Shown here: positions 1 through 64,000 of the stretch, in pieces
Layout: every line of letters begins with the position of its first letter
Numbering within the stretch: position 1 is the stretch's first letter
Assembly: GCF_019649055.1 (NCBI RefSeq)
Contig: NW_026570296.1
Location: 496,001-560,000 of the forward strand
Direction: 5' to 3'
Source: Paramacrobiotus metropolitanus
Taxonomy: Eukaryota; Tardigrada; Eutardigrada; Parachela; Macrobiotidae
Length of the DNA: 64,000 nucleotides
The notes under the pieces: model-generated
Databases searched by the model: none
What the model was told of the DNA's origin: nothing
The model's input: the letters and a program-made list of their open reading frames with translations, nothing else
Program-made: the position numbers and the translations under genes

Positions 1-398
1 TAATTGTTTACATGTTCAAACGTGAAGACTTTGCATTTTTTTCAGAACGCAATGAGATTTACACCTTTTATGTTTAGCTGTACTGTTTTGCTTGGATTTC
101 CCGGGAATTGTAATTTTAAACAGTCGGATTTAAATACTATTACACCATTTATTGCCAAACTGCCAATTTAATATCGTGCAAGGCCAACAACGGTAAGCCA
201 ATACATAGAGAGGTTGTGCACTAAAAAGGGACGCTAGATGCTAATTGTAGAACTGACAGATAAAAGACTGTACCGAATTTGTAAACTCAAAGAAAGAGAA
301 GGGTATTCATTTCAAACCGTGAAAAACACTAGATAGTGGCGAAGTAGAGGGCATAATAACGTGAAAAGCTTATTAAATGCTGTGTTGCAGGGAAAAGG
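1..398. other. Left edge, no gene recognised
   Basis: AT-rich sequence beyond the 3' end of the element-1 ORF3. A 3' LTR of element 1 would be expected here. I compared it by eye with the putative 5' LTR at 19708-20260 and saw no match. Either the 3' LTR lies left of the window or the element is truncated. Confidence 0.5.
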
Positions 399-1244
399 CT
401 AAACAGCAGCGCCCATATCATCATCATCATCGCGGCGTGGACGGTGACGTTTGGCGATTGAAGCATCCAGTTTGCCCGGGCCACGCTTCTCCTGTCCTTC
501 ATGTAACAGCCAACGCGTTTGTTGCAATTGCTGCTGCTGTTGGGATGACGAGCGCGGATCCGCTGCATTCAGACGATCGAAGTAGCGCTGCTCTGCTTCC
601 AAGCGGTGATCCTCGTCAATATTGGAAACCAATTCCTCGATATGCTGATTATACGCGTCCACGAGCGTAACAACGGCACCATGGTCTCCCGTTTCTCCCG
701 GAACATAATCCAACGCAGTGAGGAACTCGACAGGATTGCGCACTACGTTGATGCCGTAGTTCCGACGGAGTTCGCAGACGATTTGCCCGATGAGCCATCC
801 CTGGCGGAAGTCCACACGCAGGTAACGAAGTAAAGCATAGTGTGCATCCTTTGACAGATCCAGAGTGTGGACAAAGCGGTTATATTTGTCCACCGTCATC
901 TCTGAGCCATTGTGATAAATCTTGCCTCGAAAACGCAATCGAGTTTCAGGATGCAGCTCCACATAATCTCTGTCCGGATTGTAGGGACAATGAATCAAAC
1001 CAGACGGGGGAATATAACTCTTTCCTCCACGAGCATAGTCATGCGGAGACGGACGAAGGCCACAATCCACCATGCGATGGGACCATTCAAATGTTGGTTC
1101 AGGCCATCCGGTGTGAGGATCAGGATACTGTGGCGGCTGAACGTCGGCCAAGACATCTGCTACAACCTGTACCGAATCTTCCGAGGAACTCGTGGTATCC
1201 TCATGCATGAAGGAAGGATGTGCTGGCACTTTCGGGCGATACAT
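399..1244 (-). CDS. Element-1 ORF3, 281 aa, downstream of pol
   Basis: This ORF starts with MYRPKVPAHPSF and ends in a Q-rich stretch, a basic RHRPRR patch and a short Asp run (DDDDD). No signal peptide or membrane segment is visible, so a classical Env is unlikely. Its first 103 codons reappear in frame with RNase H in the two hybrid ORFs to the right, because a tandem-duplication breakpoint falls at 935-937 inside this gene. Near its C-terminus, VDAYNQHIEEL and RLNAADP resemble VDGVETYIDEF and RLAADP in the tail of the last ORF of element 2. I infer that both are the same element-encoded 3' protein. Its function is unknown. A nucleic-acid-binding or late structural role is possible because of the basic tail. 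Confidence 0.6.
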   Translation of the reverse strand: MYRPKVPAHPSFMHEDTTSSSEDSVQVVADVLADVQPPQYPDPHTGWPEPTFEWSHRMVDCGLRPSPHDYARGGKSYIPPSGLIHCPYNPDRDYVELHPETRLRFRGKIYHNGSEMTVDKYNRFVHTLDLSKDAHYALLRYLRVDFRQGWLIGQIVCELRRNYGINVVRNPVEFLTALDYVPGETGDHGAVVTLVDAYNQHIEELVSNIDEDHRLEAEQRYFDRLNAADPRSSSQQQQQLQQTRWLLHEGQEKRGPGKLDASIAKRHRPRRDDDDDMGAAV

Positions 1245-1588
1245 TATCAGAAATTGTTAGGCGTAAAATCAGTGTAGAAAAGGAGCAACTTCGCACAAGA
1301 CCAAGAGCGAATTAATGAATGACACTGATCTTTGCAGGTAAAATCGCATTTGCGGCCAGCTAAAAGCAGCTTTTCCACGCAAGTGATATGCCGAAAGAGC
1401 AACGAACGCTACTACGTCACTGCGGACTGTCCAATGGCGAATGCGGCTACTCAATCCGTACGTACACACAGATTTAATGGGAACTTTCCAAACAATTTAA
1501 TGCAGTAGAGAGTAAAAATTCCAATTCTTAAAATTCAAAAATAAAATAAAATAGAATAAATGTACAAATTTACACGGCCGCTCGGCCT
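1245..1588. other. Spacer between pol and ORF3 of element 1
   Basis: About 345 bp of non-coding DNA, repeated at 4640-4984 and 8036-8381. It contains an A-rich tract at about 1498-1560 and a GGCCGCTCGGCC inverted repeat just beside the pol stop. It has no LTR match and no ORF. Upstream in-frame stops mean ORF3 needs its own start or splicing to be expressed. Confidence 0.6.
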
Positions 1589-4500
1589 TTTAATCCAGAT
1601 TACATAAGGTACAGATCCGGCAAAATTTCGCTAAATCAGACTTCATTTCAGGCCAGAAAAACCGAAGGTGTTTATATAAGTAATCATATGGCGAAATGGC
1701 ACTACCATACTTATGAAGCAACCGACGGTGTACTGATTCAGCTAATATTTTACGCCATTGAAACGGTATCAGAATTTTAGGGATTCTTTCTGGATATCCT
1801 CTCTTTCGCCGTAATGGCAGATAATGCCTTTTACTTTTAGAACTAAAGGAAGATGCCAGGCCGCGTATGCAGATTCCTCAAGAGTGCAATCTCCATCAAC
1901 AACGGCGTCCCACAACATCATGTCACTGCACTCCATCTGGCGATACCTCCAGAATTCCTGCTTATCAAGGGCGTCATCAGATATTACGCCTTGTGGCCAG
2001 AACTGCTCAATTGGACGTGCCCAAGCCGGGACTGGGAGAATTCTGTCTTCTACAGCTTGTAAAGTAGTTTTTGCTGGCTGCGCCGGCCCAATCTCCATTG
2101 CGTTACAGGTAATTGACGAAGTATCACTGGCCACCGGGGCAACTAGTTCAGATTGGCCCCCTCCCGGCTGGGATACATTCAGAATAGCCGGTTCTCTATC
2201 ATTTGTGGCCATGCGCTTTTTGGCGTCAGCCGACGGGTCTCTTTTACGCTTTTTGCCGTTCATCTGGTTCACAAGTCTTTCCACAGGTTTCACCACACGC
2301 CCGGAGCGGGTTTTAAGCAATGGAACCGCTTCCATCTGGTTATCCAGATATTCAGCATACTCAGCATCAAGGCGCGACGATGCTGAATCCACAGATGGAA
2401 TCACCGGCGGCGGCGCGGGCGCCTCAACTAATTCATCGGGGCATTCCTTCTCCACACAATCGAGCAACTTCGGTAAGTGCTCGTCTTGCAGTATAGTATC
2501 AACGTCGCGGAAATTATACGGCTTTAAACGGCTGACATGTACAGTGTCAGTTTTGACATTTCCACGCCGATTACTCTTTACTACATAGTGCACCGGCCCT
2601 GACTGACGCACAATTTCCCATCCAGCAGTCCAACGGGGCATATGGGATGGATTTTTCCCGACTTTCCGATGTAATACGTAAACCAAGACCTGATCTCCGG
2701 ATTTATACGAAGTATGCGATATATTAGCATCATATCTAATTTTGTCTTTAAGCTTATGGCGAAACTCTTCAGCATTCACCAAGTCCAGGGCCTCACCAAG
2801 GCCGCGTTGCATCTGCTGTACATACACATGGGCGGGAATCACAAAATCCTCTTCCAACGGCAGGAAGTTATTTATCGGTAAGCGCATCTCAGTGCCATGC
2901 ATCATGAAGAACGGTGAACGGCCCGTTCGCTCTACTACTTTACTGTTAAATGCAGCACAAAGTGCTGGGAGGAATATATCCCAGTCACTTTGCTGTTCAT
3001 TAACATACTTCGCAAGCGCCTTCTTGATTTCCCCTACGCGTTTTTCGACAAGACCGTTACCCTGTTGGTGGCCTGACGCCGTCGGTGCGTGAGCAACACC
3101 AGCGAGGGCGAGAAGCTCCCGAAACATTTCTGACATGAAATTACTGCCGCGGTCTGAGGTGATGTGTACAGGCATGCCAAAGACTGTCAGTATCCGGCGA
3201 TAGAAGAACAACGCCAAAGTGGCGGCATCATTTCTCTCAACTGCCTCCGCAACTATGTATTTGCTTCCGTAATCAACTGCAATAATAATGTTTTTATTTC
3301 CAGATTCGGTCGTTGGGAGGGCCGGAGCAACGTCGATTGCCCAAACTAACCGAGGAGGAACCGTCGGATTTGACTGGAGAGCACCGGCCGGTGCCGTAGC
3401 AAGAGGATTTTGTGCAAGGCACGCCGGGCAAGAGGCACAATAACTTTTAACAGACTCGAACATACGGGGCCAATAAAAATATTTATACATCCTCTTATAG
3501 GTGGCCAGGACGCCCAAGTGTGCTGCTAGCGGGGAATCATGGTTATCCTGAAGGAACTGAAGCCGCCAGTGAACAGGTACATACATGCAGTAATAGATCT
3601 TCCGGTTTAATTCAAACTTGTAGTAAACTACGCCCTGTTTCACCACAAATTTGTTTAGATGTAATTTCTCGTGGTCTGACATCTTTTCCTTTTTATTCTC
3701 TAGGAGCAGCCGCCATCGGACAATTCGCGCATCGCGAGACTGCTCTTCAGCCCAATAGGTAGCTTTGTCATCTGTAATCAACTTCTGCACCTTATCCTCA
3801 TCAAAGGCTTTCATGTCTTCCTCTGGAATGGCTTTAACTTCGGCCGACATCATCTCAAAGCGGATATCCACATAATCTCTCTCCAGGATCGCGAAACAGC
3901 ACTCAATCATGGTCACATCACCGGCAAAAGGGTAGGTTTGCCGATAATCGAACTCAATATCCGAGTCATCAGAATTAGGTTCCGGTTGCTCTCCTGGATT
4001 TCTGCTCAACGCGTCAGCAATTACATTCTCTTTGCCAGGTATGTGAACTGGTTTAGTGTTAAATTGCTGGATATACAACGCCCAGCGCCCAAGGCGGCCA
4101 GCGGCGTCGCGCATATTATTTAGGAAAACCAAAGCCTGATGATCGGTCTGGACTTCGAACTGATAGTCAGAAAGATAGTGTTTCCATTTCTTGAGAGCGC
4201 AAATAACAGCATAGGCCTCAAGCTCAGTAGGGAAATAGAGCCTTTTCTGTGTTTCAGTCAACTTGCGGCTTAGGTACGCAATGGGACGCCAGTTCGTCGG
4301 CACTTCAGTCGGTTTATCCTTGGGGCATTGCAATCGAGTTTCAGGATGCAGCTCCACATAATCTCTGTCCGGATTGTAGGGACAATGAATCAAACCAGAC
4401 GGGGGAATATAACTCTTTCCTCCACGAGCATAGTCATGCGGAGACGGACGAAGGCCACAATCCACCATGCGATGGGACCATTCAAATGTTGGTTCAGGCC

Positions 4501-4639
4501 ATCCGGTGTGAGGATCAGGATACTGTGGCGGCTGAACGTCGGCCAAGACATCTGCTACAACCTGTACCGAATCTTCCGAGGAACTCGTGGTATCCTCATG
4601 CATGAAGGAAGGATGTGCTGGCACTTTCGGGCGATACAT
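1589..4639 (-). pseudogene. Hybrid ORF3/pol fusion, tandem unit 1
   Basis: A 956-codon ORF (1769-4639) begins with 103 codons of ORF3, then enters RNase H just after the position of its first catalytic Asp. It continues with the TDHQAL and ADALSR blocks. The integrase HHCC module, a DD35E core (AIDVAP, TSDRGS, NGLVEK) and a GPY/F-like segment follow. The reading frame is lost near 1783, where a T run is one base shorter than in units 2 and 3. The last HHCC module (1589-1770) is therefore out of frame. RNase H is incomplete, so this is a by-product of the duplication rather than a working enzyme, although the integrase part is intact. It would be made only if the ORF3 start is transcribed from upstream pol-containing RNA. 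Confidence 0.85.
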
Positions 4640-4984
4640 TATCAGAAATTGTTAGGCGTAAAATCAGTGTAGAAAAGGAGCAACTTCGCACAAGACCAAG
4701 AGCGAATTAATGAATGACACTGATCTTTGCAGGTAAAATCGCATTTGCGGCCAGCTAAAAGCAGCTTTTCCACGCAAGTGATATGCCGAAAGAGCAACGA
4801 ACGCTACTACGTCACTGCGGACTGTCCAATGGCGAATGCGGCTACTCAATCCGTACGTACACACAGATTTAATGGGAACTTTCCAAACAATTTAATGCAG
4901 TAGAGAGTAAAAATTCCAATTCTTAAAATTCAAAAATAAAATAAAATAGAATAAATGTACAAATTTACACGGCCGCTCGGCCTT

Positions 4985-7900
4985 TTAATCCAGATTACAT
5001 AAGGTACAGATCCGGCAAAATTTCGCTAAATCAGACTTCATTTCAGGCCAGAAAAACCGAAGGTGTTTATATAAGTAATCATATGGCGAAATGGCACTAC
5101 CATACTTATGAAGCAACCGACGGTGTACTGATTCAGCTAATATTTTACGCCATTGAAACGGTATCAGAATTTTAGGGATTCTTTTCTGGATATCCTCTCT
5201 TTCGCCGTAATGGCAGATAATGCCTTTTACTTTTAGAACTAAAGGAAGATGCCAGGCCGCGTATGCAGATTCCTCAAGAGTGCAATCTCCATCAACAACG
5301 GCGTCCCACAACATCATGTCACTGCACTCCATCTGGCGATACCTCCAGAATTCCTGCTTATCAAGGGCGTCATCAGATATTACGCCTTGTGGCCAGAACT
5401 GCTCAATTGGACGTGCCCAAGCCGGGACTGGGAGAATTCTGTCTTCTACAGCTTGTAAAGTAGTTTTTGCTGGCTGCGCCGGCCCAATCTCCATTGCGTT
5501 ACAGGTAATTGACGAAGTATCACTGGCCACCGGGGCAACTAGTTCAGATTGGCCCCCTCCCGGCTGGGATACATTCAGAATAGCCGGTTCTCTATCATTT
5601 GTGGCCATGCGCTTTTTGGCGTCAGCCGACGGGTCTCTTTACGCTTTTGTCGTTCATCTGGTTCACAAGTCTTTCCACAGGTTTCACCACACGCCCGGAG
5701 CGGGTTTTAAGCAATGGAACCGCTTCCATCTGGTTATCCAGATATTCAGCATACTCAGCATCAAGGCGCGACGATGCTGAATCCACAGATGGAATCACCG
5801 GCGGCGGCGCGGGCGCCTCAACTAATTCATCGGGGCACTCCTTCTCCACACAATCGAGCAACTTCGGTAAGTGCTCGTCTTGCAGTATAGTATCAACGTC
5901 GCGGAAATTATACGGCTTTTAAACGGCTGACATGTACAGTGTCAGTTTTGACATTTCCACGCCGATTACTCTTTACTACATAGTGCACTGGCCCTGACTG
6001 ACGCACGATTTCCCATCCAGCAGTCCAACGGGGCATAAGGGATGGATTTTTCCCCACTTTCCGATGTAATACGTAAACTAAGACCTGATCCCCGGATTTA
6101 TACGAAGTATGCGATATATTAGCATCATATCTAATTTTGTCTTTAAGCTTATGGCGAAACTCTTCAGCATTCACCAAGTCCAGGGCCTCACCAAGGCCGC
6201 GTTGCATCTGCTGTACATACACATGGGCGGGAATCACAAAATCCTCTTCCAACGGCAGGAAGTTATTTATCGGTAAGCGCATCTCAGTGCCATGCATCAT
6301 GAAGAACGGTGAACGGCCCGTTCGCTCTACTACTTTACTGTTAAATGCAGCACAAAGTGCTGGGAGGAATATATCCCAGTCACTTTGCTGTTCATTAACA
6401 TACTTCGCAAGCGCCTTCTTGATTTCCCCTACGCGTTTTTCGACAAGACCGTTACCCTGTTGGTGGCCTGACGCCGTCGGTGCGTGAGCAACACCAGCGA
6501 GGGCGAGAAGCTCCCGAAACATTTCTGACATGAAATTACTGCCGCGGTCTGAGGTGATGTGTACAGGCATGCCAAAGACTGTCAGTATCCGGCGATAGAA
6601 GAACAACGCCAAAGTGGCGGCATCATTTCTCTCAACTGCCTCCGCAACTATGTATTTGCTTCCGTAATCAACTGCAATAATAATGTTTTTATTTCCAGAT
6701 TCGGTCGTTGGGAGGGCCGGAGCAACGTCGATTGCCCAAACTAACCGAGGAGGAACCGTCGGATTTGACTGGAGAGCACCGGCCGGTGCCGTAGCAAGAG
6801 GATTTTGTGCAAGGCACGCCGGGCAAGAGGCACAATAACTTTTAACAGACTCGAACATACGGGGCCAATAAAAAATATTTATACATCCTCTTATAGGTGG
6901 CCAGGACGCCCAAGTGTGCTGCTAGCGGGGAATCATGGTTATCCTGAAGGAACTGAAGCCGCCAGTGAACAGGTACATACATGCAGTAATAGATCTTCCG
7001 GTTTAATTCAAACTTGTAGTAAACTACGCCCTGTTTCACCACAAATTTGTTTAGATGTAATTTCTCGTGGTCTGACATCTTTTCCTTTTTATTCTCTAGG
7101 AGCAGCCGCCATCGGACAATTCGCGCATCGCGAGACTGCTCTTCAGCCCAATAGGTAGCTTTGTCATCTGTAATCAACTTCTGCACCTTATCCTCATCAA
7201 AGGCTTTCATGTCTTCCTCTGGAATGGCTTTAACTTCGGCCGACATCATCTCAAAGCGGATATCCACATAATCTCTCTCCAGGATCGCGAAACAGCACTC
7301 AATCATGGTCACATCACCGGCAAAAGGGTAGGTTTGCCGATAATCGAACTCAATATCCGAGTCATCAGAATTAGGTTCCGGTTGCTCTCCTGGATTTCTG
7401 CTCAACGCGTCAGCAATTACATTCTCTTTGCCAGGTATGTGAACTGGTTTAGTGTTAAATTGCTGGATATACAACGCCCAGCGCCCAAGGCGGCCAGCGG
7501 CGTCGCGCATATTATTTAGGAAAACCAAAGCCTGATGATCGGTCTGGACTTCGAACTGATAGTCAGAAAGATAGTGTTTCCATTTCTTGAGAGCGCAAAT
7601 AACAGCATAGGCCTCAAGCTCAGTAGGGAAATAGAGCCTTTTCTGTGTTTCAGTCAACTTGCGGCTTAGGTACGCAATGGGACGCCAGTTCGTCGGCACT
7701 TCAGTCGGTTTATCCTTGGGGCATTGCAATCGAGTTTCAGGATGCAGCTCCACATAATCTCTGTCCGGATTGTAGGGACAATGAATCAAACCAGACGGGG
7801 GAATATAACTCTTTCCTCCACGAGCATAGTCATGCGGAGACGGACGAAGGCCACAATCCACCATGCGATGGGACCATTCAAATGTTGGTTCAGGCCATCC

Positions 7901-8035
7901 GGTGTGAGGATCAGGATACTGTGGCGGCTGAACGTCGGCCAAGACATCTGCTACAACCTGTACCGAATCTTCCGAGGAACTCGTGGTATCCTCATGCATG
8001 AAGGAAGGATGTGCTGGCACTTTCGGGCGATACAT
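4985..8035 (-). pseudogene. Hybrid ORF3/pol fusion, tandem unit 2, frameshifted
   Basis: Same arrangement as unit 1, but broken at three homopolymers: an extra A near 6868, an extra T near 5916, and missing bases near 5635-5650. The surviving segments are 6842-8035 (ORF3 start, RNase H, HHCC), 5908-6858 (integrase core), 5622-5861, and 4985-5608 (C-terminal HHCC module with its CNLD end). Because all the breaks are homopolymer length changes, consensus error is as likely as true decay. Confidence 0.85.
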
Positions 8036-8381
8036 TATCAGAAATTGTTAGGCGTAAAATCAGTGTAGAAAAGGAGCAACTTCGCACAAGACCAAGAGCG
8101 AATTAATGAATGACACTGATCTTTGCAGGTAAAAATCGCATTTGCGGCCAGCTAAAAGCAGCTTTTCCACGCAAGTGATATGCCGAAAGAGCAACGAACG
8201 CTACTACGTCACTGCGGACTGTCCAATGGCGAATGCGGCTACTCAATCCGTACGTACACACAGATTTAATGGGAACTTTCCAAACAATTTAATGCAGTAG
8301 AGAGTAAAAATTCCAATTCTTAAAATTCAAAAATAAAATAAAATAGAATAAATGTACAAATTTACACGGCCGCTCGGCCTT

Positions 8382-11300
8382 TTAATCCAGATTACATAAG
8401 GTACAGATCCGGCAAAATTTCGCTAAATCAGACTTCATTTCAGGCCAGAAAAACCGAAGGTGTTTATATAAGTAATCATATGGCGAAATGGCACTACCAT
8501 ACTTATGAAGCAACCGACGGTGTACTGATTCAGCTAATATTTTACGCCATTGAAACGGTATCAGAATTTTAGGGATTCTTTTCTGGATATCCTCTCTTTC
8601 GCCGTAATGGCAGATAATGCCTTTTACTTTTAGAACTAAAGGAAGATGCCAGGCCGCGTATGCAGATTCCTCAAGAGTGCAATCTCCATCAACAACGGCG
8701 TCCCACAACATCATGTCACTGCACTCCATCTGGCGATACCTCCAGAATTCCTGCTTATCAAGGGCGTCATCAGATATTACGCCTTGTGGCCAGAACTGCT
8801 CAATTGGACGTGCCCAAGCCGGGACTGGGAGAATTCTGTCTTCTACAGCTTGTAAAGTAGTTTTGCTGGCTGCGCCGGCCCAATCTCCATTGCGTTACAG
8901 GTAATTGACGAAGTATCACTGGCCACCGGGGCAACTAGTTCAGATTGGCCCTCCCGGCTGGGATACATTCAGAATAGCCGGTTCTCTATCATTTGTGGCC
9001 ATGCGCTTTTTGGCGTCAGCCGACGGGTCTCTTTTACGCTTTTTGTCGTTCATCTGGTTCACAAGTCTTTCCACAGGTTTCACCACACGCCCGGAGCGGG
9101 TTTTAAGCAATGGAACCGCTTCCATCTGGTTATCCAGATATTCAGCATACTCAGCATCAAGGCGCGACGATGCTGAATCCACAGATGGAATCACCGGCGG
9201 CGGCGCGGGCGCCTCAACTAATTCATCGGGGCACTCCTTCTCCACACAATCGAGCAACTTCGGTAAGTGCTCGTCTTGCAGTATAGTATCAACGTCGCGG
9301 AAATTATACGGCTTTAAACGGCTGACATGTACAGTGTCAGTTTTGACATTTCCACGCCGATTACTCTTTACTACATAGTGCACTGGCCCTGACTGACGCA
9401 CGATTTCCCATCCAGCAGTCCAACGGGGCATAAGGGATGGATTTTTCCCCACTTTCCGATGTAATACGTAAACTAAGACCTGATCCCCGGATTTATACGA
9501 AGTATGCGATATATTAGCATCATATCTAATTTTGTCTTTAAGCTTATGGCGAAACTCTTCAGCATTCACCAAGTCCAGGGCCTCACCAAGGCCGCGTTGC
9601 ATCTGCTGTACATACACATGGGCGGGAATCACAAAATCCTCTTCCAACGGCAGGAAGTTATTTATCGGTAAGCGCATCTCAGTGCCATGCATCATGAAGA
9701 ACGGTGAACGGCCCGTTCGCTCTACTACTTTACTGTTAAATGCAGCACAAAGTGCTGGGAGGAATATATCCCAGTCACTTTGCTGTTCATTAACATACTT
9801 CGCAAGCGCCTTCTTGATTTCCCCTACGCGTTTTTCGACAAGACCGTTACCCTGTTGGTGGCCTGACGCCGTCGGTGCGTGAGCAACACCAGCGAGGGCG
9901 AGAAGCTCCCGAAACATTTCTGACATGAAATTACTGCCGCGGTCTGAGGTGATGTGTACAGGCATGCCAAAGACTGTCAGTATCCGGCGATAGAAGAACA
10001 ACGCCAAAGTGGCGGCATCATTTCTCTCAACTGCCTCCGCAACTATGTATTTGCTTCCGTAATCAACTGCAATAATAATGTTTTTATTTCCAGATTCGGT
10101 CGTTGGGAGGGCCGGAGCAACGTCGATTGCCCAAACTAACCGAGGTGGAACAGTCGGGTTTGACTGGAGAGCGCCGGCCGGTGCCGTAGCAAGAGGATTT
10201 TGTGCAAGGCACGCCGGGCAAGAAGCACAATAACTTTTAACAGACTCGAACATACGGGGCCAATAAAAATACTTGTACATCCTTTTATAGGTGGCCAGGA
10301 CGCCCAAGTGTGCTGCTAACGGGGAATCATGGTTATCCTGAAGGAACTGAAGCCGCCAGTGAACAGGTACATACATGCAGTAATAGATCTTGCGGTTTAA
10401 TTCAAATTTGTAGTAAACTACGCCCTGTTTCACCACAAATTTGTTTAGATGTAATTTCTCGTGGTCTGACATCTTTTCCTTTTTATTCTCTAGGAGCAGC
10501 CGCCATCGGACAATTCGCGCATCGCGAGACTGCTCTTCAGCCCAATAGGTAGCTTTGTCATCTGTAATCAACTTCTGCACCTTATCCTCATCAAAGGCTT
10601 TCATGTCTTCCTCTGGAATGGCTTTAACTTCGGCCGACATCATCTCAAAGCGGATATCCACATAATCTCTCTCCAGGATCGCGAAACAGCACTCAATCAT
10701 GGTCACATCACCGGCAAAGGGTAGGTTTGCCGATAATCGAACTCAATATCCGAGTCATCAGAATTAGGTTCCGGTTGCTCTCCTGGATTTCTGCTCAACG
10801 CGTCAGCAATTACATTCTCTTTGCCAGGTATGTGAACTGGTTTAGTGTTAAATTGCTGGATATACAACGCCCAGCGCCCAAGGCGGCCAGCGGCGTCGCG
10901 CATATTATTTAGGAAAACCAAAGCCTGATGATCGGTCTGGACTTCGAACTGATAGTCAGAAAGATAGTGTTTCCATTTCTTGAGAGCGCAAATAACAGCA
11001 TAGGCCTCAAGCTCAGTAGGGAAATAGAGCCTTTTCTGTGTTTCAGTCAACTTGCGGATTAGGTACGCAATGGGACGCCAGTTCGTCGGCACTTCAGTCG
11101 GTTTATCCTTGGGGCATTGCATAAGAACTGCACCCACAGCAATAGTACTTGCATCGACGATAACACGCGACAAAGCCTCCGGGTCGTAACGGGCCAAGAC
11201 CGGCGCCGTCACCAAGGCCTCCTTCAACTGTTCCACAGACCTGCACTGATCCGTTCCCCATTCAAAGGTAACTTTTTTAGGAATTAGTTTTTGAAGCGGC

Positions 11301-11413
11301 TCAGCGATTTCTTGGAAGTTCTTAATAAATTGACGATAATATCCTACCATACCTAAAAATCTGAGAATATCTTTCTTATCTTTTATAGGACCAAATTCCT
11401 TAACCGCCTGGAT
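8382..11413 (-). pseudogene. pol: 3' half of element-1 pol: RT thumb, RNase H, integrase, third HHCC module
   Basis: This continues directly from the TAG that ends the long ORF. The first part (10703-11413) holds the RT thumb (GMVGYYRQF) and RNase H with its four acidic sites (VDAS, ELEAYA, TDHQAL, ADALSR). A one-base loss in an A run near 10718 shifts the frame to 8940-10706. That segment carries the integrase zinc module (H-x6-H...C-x2-C), the DD35E core, and a GPY/F-like segment with VSRLKPY. A two-base loss in a C run near 8947 shifts the frame again. The last segment holds another HHCC-like module with FW, W, HRRLLH and FCRICTLC landmarks and ends at 8382. Confidence 0.9.
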
Positions 11414-14400
11414 CTACTCTGGATCCGTACTTATACCAAATTGATCGACCGTATGACCCAGGAACGTTATTGAATTTACAAATAATTCTGTCTTTTCAGG
11501 ATTAATGGTCCAGCCGCATTCCTGGAGCCGCAAAAAGAGCTCCTGTAAATCACGCATATGATCAGCCAGGTTTTTACTGAAGACAATAATGTCATCAATA
11601 AAAACCAACACATTCCTCCACTTCATGTTCGCAAGCGTCAAATCCATGGCGCGCTGGAAAGCAGAAGGCGCGTCCTTCATCCCAAAAGGTAAGACTTTGT
11701 ATTGAAACGTGAACTCTTCACCAACCATTGTCGTTTTGCACCGGTCTTCTGGTTTGATTTTTATTTGCCAAAATCCACTCGGAAGCGGGTAACTGCTGCC
11801 CATTAACCGTTCGTTTAATTTACGAAAATCCACGGTTAATCGCCGAGATTTATCCTTCTTTTTCACGATACATATGGGACTGCCCCATGCCGAATTTGTT
11901 GGCTCAATGATACCGTCTTTAATCATTTCCTGTGTTTTAGCTTGGAGCCATTTTCGATCCTCAAACGACGTACGGTACGGAGGAGTTCTGACCGGCAAAC
12001 TTGTGCCTGTATCCACGGAGTGCTCATAAATAGTACAGCATCCCACAGGACGCGCTTTAGTCGGTAGGACTGATTTTGCCTGATAGAATATAGCCTTTAG
12101 TTGTTCCTTGGTAGGGCAAATATCTCCCACTTTAATTTTTGCGAAAGTTTCTTCGGTTTCAGGATCAACGACACTAACGGCGGGTGGCGGCAACTGCATA
12201 GCCACACATTCATTTATTTCCTCCGGTGTCGAGACACCTTGCTCATCACTGGGAATATCACTAATTGCTGCTTGACAACTCTCTTGGAACTCTGGAGAGT
12301 CCATCTGGTACACAGCGTCAACAAGTACCACTTCCCCGAGGTTAGTTTCTTCATTTAAAACCAGCGGTTTGTCCGAAACATTGACAACGCAAACCCGACA
12401 ATTACCGTACTCATTTAGCGTTAAGACACCGTCTAACAATACCGCATTCTTGTTTGATTCGGGAATTTTTCCTTCGTAGAGAAAGGGCAGCGTATACAGA
12501 TACTCATCCTGGAATTCCATGAATTGCTCATCAGACATAGACGTCGTTGCGCGGATAATTCCCTGCGAGTGGGGTTGAATTATGACCGGCGAAGCTGGAA
12601 ATAACTCCATTTTAAAGCAGTCGATGGGACCAGGTTCAGGCTCAAACCGATAAATGTCCTGTTCAACCGAGTTAACTTCAACCTGCGCTTGTGCCTGTTT
12701 CAGATGGGCGTCCCTGTATGCCAACTCGATGACATCCTTCGAATACACGCATGCCGGGATATCAGTGGATTCCCGGACGTCCTGAGACCGTTTGGGCAAG
12801 TTTTTAACCACGGGCAACTGCTGAGCGGGGGCTGGTGGCACGGTTTCGGCCGACATTTGACTTGCAGCTTCGCGCTCTGCGTATTCGCGCCTAATTCTAC
12901 GACTGTAGCTAGACTTTTTACGCCTGGGCGAGCTTCTTCCTGGACCTTCCGATGACGGTTCATAATTTCCCACTGTGGCCTGTGCTGGATTAACAGCCGC
13001 AGATTCGCTCAACGCTTTTTGTTTCTGAATCTCATTCCAGATTTCCCACTGTTCGTTCATATTAACATTTGTCGAGACATCGTAGGTCGCTCTGACATCC
13101 TCTGAAACGAACTCAGACGGCTTCGGCAGCGGTGAGTTACTAATCATTTGAGAATTTATTTCCCTTTGCTTCTCCGCCTGTTTATCTTCATAGGAGGGCG
13201 GACACGGGCCGATATTGATAGGCTTCCTGCCATCTGCAGGGACGAAGCTACCATTCTCAAATTCACCTGCGGGAGCTGGATTGTCCACGGAAAAGGTAAC
13301 CTTACGTTTTCCTATAGCTTTCTGTGCATGTAATTGTTCGGTACGCTTTAGTGTTTCAAAGTGCCGGCGATCATTGACAGAATTTCTGCACACATCGCAG
13401 TTCTTTTCATAGCGTTCGATTTCAATTATACAATCAGGCCAATAAAACAATTTCACTAAATACGGATATAATTTTTCATGCCGGCCGTACGCTTGCCGAT
13501 GAATAAGAATTTCGTGGAAACAGGCAATTAATTTCTGTCGCCATTGGTGCGGCACGTAAATTCTCGGACATGCACCAGAATGATCAGGCACTCTGCACAG
13601 TATCCCTTCACAAATAACAAATCTGTTGATTTCGTATTTGGTAAAATTCGTATTAGCGTGCGACGGTTTCTTGTACATTTTGTACCACATCCGGCTATCA
13701 ACACACTGCTGTTGAGTTTCGCGCCAGAACTGCGGATCTCTGAAACGTTGTTCCGATGGAAACAGCAGTTTATCCTGTGGCCTGTCCATCGGCGTCATCC
13801 ACTTCTTCAACTCTGGGTTGCGTGCCATGTAAGAGGGATAATCATGGACTTCGTCAACGTCTCTGCGGTCACGCTCAACAGGTATAACATTTAGCAGTTT
13901 ATTGTCCATGCTAAGACATTCGACAACCTTTGCGGACTTTTCCATGACACCCATGTAGAGATATTTTGCTGCAGGATGCTGCTTTAATACTGCGTCCACC
14001 GACGAGATCAGAATCGGAAGTTGCAGGGAGTCGTCACCCCCACGAACTTGACTGGAGCCAGAGTTAGGCACGGGACTGACCGATGTGAAAGACGAGGTAC
14101 TCGGGCTGCTTGCCGGCGACGGCTGCGCAACTTTTTCCTTTTTAATTGGCGGCTGGGAAGACGCCTGTTCTCTCCCCCGCGAACTTGACTGCATACTATT
14201 TACAATTAATTCACCGCCTCCCCCACGAACTTGACTTGGTTCTGGGTTTTTCTCCACTTTAATTTCTTGTTTAATTGTAGGGCGAACAGGTTCATCCGCG
14301 ACGGTAGCTGCTCTCGGGAGATATTGACGAATCATCTCCTGTACTACACTGCGCACAAACTCTTCATCACGCTGGTCGGATCCCTTTTTGGTCGGCACCG

Positions 14401-17400
14401 ACTGCACAGGCACAATTTGTTTACCTTCCGTTTTCACCGGGGCATCAGCCACTTTAGTCACTGGTGGTGGCGCGACCGGGCGCGGCCACTCCTGCTTCGC
14501 CTTTTGTAGGTGCAAAATGCAGATTTCTGGGTCAGCTTTCGCCAGAATCAAATGTGCAGACTCATATGGCACAAATTTTGCTTCTTTAGCGACGCCAATG
14601 CGCTCTGTCAACATCAACGCAGGGATTGCAGGAGATGGCTTAACTCCCGCAGGAATTAATGGATCAAAATCGTGAGAGCGGATAACATCCGACATCAAGT
14701 GAGTTTCACGACGTAAAAATGCCGGTGCATTAGGCTGTCTACGGGAGAGACGCCACGTCATCGTATTCATGTCCAAAATAAAAGGTTTTGTAGCTAAAAA
14801 GTCTAAACCTAAAACAACGTGGTCCCTATCGAAAGTGGAACTCACAAGCATTGCGTGCTCAAAAGCCATCCCAAATTCGTGGATTGTAACCACTACTGAC
14901 AACGGCTCGATCAACTGTCTTCCCTGGTACGCTGTATGTACCACCCTGCCTTTAATGTGATCAGGACAGCGATGAATATTTAACTTTAAATCCTTCGCCA
15001 TTTTGAGGGACATAACGGAAATGCTAGAACCGGTGTCCAGCATAGTCTTCACTTTCTGATAATTTATATCTATTACAGAGTACCAAGCCTGAGCATCAAG
15101 CGTCGGCAATAAACACACGTGATCCGCCAACGGATATTGCGAAAAATCCTGTACTTCCATTTTATTGCACTGTGGCGGCGGCGTGGACAAACAGGCCGGT
15201 AAGTCCAACTCCATCATATTAATTTGCTGCTGCGGGTTGTTGTACCTTGCCAACAATTCTGCAGACGGTTCATACTGTCGGGGAAGTACAAACTGATTCG
15301 TACAACCTGCAGCGGGATGAAGACCATGACAGCGGAAACAAATCTCGACTCCGCGATTTGTTCGCCATTTATCCTTCAGGATATTTCGTTCATCAAACGG
15401 AGGTTGATTTCCAGCCTGCTGATTTTGCCGGTAATTCTGGTTATTTTGCTGTCGATTATTATTGTTGTTGTAACCACCTCGTCCGCGATAATTATTATTA
15501 TTATTTCGGTAATTTCCACGATTATTACCGCCATCATAATTGTTGTTATTCGCAGGGCCATTCTGTTGGTACTGCTGATCGAAATTCTGCACCGGTTGTT
15601 GGAATTGCGGCTGTATAACCGGCATCATTGGATTCATCATTTGAACTGGGACAGGCATAGGAGCCTGCATGGGAATTGGTTGAGGGAAAGTCTGCGCAAA
15701 TTGTACCGGGTGTTGTTCAACAAATGGTGGCTGTGAATACACCGGAACTGGCAGAAATTGCGGCTGGGGAACATTCAGGACGGGTTGGATTGGAGCCACC
15801 GAATTCTGCGGCTGCGGAATCACTGTCTCCGTGTACGAGCGGGAATATCCACCGCGATTATTGCCGTAATTTCCGCGGCCTCCCCGGTTCGAATAATAAT
15901 TTCCTCTCTGAGACGAGCCACCACGGCCGCCTCGATTTTCATAATTCGAATTATTATTATTGTTATTGCCGGCGCTTCTTGGTTCTGAAGGGGCATTTCT
16001 CTGAGTTGATTCAGGTGCCTTCTTATCTTTATTCATACGCTTCCATAACTTCTCGCACTCCTGTAGTTTCTTTTCAAATTCCGAGTAGTTTTTAGGCGCT
16101 GCATTATAAATTTCTCGGAACCATGCCGGTCGATGTTCCTGTACGCCATCAAGGAGTGCTTCCACCTGCTCTTCGTCAGATGTTTTTAGTTCCTCAAACC
16201 ATGGGAGGAAACTATCCAGGTAAGCACGAACTGGTTCATAGAATTCTAATTTGCGATTATTCATTTTCCTACGAATGTCGGCTTTAGAGAGAGAGCCGTT
16301 AAAGTGCTCAACAATAGCTGGCTTAAAGAAATCAGGCCACGATTTGCCTTTATTATCTTTCCAAAATTTTTCGAACCATTGAAAAGACGGCCCAGTGAAT
16401 GCACCAATTACTCGACGACATGTTGTTTCGTCGTTCCAGTTATTCGTGGCTCTGCATTGTTCAACATTCATGAGCCATCTTTGGATTTTTTCCGGGTGAG
16501 CATCATCAAAGGCAAGTAACTTCATGCCTCCTACTGTTTTATCGCTGTCTTTCTCCACAAATTTTGCTAGAAGTTCAACAACGCTTTCTTGTGTCAGCGT
16601 CGTTCTATCCGAAATTTGGGTCTGTTTGTTCAACCATTCCTCCAGCTGAGGATTTCTGGACATAGACTCATTGCTGGCCGTGCTACTGGGGCGACGGTGT
16701 TCATCCTCCATCAGGGCATCATCCATCAGTTCATTTTCTGTATCGGAACTGTCCCTATTTTCTGTTCCTCGCATCTGGCGACTAGATTCGTCAGCTGTTC
16801 TTTTCAGGATTTGTTGGCGTAAGTCTGTTGAGCCATTTTTCCTCTGTTTCGCAGATGCCGTTTCCCTTGGAATTTGACTTTCTGACGATGAACGCAGCAT
16901 GGTCTGAGCCTCCGAGAATTCGACTCGTGATTCCTGTCTAGGCCTGCGTAAGATGCCAGGGGGATTACTGCCAGTAGCTATAGGCTGATCCACGTATGAC
17001 GAGAAATTTTGGGGATTAAATGGTGTAAAAGCGGAAGGACGTAATACGTCTCCGGTTGCTACCGGCGCTTCCCTTTGAAAATATCCTTCGCCGCCGCCAA
17101 GAGCAGCATCTGTATTTCGAAGCCGACGAAGTTCGTCATACGCTTGCTTTAGGTCCACTTCCATCTTGGTAAGTTGGTCTTGTTTTTCATGCCATTCCTT
17201 TCGGCATTGCGCATTTTCTTCATACAGTCGATTACACCTTTCAGACTTTTCATATGCATCAGCCTGTGCTGTATTTTTCGCTTGAATCGCGTTCTCACAA
17301 TTATCACATCTTTTATCCTTTTTCGAATCTTTTAATTCCTTTTGGGCCTTTTGAACATTCTCTCGCTCTGTGGTCAACAGACCCTGCAACCTCTCAATTT

Positions 17401-18919
17401 CCTTTTGGGACGAATCATCCTTTTCCTTGGGAATATGCATCGGGCCGACCGAAGACTTGTTATTCAGCTGCACTCTCGCTTGTGTGAGTTCACGCTGTAG
17501 AGAGTCTTCCGCATCTTTAGCCCGTTTCTTTTCATCTTCCAAATCTTTGGTGAGTTTTGTGACCAGGTTCTGCGCATCCGTCAAATTTTTATTAGTTAAT
17601 TTATGCGCATCTTTCTCAGAATTACAATCTTTCTGAGCTTTCGACAGCTTTTGGTTCAAATCAGTTATTTGTTTCGTTACATCCGGTGCTGGTTGCGCAC
17701 TGAGGCCATCAATCGTAGCTTTCGCGTTTGAAAGATCTCTCTGAGCATCTTCCAACTGTTTCTCAAAATTACGATTCGTGTCTGTTAAAGTATCGCGCTC
17801 ATCTTTCATTGCGTTAAACGCGGTTTCCGCGTTTCTGTTAGCTTGTCTTAAGGTGTGCAAATTATCATTCGCAATGCGTATTTCGTTAGCCAATCTGTCA
17901 TTTTCTATTTGTTCATTTTCAAATTTAATACGCATTTCATTGAAATCGTTTTGAAATTTCAATTTTTCGTTTCGCTCCGCATCTACACGAGCGTCTAAAG
18001 ACATTGCATTGCCCATTTCATCTACTTTTGTTTTTGTAAATGCGATGAGCGTGCGGAGACTTTGGATCAATACGGGCATAGTTTGCCGGACTATCAGGCC
18101 CACGTCCTGGTCAGTTTCTGCCGCAGCTAACTGCTCATCGACTTCCCTAGCTTGAGTAAGAAAGTCCTCATCTGGTTGCTCAAAATCTTTTTCCGACACA
18201 AAACTGTGTAATTTTAGTTGTGCCGGGTGGAATGTCATTGTTCCACCTCGAATGCTTTTACTTGCTCTTGTTTCAGATCCCTCGGAAATATCCGCTTTAT
18301 CCGCAGCCGACAATGCTATCAAGTTATTGTCCGACTGGGACGACTGGGGTTCTGTCTGGCTCTCAGCCACACTTGGAGTTTCCGATATGGGTTCATCCAA
18401 TATCGCACCGGATGCCTGGGCTGGAATTCTCTCCTTGGCACCGCGCGTGACGCGCTCATTTGCTGCCTGTTTTTTGGGAGTTTTTCCCGTCGCTTTAGAC
18501 GCTGTAAGTGCAGCTTGGGCCGCCTCTCTTCGTCTATTCAAATCTTCCGTATATTCTGGCAGCCACCTGTTTGCGTCCTGCACAGCTGCTTTAAACTGCT
18601 CATCAGTGATGTCCAGGTAAGCTTCAGGGATACATCCCTCGTACTCAATCCAAGGTTTAAAATGTGCTGGCAATCTCGTTTTGGAATTTAAGTACCGCCT
18701 GATTTCCTGGTAATCAATCCATGATTTTCCACAGAATGCATCTTGTGCTTCTGGTGGTTCAACATTAAGAGCAAAGTACATCAAATTTAACGGAATTTCT
18801 TTTGCGTTAAATTTGAACCTTGTCTGGGCTCTCGACCCATCGTACGCCCCAATAATCACTTTGTTGTCTGGGATTTTACGCGGTGGTGGGCGATTTCTAG
18901 GAATCGAACCACCCGACAT
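11414..18919 (-). CDS. gag-pol: Gag-protease-RT polyprotein of element 1 (2501 aa, truncated by stop)
   Basis: Approximate order by residue. 1-250 is a N-terminal region. 255-590 is a long coiled coil. 800-955 resembles a retrotransposon Gag helical domain (WLMNVEQC, FTGPSFQWF). 985-1180 is an RGG- and Asn/Gln-rich stretch. At about 1196 there is a CCHC-like knuckle with one residue fewer than usual (C-x2-C-x3-H-x4-C). At about 1293 is the aspartic protease (LDTGSS, then VLGLDFL). 1370-2280 is a very long spacer that contains an integrase-type HHCC module at 1735-1845. RT begins near 2290 and includes FIDD. The RT joins YPLP directly to SGFWQ, so about 21 residues with the motif A catalytic Asp are missing. 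The ORF ends at a TAG after STDPE, yet the same frame continues with normal RT thumb sequence. Confidence 0.92.
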   Translation of the reverse strand: MSGGSIPRNRPPPRKIPDNKVIIGAYDGSRAQTRFKFNAKEIPLNLMYFALNVEPPEAQDAFCGKSWIDYQEIRRYLNSKTRLPAHFKPWIEYEGCIPEAYLDITDEQFKAAVQDANRWLPEYTEDLNRRREAAQAALTASKATGKTPKKQAANERVTRGAKERIPAQASGAILDEPISETPSVAESQTEPQSSQSDNNLIALSAADKADISEGSETRASKSIRGGTMTFHPAQLKLHSFVSEKDFEQPDEDFLTQAREVDEQLAAAETDQDVGLIVRQTMPVLIQSLRTLIAFTKTKVDEMGNAMSLDARVDAERNEKLKFQNDFNEMRIKFENEQIENDRLANEIRIANDNLHTLRQANRNAETAFNAMKDERDTLTDTNRNFEKQLEDAQRDLSNAKATIDGLSAQPAPDVTKQITDLNQKLSKAQKDCNSEKDAHKLTNKNLTDAQNLVTKLTKDLEDEKKRAKDAEDSLQRELTQARVQLNNKSSVGPMHIPKEKDDSSQKEIERLQGLLTTERENVQKAQKELKDSKKDKRCDNCENAIQAKNTAQADAYEKSERCNRLYEENAQCRKEWHEKQDQLTKMEVDLKQAYDELRRLRNTDAALGGGEGYFQREAPVATGDVLRPSAFTPFNPQNFSSYVDQPIATGSNPPGILRRPRQESRVEFSEAQTMLRSSSESQIPRETASAKQRKNGSTDLRQQILKRTADESSRQMRGTENRDSSDTENELMDDALMEDEHRRPSSTASNESMSRNPQLEEWLNKQTQISDRTTLTQESVVELLAKFVEKDSDKTVGGMKLLAFDDAHPEKIQRWLMNVEQCRATNNWNDETTCRRVIGAFTGPSFQWFEKFWKDNKGKSWPDFFKPAIVEHFNGSLSKADIRRKMNNRKLEFYEPVRAYLDSFLPWFEELKTSDEEQVEALLDGVQEHRPAWFREIYNAAPKNYSEFEKKLQECEKLWKRMNKDKKAPESTQRNAPSEPRSAGNNNNNNSNYENRGGRGGSSQRGNYYSNRGGRGNYGNNRGGYSRSYTETVIPQPQNSVAPIQPVLNVPQPQFLPVPVYSQPPFVEQHPVQFAQTFPQPIPMQAPMPVPVQMMNPMMPVIQPQFQQPVQNFDQQYQQNGPANNNNYDGGNNRGNYRNNNNNYRGRGGYNNNNNRQQNNQNYRQNQQAGNQPPFDERNILKDKWRTNRGVEICFRCHGLHPAAGCTNQFVLPRQYEPSAELLARYNNPQQQINMMELDLPACLSTPPPQCNKMEVQDFSQYPLADHVCLLPTLDAQAWYSVIDINYQKVKTMLDTGSSISVMSLKMAKDLKLNIHRCPDHIKGRVVHTAYQGRQLIEPLSVVVTIHEFGMAFEHAMLVSSTFDRDHVVLGLDFLATKPFILDMNTMTWRLSRRQPNAPAFLRRETHLMSDVIRSHDFDPLIPAGVKPSPAIPALMLTERIGVAKEAKFVPYESAHLILAKADPEICILHLQKAKQEWPRPVAPPPVTKVADAPVKTEGKQIVPVQSVPTKKGSDQRDEEFVRSVVQEMIRQYLPRAATVADEPVRPTIKQEIKVEKNPEPSQVRGGGGELIVNSMQSSSRGREQASSQPPIKKEKVAQPSPASSPSTSSFTSVSPVPNSGSSQVRGGDDSLQLPILISSVDAVLKQHPAAKYLYMGVMEKSAKVVECLSMDNKLLNVIPVERDRRDVDEVHDYPSYMARNPELKKWMTPMDRPQDKLLFPSEQRFRDPQFWRETQQQCVDSRMWYKMYKKPSHANTNFTKYEINRFVICEGILCRVPDHSGACPRIYVPHQWRQKLIACFHEILIHRQAYGRHEKLYPYLVKLFYWPDCIIEIERYEKNCDVCRNSVNDRRHFETLKRTEQLHAQKAIGKRKVTFSVDNPAPAGEFENGSFVPADGRKPINIGPCPPSYEDKQAEKQREINSQMISNSPLPKPSEFVSEDVRATYDVSTNVNMNEQWEIWNEIQKQKALSESAAVNPAQATVGNYEPSSEGPGRSSPRRKKSSYSRRIRREYAEREAASQMSAETVPPAPAQQLPVVKNLPKRSQDVRESTDIPACVYSKDVIELAYRDAHLKQAQAQVEVNSVEQDIYRFEPEPGPIDCFKMELFPASPVIIQPHSQGIIRATTSMSDEQFMEFQDEYLYTLPFLYEGKIPESNKNAVLLDGVLTLNEYGNCRVCVVNVSDKPLVLNEETNLGEVVLVDAVYQMDSPEFQESCQAAISDIPSDEQGVSTPEEINECVAMQLPPPAVSVVDPETEETFAKIKVGDICPTKEQLKAIFYQAKSVLPTKARPVGCCTIYEHSVDTGTSLPVRTPPYRTSFEDRKWLQAKTQEMIKDGIIEPTNSAWGSPICIVKKKDKSRRLTVDFRKLNERLMGSSYPLPSGFWQIKIKPEDRCKTTMVGEEFTFQYKVLPFGMKDAPSAFQRAMDLTLANMKWRNVLVFIDDIIVFSKNLADHMRDLQELFLRLQECGWTINPEKTELFVNSITFLGHTVDQFGISTDPE

Positions 18920-19690
18920 TTTGCTTTTATTTTAAAATTAACCTTTGCGGCTAATTAAAATATTACTTACAGTAGCGATTGTGCTACTGCTTCCGAAATT
19001 GCAATTGTGCAATTACTACTACGTCACTTCCCAATCCTCCTTTTAGGTTTGAATTGTTAAGTGAGTTTTAAACACAGTCGACCTTTGCGGTTTCGACTGT
19101 AACAAATTCGAAAATTACACAGCTGCACTTTGCGTGCTGCCGTAATTTTAAGATTCACAGGTCAATCACCGTTTGCCGGTGTTTACCTTTTCACGGTCAA
19201 CTCTCTCTAGCTGCTGATTTTGGCTACCGCTTGCGGCTTGCCTTTATCAGTCTAGCTGGAGATCGTTATCTCACCTGGCCACTGACAATGGCTCGGTGCT
19301 CACTATCTGATTTATCTGCAGGCCAGGTGCACTGACACTGCTGATTACGCTTTATTCCCCGCGGTTACTGCTTTGCGCAGACAACCCGGAAATTACCCAC
19401 ACAGTACTAGTTTTACTTAACACAGCCGACCTTTGAGGTTTCGACTGTTTTTCCTACGGTCCAATTTAAATTAAGCAATTAATTTAATTGGCGAGGAAGC
19501 TCACCAGTGAGGAAGCTCACAATTGCGAGGAAGCTCGCTGAAAATAAATTAACTAGGCCAGATCTGGAACGCTGACCTCCTTCGGCGTACCTTTGCGGTT
19601 CGACGCCTTTCAAAAACGGACCACTTTTACCAATTAAACTACCATCAAACTTTCCACCAATAATTTTTTGTTACATCGGGAAAATTAAAA
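18920..19690 (-). other. 5' leader of element 1
   Basis: About 770 nt between the Gag start and the primer-binding site, without an ORF. It is unusually structured: at least ten short inverted repeats form two families (annotated separately). By position it is the transcribed leader of the genomic RNA, where retroelements usually keep packaging and translation signals. Confidence 0.7.
18936..19607 (-). promoter_or_regulatory. Array of paralogous stem-loops in the leader
   Basis: Family A has the plus-strand loop core TTTGCG(G). Stems: AATTA/TAATT (about 18937-18956), ACAGTCGA/TCGACTGT (19074-19100), GCAC/GTGC with a flanking pair (about 19121-19140), CACCG/CGGTG (19167-19181), CTGC/GCAG (19368-19380), an imperfect ACAGCCGA/TCGACTGT (19422-19448), and GGCGT/ACGCC (19584-19607). 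Family B has loop GAAG: GCGAG/CTCAC (19491-19504), GTGAG/CTCAC (19507-19520), GCGAG/CTCGC (19525-19538). Loops stay constant while stems change, often with both partners changed. Role unknown; RNA packaging, dimerisation or Gag binding are plausible guesses. Confidence 0.6.
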
Positions 19691-19707
19691 GACACCGGTG
19701 GGCGCCA
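19691..19707 (-). promoter_or_regulatory. Primer-binding site of element 1
   Basis: The minus strand reads TGGCGCCCACCGGTGTC immediately after a CA that would end the LTR. A TGG start matches the CCA 3' end of a tRNA, and TGGCGCCC is shared with lysine-tRNA-primed retroelements. The match beyond the first eight bases was not tested against host tRNAs. Confidence 0.7.
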
Positions 19708-20260
19708 TGTCGTGTATAAGCGTTCACGCCGATTAAGGCTCCATGAACAATCTTTACTCTTCCACGCCTGTAATGCTCAATCGGTAGGCACTCATACTCT
19801 CAAACTGTAACAGAAGAACTATGGTGGAAATAGGACGAACGATTCAGGAACACGAGAAGATCAGGAATCCCTCAGGAACGAGCTAACTACAACTTCCGGT
19901 CGTAAGTCCTGTGAGGATCGGCAAGAGCTAGGACGATTGTGTCACGAGCAAACCTGTATTCTATGCAATAATCAGGAGCGATCATGTACACCAGAAGGAA
20001 CAAGTATTGCTGTCTCTTTATCCAATTCACATCACAGTTCACAACACTAGGAAATTGTAATTAGAAGCAGTCTCAGAAGTAAATCTCAGACTACTGATAC
20101 CGATATTAGAAGTAACAGGAACTTATATAGACTTCGCGTTATGACATCATATACATCGCTAGTAAAAGAGAACAGCAAATCACAGAAGAGATTGACTAGA
20201 TATTCCTTTACGTTGCAGATGGAAGGCGGACAGTCAGCATCCGTACGTACATCCGGCGTA
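19708..20260 (-). repeat. Putative 5' LTR of element 1
   Basis: Its inner end is fixed by the adjacent primer-binding site and ends in CA on the element strand. The outer end is uncertain because no partner LTR is in the window. A TATATAAG box lies inside with the right orientation. By size it would be about 550 bp. Confidence 0.55.
20122..20129 (-). promoter_or_regulatory. TATA box in the putative LTR
   Basis: TATATAAG on the minus strand, about 415 bp upstream of the primer-binding site. It would start transcription toward Gag near 20095, giving an R-U5 of about 390 bp. Confidence 0.5.
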
Positions 20261-20338
20261 TGATCCTACTCCCATACGTCAATAGCGCAAAACGAAAAAT
20301 TACGAATAAAATCGCAATAAATAAAGTACCGCAGCCTG

Positions 20339-20495
20339 AGCTTATTATACGGACAGAATCTCTGTTTAGGGTTCTGTTCGGCAGATATGGTCAGAAATAT
20401 CCACGGGTAGGGTGCCCCAAGCACTTATTTGGCACCCCCGATTTTTTTTCTTTTTCTGTTTTTTATCAATCAGAATTCTGTCCGTATAATAAGCT
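20339..20495. mobile_element. 157-bp MITE-like element with 21-bp inverted ends
   Basis: AGCTTATTATACGGACAGAAT at the left is matched by its reverse complement at the right. A smaller hairpin inside (GGGTGCC...GGCACCC) surrounds a T-rich tract. There is no coding capacity. No convincing target-site duplication was seen, so the family is not assigned. Confidence 0.75.
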
Positions 20496-21298
20496 TCTAA
20501 TACTTCACTCTACAAAACTGCCGTTTCAGAATATTTTTTTTCACATCTCTACTCTGTAAAAATCGACTTCAAATTTTTCACTTTAAAAGCTGATTTCTCA
20601 GTAACAACAAATGCGGTACTATTACTGAACCCATTTTAAAGTACAAAAATCATTTCTGTATGTGTCATATGCTACGGTTTTGCCTAAAAGTGTAACGCGT
20701 CGACGGTATGCCCGTTTCCGCAGAAGGACCGAGTTGCTAGCCACTTCGCGTTAAAAGGGTAATAGAAGTATCTTAAGTTATAAATTTTGAGAGCAAATAT
20801 AAGTATATAACACAGTCTTCTTCTGGAAACATGCGAATTTTAACTTACAGTATGTAGCGATATTGAGTATATTAAGCATATACTTCCTACATTCATTTCG
20901 TTCACTTCATGAGTTACTGTACTCCCACAAAACCCTGACATCGTAAGTCAAAAGTAAAGTGTAAAGTGTAACAGTAAATTAGTGTAAAAGCTTCACGTAC
21001 AAATTTGGCCTAGCGTTTAATAGCCGGATAAGCTTGAACTGCAGCACTCCTGAAAAGTTAGCATACAATATTATTATGTATTGTTCTCGTATGTAAGGCA
21101 AGGCCGCTGCTACCAGTTTTCTTTACTTGCTGGTTAACGATAACCTATTTTGCAGTAATTATATTGCGTCAGCGAATTCGCACAGATGGCAGAAGGCTTC
21201 CTTTGCGTTTGACGTCACGGCGTGTCGATGGCATCTTGTACCAGCGAAATAATCGGTACTGGGATCGGATTCGTACATGTACACGGATCGTACACGGA
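20496..21298. other. Non-coding stretch, nothing recognised
   Basis: AT-rich unique sequence without a supported ORF or repeat. Confidence 0.5.
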
Positions 21299-21383
21299 TT
21301 CTTGGACTGCCCTTGTTGGAGTTGGTGTACTTCGATTGGTAACAAATCGAAGTAAACTAACTACAACAAGTACAGTCCAAGAA
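21299..21383. repeat. 85-nt imperfect hairpin
   Basis: Arms of about 41 nt, from TTCTTGGACTG to CAGTCCAAGAA, pair with roughly six mismatches around a very short loop. Size and mismatch level resemble a microRNA precursor, but no expression or conservation evidence is available. Confidence 0.6.
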
Positions 21384-21452
21384 CGAGCCCTGGTCATTGG
21401 AGCAGTTAGTGGAGGAGCAGCAGGCATATGGGTCGCAAAGGGAGTCACAGCC

Positions 21453-21501
21453 CACCAAAGCTGCGCTGACGAGGAGGCTCCTCGTCAGCGCAGCTTTGGT
21501 G
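21453..21501. repeat. 49-nt perfect hairpin
   Basis: 24-nt arms beginning CACCAAAGCTGCGCTGACG pair perfectly around a single G. It lies 70 bp from the previous hairpin. Confidence 0.85.
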
Positions 21502-21710
21502 ACCTGTACCTTTGGAGCCCTGAGAAGCCGTGCTGCTGCAACAGACGTCTTCGAGCTTTTCAATGGCAAGATCTAACTTAGTTAACGGTTGTTAATTATT
21601 AAGTTGTTATTGTTAATTATTATCTAATATAAGTATAGCAGCTAGCTGTCATCTCCTGTAGCTTCTCGTTTGCAGCTTCGGGATCGCAGATGGTAGCCAA
21701 TACCTATAAT

Positions 21711-21735
21711 GCCGTGCTTCTATTAGAAGCACGGC
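21711..21735. repeat. 25-nt perfect hairpin
   Basis: 12-nt arms GCCGTGCTTCTA and TAGAAGCACGGC with one base between them. Confidence 0.8.
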
Positions 21736-22879
21736 CTTAACTTGCAATTGCATTATTCCACTGGTTTTTTTCGAAAACAAAAATCAACCCGCTTTCAATA
21801 TTTTGTCACAGTGAAATATGTAATTTGCCTGTAGCAGCGTAATCGATTTTGGTTTTAACTTTTAACTAACGTACGGCAACTTTTGATGGCATGCAGTACT
21901 GACACAAGATGGCGCTGCAGTAGCTTGGCAAAGAATTTCGTCGATACTTTTCTTTTGGTTCTCATATCCAGTAAGCGGAAGTACAGTTGAACTGAACGAC
22001 GTTGGACATTACGACTTATCTGCAATTACCCAGGGTAAGATATTACAGACTTTCTACAAAGATTATACTAATTCAAAGCTGCACTGAACCAAACGCTTGC
22101 TGCATTAATATTTTAGAGAAATCATCCTTTTTACGATCGAACTAATATCTCAATGTGGCATAGCTGATTCTAAGAATCTACGCGAAGCGAAAACCTGCAT
22201 CTCCGACGATAAATTGAATAATCACTGCGAAAGGGCCAAACCCTGAATAACAGAACAGCTGATCCAAACCAAAGTACTGACACTCACGGACTTAAATAAG
22301 CGCGAAGCGCATCTGTGTAAAAACCAAACATAACCCAAAATGAAAGAGAACATTCTAGAAACTGCAAGGAGCAAGTACGAGCAAAGCCGTAATGTACGTA
22401 CTAGTACAGCTATATTCCGTCACAGTGCATAAGCCTCAACTTGTTAATAAGAATAACTTAAGTAAAAAACTGACCGGAAGTGCAGTTTCAGTCAATTTGG
22501 CGGAATGTAACAAACATTAGTCCCAGTCCCAAAATTTATGGTCACAATCCCAATCGCTTCCAGGCCAGTCTGACACAGTCACAGACGGTCACAGTCACAG
22601 ATGGTCCCAGTCAGACGGACTCACAGTCCCACTCCGTCCCAGTCACATACTTTAACAATACTCCCCGCCGAAATCAGCCACTAAAATATGCACCTTTGGC
22701 TTTTACATTTTATAGATACAGTACCATGTCGCCCGCGATGTCGGTATTCGATGTTAAATTACTTGCAGATATGTTACATGGTCAAACTGTTTTGTTCACA
22801 AAGTCTGCACAACCAGCAAAAAGCAGTTGCCGACAGCCGTATCATGCGCTGCCTCATCGGTCAAACGCACCGACTATTC
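21736..22879. other. Non-coding stretch with a CACAGT/CCCAGT-type simple repeat
   Basis: No supported gene. At about 22560-22650 there is an imperfect repeat of CAGTCACA/CAGTCCCA units. Short plus-strand ORFs at 22480-23050 have no recognisable domain. Confidence 0.5.
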
Positions 22880-23350
22880 CAGGAAGGCATACTGTATGAT
22901 CGGCGGCGGCCAGTTTCATGCCCGACCAGTGCAGCAACGTTCCTCCCCTTCGCATCCACCCTGTGCCGGTCGTTCCCTATTGCACTGACATACATACACT
23001 ACGTAATCCTTCAAGCTCTTGGAATACAGTATCTGGCCAGAGTGTAGGATGTACGCGGCACGCAGCACCCGGTCCGTTGTTATCACCTGCATTGTTTCCC
23101 CGGCACCACGTGACCATCACTTCCGTTTGGTCCAGTCCGTTGATGACTCCCGGCAATCACCAGTTCGCGGCTGGATGGAAGGCAAATACGTTCTCGAAAT
23201 ACGAAATACTGCAAATCATTAATATTTCGGCGAACCGTGCGGTGCTCTGTGGTGAACGCCAGTGCGGGCTTCTCACTGGCGTTCTTAAACAGGAACAAAG
23301 GAATAATTTTTCCATTCATTGCCGTTCTCCTGACGTTGTTCGGATTTGAC
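22880..23350 (-). pseudogene. Fragment of a BTB-family last exon
   Basis: Minus-strand translations in two frames resemble the final exon of the BTB genes at 25.3 and 31.0 kb: a PLFLF...KPALAFTTEHRT block, then MVTWCRG and ITTDRVLRAA. A frameshift separates the blocks and no BTB or BACK exon is attached. I read this as a decayed third paralogue or partial duplication. Confidence 0.55.
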
Positions 23351-23367
23351 AAAACTGCGAAATCAGT

Positions 23368-23426
23368 CTCAGTCGGTGAAATTGTAATGCGCATCTAAGA
23401 TGTGCATTACAATTTCACCGACTGAG
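23368..23426. repeat. 59-nt near-perfect hairpin
   Basis: Arms of about 29 nt, starting CTCAGTCGGTGAAATTGTAA, pair with a single mismatch around AA. It sits next to the BTB pseudogene. Confidence 0.85.
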
Positions 23427-24202
23427 AACAGGGGTCTGTAGTGAAATCTGCTCAAAATCAGCAGCATCGTAATACGTATTATAATCTGCGTAGCCAGCCG
23501 CGGCCAAGGAAGCAAGCCAAAACATCCAATACCGTCCTGCGTATTACGAAGCGGTTTATCACGGGTCACAGTGCCCAAATTACTGTACACTGTCGCTGCA
23601 TTACCACAAACAATGGCAATGCTTCGAAGAAACAAGCAATAAACTCGCTATTAAATTAGGGAGTGTGTATTGCGATATAGCTGTTCATACTTCGTACTCG
23701 TTGTTTGAAATGGTTTGTATCCGAATGCTTTGAGTGTTTGACCTATGGGATTTATCGTATCTGAGGTTTAAGCAAAACGCGCACATCGTTTTCTGACAAT
23801 GTTTTTATTCAGCCAAAGACGCAGGGGTCGCGAGCTATGACCATTCTAAATGAAAATGTATTCTCGTTAGGGGAAATGTTGATTAATTTTGTATCGATTA
23901 CTACTAAAGAATTGATACATATTATTCTGAAGTGTGGAAGACGCAACGGAGAATATTATGGCGCCGCTGTTATTTCATTAATGATCAAGTTGTGTGCATT
24001 ATTCATCAACCTGTTATTGTCACACACGAAGCACAGGTACTCAAGCAGTTTTCCCATGAGAAACAGATAACCCGATTAACGGGAGTTGGATGATTGGTCA
24101 GTACACAGCGAGACAACCGCTTAATTCAAGACAGATCAAGAGTTTGTAGGGCAAATTTAAGATAACCCAACACGAATACTGCGTACACACCTATTAATAC
24201 TA
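23427..24202. other. Non-coding stretch, nothing recognised
   Basis: No ORF with a recognisable domain and no clear repeat. Confidence 0.45.
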
Positions 24203-25202
24203 TAAGGGATCGTCTCATATCTATAGCGAAACTAGCTTCCGTACAGTACCCCACCGTCCCAAAACAGCAGATACGGGATACGGTATGCCGGTTTTCGATT
24301 CGCGCATCTGGTTACCCATGAAAAGATTCGGGACGGAGGTACGCAGCGTATCCCAGAGCGTCCCGTATTCGCAACGGGTAGATACGATGCTTCGCGCAAC
24401 GTATCTCGTAACCTGTACTAACCCTGCGTCTCATATCAAGCGGAAATGGTGAGCGCCTTTTTTTCGCATACCGTCGAAAACAAAGAAAAACGATACGGTA
24501 CGCGAAGCCACCTCCAGAGGTGGCTTTCCCTGGTATCTCTGTTATAAAAATTTTATAAGAACTTTTTCGTGTAACCACTGGAATGAGATTTCATTTTCTT
24601 TCGTGTTTATGGAAAATTTTTCAAAATGGAGTATGATTCCAAATACTGTATTGCTGTGACATGTAAGTGCCGTTAACCGTAATTACTGAACGATTTTACG
24701 ATGTTACAATACTGCTTATCATGACCAGTGGCACTTTTACTTTTGCTCACGAAGGCTTTGAAAGCTGGGGAAATTTGACGAAGAACTTCAGCTGCCGTCC
24801 ACAGATAACTGCGGTCTGCGAAGAAAAACCGATAGGCAGGTACCACATACGTTAGCTACAGCGCGATAATCAGGCCACTTTCAACCAAAAAACATAACTT
24901 TGAAAGATTTTGCCCGAACTTCGACGTTAAAAAGCGAGAACGTACGGACTGATAGGTTCTTGTACAGAAAACGTTATGCGCGGCAAGATGCGATCGAAGC
25001 GGTGAGACGCAAGTACAGCGATACGGCAACAAAGCTACAGATTCGATACAGGAAACCGATAGCGAGCACAGTTTCGATGCGCGTAGCCTGTACTGTACCT
25101 TGCTGACGCGCACCAAAGACTGTCCCATTTCTGTACCATAACGAAACTAGCTACGGTACTGTATCGTAGCGCGATACGCTATAGATATGAGACGATCCCT
25201 AA
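24203..25202. mobile_element. Non-autonomous DNA transposon, PIF/Harbinger-like
   Basis: A 994-bp unit (24206-25199) begins GGGATCGTCTCATATCTATA and ends with the reverse complement. It is flanked by a TAA duplication on each side (24203-24205 and 25200-25202). A 3-bp TWA target duplication and GGG ends are typical of PIF/Harbinger. No transposase ORF is present. Imperfect inner repeats with CGATACGG-type words occur throughout. Confidence 0.75.
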
Positions 25203-25317
25203 GAATAAGTAGAAACACGAGGCCGTTATCCTGCCCCGAATACGATACGCCAAGAAACATGCGATTCAAAGGGAAACCTACAACAGAAACGGATGCCCTC
25301 AGCTTCGGCGACCATGA

Positions 25318-28067
25318 TCATCGCCGACTGCTCTTTATCCACTCAACGGCCTGGGCATCGCGCATCCGCAAATCCGCAAAGCCCACCAACCAGTCCGCGC
25401 CGTCATAGGTGACGAGATGGCGCGCGTCGGCTTCGGCACTCTTATACACGGCAGAACGGTGGTTTCCCTGTATGAGCGCCTCCACCCACTGACCGTTCGT
25501 CAGGATGTCCGCCGCCCGCACCACCTTCTCGTCCTTGACAGTGTCTTCCACGCCGCTGCTGCACCACGTCACCACCACCATTTCCCCGGCCATGAAGCCG
25601 CTCACTTCCGCCGGACACCAAAATTGTCGCGAAAACTGCGCGAAAACGGGCTCGTCCATCGTCACGGTTATTTTGAAGCCCGTGCGACGCTCCATGGGGA
25701 ACGGCAGTGGCGGCTTCACGGTGGCAAACTGGTGCATGAAAATTCCCAAGATTTGCGCTTCACTCAGCAAACCACTCTGCCGCAACACAAGTAACAGGGT
25801 TCATATACTCAATACGGCCGTAGCATTTCCCTTAATAACTGCCAAATTAAACTTTTTATTAACCGCTGTTTAAGGAACGCAATAGAACGCGCTTATCACC
25901 CAGTATTATTAGCAGCACGTGAACGCGCTTATCACCCAGTATTATTAGCAGCACGTTTCAAGTTACCTTGCCAGGTCCATCGGCTAGTTCATGATTCGTT
26001 AACAGAGGGAACCGCACCAGGAACAGGGCTTCCCCCAGCACCTGACGACGATTAGCGGCGGTTGGATCTATGCCGTCCCGGGCGCACGCCGCCGCTGCCC
26101 ACCTGCATAAAGCGAACTGCTACACTTTATTATTATTGCAAATTCGCATATCCATTTTTCGAATCGCTTTCAGTTTTTCTAATTTTTTTTTCCAAAATTT
26201 TAATCCGATTCTGTTAAATTTACGAGTAAAGACGCGCTAAATCAATCGATAATAGCTGAAATATTTGTTTGATTTAATCTAAGTAATGATATTTTCTTCA
26301 ATAATTTTATTTATTTATCTTTTGATTTGTATTTTTAAAGGAAATATTTTTACTGTAGCCTCTCCAAAGCTAGTTTCAACGTTAACGTTTGGAGATTATG
26401 CGCAACAATGTCATCATTAGAGTGTTATACGGTGCCTTCCCATGCGGCCATGCCAACGGTGGAGGTTCATAATTTATATGTATAATTCATCATTTATATG
26501 TATTTTAGTGTGAGGGCTGCTCGTCCAAATGCACAGAAGTATGAGAACAAACTGCTAGAGCAGCACATTTTGTTGTTATTACTTGGTGTTTGATTATGCC
26601 GAGTTTTCTTTTACGAGCTTTATCCGAACCTTTCAACGGCCAAGTAGATGTCGTACTCCCCAGCCGACAACGCATTACGCTTCAGTATGGTGTGCAGTAC
26701 ATCCGGACTGAGGGAAGTAAACTCGTCGGATCGCAGAATCACTTCACTATGCACATCCACCATGCGCAGACAGTTTTCCACGACACCATCCGCACCGCAC
26801 TGTACTGCCTAAAATACCAACGTTACTGTTTAACTATACACTGACAATGGACCGTACTGAACGAATTCTCCGACACGTGTTGCACTAGAATATACGGTAA
26901 CGAACCTGACACAGAGTGTTCAGACAATTTGTGAGCTTGAGGTGGAGAATAACAAATTCACTGCAAATGGCTGTCAGCTGGGGAAGATCGTATTTATCAG
27001 CGCAGCTGATGGTCGGGAAGACGTTATCCTGCGTGAGATGATCCACTGTATCGGTATACATATAACTAGAAGGGAAACAAAAAATTATTATAAGTTCTAA
27101 TTACATGTTAGTTTATTATTTCTATTTAACAAGATATTATGTATTCGATAATAAAAACATACAGATTATAGTAGAACTATTAATACATCCTAGAATACAG
27201 TTACTACTGTATATCTATGTGCATATACTGTATATTTAAGTACATAATACATATAATATAATATTATTATATTTAACAATTTTTTATTGGCAATGACCCA
27301 CTACACATAACAAAATGCCTGCGCGCTATATATTTGATTGTTATTTGAATATATTTGATTATTATTTGTTGGATTATTAGGTACTGTATATTTGATACGC
27401 TAATACGTTTGTTGTAATAATCATAAAAATTTGTGTAATAATCATAAAAATTTGCTATAATTATTACAAAAACAAGCTTAAGCCATAAAAACATAAATTA
27501 CAATCATTTTGCTTCGCTGCTCAGTGCTCACACGGTCGATCGTACATCTCGTACCTAAGCATATTAGCAAAGGCGTCGGGAAGGAAGTCAGGAATATCGA
27601 TGTACTCGTCACATTTTTCAGGCATGCTGCCGTGAAACATGGTGTGGAAGACGGTGCTGCGGATACTCAAGATATACCTGTATAAGGCTGTATTTATGCA
27701 AAATTCGGTGTGAATGAACATAGCCTGGTGTTGACGAAATTAATTACAATATATATTGTTAAGTGCAGTAATGAATGGTTGATGATTACTTGTGGGCTGC
27801 AAAAATTTTTACAGGTCCGAAGTGGCGCCCCACAGAAAACTGCACATCACTGAATTTTCCGCTAAGTAACGTCTGCTTAATACAGTTGATAATTCCCGAA
27901 GCTGGTCGAGAAACGCTCGATGAAGGGAATTGTGGGGAGTCTGTGGACGCCATGGAGGTGCACGAACTATCCGCACAGCTGCACGAAGCTGAAGAAAACG
28001 CTCCGCAAGGAAAAGATGCCGTATCAGCGCAGATCAGACTCAGCACTCCAGCTGTTTCAGATGGCAT
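25318..28067 (-). CDS. BTB-BACK domain protein, six exons
   Basis: Exons by GT-AG joins and paralogue comparison: 28067-27790, 27677-27555, 27065-26906, 26808-26630, 26102-25967, 25776-25318. All phases agree, giving 444 aa. Exons 1-3 encode the BTB fold (LSGKFSDVQFSVG, LSIRSTVFHTMFHGSMPE, MYTDTVDHL, CADKYDLPQL). Exons 3-5 encode BACK (NCLNTLCQ, LRMVDVHSEVIL, DIYLAVER, FPLLTNHEL). Family knowledge: BTB-BACK proteins are cullin-3 substrate adaptors, and BTBD3/6 relatives carry a PHR domain after SGLL. Here the tail is different, with W-P...VVVTWC. The start is uncertain: Met at 28067 adds a Cys/Ser-rich leader, while Met at 27953 gives a more usual N-terminus. Confidence 0.85.
25885..25956. 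repeat. 36-bp unit, two tandem copies
   Basis: The unit GAACGCGCTTATCACC...CAGCACGT occurs at 25885-25920 and 25921-25956, exact. It lies inside the last intron of the BTB gene, ending 10 bp from exon 5. Confidence 0.9.
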
Positions 28068-29353
28068 CAGCAGCGGAGCTAAAATTACAGGAACAACGCC
28101 GTCAACGCGGATCGTGAAATGCAGAAGGATAAGGATTTAAACTGGAGAAAACAAGTGCTCAATAAAAAAATTTGAATTCCGTACTTCTACAGCATTTACT
28201 GAATGAAATAATCGATCCCCAATCGACAGAGGAAGCTGGCGTGCAGCTGGAGAGTGCATTTTCAACGTAGCCGTCAATTGTGGGGCGGATGGGTCAACAC
28301 TTAAAGTGAAGCGCCACCCGGTGGGCTGGTGAAATCCTTGTCTGTGCCGATGGTCAGGCATTGGTCACTTCGGAGATAAAAATTTTACCTAACGCGTACG
28401 CCTTGGGGAGGCAGTCCGTGGTAAACCGCGTGTCTATTATGTTGTCGTTCTGTTTCGATGAGAAAGCAGCAGGCCAGTTGTAATGTACAGAGTACTTCAA
28501 ACTTTATACTTTTTTCTTTAATGGGCAACAGCCAATGCACATATCGGTATGCTTCCGCTGGTTTACACTAATATTTTAAAATGAGTAACTTTATACTTAG
28601 TACTAGGAAAATGCACCGAACTGTGCATTGGTAGACCGGAGCGCAGCTCTTATTAGGGTTAAAGACTGAAAGTGTCTGTAACGGCTAATTTTGGAAAAGT
28701 TTGTTTTTGAATGTGCAGAACAGAAAATAACATAGCAGATTTAGTGTGGTAGCATGTCCGAATGTGCATGTGTTACCGACCAAAACTTTCGGACGTCAAA
28801 GACATCCGGTGGACGTTTAGTCGGTAAACCGACAAAAACGTATGTGGCCAAAAGCACGTCACCCAAAAGTGGTCCGTAACTGGCAGAGGGGTATAGAATT
28901 TTTGCTCCGTGCCCCTGAATGTCACACAATGCTGGAACCCGTTAGCCAAAATACCTACCAGGTTAGAGCATGGAAAGCATGATTTCTGGGCAATCCACCC
29001 ATCCAATTTCTGGAACTTTTAAAAACCACAGCAAGCGTGTGGCTAGCGTTGCACCTGAAATTCAGCTCAAAGGCAGAAAGAGATATTTAGAGTGGGAGCG
29101 TTGAAATTTTTGGCTGATAAGGGAGGCGTGATCTCGAGTGTTAGAATAGGCGTCCGGTATGAGGGCGGTTGTGCACCCCAATCTATCGACGTACTGTACA
29201 TATGTTTTCTATACAGGCTGCCGTTCAGTTTACTAATGCAGTTAGGTCACCATTGTCGGATAGGTAGTTACCATTACACTTCGACAATTATTTGGCTCGG
29301 ATACCCTTCCACAGCAGTGCCAGACAACTGACCACTAAAGAATGCTATTCCCC
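28068..29353. other. Non-coding stretch, nothing recognised
   Basis: Intergenic DNA upstream of the BTB gene on its strand. No gene or repeat is supported. The gene's promoter is probably in this region, but no clear TATA or initiator could be picked. Confidence 0.45.
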
Positions 29354-29531
29354 ATTCCGTACGCTAAATGGCACATCCCGGTAATAAATTCCCTCATATC
29401 AAAGCTTAAGCTAAATCGGCCAAACTTTTTCATATAACTTTTTCATAAATTCCGTACGCTAAATGGCACATCCCGGTAATAAATTCCCTCATATCAAAGC
29501 TTAAGCTAAATCGGCCAAACTTTTTCATATT
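29354..29531. repeat. 95-bp direct tandem duplication
   Basis: The segment starting ATTCCGTACGCTAAATGG is repeated at 29354 and 29449, nearly identical over more than 80 bp and joined by a short TTTTTCATA repeat. Confidence 0.9.
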
Positions 29532-29553
29532 ATGTTCTTGTAAATTTAGCTTG

Positions 29554-30271
29554 TTACCGCCTCGGTAACACCGTAATACACTGACGGCATTTAGAAAGCC
29601 GCAGATTAACCTGAAAAATCAGCTTACTATCTGAAATGTGCCGGATCTGGGTATCACCATTAGGGCCAAGGGTTGCCAGTGCCACTTTGGTGTTGTTGGC
29701 ATGGGGTATACAGCAGCAAAACATTTTTCCGAGACAGGGAATGGGAGTGCGATTTTTGCCGGTCACATGCATACACACGGGCATGCCGCGAGGCAAATGC
29801 TTGCAGCGAGGCGCAGAGGCCGTTGTGCGGTTGTTCACTTTTTCAGCCGACCGCATTTTGGAGAAAAATTGCAGAATTTCGACTGTATGCAAAAATCAGG
29901 TACTGGTGTTACGAAGGCCTTGGCAGGCTGGCGGCAGTCTTTGGTAGTTTTAGAAAACATTGGGGACGGATCTGTGGTTGCAGTAGCTAAAATATGCTGT
30001 GATGGATTGCCAGTAGCCACTCGATCATCACAGCAGACATGTCCGCTTTTGGGTTTAAAAAAGCTTTGTTTTTACGTATTCGTTTTCGTCGTATCCATGA
30101 CCTATGGCGTAGTTCGATGCTTCTCAATACAACAGTGTATATACATAAACAGCGTACATCCACTCTTAATCCGTATTCGCCAGGGACATCATCGAGCAAA
30201 ACTATTACGTCATTTTTTATTTCCGCGTATAACGTCATCGTTACTTCCGTAACAAACAGACAGACAGACAC
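29554..30271 (-). other. Overlapping uncertain ORFs, possible Cys-rich gene
   Basis: Minus-strand frames encode 94 aa (29987-30271) and a Cys-rich 112 aa (29554-29892, with CKHL, CMHV, CLGKMFCCC), and a plus-strand frame encodes 204 aa over the same span. No domain is recognised on either strand. A spliced minus-strand gene is possible because TTTTTCAG|GTTAAT near 29610 could be a donor, but nothing confirms it. Confidence 0.2.
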
Positions 30272-30422
30272 GTTTTCATTTCGCCTGAATTAGAGGACCT
30301 TCGCTGCGCTCCGATCGATAAAGTTTTATTCGGCATCAGCCTATACACAAATGTACAGTACGTAGAATGCAAAGGAAGCGGTGGTTAGATTGACATCTGC
30401 GGGAAATTTATTGTGTCAGAGC

Positions 30423-30884
30423 TCACAAGGACTGCGTTAACGTCTTCTTATAGGTGTACGCTGGTAACGCTATCATGGAGTAAACTTCACAAAGGGTGTC
30501 GTGCGTTCCAGTAACAGGCAGGCTTATGTACTTGGATAAGAATTTGAAGTGCATTTTACTTGTTGTCGTTGTTATTTTGTCCAGCCAGCTTTTGAGACTT
30601 TTGGGAGAAAGTCGCTGCATACCCGAACGGGAGAAAGCCGCTCCACCTGTTTTCTATTTCTGCGTTTATTCCTCGAGATTCAACGTGGCAATGCTCGTAT
30701 TGTTCCTTGCTATATTAACTGGAAAGGATTTTTTATTATGCGATGTTATTTTCTGGCGCTGCCGTTGTAGGGATACAATCAACTGATTAAAAAAGGCATT
30801 AAACGTTGGCTGTATTCCGCACACTACGGTTAAAAGCACAAGTATAACGCTGTACCAGAATAACCACGGAATAGCCGCCCACAC
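30423..30884 (-). other. Possible small secreted protein, weak
   Basis: Minus-strand ORF 30666-30884 starts MWAAIPWLFW and has a hydrophobic stretch ending near TVVCG that could be a signal peptide. A basic 65-aa ORF (30423-30620) follows in another frame. Whether they form one spliced gene cannot be told from sequence alone. Confidence 0.2.
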
Positions 30885-31021
30885 AGGAGACCAAGATAAT
30901 TATGAAAAGAGAGGACACCTGGATTGTTTACCAATTAGTCAAACCAGGACCCCAACGTGTACAAGATGTGCGACGTGCACAAGTGAAAAGATTTTCTTTT
31001 TCTAACACGTGCGACTCGAGC

Positions 31022-32768
31022 TCATTTCGCGTGGCTCGTCTTCCATGACAAAACCATCTGTTCTGTAAGCATGAAATTGGCAAACGGAAATACTCGCTCA
31101 GCCGCGCTTGATCCTTGCGCGATTCTGATAATGTGACCTCTTTCCTGAGGCTTCACATACGTTGCGGCCTCGTATTTGTTCAACCGGAGAGCCATGACAT
31201 CCTGGCCACATTTCATAGTGTCCTTGGAGCGAATCACCTTGCCGGGTGTCACGCGACAAGCCTTTTGGCCGCTGCACCACCGCACCACCAGGTACTGTGG
31301 ATGAATCTCCGTAACTGTCGCTGGGTCCCAGCGGCGTGCTATGTGATGATGCACAAAAATTTGTTCTCTCTCCTTGAACGTGCCGGTTCGTGGTTCCGTG
31401 GGAAACTGCAGCGACGGCTTGGCGGTAGCATTGCGGTACATGAAGATGCTGAAGATTTCGACTCGGCTCAGCAAGCCGCTCTGGATAATGGAACATAATG
31501 CTGCAGTGCAGTGCTGCATGCGGTGAATGTCATCTCTGACATCGACGACTTACCTTGCCAGGACCGTTAGCCAGTTGAGCGTTGGTCAGCAAGGGAAACC
31601 GGACGAGGTACAATGCGGTATCCAGGACCTGACGCCGATTAGCGTATGCAGAATCCATTCCGCTAACGGCGCAGGCCGCCACTGCCCACCTGCAGTAAGC
31701 ATACAAATTTCTTCATGAAGATGAAGCTGTCTACCGCAGACGTCGGCGGGGTCAACTGAATATAGTATTGCGTTTTCCGCTGTATGTACATGCATAGCAA
31801 AGTCATTTTATTCGAGGAAAGAAAGTTTAGTGTTTTTATGCGCGACATACAGACATTTTCCTGACAGCTACATTCAAACAATACAAGAACTGCACGTCCG
31901 TGGTGACCGTGAGCCCTTATGAAAATCGGCTGTGCTTTGTTGCGCAGAATTACCGTTCAACAGCCAGGTAAATGTCATGCTCCTCAGCCGTAAGGGTGTT
32001 GCGGCGCAGTACGGCCTGCAGTGTTTCTCGTGAGATGGCCGTGAACTGTTCCGATTGCAGTAGGACATCGCTGTGCGTATCCACCCATTCCAGACACTCT
32101 TTAACAATATCCTCGCCACCGCAGTCGACTACCTGAAGCGCCTACAGAAGAAGGGACAATTCCAGAATAAGGATAACCACACTGCAAGCACCGCAACTAT
32201 GTAAATGTCTGTATAAGCACACCTGCTCCAAAAAGACCAAGCAGTTCTCTTCACAATTTCGGAGCAGACTTTAATTAGCCGCGGCAGATCGTACTTGTCA
32301 GCGCAGACCATCGTGTGGAACGCGTTATCCACGTTGAGACGCTGCACAGCATCGGTGTACATGTAACTAAACATTAAGATAGGTTTTTACTGGAAAGCGA
32401 CAAAGAACCACCGGAAATAATAGCGCAGATACGTGAAAATGAATATAATGTGAATGTGTCCCTAATAAGGGGAACCTGAGCATATTGGTAAACGCGTCTG
32501 GATGGATATCGGGAATGTCGATAACATCATGACACTGCTCCGGCAGACTGCCGTAAAACATCGTGCGGAACACTGTACTGCGGATACTCAAGACGAACCT
32601 GTGAGATGATAACTTCTCTGTATAACTGCCAAGCATACTCCAAACTCTCGTATGAAAGGTACGAGATAGTCCTTACTTGTGTGCCGGGATCGTCTTTTCG
32701 TGCCCGAATTGACGTCCGACTGTGAACCGCACATCGCTCAGCTCTCCTCTGGCCAGTGTCTGCTTCAT
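31022..32768 (-). CDS. BTB-BACK domain protein, paralogue 2, with a frameshift
   Basis: Exons 32768-32677, 32598-32476, 32366-32223, 32141-31954, 31689-31554, 31480-31022, all with GT-AG ends at the same positions as the paralogue at 25.3 kb. Exons 2, 5 and 6 have identical lengths (123, 136, 459 nt). BTB blocks are LSDVRFTVG, LSIRSTVFRTMFYGSLPE and CADKYDLPRL. BACK blocks are NCLVFLEQ, CLEWVDTH, DIYLAVER and FPLLTNAQL. Exon 3 is one base short near 32243-32252: the frame before it and the NCLVFLEQ block are out of phase. The gene is therefore either broken or carries a consensus error. The tail has RRWDPATV...VVRWCSG in place of PHR. The start at 32768 is the first Met after an in-frame stop, so an upstream exon is possible. 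Confidence 0.8.
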
Positions 32769-35700
32769 GCAGTCAGCTAGTCAAAGGTCGGATCCAGAAC
32801 CCTGAGTAACCGTTGTCGAAGTCTGAGGTTTTGGCATGATGTAGATTGTTCACAAAAACAATTAGTGACGGAAAAACCAAGCCATCAGAAGCTGGAAACC
32901 TTGAAATGAGTGCGCTCAAGTAAATTTCAAACTCTAATTTCTAATAACAACATCAACAGCACGGAAAATATGATAAAATAAAAGATAAGGAGAAAAAATC
33001 CGAGAACCACGCAGATTTAAAACGACAACTTATCAGTCAGCTGCGAGCCGTGGCAAGATTGCTTAGGTAACCACCATCCCAGAACGGTCACGTCAATATA
33101 CAGTCACGACTCACATGGACACCGACTACTCCTTTTGGCATCATACCAGTTGCATAACGACCGCATTCAAAGGTCAGACAATACGTATCTTGAAATAAGT
33201 CTTGCTGCAGCTTGCTCCGCTCTTGCCCCTGTGTTTATGCACTTCTTGCTTCGCGCCTTCCGCGCTTCTTGTCCCACGCTTATGAGTTCCTGCTCATCAA
33301 CTTGCTGTGCTCGCTGAATCTTGCTACGTGTTCTTGCTAATTAAGTCTTGCGATGACCTTGCGAACCGCCATTACTGTGCAAGCGTCGGGATGCGAAAAA
33401 ACTTAAGTATTTTGCCCGTTAAGTGTTTCAGAGGGTCATGAATCGCACATTCCGTTGTACCTCAATAATTAGTTTATATGACGCGGCGTCGCCTCCTTTC
33501 TCCAAAGAAAATTCGTTTAAGAAAGGCTCTTGCATAAAAGAAATCGCCAGAATAACAACATTAATTATTAAGAGGATCACTATGAGATGAAAGTGGGTCT
33601 GGGAAAACATGAATAGGTTAAAAACAACTGGAAGATCATTGTCTCCATTGTTCTGACTGCATGCGCAAAGGGTTTGGCTACACAATGGTGTATTGCGATC
33701 TTGTCTACGCTCTCTCTGGACAGAGCTATTCAAGAAACAAAGGAAAAACTTTGAATTCAAAAGTCGAATGAGAAAGTTTTTTCAAATTAGATGTGATACA
33801 CATCACTGGATGTGTTTTAGCCTAGAAAGCTTATATTCTCCAACATGCTAATAAAAAATGTTGTTAGTTTACAAAAAAATCGAGAAAAACACTTATTGAA
33901 AAGTGTTTTTTTGAGTTATTCAAACATGCCTTATTGGACTATGGCAGTGTCTCGGTATATAAGCTTTCTAGAAAATAACTCATTATCTGATGCCCATTTG
34001 GAAAGTGTAGCAAGTTTTACAATGGAGTTATCGATTTTTAAAGCCATTTCACAAGTTTTTGGAAAACGGCAGCTGAATGAAAGGCTTGCTGACTGACCGG
34101 CAGCAATGTGTGCCAGAGCCGGCTACCCAAGCCCGCGTTTTGCAGGATAGAGATTAGACAGAGCATAGCCTGAGAGAGAAGAATGAGCTTGGCTCCGGCC
34201 ACAGGACAGCATGAGGCGTTCTGTTCTGCTGTCCAGGTCTATCTGCCATGCGGCTGGCCATGGCTAGCCGATAAGATCATTGCACTTACTTCGCCTATGC
34301 TGACCCGGTCTTGTTTTTTTACTAGTATAAAGGTCGTAACCGCCCTTAGTGCAAGCGAGCGAGCGTGTAAACTTTTTTCTTGTAAAGACGCGGTTGGGTA
34401 AGACTGCAACAGTAGTAGTTGAGAGTCTAAACGCTTTTTGTAGCTGTTTCATATGCTGTGGAAGGCTTATGAGCAGAGCTGCTCAAATCAGTTTTGCCAC
34501 CGCTACGATGCCGATATGATATCATTAGTTTTATGCCGTTTTTCGGAATTATGCCGATACAATATATTTTTGAATGTTTTCTATTTTTGACTCCGTTAAA
34601 AAAAGTATAATATTATTTGAGCTTCGTGCTGGTGCATGCGCTCCAAGAAACTATATTCAGAATTTTGTAAGATGAAATGGTTTATTGTTGGCTGAAAATT
34701 GCGTGAAAAAAATAAACGATGGCTAACCATGAGCTAACTAAGCCTAAGGAATTACTGATCTGTGTATTGGCCAAAATATTGTTTGCGGTTACGCTCGACA
34801 TTGTAGAGCCGATTTTTTGGCCGATAAGCAGCTTAAGCGGTTACTTATAATAGTTTAATGCTGAGTGGAAAGTCGGCGTGATTGACTGGCATGAGTTTAG
34901 CAGACTGGTGGATAGCGGTAGTCTCTCCATACTCCCGCACGCGGCGCAACGCGATACGAGCATGCCGCCACCTCGAGACATCTCATTCCGTGACAATGAT
35001 GATAATACTGATATAAATGATAATAACGACCCCGCTGGTGATACAAATGGACTGCTATATGATCAGATGTGACCAAGCAAGCAACTGCGACGCGGCACTA
35101 CTAATATAAATACCATACCGCACATTGCCGTCAATTTCGCACCAAATTCTTTACTTTAGGATGCCGGTCATTGCTTTCAAGTTGTTAGGCGCATGGAAGC
35201 CATTTAAATTTCAGTATTTTCAAATTTACGGAAAGATTGTCTTAGCTGCGAATAAATTGGCACACTTATTTACACAAACCGCGTATGCCGATGTAACCAC
35301 ACAGGATCTGAGAAGCGCCGGCGCAGATTTCTGTTTTAGAGACGAAAATGTTTTTCGTAAAGCTTGGTTTGGCTGGATTTATTACGCAAACGATTTATCG
35401 TTTCAACAGCTTATTCGATGTCCGGGGGCAGTAGCAACGTAGGTAACAATAACGCAGTAACGATTCCCAACTGGATCACTTTCTTGGGTAAAGGGTGCCA
35501 TGTTATTTTTATGTCTTTCAGTTTAATTCGGTCGATTTTATTCTGGAACATAACGGTCGAGTAACTCATATTTACTTACCATGGTGTTGAAAACCTAGTG
35601 ACCGTTTCAGGCATAAAACAATGGTTAGCAATCCAATGTCGTTTTTGGTCTTGACGTACTAACTCAACTCCACCTGGTGCAAAAGTGTTTTAGTGCTTGG

Positions 35701-36240
35701 ATGTTGATTTGACTAAGCTTGCCAGAATCTTTGGTCTACAATAAAGTTCATGAATCGCGTAATTTTCAAAAAAATATGTCGACATTAATTTATGAAAGTC
35801 TTAAACATTTGTGAATTTTGGTAAGAGTCGTTTCAAAAACGGGGAATTTCACCATCCTGCTTACCGTGTTGAAAGTTACCTATTATACGCAATTCTGGTG
35901 AGGGCAAGGCCACGTCATTAAATTTCTGTGAACACCGGTGTATTTAAAAGTAATGACCTTTAACGCTGATCTCCTTTCTTTTTCTCCACAAAAGAATCAA
36001 AACTCTCAATCACTGAGGTTTATTTTATTTGTACTTATGTATTTAGATTTATACAAACCTTTATGGATGAGACTGTTTTGAAGTTTGAAATAGGGTGTTG
36101 TTGCACAAAGCGAGAAACTTCGATCAAGCAATCAAATAATTCGTTTTCATTTGCAAAATTGATATCTAAATTTCTATGCAGATTGCAACAAAATTTTGAA
36201 ATAGAAAAAATAAATCTATTGTTCTATTTGATGCTTCAAT
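32769..36240. other. Long non-coding stretch
   Basis: No supported gene over about 3.5 kb. Short ORFs at 33428-33760 (one hydrophobic segment), 33845-34096 and 34878-35072 lack recognisable domains. A run rich in CTTGCT/CTTGCG words lies at about 33200-33360. Single AAAGGTCA-type octamers occur near 33168 and 35953, close to the number expected by chance. Confidence 0.45.
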
Positions 36241-36985
36241 TGCGGCGCCGCTCGGATTTGCCTTCGGTTTTCCTCGAAACAATAGTTTGCTAGCAAATTT
36301 CAGAATGACAACGGAAATTTCGTCCGTAAAAACAATTTTTTTAATGAAAAGAACAACGGAATGCTTTTGTTTTAGTTGCTGCTCGCTGCGCTGCGCATGC
36401 TTTCGCCGCAGCTCGGCGTAGCTTTTTTCTCCGCCTTCGGTTTCGACTTCTGTATCAACACGGTAACAAAAAGTTCAAGCGGAACTATAAGAAGAATCTC
36501 TTTTAAATAAAAGAGCAATAGAATCCTTTCGTTTTATTTGCTCCTCCGCTCATTATGCTGCGCTCCCTCGCGCCGCAGCTCGGCATCGCCTTTGGCTTTG
36601 CCTTCGGTTTCGGTGGAAACGGTAGTTTGCTACCGTATAATCATGTAACAAAAGGGTTAAGCTGAACTGTAAGAAGAATCTCTTCGGAATAGTAGGACAA
36701 TAGAATCTTCTTGTTTTACTTGCTGCTCCGCTCGCTGCGCTGCGCTTGCTCGCGCCGCAGCTCGGCGTAGCCTTCGGCTCCGCCTTCGGTTTCCACTTCC
36801 GTATCATCACGGTAACAAAAGTTTAACCTGAACTGTAAGGAGAATCTCTTCAGAACAGCAGTACAATAGAATCCGCTCGTTTTACTTGCTGCTCCGCTCG
36901 CTGCGCTGCGCTTGCTCGCGCCGCAGCTCGGCGTCGCCTTTGGCTCTGCCTTCGGTTTATGCGACCGTATCGTTACAGTAACAAA
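36240..36985. repeat. GC-rich tandem repeat, unit about 165-185 bp
   Basis: Copies start near 36377, 36539, 36721 and 36887, with a shorter relative at 36240. Each has an A/T-rich half (AAGAATCTCTT...GTTTTACTTG) and a GC-rich half with palindromic words such as GCTCGCTGCGCTGCG and GTAGCCTTCGGCTCCGCC. A diverged copy lies apart at about 38160-38260. Confidence 0.8.
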
Positions 36986-37069
36986 AAGCTTAAGTGAAAC
37001 TGCAAGAAAAATCTCGAACGTACGGACCAACCACAACGACTCCCGCCTTGGGGTCAAGTAACACTCCCA

Positions 37070-37930
37070 GTTAGCAGAGATGGAATTGGCATCCGCCGGT
37101 CAGAAGAATTATCCCTACCAGCCTTCCTGACTTCGATTCAATTCTGTTTCCGGTTTGCTGTCCGCGCTGCTCCATACCCACGATATTACCGACGTCGCCG
37201 GCGCAGTGGAGTCCTGGAAACTGAAAGCCCGTCAGGTCGAAATTCCCGAACCCGCGTTCCGGAAGTCTCAAAAGCCGTGAGACATGCCTTTATGTAACGT
37301 TTCCCTTTCTACTTTGTTGCAGGTGTTCGAGGGCGATGAAGTCAACACAGCACGCCTGCTTGCCCAGTCTAGGCCAGAAGCCGGCATCTGTTTAAACGCA
37401 CAACTTTCCGCCCACATCGGCAACCTGCCGGGAGACGACGAACTCATGATCAGTGTTGGTCTTTGCCTTAGCGCCACGATTTGCAAACCTCATGATTGCG
37501 TCAAATGTCTCAAACGCGTAGATGGTTACGGGCATCATGGGCTGTCATGTGTCTTCTCCGCCGGAAGACACCCGCGTCACGGCGGATTAAATAGCATCAT
37601 TTGTCGAGCATGTATATCTGCCGGCGTGCCTGCAAAACTGGAGCCTCGTGGTACTTCTCACACCACGGAGCGCCGTCCGGACGGCTGCACGGCATTTGCC
37701 TGGAAACGTGGATTGTGCCTAGCATGGGACGTGACATGTGTAGACACGGTTGCGCCATACATGTCAAAGCCAACTCGATCACAGCGGGAACGGCCGCCGT
37801 GCAAGCAGAGGATAAAAAATCCAGATTGAATTTGTACCTGGTTGGCCGCTACCTGTTCGCTTCGATCGCCTTTGAAACCCTGGGCCCGTGGGGGCCGTCA
37901 GCAATCGCATTTGCCAAAGAACAGAGGTAA
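37070..37930 (+). pseudogene. C-terminal part of a non-LTR (LINE) reverse transcriptase, broken
   Basis: The plus strand encodes blocks typical of the conserved segment after the LINE RT core: DGIGIRRSEELSLPAFL (about 37079), a RLLAQSRPEAG...LNAQLSAHIGNLPGDDE segment, CVKCLKRVDGYGHHGLSC with RHPRH, then RRPDGCTAF and WDVTCVDT. At least two frame changes (near 37150 and 37760) and a stop near 37280 interrupt it. The last block (VGRYLFASIAFETLG) ends at 37930. The RT core itself is absent. I read it as an old 5'-truncated or internally cut LINE relic. Confidence 0.8.
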
Positions 37931-39125
37931 AGATTTCAGCAGCAAACCGGCGAAGCACGCTCGCATGAGTTTTAACGTCAGCGTTTGTCGATAGATGTTC
38001 AACGGGGTAATGCGGCGTCTGTGCTGGGCACTGGGCACGATGGAAGGCCTTGATAAGCTGAAAGAAATTTTCTTGTTGTAATTCTTGTTTCTTTTTTTAT
38101 TTTGCCTTAAGTTTGATTTGACCAATAAAGTCACATACCTTCAGATTAACAGAACCATAGAACTCTTCTGTTTTACTTCCAGCTCCGCTTGTTTTGCTGC
38201 GCTCGCTAGCGCCACGTTTTGGCGTCGCCTTCGGCTACGCCTTTAGTTTCAACAGTAACGAGACATGATACACTATCAAAAACAGACTCAGTTACTGTAC
38301 ATTGTTACAGTCTGGCAAACGTAACAGTTATTACTGATAACGCTTAGTTTGAGTGGTAACGCCGGTAGCGGTAACGCGCAACGATGAACTATCAGAATAT
38401 GAATAACAACAGCGGCAATGCAGGTAACACATGCAGTGTTAATGTTAGTAATGGTAGTAATGACTCCTGACTTCGCTGGGTTTCTTAAATAGATGTTTTG
38501 CTATGGCAACGTTTCAAAACTATTTCAAAAAATTACTCAGAAGCCTTAGAATCCTTTTTTGTTTAATATTCTCGAATGTGCGCTTTCTAAGCGTACTCCT
38601 TTAAATAAATTTGTAACTTGCAAGCCTCGTGAGCGCGAATTTCTGTAGTTCATCTTCGATGAATAACGGCGTCAGTCAGCGTTAGTCATTCTAATTCCAT
38701 TTCAGGTTAGCTTTTTTCAGGATTTTTACATTAAGTTTATTTAAGCAACAATTAAATGATTGTTCGGGTAGCAGGGTAGCATGTAAAGGGTAGCAGCAAC
38801 GGTTGCGGAAACCCACAACGGTGACAATAACATGCACGGTACTCCATTACGGTAACGGTTTCAATGACAGTATCCCGCCATAGTAATCCATTACAAAACA
38901 GGTTGCGGTAACGGTAACCCGTTACCCTAAGGATTAATTATTATAGAAATTCGGTAATGACAACCCGTTGCATAAAAAGTAATCTGTTATAGTAACAGTA
39001 ATCCTCGTCTAGGGTAACGTACTGCGGTTATGGTAATTTTACTGATAGTAAACAGAAATGTTTGCAAGCGCTCTTCACGGTAAAAGTTACCTGTTACGGG
39101 ACCCGTAACCATAAAACACTCCACA
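37931..39125. other. Non-coding, GTAAC/GTTAC-rich
   Basis: No gene. From about 38270 to 39120 the words GTAAC, GGTAAC and GTTAC recur many times in both orientations, for example near 38330-38390 and 38880-38960, and GGGTAGCA is doubled at about 38770. This looks like a degenerate short-period satellite. Confidence 0.5.
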
Positions 39126-39129
39126 ACCT

Positions 39130-40195
39130 ACAGCGGGCAAAATTCCCGGGTCCAAATTTTACGACCACCCGTATATCACTGCGAGTTCGTCAATAATGAC
39201 CAGGTTATATTTTACGTTACCGTTCCCCAGTACTTCTCCACCCAGAAGTCGCTGAAAAAATCAGCCCTGGGTCCAAATTTTCGTACCCCCGGTACATTAC
39301 TACGGCGGGATCGTCAATAATGAAAGGGTTATAGATAACGTCACAGTTCCCCAAAACCGCTCCACCCGGGGGTCGTCAAAAAAATCCGCCCCGGGTCCAA
39401 ATTTCCGGACCCCCCGTATATTACTACGGCGGGTTCGTCAATAATGACCGGGTTATAATTTACGTCACGGTTCCCCAAAACCGCTCCACCCGGGGGTCGC
39501 TAAAAAAATCCGCCCCGGGTTTAAATTTCCGGACCCCCCTTACATTACTACGGCGGGTTCGTCAATATTGACCGGGTTATAATTTACGTCACGGTTTCCC
39601 AAAACCGCTCCACCCGGGGTCGCGAAAAAAATCCGCCCCGGGTCTAAACTTCCGGTCCTCCCGTACATTACTACGGCGGGTTCGTCAATAATGTCCGGGT
39701 TATAATTTACGTCACGGTTCCCCAAAACCGCTCCACCCGGGGGTCGCTAAAAAAATCCGCCCCGGGTTTAAATTTCCGGACCCCCCTACATTACTACGGC
39801 GGGTTCGTCAATATTGACCGGGTTATAATTTACGTCACGGTTTCCCAAAACCGCTCCACCCGGGGGTCGCGAAAAAAATCCGCCCCGGGTCTAAACTTCC
39901 GGTCCCCCCGTACATTACTACGGCGGGTTCGTCAATAATGACCGGGTTATAATTTACGTCACGGTTCCCCAAAACCGCTCCACCCGGGGGTCGCGAAAAA
40001 AATCCGCCCGGGTCTAAATTTCCGGACCCCCCATACATTACTACGGCGGGTTCGTCAATAATGACCGGGTTATAATTTACGTCACAGTTCCCCAAAAACG
40101 CTCCACCCGGGGTTCGCTAAAAAAATCCGCACCGGGTCTAAATTTCCGGACCCCCCGTACATTACTATGGCGGGTTCGTCAAAAAGGACCGGGTT
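39130..40195. repeat. Minisatellite, unit about 123 bp, nine copies
   Basis: The word ACTACGGCGGGTTCGTCAAT, or a variant, recurs near 39171, 39296, 39420, 39544, 39668, 39791, 39915, 40038 and 40161. Each unit also has a CCACCCGGGG(G)TCG box and CCGCCCCGGGT. The outer units are more diverged than the inner ones, as expected for an array renewed by unequal exchange. Confidence 0.95.
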
Positions 40196-40230
40196 AGGTT
40201 TTGAATTTTAAACTACCTTCTCAATTGTTT

Positions 40231-40330
40231 CAGCGGGGGGCGCAGCCCCCCGCACCCCCTGCTTATTGGGGCTCCGCCCCAAACCCCGGCCAGGGGCTTC
40301 GCCCCTGGACCCCGGGAACCCGGCTCTCCG
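40231..40330. repeat. Cluster of GC hairpins next to the minisatellite
   Basis: Four short palindromes in 100 bp: GGGGGGCGCAGCCCCCC, GGGGCTCCGCCCC, AGGGGCTTCGCCCCT and CCCGGGAACCCGG, in an otherwise AT-rich neighbourhood. Confidence 0.85.
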
Positions 40331-40738
40331 GTTCGTCACGTCACACATTTTAAATTAAAAACGCTTCGCTCGCTCGCTTGACTAATAACTTATGATCACA
40401 ATACAATATATCCCATCGAGACATACTATTTGAAAGCCCGAAAAATTTCCTACAAGCTGATGTTAATATCGATAACCCATTTATATGAAAGTCATCTCAT
40501 AGTGATCCCCTTAAGGAAGAAAGAAAGTAACTAATCTAGGGACAGCCTTACAAGTAACAACTGTTAAAACAAAAGTATACACAGCATGTGTATTTCAAAA
40601 GTTAGCATTTTCGCCCGGCAAACCTGTTACCGGGTTAACCGTTAACATTCTTGCCGGCTACACACGCGGACCACAACAAACTGCAGCGAGTATGCAAATC
40701 TCCTGCGAGAAATTTGAGCTATATGTCTAAGTAACTGT
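40331..40738. other. Non-coding, 3' flank of the F-box gene
   Basis: AT-rich with no recognised gene. It presumably includes the 3' untranslated region of the minus-strand gene that ends at 40739. Confidence 0.45.
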
Positions 40739-43038
40739 CTAGTGTAGGCCAAGCTTTTTGCAATAAGCAATGGCAGCACGCTCTTCTTCGACCATGGTGA
40801 CTACGAAGCGTAGTGTGATGTGCGATAGTTTCTCTGGTTGCAAATCTTTGAGGCCCTCGACACACCACTTTTTCCCACGATAACAGAACGTAGCTCGCGG
40901 ATCGGCTAGCTGCATGGCACAGAACGCCTGCAAAGACAAACTACTGAAACCAATGCAGAGATAAGGCACAGAAAGGGAATGTTTTGCCATCGCCCACCTT
41001 GCATGCAAGCGTGTAATCTGGATATCTGGATGTCCGATTTTCCAACGCAGCCAACCAGTGATATACGGTCTGCCGCTCCTCGTCATGCAGCGCGGGCATC
41101 CCCGCCTCCATCAGATCCCACAGCGAACCCTCGACGTCGCCACACAGTGCTAGCCGGCCCCGTGGAATACGGGCATCTTGCTCCAGTATCCGTAGGTGGC
41201 CATCCGTATCTACAGTGCGGCATGCCAGCGTGACCGTACATCGGATGAACTGAATGGCATCGCAGGCCACATCCTGACTGGCCTTGAGAATTTTATTTAA
41301 ACTGGGAGTATAGAGGTGAGCATTGGTGAACAACAGGTAGTTACAGTGAACCATACCACAATGTGGTTCACTGTCCAGCGGCAACTCAAAGGCACAGAAA
41401 ACGATGTTTGTCAGATGAACGCGGGGGTTCACCTGCGTAACATACGCAATCATGTCCCAGACTTCGGACAGATCGCTCTCCGCCATGGTCAGCTGCGAAT
41501 TGGTCACCACAATGTACTTGGTGCAAGGGCGCAGACATTTGAAGATAGGAGCCAGCAGCGGGTATAGGAAGTACTCGGGGCTCTTCAGTCGGTTGTTGGC
41601 GAGCACCGTAACAGTAACAACGACTGACAATAGCGGCGACTGCAAAAGGTCGTTCCACAATGCGCAGACTTTTCGCAGCTTCGTCTGCGTCCACGTGTCC
41701 AGATGGGAGAACACTGCCAACCACAAATCCTGCTGCAGGTCAGGAAGTGGCTCAACTGTATCGTCCGCTGCAACCAGTCCGCGTGAAGCAACCGCAATTT
41801 GTGCAAAGTACTCGTTCAACGTCTGGTGGGTAGTGTTATCCTTTTTCTACGGCATGAGAGAACATTGGGTAGTTGTCGTATATGTTGCCATATTTAAAAT
41901 AATAAGAACTACTTCAATAATGCAAGTTCATGTTGTCAGTGTAGCCAGGTGGCACGAAATACGACCAGAAATGCCCAACAACACAACCGTCACTTTAGTA
42001 GAAAGTAGAAGAACACACGAGAATTTACAAAAACAACACAATTATTGTATACGTATGAACACGTAAATACGTAAAGCTTTAATAATAAATAATAGTATAA
42101 TCTCTACAGCCAGCAGAACGACTAAATTAGGGACGGTTACAATATGAAGAAAATAAAACAATATGAACTTGCTAGGGCGTATTTATTAAATACTGTGCAG
42201 AATTATGACAACCGAATTCACGAGACACCACAACAATCATCAAGCACTACAAAAATTGACGGTTGCACACAAATGCAGGCTATCAGACCATTACGTTTGC
42301 TTAACTAACCTCATATATTTTATCTCCCTCATCATCGTGTTCTGGCAACCGACGCTCAATGTACGATAACTGTCCATCTATAACCTCCGTAAAGAAAATT
42401 GCGCGATGATTTTTGTCGGCAAATGTCGCACTATTGAGCTGCTTAAGCAGTTGGGCCGCAGGCTCATCGCAGTACTCTTTCGGCAGCGGGAAACTGTGCT
42501 TCACAAATGTTTTTTCCTCCACACATTCGGCAATAGCAAACGGCTTCGCCAAGAGGAACCAGCTCATGGTAGGAAGGCGCGGCATCGTAGTAATATTGCT
42601 GATTCTATAACGAAAACGATCGGCATGAACGACATCCGCATTTTGCCCATTGGCCCACTGAACAACAGCCACGCCGTCCCAGCTTTGTCCAAAACCACAC
42701 GCTTTATGGACATTCTCCCCCGGCAACCACGTCAGCGGATCAGACGGAGTCGGTCGCACGAGCGCATGAAGTTCTTCCTTACTCCAGTGTGATCGCATGT
42801 AAATGGTCGCTTCGTCTCCGCGCTCCTTAGCCTGGATCTCACTGATGGCAGTCACCGTGAAGACTCGATGGAAAGGTGTGAATTCGCGATGGCGATCGGG
42901 GCAGAGGAAGTCGATGAATAGTCCGTTATCAGCTACATCCACTACACGACCGTAGCGTAGTAGGTCATCATCACCCACAACGTCCACACCGTTCGTCTGA
43001 TATATTCGGCTGGCCATAACGCGGGTCGTTACAAACAT
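40739..43038 (-). CDS. F-box protein with N-terminal barrel-like region, three exons
   Basis: Exons 43038-42310 (243 codons), 41822-40998 (275 codons) and 40927-40739 (63 codons including stop). All introns are phase 0 with GT-AG ends, giving 580 aa. Exon 1 has RYGRVVDVADNGLFIDFLCP and a segment TWLPGENV...VAVVQWANG that resembles the tail of the BTB proteins. The F-box opens exon 2 (PLPDLQQDLWLAVFSHL...LRKVCALWNDLL). The rest is unassigned, with a likely substrate-binding part. F-box proteins bind Skp1 in SCF ubiquitin ligases; the substrate cannot be predicted. The start Met at 43038 precedes a second Met seven codons in. The gene shows no damage. Confidence 0.88.
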
Positions 43039-45180
43039 ACGTTGCGCTATTTTGGATTTGGTAAGAGATTGGATTAAGTCTATTATGTGCTGAAATTATG
43101 TGACACGTAATTCGTGTTGATACAATGTTCATTTCAATAGCCAAATAAAACTCATCATTATGATAATAATACCATATATTTCGAATTATGTATGTAGAAA
43201 GTCATATCGTAGTGGTGGCTACAGTTTTGGAGGAGGCTTTAAATTCTTTGTCAAACGGCCGCTATCCGTAGAACAAGGGATTCCGCGAAAGTTCACCGAA
43301 CCACCTCATAGCAAAATTGAGACGGCTGTCTGCAGTGCATCCGATTGCCCAACGAGGTCTATGCACTACGCACCCATCCGGGTTCCAGCAGTGTTATTAA
43401 TAAAATCCTGGACTAATTCCCTTTTCGGTGACCACTTTCGATCTCACCCTTAGTCGCTTACCAATGTAATAACACAGCTTCCTTCCAAATTTAAAACAAA
43501 TCGAGGCAACCATTGACATTTAATCGCGAGGAACTAAAGCGCGTCCAGGTACCTGGGATCCGGAATATGTCCTACTGCAGCACAGAAAGTATCACTTTCA
43601 AAATAAATATCGGCGCTTAACAAAACGTATGCAATGGTACTTTTAGTTATACTTTTGACCACCACTCATAGTCCATCATCGTCAGATACGATAAATATGG
43701 CTGATAAAATAAGTATTTAAATAAGTAACAAGACATACGACTATCAAAAATTAAAAATGCCTGCTACAAGTGTAGAAGAATTATAATTATATTGCAGTAT
43801 CCATACTGTCAGAGACCGCACACACGAGGTGGTAGACACCTCTTGTGGCTTGCTCTGTCGCCCGCACGCAGGTGGCCACGCCACTCGTGCCGCGTTATTA
43901 CTTTGTCTACGTTGACCAATCAGCGTACTGCTGCACTCGTGGCAGTACGCTGGGCGATGCCCAGCGCTAATACGAGCGATTTCATGCTTTGCGGCCTCAG
44001 CTGAAATGCAGCTGCAGCACGCCGTCTCATTGTCACGATTTTCACCGAGCTCGCTGGCAGCGACTTTCTCCATCAGCTTTTTCCGCATAGAGCGTGTGGT
44101 TTTTCTGTTGGTTGGTTGTTGCTTTATTGCTTCACAATAAAGGCGCTAGATCCCAGCTTCCTTTTTCTCGTTGCTTCTCTTCTGACAATACGATGGTATA
44201 CTAGTGTGCAGTGGAATCTCCCGATCTTAAACACCCTCGGTACGTACCATTTTGTTCATGGTTCAGAGGTGCCCACGGCTCAGACGTTACTGCCAATATT
44301 ATTCATCACGCCGGTGCGAAAAATTGTGTTCATCGCTCAGAGGTAATCAGACTTAGAGATTCCACTGTAGTGCGAAGCTACTTCGCAGCGCAAAGCAAAT
44401 CCACTTTTACAGCAGCGAATCAGCAATCGAGCACTGATACAACAGCTCACCTCAAGTTGTTTGAATGCGCATCCAGATCCCGGACTTTTTTGCCCTCAAC
44501 CGGCTGGATTATGACGCTGTGCTAGTAGGTGCTTATGTACTGCGCCAGATTTACCATCTACCTCTAATGCTAGATCCAGAATGGATCCAGAGACAGAGAC
44601 AGAAACGGGATCTATCCTGTGGAGTGAGCGATACGATCTGGATCGCGAGCTATGCGGAAACACAAAACGTCGCACCGTAATCGCTAACTTTTAATAATAT
44701 TGACAAGTCTGCCTAACAGAAAATCAACACTGATCGGCGCAGCTCGATCGTAGAGCGTAGAGCTCATTCAACAGTGTGCATCACTGTGCAGCACGTGCTA
44801 TGCCGCGCCCACTAATAAAGCACAAGCCAATCAGAAGCGAGACACAACACAGACCATAATCCAAAGGCGTAGCGCCTAGCGCCACGGGCGTGAACGCTAG
44901 TGAAGCCTCGTCTCACATGCCTCTGGGGGGATGCCGAGCTCCTGTGAGGCTGGACACACTCCCGAATCCACGAAAAGACGAAGGTCGCCAGTGTCTGTGC
45001 GTGCTCAAAAACATCAAATTCTCTTAATCCATTTTATCACATCAATTACGTAAAGGCACAATTCCATTTAATACAATGTGAAATAAAGAAATCCAATTAT
45101 AAGAATACTATCAAATCATTAGGAACAGATCAACAGTAACAGATCAACAAAAGTATTAATCAAATTGTAGACTAGGATCC
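43039..45180. other. Non-coding stretch between the F-box gene and element 2
   Basis: No supported gene. Nested inverted repeats lie at 43922-43977 (GCGTACTGC/GCAGTACGC and CGCTGGGC/GCCCAGCG). A palindrome-rich patch is at about 44870-44950. ORFs at 43160-43453 and 44211-44525 have no recognisable domain. Confidence 0.45.
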
Positions 45181-45383
45181 TCCATTTCTGACTCGCAAAG
45201 GTCACAGGTCCTGTCCACCGTTTGCCGCACATTGGCCCATTCCGCTCTGTTGAGCAATCCTGCGCATCCATAATGCGACTTTCCATCACAATCCGCTTGA
45301 GAATCAGGTGCGACTTAGGAATACTGCTTCAATCTTTGGAATCTGGTGCGTATCATTCGTACGACTTCAAAATGAGATCCAAT

Positions 45384-45587
45384 AAAGGTCATGGAGGGAC
45401 GTCAATGAAGACAAGCGTAGTTCGCTTCCTCCCTAGTAAAGGTCATCCTTTGTTGAGATGTGCGACTCGTTTTGGGTTAATGGTCCCAAAGGTCATGCGA
45501 CTTGAAATCCGTTACCGGTGACTCTGTTGGGCAATTGATGATCCCAAAGGTCATCCAGCTTCTCTTCAAAACTTCCATTAAAGGTCA
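45384..45587 (+). repeat. Five clustered AAAGGTCA octamers in the element-2 tail
   Basis: Exact octamers start at 45384, 45438, 45488, 45546 and 45580, spaced 34-58 bp, all in the orientation opposite to most copies in the coding part. Two extend to AAAGGTCATGGAGG. One more precedes at 45197. Confidence 0.9.
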
Positions 45588-45699
45588 TGGAGGAACTTAG
45601 CCAATTTTCTGCGGCCTTCAAGCACTTCTTCGCTTGCCTCCCTGGTGAAACTTGCAGTTTGACCTTTCCGTCGCACATCCAACTTCAACGAGCCTCGAG

Positions 45700-46140
45700 C
45701 GGCCAGAGTGCCGGCAAAGTTTACCGTAACATTTCTGATGGGGCCGGCTAGTTACCGCATTGAGTTTACCCCATGAAATTTCCACATTTAATCTTTTACT
45801 CTTGTTCGCCGCTTGTGGCTTACGTTATTACGAGAGATCCGGCTTGATTACCGTAGTTTTTCTCGTTTTAATTTTGACACTGAATCGCTTAAAAAGAGTG
45901 CCGGCGCAGTTTACCGTAACGACTCTAATGAGGCCGGCTGATTGCCGCATTAAGTTAACCTCATCAATATTCCACCTGTTGTCTTTCTATTTTTCGCCGC
46001 TTATGGCCCCGTTTCGTATTCAAGAGATCCGGCTTGATTACCGTAGTTTCTCTTGTCAATTTATAACACTGAATCGCGTAAGGAGGAGAGCCGGCTAACT
46101 GCCGTAACTGCTCCCTTGGGGCCGGCTTTATAGACCGAAT
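45700..46140. repeat. Diverged direct repeats of about 200-230 bp in the element-2 tail
   Basis: Two successive units share GGCCGGCT...CCGCATT, TTCGCCGCTT(G/A)TGGC, GAGATCCGGCTTGATTACCG and CACTGAATCGC; a third partial unit follows. They lie after the last ORF and may belong to a 3' untranslated region or LTR. Confidence 0.8.
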
Positions 46141-46460
46141 CAATTTCAACCCCAATAGTATTCCACATGATTTCTTTAGGCAATTCTGTGCTATAAATGC
46201 TGCAAACGACAAATACACAAATACAATTAATGTTAACATGTCACATATCACGCCCTTTATACAACACCGTTTTTCATTTTTGTGACGTACCGACAAAATG
46301 CCGTAGACGTCCTTTCAATAGTGTGATCCTAAAGGTCAACACTATTCCATTTCATTTGAATCGCCCTCACCATCTCTCGGCGGGCGTTTCTTAGCGCTTT
46401 CCGGTTGGTTTCGATCGGAAGTTCGGTCAACTGGTTCCGTCGAGTCAACTTCCATGACCT

Positions 46461-49072
46461 TTACCGGGTCAACATGGCGCTGGCCACGACCTTTCCTTGG
46501 CGGCTTCGCTTAACTCTCTCAAGTTGGTGCCGTGCGTCGTTCTCCTCTAACCGCAGTCTTCGGTTATTAGGGTCAGCTGCCAGTCGCCGTTGTACGTCAG
46601 CGAGATTATCTCGGAGTTGCTGGTTCCGTATACCACGTCGTCCCATCTGGTTAGGAGCACGTTCCGGACGACGGTCACTTTTCTTCACCAAGAATTCATC
46701 AATGTAAGTCTCGACTCCGTCTACCGGTTCCACTTAGTCACTTCCTAGAGAATCTTTGATCTTATTGATCCTCTCTTCAACTTGGGAGGCATGGCGCTGT
46801 GTCAAGTTGCCCTTTTCCATCCGTGTCTTACATTTCTTCAGCGCCTTCCGAGCATTATGGGCTATGCTGATGTGTTCCAACGGTTGTCCCAATTTAGCGA
46901 CGTGAGGTCGGAAAAACGGTGGGATATCGTCTCTCATCGTATTCGATACCAGCTGGTTCTGTGTCTTGTAATGTGCCAGTCGTGCAGCAAAGACCTTTTG
47001 CCCCATCCTTTTTGCGGCATAGTCTTTCGGATCCACCTGAAGTCCTACTGATGCTCTGGCTGCGAGCAACTTGAAAGCCGGATTCACGTAGCGTAGAACA
47101 AACTGAGCCACATATTCCTGCCGTTCAGGATAATCGCGATAATAAAACTGTGTCATTCCGATTGGGTCAGTTGTATCCAATGGTACATCCAATAAGTTCA
47201 AATCCACTAAGCTGTGTAGCCCATTCTGTCTGATAGGGAGATAACAGTCCCGTACCGAGTCGCGGTGGATGAATAACCGGCGAAAAAGTCCTTGTTCCAC
47301 TCCCTCTTTAATTTCTTTCGCGTAACCCGAGTCGAGTAAGAAATGACTCAGCTGTCGCAGAATTGTGCCAATTTTGTTGGCTTCAACCGAATCCGGCTCA
47401 AGTCCAAAGTATCGACAAATTTCGACCGTTTGCTCATCGATATCAGTCGTCTTGTATTCCATGTCAATACTTTCTGGTTGTCGGTTATTAAATCTGGAGT
47501 TTAATCGCTGATCACCTTGGCGACGATTATCCGGTTCGCCTTGACCTTCCAGTTCGCGTCGGTCTGCTGATGCTGGCTGCGACGGTTCATTACTCGTCGA
47601 TGAAGCCGGTTGAAGGTCACTATCCAAGATTACATTTCGTCGGTGAGTCACATTCTCTTGAGACGTGGTTTCGACAACTGAGCCAGTGCCTTCCATCGCG
47701 TCATCTTCTTGTACGGTACTCACGATGGGATCCACTACGTGAACTGTTGACTCCATTCGCTGATATTTTGGGGGTGTATCTTCCCTCTCCGCACTCGATG
47801 ACCTTTTACTTGCGCCCGAGTCAAAGGTCGCGTAGAATGCAGCCCTCTGTTGCCATCTTTTATCGCGTGGGTCAGGCGTTCGATTTCGCGTATGTTCGCG
47901 TCTTTTATCCCATGACCTTTCGGGTGTTGACATCCTGACGTTACGATTACGGAAAGCAACTTCCGTCGGCACCTGATGTCCTTCCTTTTCAGGTTCTGTA
48001 CGGAATGTCTCCGCACGCCGTTTTTCTTCACGTTCTCTGGTCGCTGCCAATAACTTCGTTGTATCGATCTTCCTCTGAATGCTCATCTCTGTTACTTCAT
48101 CGCCGTGGCGTACCCATCCTCTTCCGCCACGGTAATCCCTGTCGCGAGAGCGTTCGCGTGACCTTTCACTGTGGTAGTCACGTGTCCTTTCACGAGAGTG
48201 TTCACGTGACCTTTCGCTTCGTCTTTCAGAAACCCGTTCATGTTCACGTGAATGTCCGCGTGACCTTTCTCTATGCGGAGGCGATCGAGGTCGAATGAAA
48301 CCTTCGTCCCGTTTAAAACTTCTGAGTGCTTGCAGCACATCGCTTTCAGTTCGGCGAGATTTACGTAGGTCATCCATACGTCTTTCGACTTCCTTCTTTA
48401 TGTAGGGTGCCGGCGCGAACCCGTCTTGAAGTCGTTTCTTCTCCCGCAACAGCATTTTGAATACCTCGTCTGACATAGCAGCTGGATCTTTCGTTAACGT
48501 TTCAATTTGAATGATAAGCGACTGTCGTACGAGTTGCATTTCGTCTTCATTAAGGCTGGCCATGCCCGTGGGTGCAGCTAAACCTGACGTACTGGGCAAC
48601 GCCTCTCGTGCGGCCTGTTCGCTTGCCCTCTTATTTTCCGCATTAATTTTCGCGCGGAGTTCGTCTTCCATTTGCTGAACTCGCATCTTCTCCTGGTCCT
48701 CTTCGAATTTCCTCCGATACGCGTCTGTCTGTGGACACTTCAACGGTTCCAAGGTGTCATCCCAACCAGGTTCGTTGTTCCGGATCGCTTCCCGGTAGCG
48801 ATCCTCGAGTAGCATTCGCTCTTCCACTGGGATGCTGCCGTAATGAGATTTCGAAAAACGTCCAAGTTCCCTCGTTTCGCTTCCATGATCCCAACAAGCG
48901 TGACGGCATGTGGGTCTTCCAGCTTGTGAATACAAGTGTAGCAAGGGAATTTCTTATCAACCTTTTTGTTGTTCCTTAAGCAGTCCGGACATTTCGGATT
49001 ATAGCCCGTAAACTGATCGATGTCTGCCGCCGTTCCCGTACGTTTAGGAGTGGCTTGACCTTTCTGTGCCAT
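46461..49072 (-). CDS. Last ORF of element 2, about 780 aa plus a 90-aa tail after a stop
   Basis: The N-terminal part (49072 to about 48850) has a Cys cluster (CPDCLRNN...CYTC). A one-step frame change near 48850-48890 leads to the main frame (to 46734). That frame has charged linkers, Arg/Ser/Glu/His-rich repeats around 48120-48290 (ERSRGHSREH type), and a folded-looking C-terminal region (FLLDSGYAKEI, YYRDYPERQEYVAQFVL). It stops at TAA (46734-46736). The same frame stays open for 90 more codons to 46461, and this tail resembles the C-terminus of element-1 ORF3. No enzyme or membrane segment is recognised. Many AAAGGTCA copies lie inside the coding sequence. Confidence 0.65.
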
Positions 49073-49412
49073 TTTTCCGCTTCAATCTGTAATTATAAAA
49101 CAATCCGTCATATTAACTTCTCCACGTTAATCCTTTCCATTTCCTATCCATATCAAGGCTTTTCTATCATTTTTACGCCTATTCCGTTACTGAGCTGAGA
49201 CTTTCCTAGCTCCTGCTGCCTTTTCTATCACTGTAACGTGGTGACCTTTCTCACGTTATCAGTACTCTCTGACTACTGTGACCTTTTCTATTAGTCCTAG
49301 TACTGCTTTCAGTTGACCTTTCGTAACGCTTTTCTCTTTCGTTTTAAACTGTTTTATGCTTTTTCTGTAATATGCAGGGTTCATTACTCGCTGCATATTA
49401 CACTCGATTAGT
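49073..49412. other. Spacer between the two downstream ORFs of element 2
   Basis: About 340 bp with three TGACCTTT octamers (about 49241, 49277 and 49313) and no gene. Confidence 0.55.
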
Positions 49413-52400
49413 TCACTCGGATTCTTTCGTCGATGGTTTATACGGCTTGAAATCGATTCGGCCATCTAGCTTAATATGAAGCACTTCGTCCGCGATCAAG
49501 GCTTCAACGGCATTCTTAATCCACTCTTTATCGCTTTCAATATTCAAATCTCCCAATTCGTAATTGACGGCCATGAAGTTCGAAAGGTCATTCCATGACG
49601 CGCCATTGGTACCGCCAATGGCGTCCAGAGCCACATCTGTGATGGCTATCTTCCAGGCCTCCAGTTCCATTTTCAGTCTGGGCGTTCGTTCCGTGCCCTG
49701 TTTCGGAAGGTAGTAGACGACTTTGTTGTCCTTGTTATATTTACATCCCAACTTTCCTTCCTTATAAGCTCGTTTCAAGACTCGTTCAGTCATGTTAAGT
49801 GACGACCTTCCGTTTGAATTTATTGCCACTTGTCTCTTCAGATCTGTACCAAGCATCTCTTTTTCTCGGATGATCTGGAGCGCGTTCTGGACTTCGTTCC
49901 ATGTACGATTATTCACGTCCAATGCCGGCCCTAACATGTAATCTGTAGCCTCCTTTGCCGGTGTACCGCTACTTTTCTGGGAGGATGTCGAGTCCGTTGG
50001 GTCAGCCGTCGCTGTCTCGTCGATCCTCAGCTTTGCCAATGATCCTGATGATGACCCCGCCGATTTTGGTTCGGCTGTCTTCTTCTCCTCTTGCGGCAAA
50101 GTCTCTTGACCTTTTAGATCGCCGACCGATTTCGATCGTTCCTTCTCAAAGACCTCCTTTAATGGTATGAACAGTGATTTATGAAACACCTGTCGTGCCG
50201 AATCCGCTTCAGCTTCTGCCGCTGCCTTATCCATCGGGAGCATGACCTTTTCTTTCTCCCGTTTGTCTGAAGCCTCATGACCTTTCGGTTGAACTTCTGC
50301 GGTAGTTTCAGATGTCTTCGGACCTTTTGACTGTTCATCTTTTTCTGTCGTAAGTCCAGAAGGAGCCGTTATAGTAGCGTCATCGTCGCTTTCCGATTCC
50401 GAATCCATTGGGCCTTTTGTCTTCGATGAAACTGTGACCTTTTCCATGTCCTGACTGTCGGACATATTACAGTGGATCTGTCTTTCCGGTGGTATTAGAC
50501 CAACTCTCGTGTATCGGATCGGGTGTCCTTTATGTGCGTTTGTCGTGGCAAGGACGTTCTGTTTAATCAACTTTGGCAATACGCGCTCGGTTGCCGTGTC
50601 GATCTCCTTTATCATTCCATTTCCGTCGTTCCAAACTGCGTTGATGTATTGGCTAATCCGGTGACTCGTTGACCCTAATGGGCTTGTCATTCCCGCGATT
50701 GCCCTTTCTACTCGCATTGGGACCGCTTCATTCGGAGTTGTCAGCGCCTTATCCGAACTGGCTGGTCTGAACAACTTGGCCTCATACGAAAAACTCGGGT
50801 GCTTCTGTATGAGTTTTCCTGCGTTCCGCGCGAATTCCAACACGACATCGAACTTTTGTTTAGTGAAGCTACGATGTTGTTTCTTCAGATATGTCTTCAG
50901 GCCCGCTTTGAATTTCGATGTTACCGATGCTGTTCTTATTCGTGTGAAATTCTTCTCCGCTCCGTTATACGCTTTGATTATTTCATCGACCGTGTTCAAA
51001 TTATCATCATCTGGGCCATCAAATTCTTCATCCGAGGTGAAGTCCAGTTCACTCTCCCCGTCTGGTTCAGTGTAATTGATCATTGCCATTGCGTCGACTT
51101 TTATGGCTGTCTTGCCCTTTCCTTTGGTCTTAACGGGTTCGCTCTTTGCTTTTTTCCCTTTATCCAGAGCTTCCGCTAAGCTTCTTGGCTCAGTAGTCCT
51201 TGATCGTGTCGTTTTCGAATCTGTGTGTGACCTTGCACTGACCGTCGAAGTGCTTGGAAGGCTCACTTCCGATGCCTCCGATTCACGCGACGTCTCCCGT
51301 TTCGCTTTTTCGCGAATCTGTTTGTCCTTGCGCTCTTTTGGCGTGGATGCGGAAATGACAATGGGGACAGCTTGTTTCACCGCTATGACCTTTCCTTTGA
51401 GTTTTGATGGCTCTGCTGTAGCCGATTGAATAACTTTCTTTGACTTCGTAGGTGTCGATGACCTTTCTTCAACTTCACCAACTGACTCGTCCAATATCTC
51501 AACATCATGCGACGCTGGTTCATCTCTTTTCTTCTTCCCGGTGCTTGTGCTATCGCTTTCGTCACCGCTCTTCTTCTTCTTATCTTCTTCCTCCTGTCGT
51601 TTCTTCTTATCTTCTTCCTCCCGTCGTTTCTTGAGAAAATCGCCTTTCTTGACCTTGTCACGGTTCATGGCCTCTTCCAATCTAGGCGCTTTTCTCGGTT
51701 TGACTTTTGAGGGCTTCACTTTCGAGGGCTTTTTATGTTTGTCGGCCATTTCTTCGTCTGAGCCTTCTTCCTCAGGTGGGTCCTCGTCTTCCGACTCTGG
51801 TTCGTCGTCACCAGGTGGATTACAATAGGCACAGTTTGGTTCATCACACTGAAGGTGCTCGTGACTTCCTTGGGCAATCTCAAGTACTCTTTGTAGCGAA
51901 CGTCTGGCCCCTCCTGTTTCGGTTATATTTGCCGACGTGCCCTGCGCCTCTTCCGTCTCTCCGGCTCCGCCTTCTTGTGCCGGGGGATGAATTTCCAAGT
52001 GTCTGGTCTCTTTCGGAGATCCCTGTGAGGCGACCTCCCACAAAGGGTTCTTCTTAGCGTCGTAAAATACCGTTTTGTACGTTCCATCTTCCATTCGTCT
52101 TGTGAGTCGGAAATGTGCTCCATCGATCTCCGCTCGATGCCGCATCATGCTGATGAGTGTGCTTGCTTGAACCACGGCATCTTTTCGGTCGCTTTCAGGT
52201 ATCAGATCCCATAGCTGGTCGATAGCTGCCTGATTCGCATTTCGGGCGCTCTCTTCTGATACATCCCATGGGGCATATGGGACCGGGTCTCCTGTTATTG
52301 GGTCAACTATCACCGCAGTTATGGTTTCCGTAGCTTCTCCATTGTCAGCGAAAAGTCTGAGGGTGACCTTTCTGCTTGTCGCCTCTGTATACCTCGGGAC

Positions 52401-54218
52401 CGACTCATAATCATCTGACGATCGTTTCTTCGGATCTAGGTCCGCCGTCGGTTTTGAGCGAGTTCTCTTTTTGATCAACAGTTTGCCGTCCGTTGTGTAT
52501 GTATATGCCAAGTGGTCATCATCTGTGCCCACTTTGATGCGGATCCATGCATCTTCTTCGGTTGCAACTTTGGATACCACGTGCTTCATCATCTGAACGA
52601 TAACTCTTGGGTTATGACGTTCTTCTGGAGGAATAAACTGTAGCGCCTCATTGACTATCGTTTTTGACTCTTTCCCAATGGCATCCTTGACTGACCTATC
52701 CGCGAGGGGATTATACGAGTCGATCTCTTTGTTCGTTTTCTTATCGACTATTCGTGCAGTGACCTTTCGTTCTTTATGATCTTCCCCAGTGTACTTGGCC
52801 GTGAAACTTCTACACTTCGGGAATCGAATCTGACCTTCTGTTCCAGCTGGTGTGGGTGGCGCGCTCTTTCTACCCACTGGAACTGCGCCTTGTGGCTTTG
52901 CCGGCTCTGCTGGTGTTGCTTTGCTTTCTGTGGGCCTCTTTGTTCGCTGCCCTTTCTTATCAGTTTCTTTTGGGCTTGTCGTCGGTGATCTCACTCTTTT
53001 TCCACTCTTCGTGGTGCCACTGGATGGTTCTGTGACCGAGCTAGTACGTCCACGTCCTGATCCTGCAACCGAGCTGGCCCGTGACCTTTCTGCTCGTTCC
53101 GTTAATACGGCATCAATCCTCTGCTTTGTGGCCAAAAGGTCCTCGTCCGTCATTTCATCAACCGGGGCATCTTTTTCAGCTCTGGGTTTAGATGGTCCCG
53201 CGACGCTGGTAGTCGGTGTCTGTCTTGTTTCTGGGAACACCTTGAGATATCGAAGGATCTTTTCGATAGTCGAAGGCCATGGTCTACCGTTTAGCGACGG
53301 ATGGTATTGCCACATCGACGCAACTTTTATCGCGTATTCCCTGCGCTCTTTTTCGATCAGTTTCGTCTTTTCCTTCAGTGCGATATGACATGGTTTGATG
53401 ACAGCTTCCAGGCTAATCAGCTTTCCATACCATGCGTGTTCATCTTCAACTCGCATATGAATTCGGTAAAGTTCACGACACTTTCGGTTTAATTCCCGGA
53501 TAGCTTCTAAATCCTTTTCTGTCAGTTTGTCGTCCTTATCCGGAATCATATTTAAGCGTGCATCGTTTTCGCTCAAATCCAAAGGGAGTTTCGGTGCGTA
53601 TGCATGTATTGAAGGTTCACCTGGGGGCGTAAGTCGTAATCCGTCTGGTCCAGTCTCGTCCAAGTTAGGCCCCAGTGACGGTAAAATTCCTCTCGGTCGC
53701 CTATTTCCTCTGTTTGGCGAATTGCGATGGAGACGCTGCACACCCAGTTGCTGCGGTGTCCTCATGCGAGGCGCTCCTATGTCCGATAGTGCCAAGCCTC
53801 CCGTCTCCGGAAAAGGCGGTAGTATCGGAGATGACCTTTGTGATCGCGGTGGAGTTCCGCTGAATCCACCATGTCCCATAAATCGACTCGGTGTGGTCTG
53901 TTGCGGTGGCGGCATCAACATTCTTGCCGGTCCCATCATTACTTGTGGTGGTCCCATCGGTGGGGTATACGATCCTGGATACGGTTGATAAGGGGCGCCC
54001 GTTGCTTGTCCCGAATACTGGGTTCCGGCAGGTGAGCCGTGGTGCACCCAGTTAACCGTGTCCTGATAACTCGTCTGCTGTCCTGGATCGTGATACACGT
54101 AATATCCCTGGCCGCCATAGTAACCTCCTTGACTTGTTCCAGGTTCATTCTGAGCCGTTCCCACTGACGACGTTGATCCTTCACCATATGAAGTGTCATA
54201 ACCGTATTCACCTTCCAT
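49413..54218 (-). CDS. Large structural-type ORF of element 2 (1601 aa as it stands), N-terminus cut by insertion
   Basis: The protein starts MEGEYGYDTSYGEG. It has a Tyr/Gly/Pro/Gln-rich first 150 residues, a helical segment at about 225-340, Lys/Glu/Ser-rich linkers, and two related segments near 480-620 and 650-760 that could be a duplicated domain (KVTARIVDKKTNKEI...PEERHNPRVIVQMM and KVTLRLFADNG...IPESDRKDAVVQAS). A Cys/His patch (HLQCDEPNCAYC) lies near 800, then acidic and basic runs, and a C-terminal region with NRTWNEVQNALQIIREKE and SWNDLSNFMAV. No known enzyme is recognised. The true start is probably at 55530 (MDRLERQ...), separated from this part by mitochondrial DNA. Position after pol is unusual for a Gag-like protein. 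Confidence 0.7.
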   Translation of the reverse strand: MEGEYGYDTSYGEGSTSSVGTAQNEPGTSQGGYYGGQGYYVYHDPGQQTSYQDTVNWVHHGSPAGTQYSGQATGAPYQPYPGSYTPPMGPPQVMMGPARMLMPPPQQTTPSRFMGHGGFSGTPPRSQRSSPILPPFPETGGLALSDIGAPRMRTPQQLGVQRLHRNSPNRGNRRPRGILPSLGPNLDETGPDGLRLTPPGEPSIHAYAPKLPLDLSENDARLNMIPDKDDKLTEKDLEAIRELNRKCRELYRIHMRVEDEHAWYGKLISLEAVIKPCHIALKEKTKLIEKERREYAIKVASMWQYHPSLNGRPWPSTIEKILRYLKVFPETRQTPTTSVAGPSKPRAEKDAPVDEMTDEDLLATKQRIDAVLTERAERSRASSVAGSGRGRTSSVTEPSSGTTKSGKRVRSPTTSPKETDKKGQRTKRPTESKATPAEPAKPQGAVPVGRKSAPPTPAGTEGQIRFPKCRSFTAKYTGEDHKERKVTARIVDKKTNKEIDSYNPLADRSVKDAIGKESKTIVNEALQFIPPEERHNPRVIVQMMKHVVSKVATEEDAWIRIKVGTDDDHLAYTYTTDGKLLIKKRTRSKPTADLDPKKRSSDDYESVPRYTEATSRKVTLRLFADNGEATETITAVIVDPITGDPVPYAPWDVSEESARNANQAAIDQLWDLIPESDRKDAVVQASTLISMMRHRAEIDGAHFRLTRRMEDGTYKTVFYDAKKNPLWEVASQGSPKETRHLEIHPPAQEGGAGETEEAQGTSANITETGGARRSLQRVLEIAQGSHEHLQCDEPNCAYCNPPGDDEPESEDEDPPEEEGSDEEMADKHKKPSKVKPSKVKPRKAPRLEEAMNRDKVKKGDFLKKRREEEDKKKRQEEEDKKKKSGDESDSTSTGKKKRDEPASHDVEILDESVGEVEERSSTPTKSKKVIQSATAEPSKLKGKVIAVKQAVPIVISASTPKERKDKQIREKAKRETSRESEASEVSLPSTSTVSARSHTDSKTTRSRTTEPRSLAEALDKGKKAKSEPVKTKGKGKTAIKVDAMAMINYTEPDGESELDFTSDEEFDGPDDDNLNTVDEIIKAYNGAEKNFTRIRTASVTSKFKAGLKTYLKKQHRSFTKQKFDVVLEFARNAGKLIQKHPSFSYEAKLFRPASSDKALTTPNEAVPMRVERAIAGMTSPLGSTSHRISQYINAVWNDGNGMIKEIDTATERVLPKLIKQNVLATTNAHKGHPIRYTRVGLIPPERQIHCNMSDSQDMEKVTVSSKTKGPMDSESESDDDATITAPSGLTTEKDEQSKGPKTSETTAEVQPKGHEASDKREKEKVMLPMDKAAAEAEADSARQVFHKSLFIPLKEVFEKERSKSVGDLKGQETLPQEEKKTAEPKSAGSSSGSLAKLRIDETATADPTDSTSSQKSSGTPAKEATDYMLGPALDVNNRTWNEVQNALQIIREKEMLGTDLKRQVAINSNGRSSLNMTERVLKRAYKEGKLGCKYNKDNKVVYYLPKQGTERTPRLKMELEAWKIAITDVALDAIGGTNGASWNDLSNFMAVNYELGDLNIESDKEWIKNAVEALIADEVLHIKLDGRIDFKPYKPSTKESE

Positions 54219-54410
54219 TCTTATAGGTGTTGATGCTTTTAGTCCTTCTCTCCAAGGAAAAAAATCTTTTAACTTTTTATTTTTTTACAGTTTTTTATTA
54301 ATTAATTTAAAACACAATGAAGATATATTAATATAATTTAAAAAAAAATTTAATATATTAATTATTTTATTACTTACTAAAATAAATAAAAGAATATTTT
54401 TTTTTTTTTT

Positions 54411-54923
54411 ATAGTTATAACGTTATTTATTGGAAACATTCACAATATAATTCAACATAACGTAAAACAAATTTTAATTTTTTCAAGAGTATCCAATAAT
54501 GGATGAATCTTATTGACACTTTTTCTACCTTTTATATCTCAATTTTTTTTTTTATACTATATGTTATTGATGAGTCTGTTCATTAATTTTATAACTTGAG
54601 AAAACAAAACCTTAATAATAAATAAAAAAATAATTATTTTTATGATATTAATAATTGCAAGAAGAATTCCTCCTTCACCAAGATTTTTAATTAAAGTAGT
54701 AATATTTTACTTCTGTGTATCAATAAGATTTTTTATTATTTTACTAAGATTTGTGTTTATTTCAGTACTAGAAATTTTTAATTATATCCGCGTATTAACC
54801 ATATGAATAAGAATCAAAAAATATAAAAAACAAGTGAAAAAAAAAAAAAGAAGAAGAAAAAAAATGATATATAATTTTTTTATTAATGATTATCCCGGCT
54901 ATTATAATCTGGTAAAGTTTTAA
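54411..54923 (+). pseudogene. nad2: nad2, 3' part (mitochondrial origin)
   Basis: 171 in-frame codons ending at TAA when TGA is Trp, ATA Met and AGA Ser. Recognisable NADH dehydrogenase subunit 2 blocks are QILIFSSVSNNGW (family pattern near SSISHMGW) and IPPSPSFLIK. Hydrophobic throughout, as expected for a complex I membrane subunit. Upstream (54244-54410) further AT-rich sequence probably belongs to the same gene but has frame breaks near T runs. It cannot be expressed as nad2 from the nucleus because of the code. Confidence 0.8.
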
Positions 54924-54972
54924 GTTAAAAAAACTAGAGATTTTCAAAATCTCCAATAAAAAATAAACTTTT
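54914..54972 (+). tRNA. trnW: Mitochondrial tRNA-Trp (UCA)
   Basis: AAAGTTT/AAACTTT acceptor stem, AGTT/AACT D stem, and GAGAT/ATCTC anticodon stem with loop TTTCAAA, anticodon UCA. The T arm is reduced to a short loop, as in some animal mitochondrial tRNAs. It overlaps the nad2 end and, on the other strand, trnC. Confidence 0.85.
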
Positions 54973-55019
54973 AAATAAATTTATAAGTAGTTTTGCAAAC
55001 CACAAGAAAAAGTTAAAAG
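54968..55019 (-). tRNA. trnC: Mitochondrial tRNA-Cys (GCA)
   Basis: On the minus strand, acceptor CTTTTAA/TTAAAAG and anticodon stem GTGGT/ACTAC with loop TTGCAAA. It is compact, about 52 nt, and overlaps the 3' end of trnW by a few bases. Confidence 0.75.
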
Positions 55020-55020
55020 A

Positions 55021-55073
55021 GAGGAATAAACCTATTTATAAATTTACAATTTATTGCTTAATCAGCCACTCCA
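55021..55073 (-). tRNA. trnY: Mitochondrial tRNA-Tyr (GUA)
   Basis: On the minus strand, anticodon stem ATAAA/TTTAT with loop TTGTAAA (GUA) and a GCT/AGC D stem. The acceptor stem pairs poorly, so the ends are approximate. Confidence 0.6.
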
Positions 55074-55135
55074 TTACTGCGTTGAATATTTTCCACAAAT
55101 CACAAAGATATTGGAACACTATACTTTTATTTTTG
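55074..55135 (+). pseudogene. cox1: cox1, 5' tip (mitochondrial origin)
   Basis: The mitochondrial-code reading gives RWMFSTNHKDIGTLYFYF, the hallmark start of cytochrome c oxidase subunit I. It is cut at the junction with element-2 DNA. Confidence 0.85.
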
Positions 55136-55471
55136 CGGTGGCGGCATCAACATTCTTGCCGGTCCCATCATTACTTGTGGTGGTCCCATCGGTGGGGTAT
55201 ACGATCCTGGATACGGTTGATAAGGGGCGCCGTTGCTTGTCCCGAATACTGGGTTCCGGCAGGTGAGCCGTGGTGCACCCAGTTAACCGTGTCCTGATAA
55301 CTCGTCTGCTGTCCTGGATCGTGATACGTAATATCCCTGGCCGCCATAGTAACCTCCTTGACTTGTTCGAGTTCATTTCTGAGCCGTTCCCACTGACGAC
55401 GTCGATCCTTCACCATATGAAGTGTCATAACCGTATTCACCTTCCATTCTTATAGGTGTGATGCTTTTAGT

Positions 55472-56837
55472 GGGTTTCCGATACTTTCCGAGTCTGAATT
55501 ATCCGAGTTTTGTCGTTCCAATCTGTCCATTAACTGTGCTTACCTTCTATAAAACGAAACAATAAAGGTTAGCTTTTGCACAGTGGTGACCTTTCTTTTG
55601 CCTTCCAACTCCTATTTTTAATTAAGTGTGACCCCTTATTTATGTCTATGTGGTTATTTGTTCTCTCGTCCTTTAGTTATCCGATCAAGAGTTCTTTCTC
55701 GGCTGCATCCTCAGGTTCGCCTTTTTGGGTCAATAGTCCGTAGGAGTTGGTTTCTTCTTCTGTTTGACTTTCCGCTCGTTAATTGCTTTCGCTATATCAC
55801 GGCCCAATTGTTCAGCTTTTGATTTGACCGCTTCTATCTCCTCTTCTCTTTTGTATGAGGTCATTCTCATCGCCGGTAGCAGTGCGTGGTTCGAAAAAAT
55901 TCGGGTTACGCTCTGATATCTCAGCGTCCGTTCGCTGTTTCAAAGGTCATCTTTATCTGCGGTAGCAGTGCGTGGTTCGAAAAGGATTGTTGCAAGTCCT
56001 TTTGGAGGAACGCTCTGGTACTTTGAGCTCGGTTCGTTATCTTTCCAGTGACCTTTCTGCCAAATTACCAGCTTCTGCGTTCAACAATTGTGACTGCAGT
56101 TTCAAAGTCTTTGTCCTCTTTCCTTTTCCTTCCTTTCTTCTGCTTCGGTTTATCTCCGTTTAACCCATTCGTTTGACCTTCTCCCATTTCAGGTAGCGGA
56201 GGTGGTTCGAAAATGACTTCTGTTGTGTAACTGAGTCATTTTCGGACCCGCCTGAGTCGTCATCTTTCCGTTAGCTTTCAGTTTCGGATAGCAGAGGTGG
56301 TTCGAAAAAGATTTTCCAAGTCTTTTGAGTACGCTCTATTGCCTTTCCTCATCTGGTAATGGAGGTGCCATGGTTTCAACCGGTCGATCGAAACCACCTT
56401 CAAGTCTGCTTCCTTCTTCGGGTTCTGCTCAATGACTTCGGCTTCGTTTGGTCGCGGGAAACTGAGAATCTTCCACACTTTATCGTATTTCGACTTAAAG
56501 TCCGATTGGTTTTCTTTTCCCTTGTTTCGTGTCTTTTGGTATCCGTATCAATACGAAATCTCCCACTTTAAAGTTCGGTTCGACTTCTTGTAAATCTCGC
56601 GTTCTTCTCATAAGCGTCTTTGATATTACATCCGTGCCACTTCTTCGGCAAGGTCAAGTTCTTTTCATGGTCTCCACCCATTCGTCTGGAGTTCCGTAAT
56701 CATCGGGTATATTCGTTTTTGTAACCACATCTTCCGGCATTGTCATTTCTCTGCCGTGTAGCATATAGTATGCTGAATATCCCGTTGTGGCGTGTACGAC
56801 TCTGTTCATCGCCGAAATAACATATGGGAGATACTTG
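55472..56837 (-). pseudogene. Decayed integrase C-terminus and following coding sequence of element 2
   Basis: The integrase resumes one frame away just after 56838 (KYLPYVISAMNRVVH, YMLHGREMTMPED) and continues in pieces to a VVSIDRLKPWH block in 56278-56478, a usual end of the integrase C-terminal domain. Further left, frames with FEPRTAT-like repeats and Lys-rich stretches are cut by stops. At 55530 a Met (MDRLERQNSDNSDSES) begins a frame that leads into copy B of the large ORF. Three or more single-base shifts occur. Confidence 0.7.
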
Positions 56838-59800
56838 TTAAACTTTCTTCATTTCCGCTTTTAGGTATTGCGCCAAGCCATCAGCAATCGTCTGCATCTG
56901 TCTCTCCACTTGGCCTTGACCTTCTGGGTGATACGCCGTTCCAAATGTGTGTTTAATTTTAAACACATTGGTGACCTTTGCCAATACTTCAGCTGTAAAG
57001 TGTCGTCCGCGATCCGTATGAAGGATGTGCGGTGCACCGTGTACCAGTATCACGTGCTTCACGAACACTTTAGCGAATTCTTTAGCCGTCGCCGTTTTCA
57101 TTGGTACCGCAATCACATATTTCGTCAGTTGGTCGATGAATACCGCTATATACTTGTATCCACGTTTCTTCGTCGGTAACAACGGTCCTTTCAGATCAGC
57201 GTACACTCGGAAGAACGGATGTCCAACTTTAATTTCTTGTAATTTTCCAGGTGGGCATTTTCTTGGTGTCTTGCGGAACTGGCAACCTTGGCACGCGAGT
57301 ATGTAATTCTTCACATCGGTACTCATTCGATCCCAATAATACCGTAATCTTATTGCTGACAATGTCTTTTCAAATCCCAAATGACCCGCTGCTTTCTCAT
57401 CATGCAATGCGTGGATTATCGCTCTTCGCATTGACAACGGTACGACATATGACCTTTCAAGTTTTCCATTTTTATCCTTGACTCGGTATAATATGCCGTT
57501 CCATAACTGATAATGAACTTCGAATTTCGATCTTGTTTCCGCATCTGGTAGATGTTCCAATTCATCTATAATCATTGCCAGATGAGGATCTTTCAACTGT
57601 TTGTTTCGCAGTTGTAAGTTCGAGTCATCCACTTCTTCTTCATCACCTTGCAGGTTAACGATGCGGACTGTCGCTGTACTGAGTTCGTTCCAGTCTCTGA
57701 TGACCTTACAGCGTGGTAACGGCTTATACCTCTTTTTCGTCTGTTTTGGGAATCTCAGCAGCAATCGGACACTCATTCAATGCTTGTGTAACTTTGTCCG
57801 TTTCCCAAAGGTCATCTTTATTCTCCGCTGCTTCATCAAGTTCCATGACCTTTCCATTCTGCATCTTGGATTCCGCGTCAAGTCCGGTGACCTTTAAGTC
57901 GCTAACGGTGGGTAACCAACTTTTACACGGTTCACATTAGCTTCAGTTTCAGCCGACTCATTCGCCGTAGCTGAAATGACCTTTAAGCGTTTATCTCTCT
58001 GTTCCACCATCTGTAAGGAACAGCTGGCCAATTTCAATTGCTGGTTCCTTCGTGTCAAATTCCTTCTTGTAATCCTCGAAGTTTGGAATCTCATCAAATT
58101 CCTCTTCGTGACACGTCGGGCCTTCAATTGGCGCTCTTGATAACGCGTCCGCATTGTCGCAATATTTCCCCGGTTTATATTCAATTTTAAACTGGTGGCC
58201 TTGTAGTGCCATTGCCCATCTTGTCAAGCGCGGGTTCATTCCAACTTTGTTCGTCTCTGACCTTAGCAGATTGGTCAGCGCCTGATGATCCGTCCTTACG
58301 GTGAATTCTGCGTAATCAATGTACGGCTTGAATTTCCTGACAGCGAACACAACTGCCAGACACTCCCATTCCGTTACACCGTAATTTTTCTCGGCTCCAT
58401 GTAAAACGCGACTGGCGTACGCGATCGGATGTCCATCTTGTGACAGCACCGCTCCGATTCCTTCTTTACTCGCGTCGCATTCAATGACGGTCGGTTTCGC
58501 GGGGTCAAACTTTGCTAGTACTGGACCTTCACATAACAATTGTTTCAAACTGTTGAATTCATCTTCATGTACCTTCGTCCAGTCCTTTTTCACATGCTTA
58601 TCTTGCCTCAGCAACTCATATAGGTGGCAGGTCTTCTGTGCGTATCCCATTATGAACTTGCGATAATAATTTGCCAGTCCAAGGAATGACCTTAACTGCC
58701 TTTCCGTTTGAGGTCGTTTGAATTCTGAGACCGCGGTGACCTTTTCCGGATCCATTCTGATTCCATCTTCGCTGAGTATGTGACCCAGGAATCCCATTTG
58801 TCTCATTCCAAATTCACACTTGGTTGGTTTAATCGTGAATCCCGCTTCAACCAGACTCATTAAGACATTTCGCAGATTCTGCATGAAGATCGCCCAAGTC
58901 TTTCCGGCGAAGATTACGTCGTCAATGTACCCGAAAACGCAACCCTTTCTTTTCGCTTTCGAGAGAACTTTATCCATACACAATTGAAATGTTGCTGGTC
59001 CGTTGCAAACTCCAAATGGCATTCTTTTAAACCGATACATTCCATCTTGTGTTACAAAGGTCGTCTTATTGATTGACGCTGGGTCCATTGGTATCTGCCA
59101 GAATCCACTTTGTAAATCCATTTTTCCGTAATATTTGTTGCCTGCGCATGCATCGAGCAACTCATCCGGATTTGGTAACGGGTAATTATTCTTTCTCGTT
59201 AGCTTGTTAAGCATGATGTAATTGACGCAAAATCTTGTTCCCATTGTTCCATCACCGTTTTTCTTTACTGCCAGCACGACTGGGAAACTCCACTCAGCGT
59301 CTGACGGCTCAATTACATCTTGTGCCAACATTTCTTCGATATGCTTCGTTATAAACTCACGGCCTGTCCAACTCGTTCTGGCCGGGTTACATTTTACTGG
59401 TTTCGCATCTCCCGTATCGATTACGTGGGTGACCCCTTTCACATCTCCATACGGTTTCTTTGATGTGGGTAAGACCTTCCAGAATTCCCAGAATGCGTTG
59501 TACACGTCGTTTTTCTGCTCTTGGGTAAGGTCAGGTCCCAATTTCAAGTTTTCGATTATCTTTGTAAGTTCAGCTTTCGTTGTATCGTCCACCTCAGGGT
59601 CTTCGAGTACGTTCTTTACTGTCCCTGCGTTGACCTTTACATTCTCCATATGTTCATACGGCTCAACATAGCCGAGAAGCTGATTTTTCTTCACGATTCG
59701 GTATTTGCTACTATGATTCGCGATGACGATTTCGAAGTATTTTCCCCTGTGGTCCGTCACTCCTGCCAACGGTTGCACTTCAGTTTCCACTTGTGGGACC

Positions 59801-62028
59801 GGTGTAAACATCAACTTGTTTTGAGCCGGTGCATATTTTCCCATCTTGACCTTTACACGTGTGCAGTTTGACGGTTTCAACTTGATTCTCTGGTCGCTGT
59901 AGACTTTAATCACGTCTTTAGACATTCTGGCTTTTTCCACTTTCAGTCTTCTGACTTTAATATCCTTTTCTTTTTCTTCATCCACTTCGTCATCCTCATC
60001 CAAGTCCATTAAATCCTCTTGCTCCGAAAGGTCACTTACACCTGAATCTTCCGAAGTTGTTGAATTATCACTTGAACTCGTCCACTCGGAGTCGGAGTTA
60101 CTGCTCTCATATTCTTGTGCAGTGGCTTGACCTTTGTTTGCCTTTTCGAGTGGACGCTCATCAACTCCTTCATCTTCTGATGAAAGGTCACTTCCGTTTT
60201 CTCGCGAATCGCTAAGTTTTTTCGCTTTCGAATTTTTGAGCAGGGGTTTGTCCCCTTCTTTTGCCTTTCGCCCAGTTCGTGCAGCGACTCTCGGGTGACT
60301 CCTTGCTACTCGAATTCTCGTTGGTGACCTTTCTGATTGGTCGGAGTTTGACCTTTCTTCGTCCGATTTTGACTTTTCCAGTTCATTTATTTCTTCGCGG
60401 CTCGTTAATGGCTTTTCGGTCAACTCGACCGGCGGGCATTCCTCACCGTTATCGAGTGACCTTTCCCCGTTTTTTGCCTTAGTTGCTGGGTTTTGCTGCT
60501 CGTTCGATATCCTTTCAACTTCCTCTTTGAACCTTTTCCACATTTCACCTCTATCCGTTAACATCTGCGCAATATCGAAAGCTGACTTTGAACTTTCTTC
60601 TGTTTCATTCGATTGTCCTTCGGCTATCTCTTTAATTGGTTCCTCTTTCTCTGCTTCTTTGGGAGTCCCTTTATCGGCTTCATCCTGTTGAACTGTTTCG
60701 TAACCTTTAGGTCGTTTAGGACCAACGAAAATGCAGTTTGCCATCAGTTCTTCGGTGACCCATTCATCATTTGGAATCGTTTCATACATGCACCATGTAT
60801 CACCGCCTCGTTCGGGGTAGTCCACTCCATCTGGATCTGGTGCAAAGGTCACCTTTTTCTTTTGCATCAAACCCGGTAACCTTCTTTTCCGAGTTACCTG
60901 TAGTTCTCGCATTTCTTTTACGTCAAATTTGGGGATCTCTTCCTCGAATTTCTTCCAGTATTTCTCGAATGCTTTTTCGTTTCCCTCTTTTAACGCGTTG
61001 TAGTACACTTCAAGTGATTCGTAGACAGGTGTACCAAGTCCTGCCGGGAAGATGATCGTTCTCCCTTCACCTTTATACATGTGGTTCACACGGAAGTCCC
61101 AGAAAAGATCAACTCTCGCTTCTTCCCACATTTCTCCTTCCTCGGTCATTTCTTCTATCTCTCGTTCAAATCTCCTTTCTGTTGCTACCGGATCGAGAGG
61201 ATCTTGGATTCCTTTCTCGACACGTTGCAACCAATGGTTTAGCCATCTGCCTCTTCCAATTATAAAACTTTCCACACATGACAACCACGTTCGATATCTA
61301 TTCCAATGATACCGTTCGATGTGTGGTTTCCACATTTCGTTTGTCCGCATGATGCTTTTCGCTTTCTTTTGGGCGTGACCTTTAAGGTCTGCTAATGCGG
61401 CATTACATCTTGGCCATTCTGAAGGGTCATCTTGAGAGGCATTTTCACAACATTCCGCGCATTCCCATTGTGGTTGCACTCTGCACGGATCCTCAAAGTA
61501 ACCGTGGTGACAACTCCCGGTTCGTTCTTCTGGAGTTAATGTCCTTTGACTCGCTTCAGGTTTACCCTGTTCCTGTACTGTGGTATCTTCCTCACATTCG
61601 ATTGGGGTCACGCTTTTATCCTCAGAGGATATTTCAATGACCTCTGGTTCTTTTTCTGTTCGGTGACCTTTCAATTGTTCGAGTGCCTTGTCGCGGATTT
61701 CGCTCGTAAACATCTGTTGCTCTTCAACTATTCGTTTCAAAACTCGTAACCTTTCACTCTTTTTATCCTTCCCCACTTTGGCCGTCTTTATTCCCAGTGC
61801 CTCTGGTACTGGGATAGGCTTTGCCCACTCCATGTCTGGCACAAGCGATTGTTTCGCTGCAACTGCCGCTTCTTTCTGTGTGGCAATTATCTCTTCAAGC
61901 GTTGGTGACCTTTCGGTAGCAGGTCGTGGTTCGAAAAAGGGTTCCTTTTGAGAGTCACGTTCTGTTACTTCCTCTTTGGCTTTATCTGGTAGCCTTTCAT
62001 TTTGGGTAGCAGATCGTGGTTCGAAAAG
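55874..62028 (+). repeat. Six dispersed copies of a GGTAGCRG...GGTTCGAAAA word
   Basis: Copies lie near 55874, 55961, 56192, 56286, 61915 and 62005. On the coding strand they give FEPRxAT or FEPP-type peptides. They occur both in the open pol frame and in the decayed region. Confidence 0.85.
56838..57776 (-). CDS. pol: Integrase of element 2 (312-aa segment)
   Basis: It has an N-terminal HHCC zinc module (HALHDEKAAGH...CQGCQF) and a catalytic core with D (VYADLKGPL), D (HTDRGRHF) and E (GQGQVER), with 35 residues between the last two, the DD35E signature. It ends early by a frameshift at KKV. The segment between RNase H and this ORF (57777-57990) is open in pieces in other frames, so the original polyprotein has been broken by several single-base changes. 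Confidence 0.9.
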   Translation of the reverse strand: MSVRLLLRFPKQTKKRYKPLPRCKVIRDWNELSTATVRIVNLQGDEEEVDDSNLQLRNKQLKDPHLAMIIDELEHLPDAETRSKFEVHYQLWNGILYRVKDKNGKLERSYVVPLSMRRAIIHALHDEKAAGHLGFEKTLSAIRLRYYWDRMSTDVKNYILACQGCQFRKTPRKCPPGKLQEIKVGHPFFRVYADLKGPLLPTKKRGYKYIAVFIDQLTKYVIAVPMKTATAKEFAKVFVKHVILVHGAPHILHTDRGRHFTAEVLAKVTNVFKIKHTFGTAYHPEGQGQVERQMQTIADGLAQYLKAEMKKV

Positions 62029-63342
62029 GTTCGAATTACGCTCTCGTTCCAAGTTCTCAGTTGCTGGTGACCTTTTGTCTTCCTTTCCCAGTGCCTCTGG
62101 TACTGGGATAACTTTTTCGACATTTCCATTTTCCTTTTTCGTTTCCAGTGCCTCTGGTACTGGGATAATTTCTTCCTGCTGCACCTTTGTCATTCCCGGT
62201 GCCTCTGGTACTGGGATGACCTTTTCTCTTCCCTTCTGTGTCAGCAAGGTCCGATTTAATGTCTTTTCGATCTCCTGCTGGATTACTTGCAACTGCTCAA
62301 ATGGTGACAATTCTTTTCGCGTCACCTTTTTCTTTTCGTTTCCCGGTGCCTCTGGTACTGGGATTAGCGTTTTGTTAACTGTTTGAGCATTTCCCGCCTG
62401 TTTTACGAGTTCGGTGACCTTTCCGACTTGAACTTTGGCGACTGGTTTTGGGTCATCTTCTTTCTCTTCTTCACCTTCGTTATCCATTAGTACAAATTTC
62501 TTTTCCAAGAAGTCAAATCCCAGTAAGACTTGTACGTCGTCACACTTCGGTCGGACGTAGAAAGAATGTTCGCTTGTCTTCTTTCGTAAGGTCACTGGTG
62601 CTACACAGTAATGCGTCACCAGGAATCCTGACGTTCCACTAATTCCATTTATCTTCACCAATCTGTCTGGTGGCAGTGGAAGCATGTGGAGTCCATTCTT
62701 TTCGCAAAACGGTTTGCTGATCAGCGACGTCTCGGCGCCGGTGTCCAGCATTGCGTTGACCTTTATGTCTCCCACTTTCACTTCGTGTGTATATGCTTCA
62801 ATTCTCTTTGGTAACTTTCCATTTTGAATCTTCAGGGTGTGAATCTTACATTTCACAGGGATAAGCGATACTGGTCCTGGATCCATATCGGAAAGCACTT
62901 GTCCTTTTGCTGGAGTGCTATGACCTTTCAGTATCTCGCTCAGCTTATCAATCCTATGTGGAACGTTAGTCCGAACATCGTAATATTTTCGCGGCTTTTC
63001 TTTATTTGTTCGCTTCTCTGTAGCCATTTTATCACCGGTGACCTTTTCCACATTCTGCACTTGCTCATTTGCTTTTGTGCTATCCATGTGACCTTTAGTC
63101 ACTTCATTTATCGTTTGATGGATCAGTTCCTCTTTACGGTTTTCATTTCGTTTATCTCTCAGCTTCTCAATGACTTCACTTGTTATTTGGTCCGCTCGTT
63201 TCAATTCGTCTTCTTCGCTATCTTTCGTCTCATCTGGTGACCTTTCATATGTAACCATGTCATATCCCTTTTCGGTCATCCATTCGATCACCTTCGCGGA
63301 GACTTCATTGTTCGTTTTCGTCTGATCAATTTGTGAAGACAT
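57991..63342 (-). CDS. pol: Protease-RT-RNase H polyprotein of element 2 (1783 aa)
   Basis: The aspartic protease is at about 205-310 (LDTGAETS, LLGFDFL). A spacer of more than 800 residues follows, with five IPVPEA(P/L) repeats, two FEPR(P/S)AT motifs, a Cys cluster (WECAECC) and strongly acidic parts. A beta-rich segment precedes RT. RT includes MDLQSGFWQ (motif A Asp present), MPFGVCNGPATFQ and YIDD. RNase H has all four acidic sites (ECDAS, TEWECLA, RTDHQAL, NADALSR). The Met at 63342 lies three codons after the UGA of the upstream Gag ORF, in the same frame. No inactivating change is visible in this ORF. Confidence 0.92.
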   Translation of the reverse strand: MSSQIDQTKTNNEVSAKVIEWMTEKGYDMVTYERSPDETKDSEEDELKRADQITSEVIEKLRDKRNENRKEELIHQTINEVTKGHMDSTKANEQVQNVEKVTGDKMATEKRTNKEKPRKYYDVRTNVPHRIDKLSEILKGHSTPAKGQVLSDMDPGPVSLIPVKCKIHTLKIQNGKLPKRIEAYTHEVKVGDIKVNAMLDTGAETSLISKPFCEKNGLHMLPLPPDRLVKINGISGTSGFLVTHYCVAPVTLRKKTSEHSFYVRPKCDDVQVLLGFDFLEKKFVLMDNEGEEEKEDDPKPVAKVQVGKVTELVKQAGNAQTVNKTLIPVPEAPGNEKKKVTRKELSPFEQLQVIQQEIEKTLNRTLLTQKGREKVIPVPEAPGMTKVQQEEIIPVPEALETKKENGNVEKVIPVPEALGKEDKRSPATENLERERNSNLFEPRSATQNERLPDKAKEEVTERDSQKEPFFEPRPATERSPTLEEIIATQKEAAVAAKQSLVPDMEWAKPIPVPEALGIKTAKVGKDKKSERLRVLKRIVEEQQMFTSEIRDKALEQLKGHRTEKEPEVIEISSEDKSVTPIECEEDTTVQEQGKPEASQRTLTPEERTGSCHHGYFEDPCRVQPQWECAECCENASQDDPSEWPRCNAALADLKGHAQKKAKSIMRTNEMWKPHIERYHWNRYRTWLSCVESFIIGRGRWLNHWLQRVEKGIQDPLDPVATERRFEREIEEMTEEGEMWEEARVDLFWDFRVNHMYKGEGRTIIFPAGLGTPVYESLEVYYNALKEGNEKAFEKYWKKFEEEIPKFDVKEMRELQVTRKRRLPGLMQKKKVTFAPDPDGVDYPERGGDTWCMYETIPNDEWVTEELMANCIFVGPKRPKGYETVQQDEADKGTPKEAEKEEPIKEIAEGQSNETEESSKSAFDIAQMLTDRGEMWKRFKEEVERISNEQQNPATKAKNGERSLDNGEECPPVELTEKPLTSREEINELEKSKSDEERSNSDQSERSPTRIRVARSHPRVAARTGRKAKEGDKPLLKNSKAKKLSDSRENGSDLSSEDEGVDERPLEKANKGQATAQEYESSNSDSEWTSSSDNSTTSEDSGVSDLSEQEDLMDLDEDDEVDEEKEKDIKVRRLKVEKARMSKDVIKVYSDQRIKLKPSNCTRVKVKMGKYAPAQNKLMFTPVPQVETEVQPLAGVTDHRGKYFEIVIANHSSKYRIVKKNQLLGYVEPYEHMENVKVNAGTVKNVLEDPEVDDTTKAELTKIIENLKLGPDLTQEQKNDVYNAFWEFWKVLPTSKKPYGDVKGVTHVIDTGDAKPVKCNPARTSWTGREFITKHIEEMLAQDVIEPSDAEWSFPVVLAVKKNGDGTMGTRFCVNYIMLNKLTRKNNYPLPNPDELLDACAGNKYYGKMDLQSGFWQIPMDPASINKTTFVTQDGMYRFKRMPFGVCNGPATFQLCMDKVLSKAKRKGCVFGYIDDVIFAGKTWAIFMQNLRNVLMSLVEAGFTIKPTKCEFGMRQMGFLGHILSEDGIRMDPEKVTAVSEFKRPQTERQLRSFLGLANYYRKFIMGYAQKTCHLYELLRQDKHVKKDWTKVHEDEFNSLKQLLCEGPVLAKFDPAKPTVIECDASKEGIGAVLSQDGHPIAYASRVLHGAEKNYGVTEWECLAVVFAVRKFKPYIDYAEFTVRTDHQALTNLLRSETNKVGMNPRLTRWAMALQGHQFKIEYKPGKYCDNADALSRAPIEGPTCHEEEFDEIPNFEDYKKEFDTKEPAIEIGQLFLTDGGTER
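61793..62363 (-). repeat. Five copies of a 23-nt coding repeat (IPVPEA)
   Basis: CCCRGTGCCTCTGGTACTGG with GAT following, at 61793, 62087, 62145, 62193 and 62341. The codons are almost invariant. CCCAGT and ACTGGG could pair into a small hairpin in most copies. Confidence 0.9.
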
Positions 63343-63351
63343 TCCGTCTGT

Positions 63352-64000
63352 TCAGGCTGGTGACTTGTCATTGGCATCCTTTTTCAGCGCCTCCGATAAG
63401 TCCCGTGACCTTTCAACTGTGCTACTCTGTTGCATTTGCGCCATTTCATTTGACCTTCCTTTCTGTTCATTTTTCGCTAAGTCCTGTGACCTTTCGTTGC
63501 GCTTCATGACAAATCCGCCACCTGTCAGCTTTTGTATGGGGACTTTTTCTCCGTAATTCGGCGGTTTATCCTGTGGCGGAGCATTACGTGAATGATTCCA
63601 GTCAGCGCATGTCTTCTTATATTCCTCTGCGTTGAATGCTGGGACTGGGTTCGGTGACCCCTGCGCTGGTTTCCCGGTAACCAACTCTTCCAGTCGCTTT
63701 CTTTCACATTGCGTTCGCAACTGTTGCATATCCCAGTAATCCTCTTGTGACATTCGCGCTTTCTGCTTTGCCTTCGGCGTTACGGGTATCCACATCCCGT
63801 GATTCCCATTCGGTCTGTAGGCCACTTTTTGCCAGGTTTCCTTCCGTTGCAGCGTTATTGCATCTACAAGTGAGTCATCGGAGTTCTGTTGTGCCAATTC
63901 GCCATTCTTTTGCTGCGCTGTTCGCAGTGTCAAGTCTGTTTCTTGACCTTTTAACACGACGCTGTCGTCGTGACCTTTCGCATTCGCACTCGCTCCTTGA
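63352..64000 (-). CDS. gag: Gag-region ORF of element 2, partial at the right edge
   Basis: The frame is open to the window end with no start seen; the GTG at 63957 is internal. The part visible is hydrophilic and Gln/Lys-rich with no zinc knuckle. It ends at UGA (63352-63354). Because it lies directly upstream of the protease ORF in the same frame, it should be the C-terminal part of Gag. Confidence 0.65.
   Translation of the reverse strand, partial: QGASANAKGHDDSVVLKGQETDLTLRTAQQKNGELAQQNSDDSLVDAITLQRKETWQKVAYRPNGNHGMWIPVTPKAKQKARMSQEDYWDMQQLRTQCERKRLEELVTGKPAQGSPNPVPAFNAEEYKKTCADWNHSRNAPPQDKPPNYGEKVPIQKLTGGGFVMKRNERSQDLAKNEQKGRSNEMAQMQQSSTVERSRDLSEALKKDANDKSPA

What the first reader, a model, noticed from the sequence alone, without database searches (positions are those of the whole stretch)
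45197..63980. AAAGGTCA octamer saturates retroelement 2, independent of reading frame
By eye I count about 60 exact AAAGGTCA/TGACCTTT octamers in 19 kb; chance for both strands is about 0.6. The other 45 kb has about two. Roughly 50 are in the element's sense orientation and 12 in the opposite one. They fall in all three codon frames (KGH/KGQ, xRS, KVT) as well as in spacers and the tail, and are missing from the mitochondrial insert. A frame-independent word points to selection on the DNA or RNA. It contains AGGTCA, the nuclear-receptor half-site, but an RNA role (Gag binding, packaging) is equally possible. I know of no described retroelement with such a dispersed signal.
Basis: partly seen in the sequence, partly recalled or inferred. 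Interest (0 to 1): 0.9.

Follow-up and report, generated by a model that had tools for sequence, protein, structure and literature searches.

The report
DNA word saturating a tardigrade retrotransposon
A giant mobile element in a water bear's genome repeats one exact eight-letter DNA word about 90 times, in genes and spacers alike, and evolution preserves the word even where the encoded protein would not care, which suggests that a DNA-binding protein reads the whole element by it.

Summary
AAAGGTCA/TGACCTTT occurs 63 times in 45197-63980 and twice in the rest of the window. Protein matches (96-97% identical) and equal contig lengths make the host the tardigrade Paramacrobiotus metropolitanus. 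The element is a Ty3/Gypsy LTR retrotransposon of about 25.8 kb (44563-70325, past the window's end); it holds 89-90 words, its LTRs none. A codon-preserving null gives 4.5 sense words against 47. A relative with 55% protein identity has 87 words; 22 of 36 alignable words sit at the same place, and codons inside words are synonymously frozen (56/60 versus 735/1644). Within the family, word sites differ 3.0% against 16.5% elsewhere in 12 word-bearing copies, while a sister clade has lost nearly all words. Words outside ORFs are 17:17 in orientation; the next base is almost never G in either orientation; mismatches are hardly tolerated. This favours recognition of double-stranded DNA over RNA. 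Likeliest reader: a host factor of monomeric nuclear-receptor type; likeliest role: licensing of chromatin or expression. Reader and role are inferred, not shown.

The parts
44563..44919 (-). 3' LTR (the other LTR lies at 69971-70325, beyond the window, in L009); no octamer
45197..45587 (+). run of six octamers (45197, 45384, 45438, 45488, 45546, 45580) in antisense orientation in the 3' non-coding region; a run of eight antisense octamers lies just upstream of gag at 68685-69046 (beyond the window)
46734..48944 (-). ORFe, 736 aa, RS-rich, no Pfam match; 5 sense octamers
49413..54218 (-). ORFd, 1601 aa; 10 sense and 1 antisense octamers; weak linker-histone-like stretch at residues 1530-1580 (E 0.012, below the cut-off)
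54231..55133 (.). AT-rich insert (19% GC) flanked by a 330-bp duplication; no octamer
56838..57776 (-). integrase ORF (H2C2 zinc finger and rve core); 2 sense octamers
57991..63342 (-). protease - reverse transcriptase - RNase H ORF, 1783 aa; 18 sense and 3 antisense octamers
63352..63957 (-). ORFb, 201 aa; 3 sense octamers; the gag-like ORF (1262 aa; 9 sense, 4 antisense) follows upstream at 64866-68654, beyond the window
45197..63978 (.). the 63 dispersed octamers AAAGGTCA/TGACCTTT inside the window

Best explanation
The octamer is a recognition site on double-stranded DNA, consensus (T)AAAGGTCA(C/T/A, rarely G), repeated about 90 times along a giant Ty3/Gypsy retrotransposon of a tardigrade and held there by purifying selection in coding sequence and, by its density, in non-coding sequence too. 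Shown by sequence: the excess, its independence of frame and codon use, its synonymous conservation, its concentration in the internal region of one element clade, and its near-complete absence from a sub-clade. Inferred: a sequence-specific DNA-binding protein, most likely a host factor of the monomeric nuclear-receptor type (extended half-site binders: NR4A, ERR, NR5A), coats the integrated element (or its cDNA) at mean intervals of about 200-270 bp, and so keeps this unusually long provirus-like DNA open for transcription or shielded from silencing: a distributed licensing code rather than a promoter. Steps by my odds: double-stranded DNA site 0.8; host rather than element protein 0.65; nuclear-receptor class 0.45; chromatin or expression licensing 0.45.
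For: Count and null. Exactness: of 24 one-mismatch neighbours none exceeds 7 in A or 6 in B, against 89 and 87. Base 9: G in 0 of 89 in A and 2 of 87 in B, antisense-only 0 of 49, against 256 of 1043 after TCA outside octamers in A. Orientation: outside ORFs 17:17; the coding bias 47:8 goes the way the codon null predicts, 4.5:0.27. A versus B: 22 of 36 paired words exact against 4.7% of 9225 control windows; same-residue codons identical 56/60 against 735/1644. Copies: 12 word-bearing copies differ from the window at 24/795 word sites against 2503/15209 other sites. B's boundaries are sharp: 87 words between its LTRs, 0 in the 6.7 kb on one side and 1 in the 4.6 kb on the other. Non-coding sites of A and B prefer T at -1 (21 of 29), giving TAAAGGTCA, which fits ERR's TNAAGGTCA. 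Host receptors: 63 zf-C4 matched stretches; of 10 read, two ERR-like by eye (the one tested has EsRRA among its two equal best PDB matches, 2.5e-45) and one NR5A-like (2e-40).
Against: A sister clade with long open frames has none or few of the words (0-3 in 8 of 20 pieces of 1.5 kb, one of which, L048, did not align; 0 in 4.8 kb of one element), so the word is not needed for transposition as such. The word is also above its control outside these elements: 57 against 21 for the reversed letters in 205 kb of other DNA, a sample partly chosen because it held the word, and in satellite-like arrays of another repeat. Near-zero tolerance of mismatches is stricter than I would expect of a transcription-factor site (recalled). 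ERR prefers TCAAGGTCA (PMC5476932), yet CAAGGTCA is rare here (5 in A, 4 in B). No NR4A was recognised among the 10 of 63 receptor stretches read. LTRs, where transcription would start, carry no word. No binding, chromatin or expression data exist here; one species only.
Confidence: 0.45

Rival explanations
1. RNA-level signal: Gag or a host protein binds AAAGGUCA dispersed in the genomic RNA (packaging, export, splice control).
For: 64 of 89 words are in sense orientation; the sense word holds AG|GT, so a rule against G at base 9 could avoid 5' splice sites (recalled consensus).
Against: Antisense words are conserved at least as well as sense words (5/7 and 17/29 exact in B), obey the same rule at base 9 (0/49), form runs before gag and in the 3' region in both A and B, and words outside ORFs are 17:17.
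Confidence: 0.12
2. The reader is an element-encoded DNA-binding protein (for example ORFd with its weak linker-histone-like stretch), which coats the element's own cDNA or provirus, for packing or against self-integration.
For: ORFd has a weak linker-histone match (E 0.012, below the cut-off) and helix-helix-helix-strand-strand patterns in a low-confidence model (mean pLDDT 36); it differs strongly (41% identity over 383 positions) in the word-free element whose RT keeps 93%.
Against: The word-free element still has an open ORFd homologue, and the word-rich B shows no match to the window's ORFd at E 0.01, although its LTRs are 98% identical. Linker histones are not known for octamer specificity (recalled).
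Confidence: 0.2
3. Transmission drive as in bacterial DNA uptake sequences: the word accumulates because copies that carry it are favoured in some biased transfer, recombination or co-packaging step, not because each site serves expression.
For: Exact word, both orientations, coding and non-coding alike, many copies, turnover of single sites (14 of 36 not shared exactly), near-complete loss in a clade: the pattern of uptake sequences (recalled).
Against: No such step is known to me for Gypsy elements (recalled); nothing here shows it.
Confidence: 0.12
4. No function: a by-product of base composition, codon use, a repeated peptide, tandem expansion or biased mutation.
For: Some words lie in short repeats: a 24-bp unit in A's ORFe and words spaced mostly 18-39 bp in the matching stretch of B; glutamate-arginine-serine occurs at 15 of 47 sense words.
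Against: Codon-preserving null, three frames, synonymous freezing, absence in retroelement 1 and near-absence in a sister clade of the same genome, mostly unrelated flanks.
Confidence: 0.03

Closest known systems
Drosophila gypsy retrotransposon with its Su(Hw) insulator array (recalled)
   Same: A Ty3/Gypsy element carrying a cluster of sites for a host DNA-binding protein outside the LTRs, with effects on chromatin.
   Different: There about a dozen sites sit in one untranslated stretch; here about 90 exact words run through genes, spacers and UTRs.
Nuclear-receptor extended half-sites: NBRE AAAGGTCA (PMC7901948, passage) and ERRE TNAAGGTCA (PMC5476932, passages)
   Same: Identical core word; T at -1 in non-coding sites fits ERRE.
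   Different: No receptor shown to bind; number, density and exactness far beyond any promoter that I know of; A instead of ERR's preferred C.
Bacterial DNA uptake sequences and Chi/KOPS words (recalled)
   Same: One exact short word dispersed through coding and non-coding DNA, independent of frame.
   Different: A eukaryotic retroelement; no strand skew outside ORFs, unlike Chi and KOPS; no uptake or recombination enzyme known.
Periodic An/Tn clusters of C. elegans (PMC7725773, abstract and passages)
   Same: A dispersed DNA-level signal that can prevent transgene silencing in the germline.
   Different: Periodic A/T runs in non-coding DNA, not an exact octamer in exons.
Giant Gypsy elements Burro and Ogre (PMC6431247, passages)
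   Same: Large size and extra ORFs; Burro's internal region also exceeds 20 kb.
   Different: No dispersed exact word is mentioned in the passages I saw; the extra domains named for Burro (MATH, BIR, ankyrin) were not found in the ORFs scanned here. Ogre's size lies largely in long LTRs; the LTRs here are about 360 bp.

Membership tests
Ty3/Gypsy (Metaviridae) LTR retrotransposon | LTRs flanking the internal region | tested here: met
   44563-44919 and 69971-70325, 98.1% over 366 bp
Ty3/Gypsy (Metaviridae) LTR retrotransposon | Order protease, RT, RNase H, integrase | tested here: met
   Pfam matches in that order
Ty3/Gypsy (Metaviridae) LTR retrotransposon | Primer-binding site and target-site duplication | not tested
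   not examined
Giant Gypsy elements (Burro-like) | Internal region over 20 kb | tested here: met
   about 25.05 kb, or 23.8 kb without the 1.23-kb insertion
Giant Gypsy elements (Burro-like) | Accessory MATH, BIR or ankyrin domains | tested here: not met
   none at E 0.001 in the five window ORFs scanned; gag, ORFd and ORFe scanned at E 10, none of these domains
Nuclear-receptor extended half-site (NBRE/ERRE) | Core AAGGTCA with 5' extension | tested here: met
   exact AAAGGTCA; T at -1 in 21 of 29 non-coding sites, but G in 46 of 93 coding sites
Nuclear-receptor extended half-site (NBRE/ERRE) | Bound by a nuclear receptor of the host | not testable with these tools
   ERR-like and NR5A-like DNA-binding domains exist in the genome; no NR4A recognised in the 10 of 63 stretches read
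Chi/KOPS-type polar words | Strand polarity independent of coding constraint | tested here: not met
   words outside ORFs 17 sense to 17 antisense
DNA uptake sequences | Exact word in both orientations, coding and non-coding | tested here: met
DNA uptake sequences | Biased uptake or transfer of word-bearing DNA | not testable with these tools
   no assay
gypsy Su(Hw)-type insulator | Sites confined to one untranslated cluster | tested here: not met
   55 of 89 words lie in ORFs

The most novel reading that the evidence does not exclude
A whole retroelement is written in an address code: about 90 exact copies of one DNA word, embedded in its genes at synonymous-site cost, mark the element's DNA along its full internal length for one double-strand DNA-binding protein. 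The code is a heritable trait of the lineage: absent in the outgroup piece examined, inherited at homologous positions by two clades, and given up almost wholly by a third. My searches turned up no retroelement with an element-wide, coding-independent word code.
Probability: 0.4. Interest if true: 0.92.

Novelty: new variant of a known kind. Interest (0 to 1): 0.82.

Why it matters
If the word marks the element for a host DNA-binding protein, it is a self-marking or licensing code in a eukaryotic mobile element that can be read off the sequence alone. Related clades with and without the code sit in the same genome, a natural experiment on what the code does for silencing, expression and copy number, in an animal group whose transposon control is, to my knowledge, little studied. 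It would also show a DNA-level signal constraining many codons of an element's proteins.

Tried and rejected
Rejected: a repeated peptide (three frames); composition or codon use; host-wide mutational bias (retroelement 1 has no word and the sister clade has none or few); a polar Chi-like signal (17:17); regular spacing (gap CV 1.18 and 1.20, inside the random range of about 0.81-1.22). A replacement word in the word-free element: none comparable in 4.8 kb; the top 8-mer was the A-rich AAAAAGAA, 6 times, against 19 octamers in a like sample of A. Two independent gains of the code are unlikely, because 22 of 36 words are shared exactly at homologous positions; with the outgroup family of P0046 word-free in 1.5 kb, one gain and one loss fits best, though that outgroup sample is one short piece.

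The genome-wide ORFd search did not complete, so I could not match ORFd to clades; one 2-kb piece stands in for it. The ORFe search was answered, but it lists 73 matches from 61 scored of 776 candidates, so a missing copy proves nothing. Fourteen words in L016 have no assigned element. Row dropped: L048 of 20 fetched pieces did not align and was left out of the rates and the tree. In one search L044 and L046 show the same copy word against two neighbouring window sites, so their retention is slightly overstated.

Papers: PMC5476932, PMC7901948, PMC6431247, PMC11191345, PMC11071193, PMC12941274 and PMC7725773 were seen as passages found by term; all others only as search listings. Searches in print for such a word code; their hits were judged by title and start of abstract, apart from PMC11071193, and subscription journals are mostly missing.
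Full report
What was claimed and what is there. There are 63: 50 in the sense of the minus-strand element and 13 antisense, with only two elsewhere in the window. The element is a Ty3/Gypsy LTR retrotransposon with protease, reverse transcriptase, RNase H and integrase. It runs past the window: LTRs lie at 44563-44919 and 69971-70325, 98.1% identical over 366 bp, so it spans about 25.8 kb. On the minus strand the order is 5' LTR, a non-coding leader, a gag-like ORF (1262 aa), ORFb, protease-RT-RNase H, integrase, ORFd (1601 aa), ORFe (736 aa), a non-coding tail and the 3' LTR. The nearest proteins are from the tardigrade Paramacrobiotus metropolitanus (96-97% identical), and contig lengths quoted with that species' proteins equal those of this genome (4484719 for C1, 2257759 for C9).

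Is it more than chance? Between the LTRs I count 89 words piecewise, and one more straddles the window edge; about 1 is expected from composition. Shuffling synonymous codons within each ORF gives a mean of 4.5 sense words (maximum 12 in 2000) against 47, and 0.27 antisense (maximum 3) against 8. By frame the 47 are 9, 18 and 20. The LTRs have none and retroelement 1 of the same window (1-19000) has none. Genome-wide the word occurs 42,562 times against 15,522 for its reversed letters. Not all of that excess need be this family: in 205 kb of other sampled DNA, partly chosen because it held the word, there are 57 words against 21 for the control, and another repeat carries dense arrays of it.

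The word itself. It is nearly exact. Of the 24 one-mismatch neighbours none exceeds 7 in element A or 6 in element B, against 89 and 87; the most tolerated change is at the first A. The next base is C (49), T (27) or A (13) but never G in A, and G in 2 of 87 in B, although G follows 256 of 1043 other TCA triplets in A. This holds for antisense words too (0 of 49). Flanks further out are nearly free, except that non-coding words prefer T at -1 (21 of 29), while coding words have G (46 of 93), in line with the frequent GAA-AGG-TCA codons. Genome-wide, G follows 4,042 of 42,562; that nine-letter word is itself above its reversed control (2,427), so the rule is weaker outside this family.

DNA or RNA? 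Outside the annotated ORFs the orientation is 17 sense to 17 antisense (some of these spacers may be coding sequence in broken frames, such as the end of integrase). Inside ORFs it is 47 to 8, a bias that the codon null also shows. Both A and B carry a run of antisense words just upstream of gag and another in the 3' region. Antisense words are conserved between A and B at least as well as sense ones (5 of 7, 17 of 29). A reader of single-stranded RNA would not treat both orientations alike; a reader of double-stranded DNA would.

Conservation test 1, a distant relative. Element B (C1:201729-220362, LTRs 97.9% identical over 340 bp) matches A at 37% in the gag stretch and 55% over the main protease-RT stretch. 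Its pol frame is broken in places. It has 87 words, 63 sense and 24 antisense, against 64 and 25 in A, with none in the 6.7 kb beyond one LTR and one in the 4.6 kb beyond the other. In protein-guided alignment (3287 codon pairs, 1804 identical residues) 36 of A's words fall in paired gapless codons; 22 are exact in B, against 4.7% of 9225 control windows. Where the residue is the same, codons wholly inside words are identical in 56 of 60 cases and outside in 735 of 1644; the expectation for that residue mix is 0.42. Fourteen of 36 are not shared exactly, so sites also turn over.

Conservation test 2, the family. An RT search gave 95 scored matches, at 87% identity or more, out of 1683 candidates. 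I fetched a 1.5-kb piece homologous by position to window 62.0-63.5 kb from 20 copies; 19 aligned, L048 did not. Twelve copies (L032-L041, L050, L051) carry 7-13 words each; relative to the window their word sites differ in 24 of 795 bases and other sites in 2503 of 15209. Four aligned copies have no word; their homologous sites differ in 69 of 216 against 1046 of 3907 elsewhere (31.9% and 26.8%, p 0.10), as expected without constraint. Three have 1-3 words and are intermediate (32 of 200 against 862 of 3347). The aligned stretches of the word-poor copies are one to several changes away from the word, in different ways at different sites.

Gain and loss. In the tree of the piece with sense octamers masked (21 rows), the seven aligned word-poor copies form one group (92/96 support), sister to the window's group under midpoint rooting; B, L050 and L051 form the third. 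The RT protein tree with outgroups (18 rows, some outgroups on long branches that the program flags) gives ((L065, B), ((window, P0001, P0002), (L062, L063, L064))), the last three being word-poor elements. A 1.5-kb piece of the next outgroup family (P0046, 64% identical to the window over the aligned part of RT) has no word. With shared positions between A and B, the simplest history is one origin of the code before A and B split and one near-complete loss. The word-free element on C97 still has a long open frame at RT (2982 aa) and an open ORFd homologue, 41% identical to the window's over 383 positions, and shows no comparable substitute word in 4.8 kb.

Who might read it? The word is the NR4A response element NBRE, AAAGGTCA (PMC7901948, passage), and with T at -1 it satisfies the ERR element TNAAGGTCA, although ERR prefers C at N (PMC5476932, passages). 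The genome has 63 zf-C4 matched stretches, some of them two halves of one receptor. Of 10 read, two look ERR-like (the one tested has EsRRA as a best solved match, 2.5e-45), one is NR5A-like (2e-40), and none was recognised as NR4A (class names of the untested ones are recalled). An element-encoded reader is the main rival: ORFd shows a weak linker-histone stretch and a helix-strand pattern in a poor model, but in the two cases seen ORFd and the word do not go together: the word-free element has ORFd, and B, rich in words, shows no ORFd match.

Best explanation. A double-strand DNA-binding protein, more likely of the host, occupies sites spread over the whole internal element at a mean gap of 271 bp in A and 200 bp in B, and this favours the element, most plausibly by keeping long chromatin open or unsilenced. 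The site, the selection and the history are read from sequence; the protein and the benefit are inferred. That a clade persists almost without the word says the benefit is conditional: a dependence that can be shed, for instance when another control takes over or when the host factor changes.

How new is it? Retroelements with host-factor sites are well known, but as promoters or a single insulator cluster (recalled). A near-exact word running through every gene at synonymous cost resembles bacterial uptake sequences or Chi in form (recalled), not anything I know among retroelements; four literature searches, judged by listing, showed no such report. I file it as a new variant of a known kind, because the likeliest mechanism, a mobile element using host DNA-binding sites, is known, while scale, exactness and placement are not.

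Noticed in passing
L020:696-1045, L028:38-665, L029:4560-4826: Tandem arrays (82/91-bp units with a GGCGACCC/GGGTCGCC hairpin) packed with the same octamer, in a repeated element of about 5 kb (93-98% identical copies) without long ORFs in the copy listed; some of its words are followed by G.
   Followed up: partly
window 49413-54218: ORFd has a weak linker-histone (PF00538) match at residues 1530-1580, E 0.012, below the cut-off; a retroelement-encoded linker-histone-like domain would be unusual.
   Followed up: partly
window 935-11122: Three near-identical tandem copies, 3.39 kb apart, of the RNase H-integrase part of retroelement 1.
   Followed up: no
window 53901-55460: AT-rich insert of about 0.9 kb (19% GC) flanked by a 330-bp duplication of element sequence; in 5 of 6 other copies compared by eye the RT-to-ORFe spacing is about 1.1-1.2 kb shorter, so the insert is probably private to few copies.
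   Followed up: partly
L016 (C1:300001-310000): Fourteen octamers, none followed by G, in DNA with no match to the element proteins tried.
   Followed up: partly
window 39145-40196: Tandem array of 124-bp units, about 8.5 copies.
   Followed up: no
G000, 63 places: Many nuclear-receptor DNA-binding exons in this tardigrade genome, including two ERR-like and two RXR-like by eye.
   Followed up: partly
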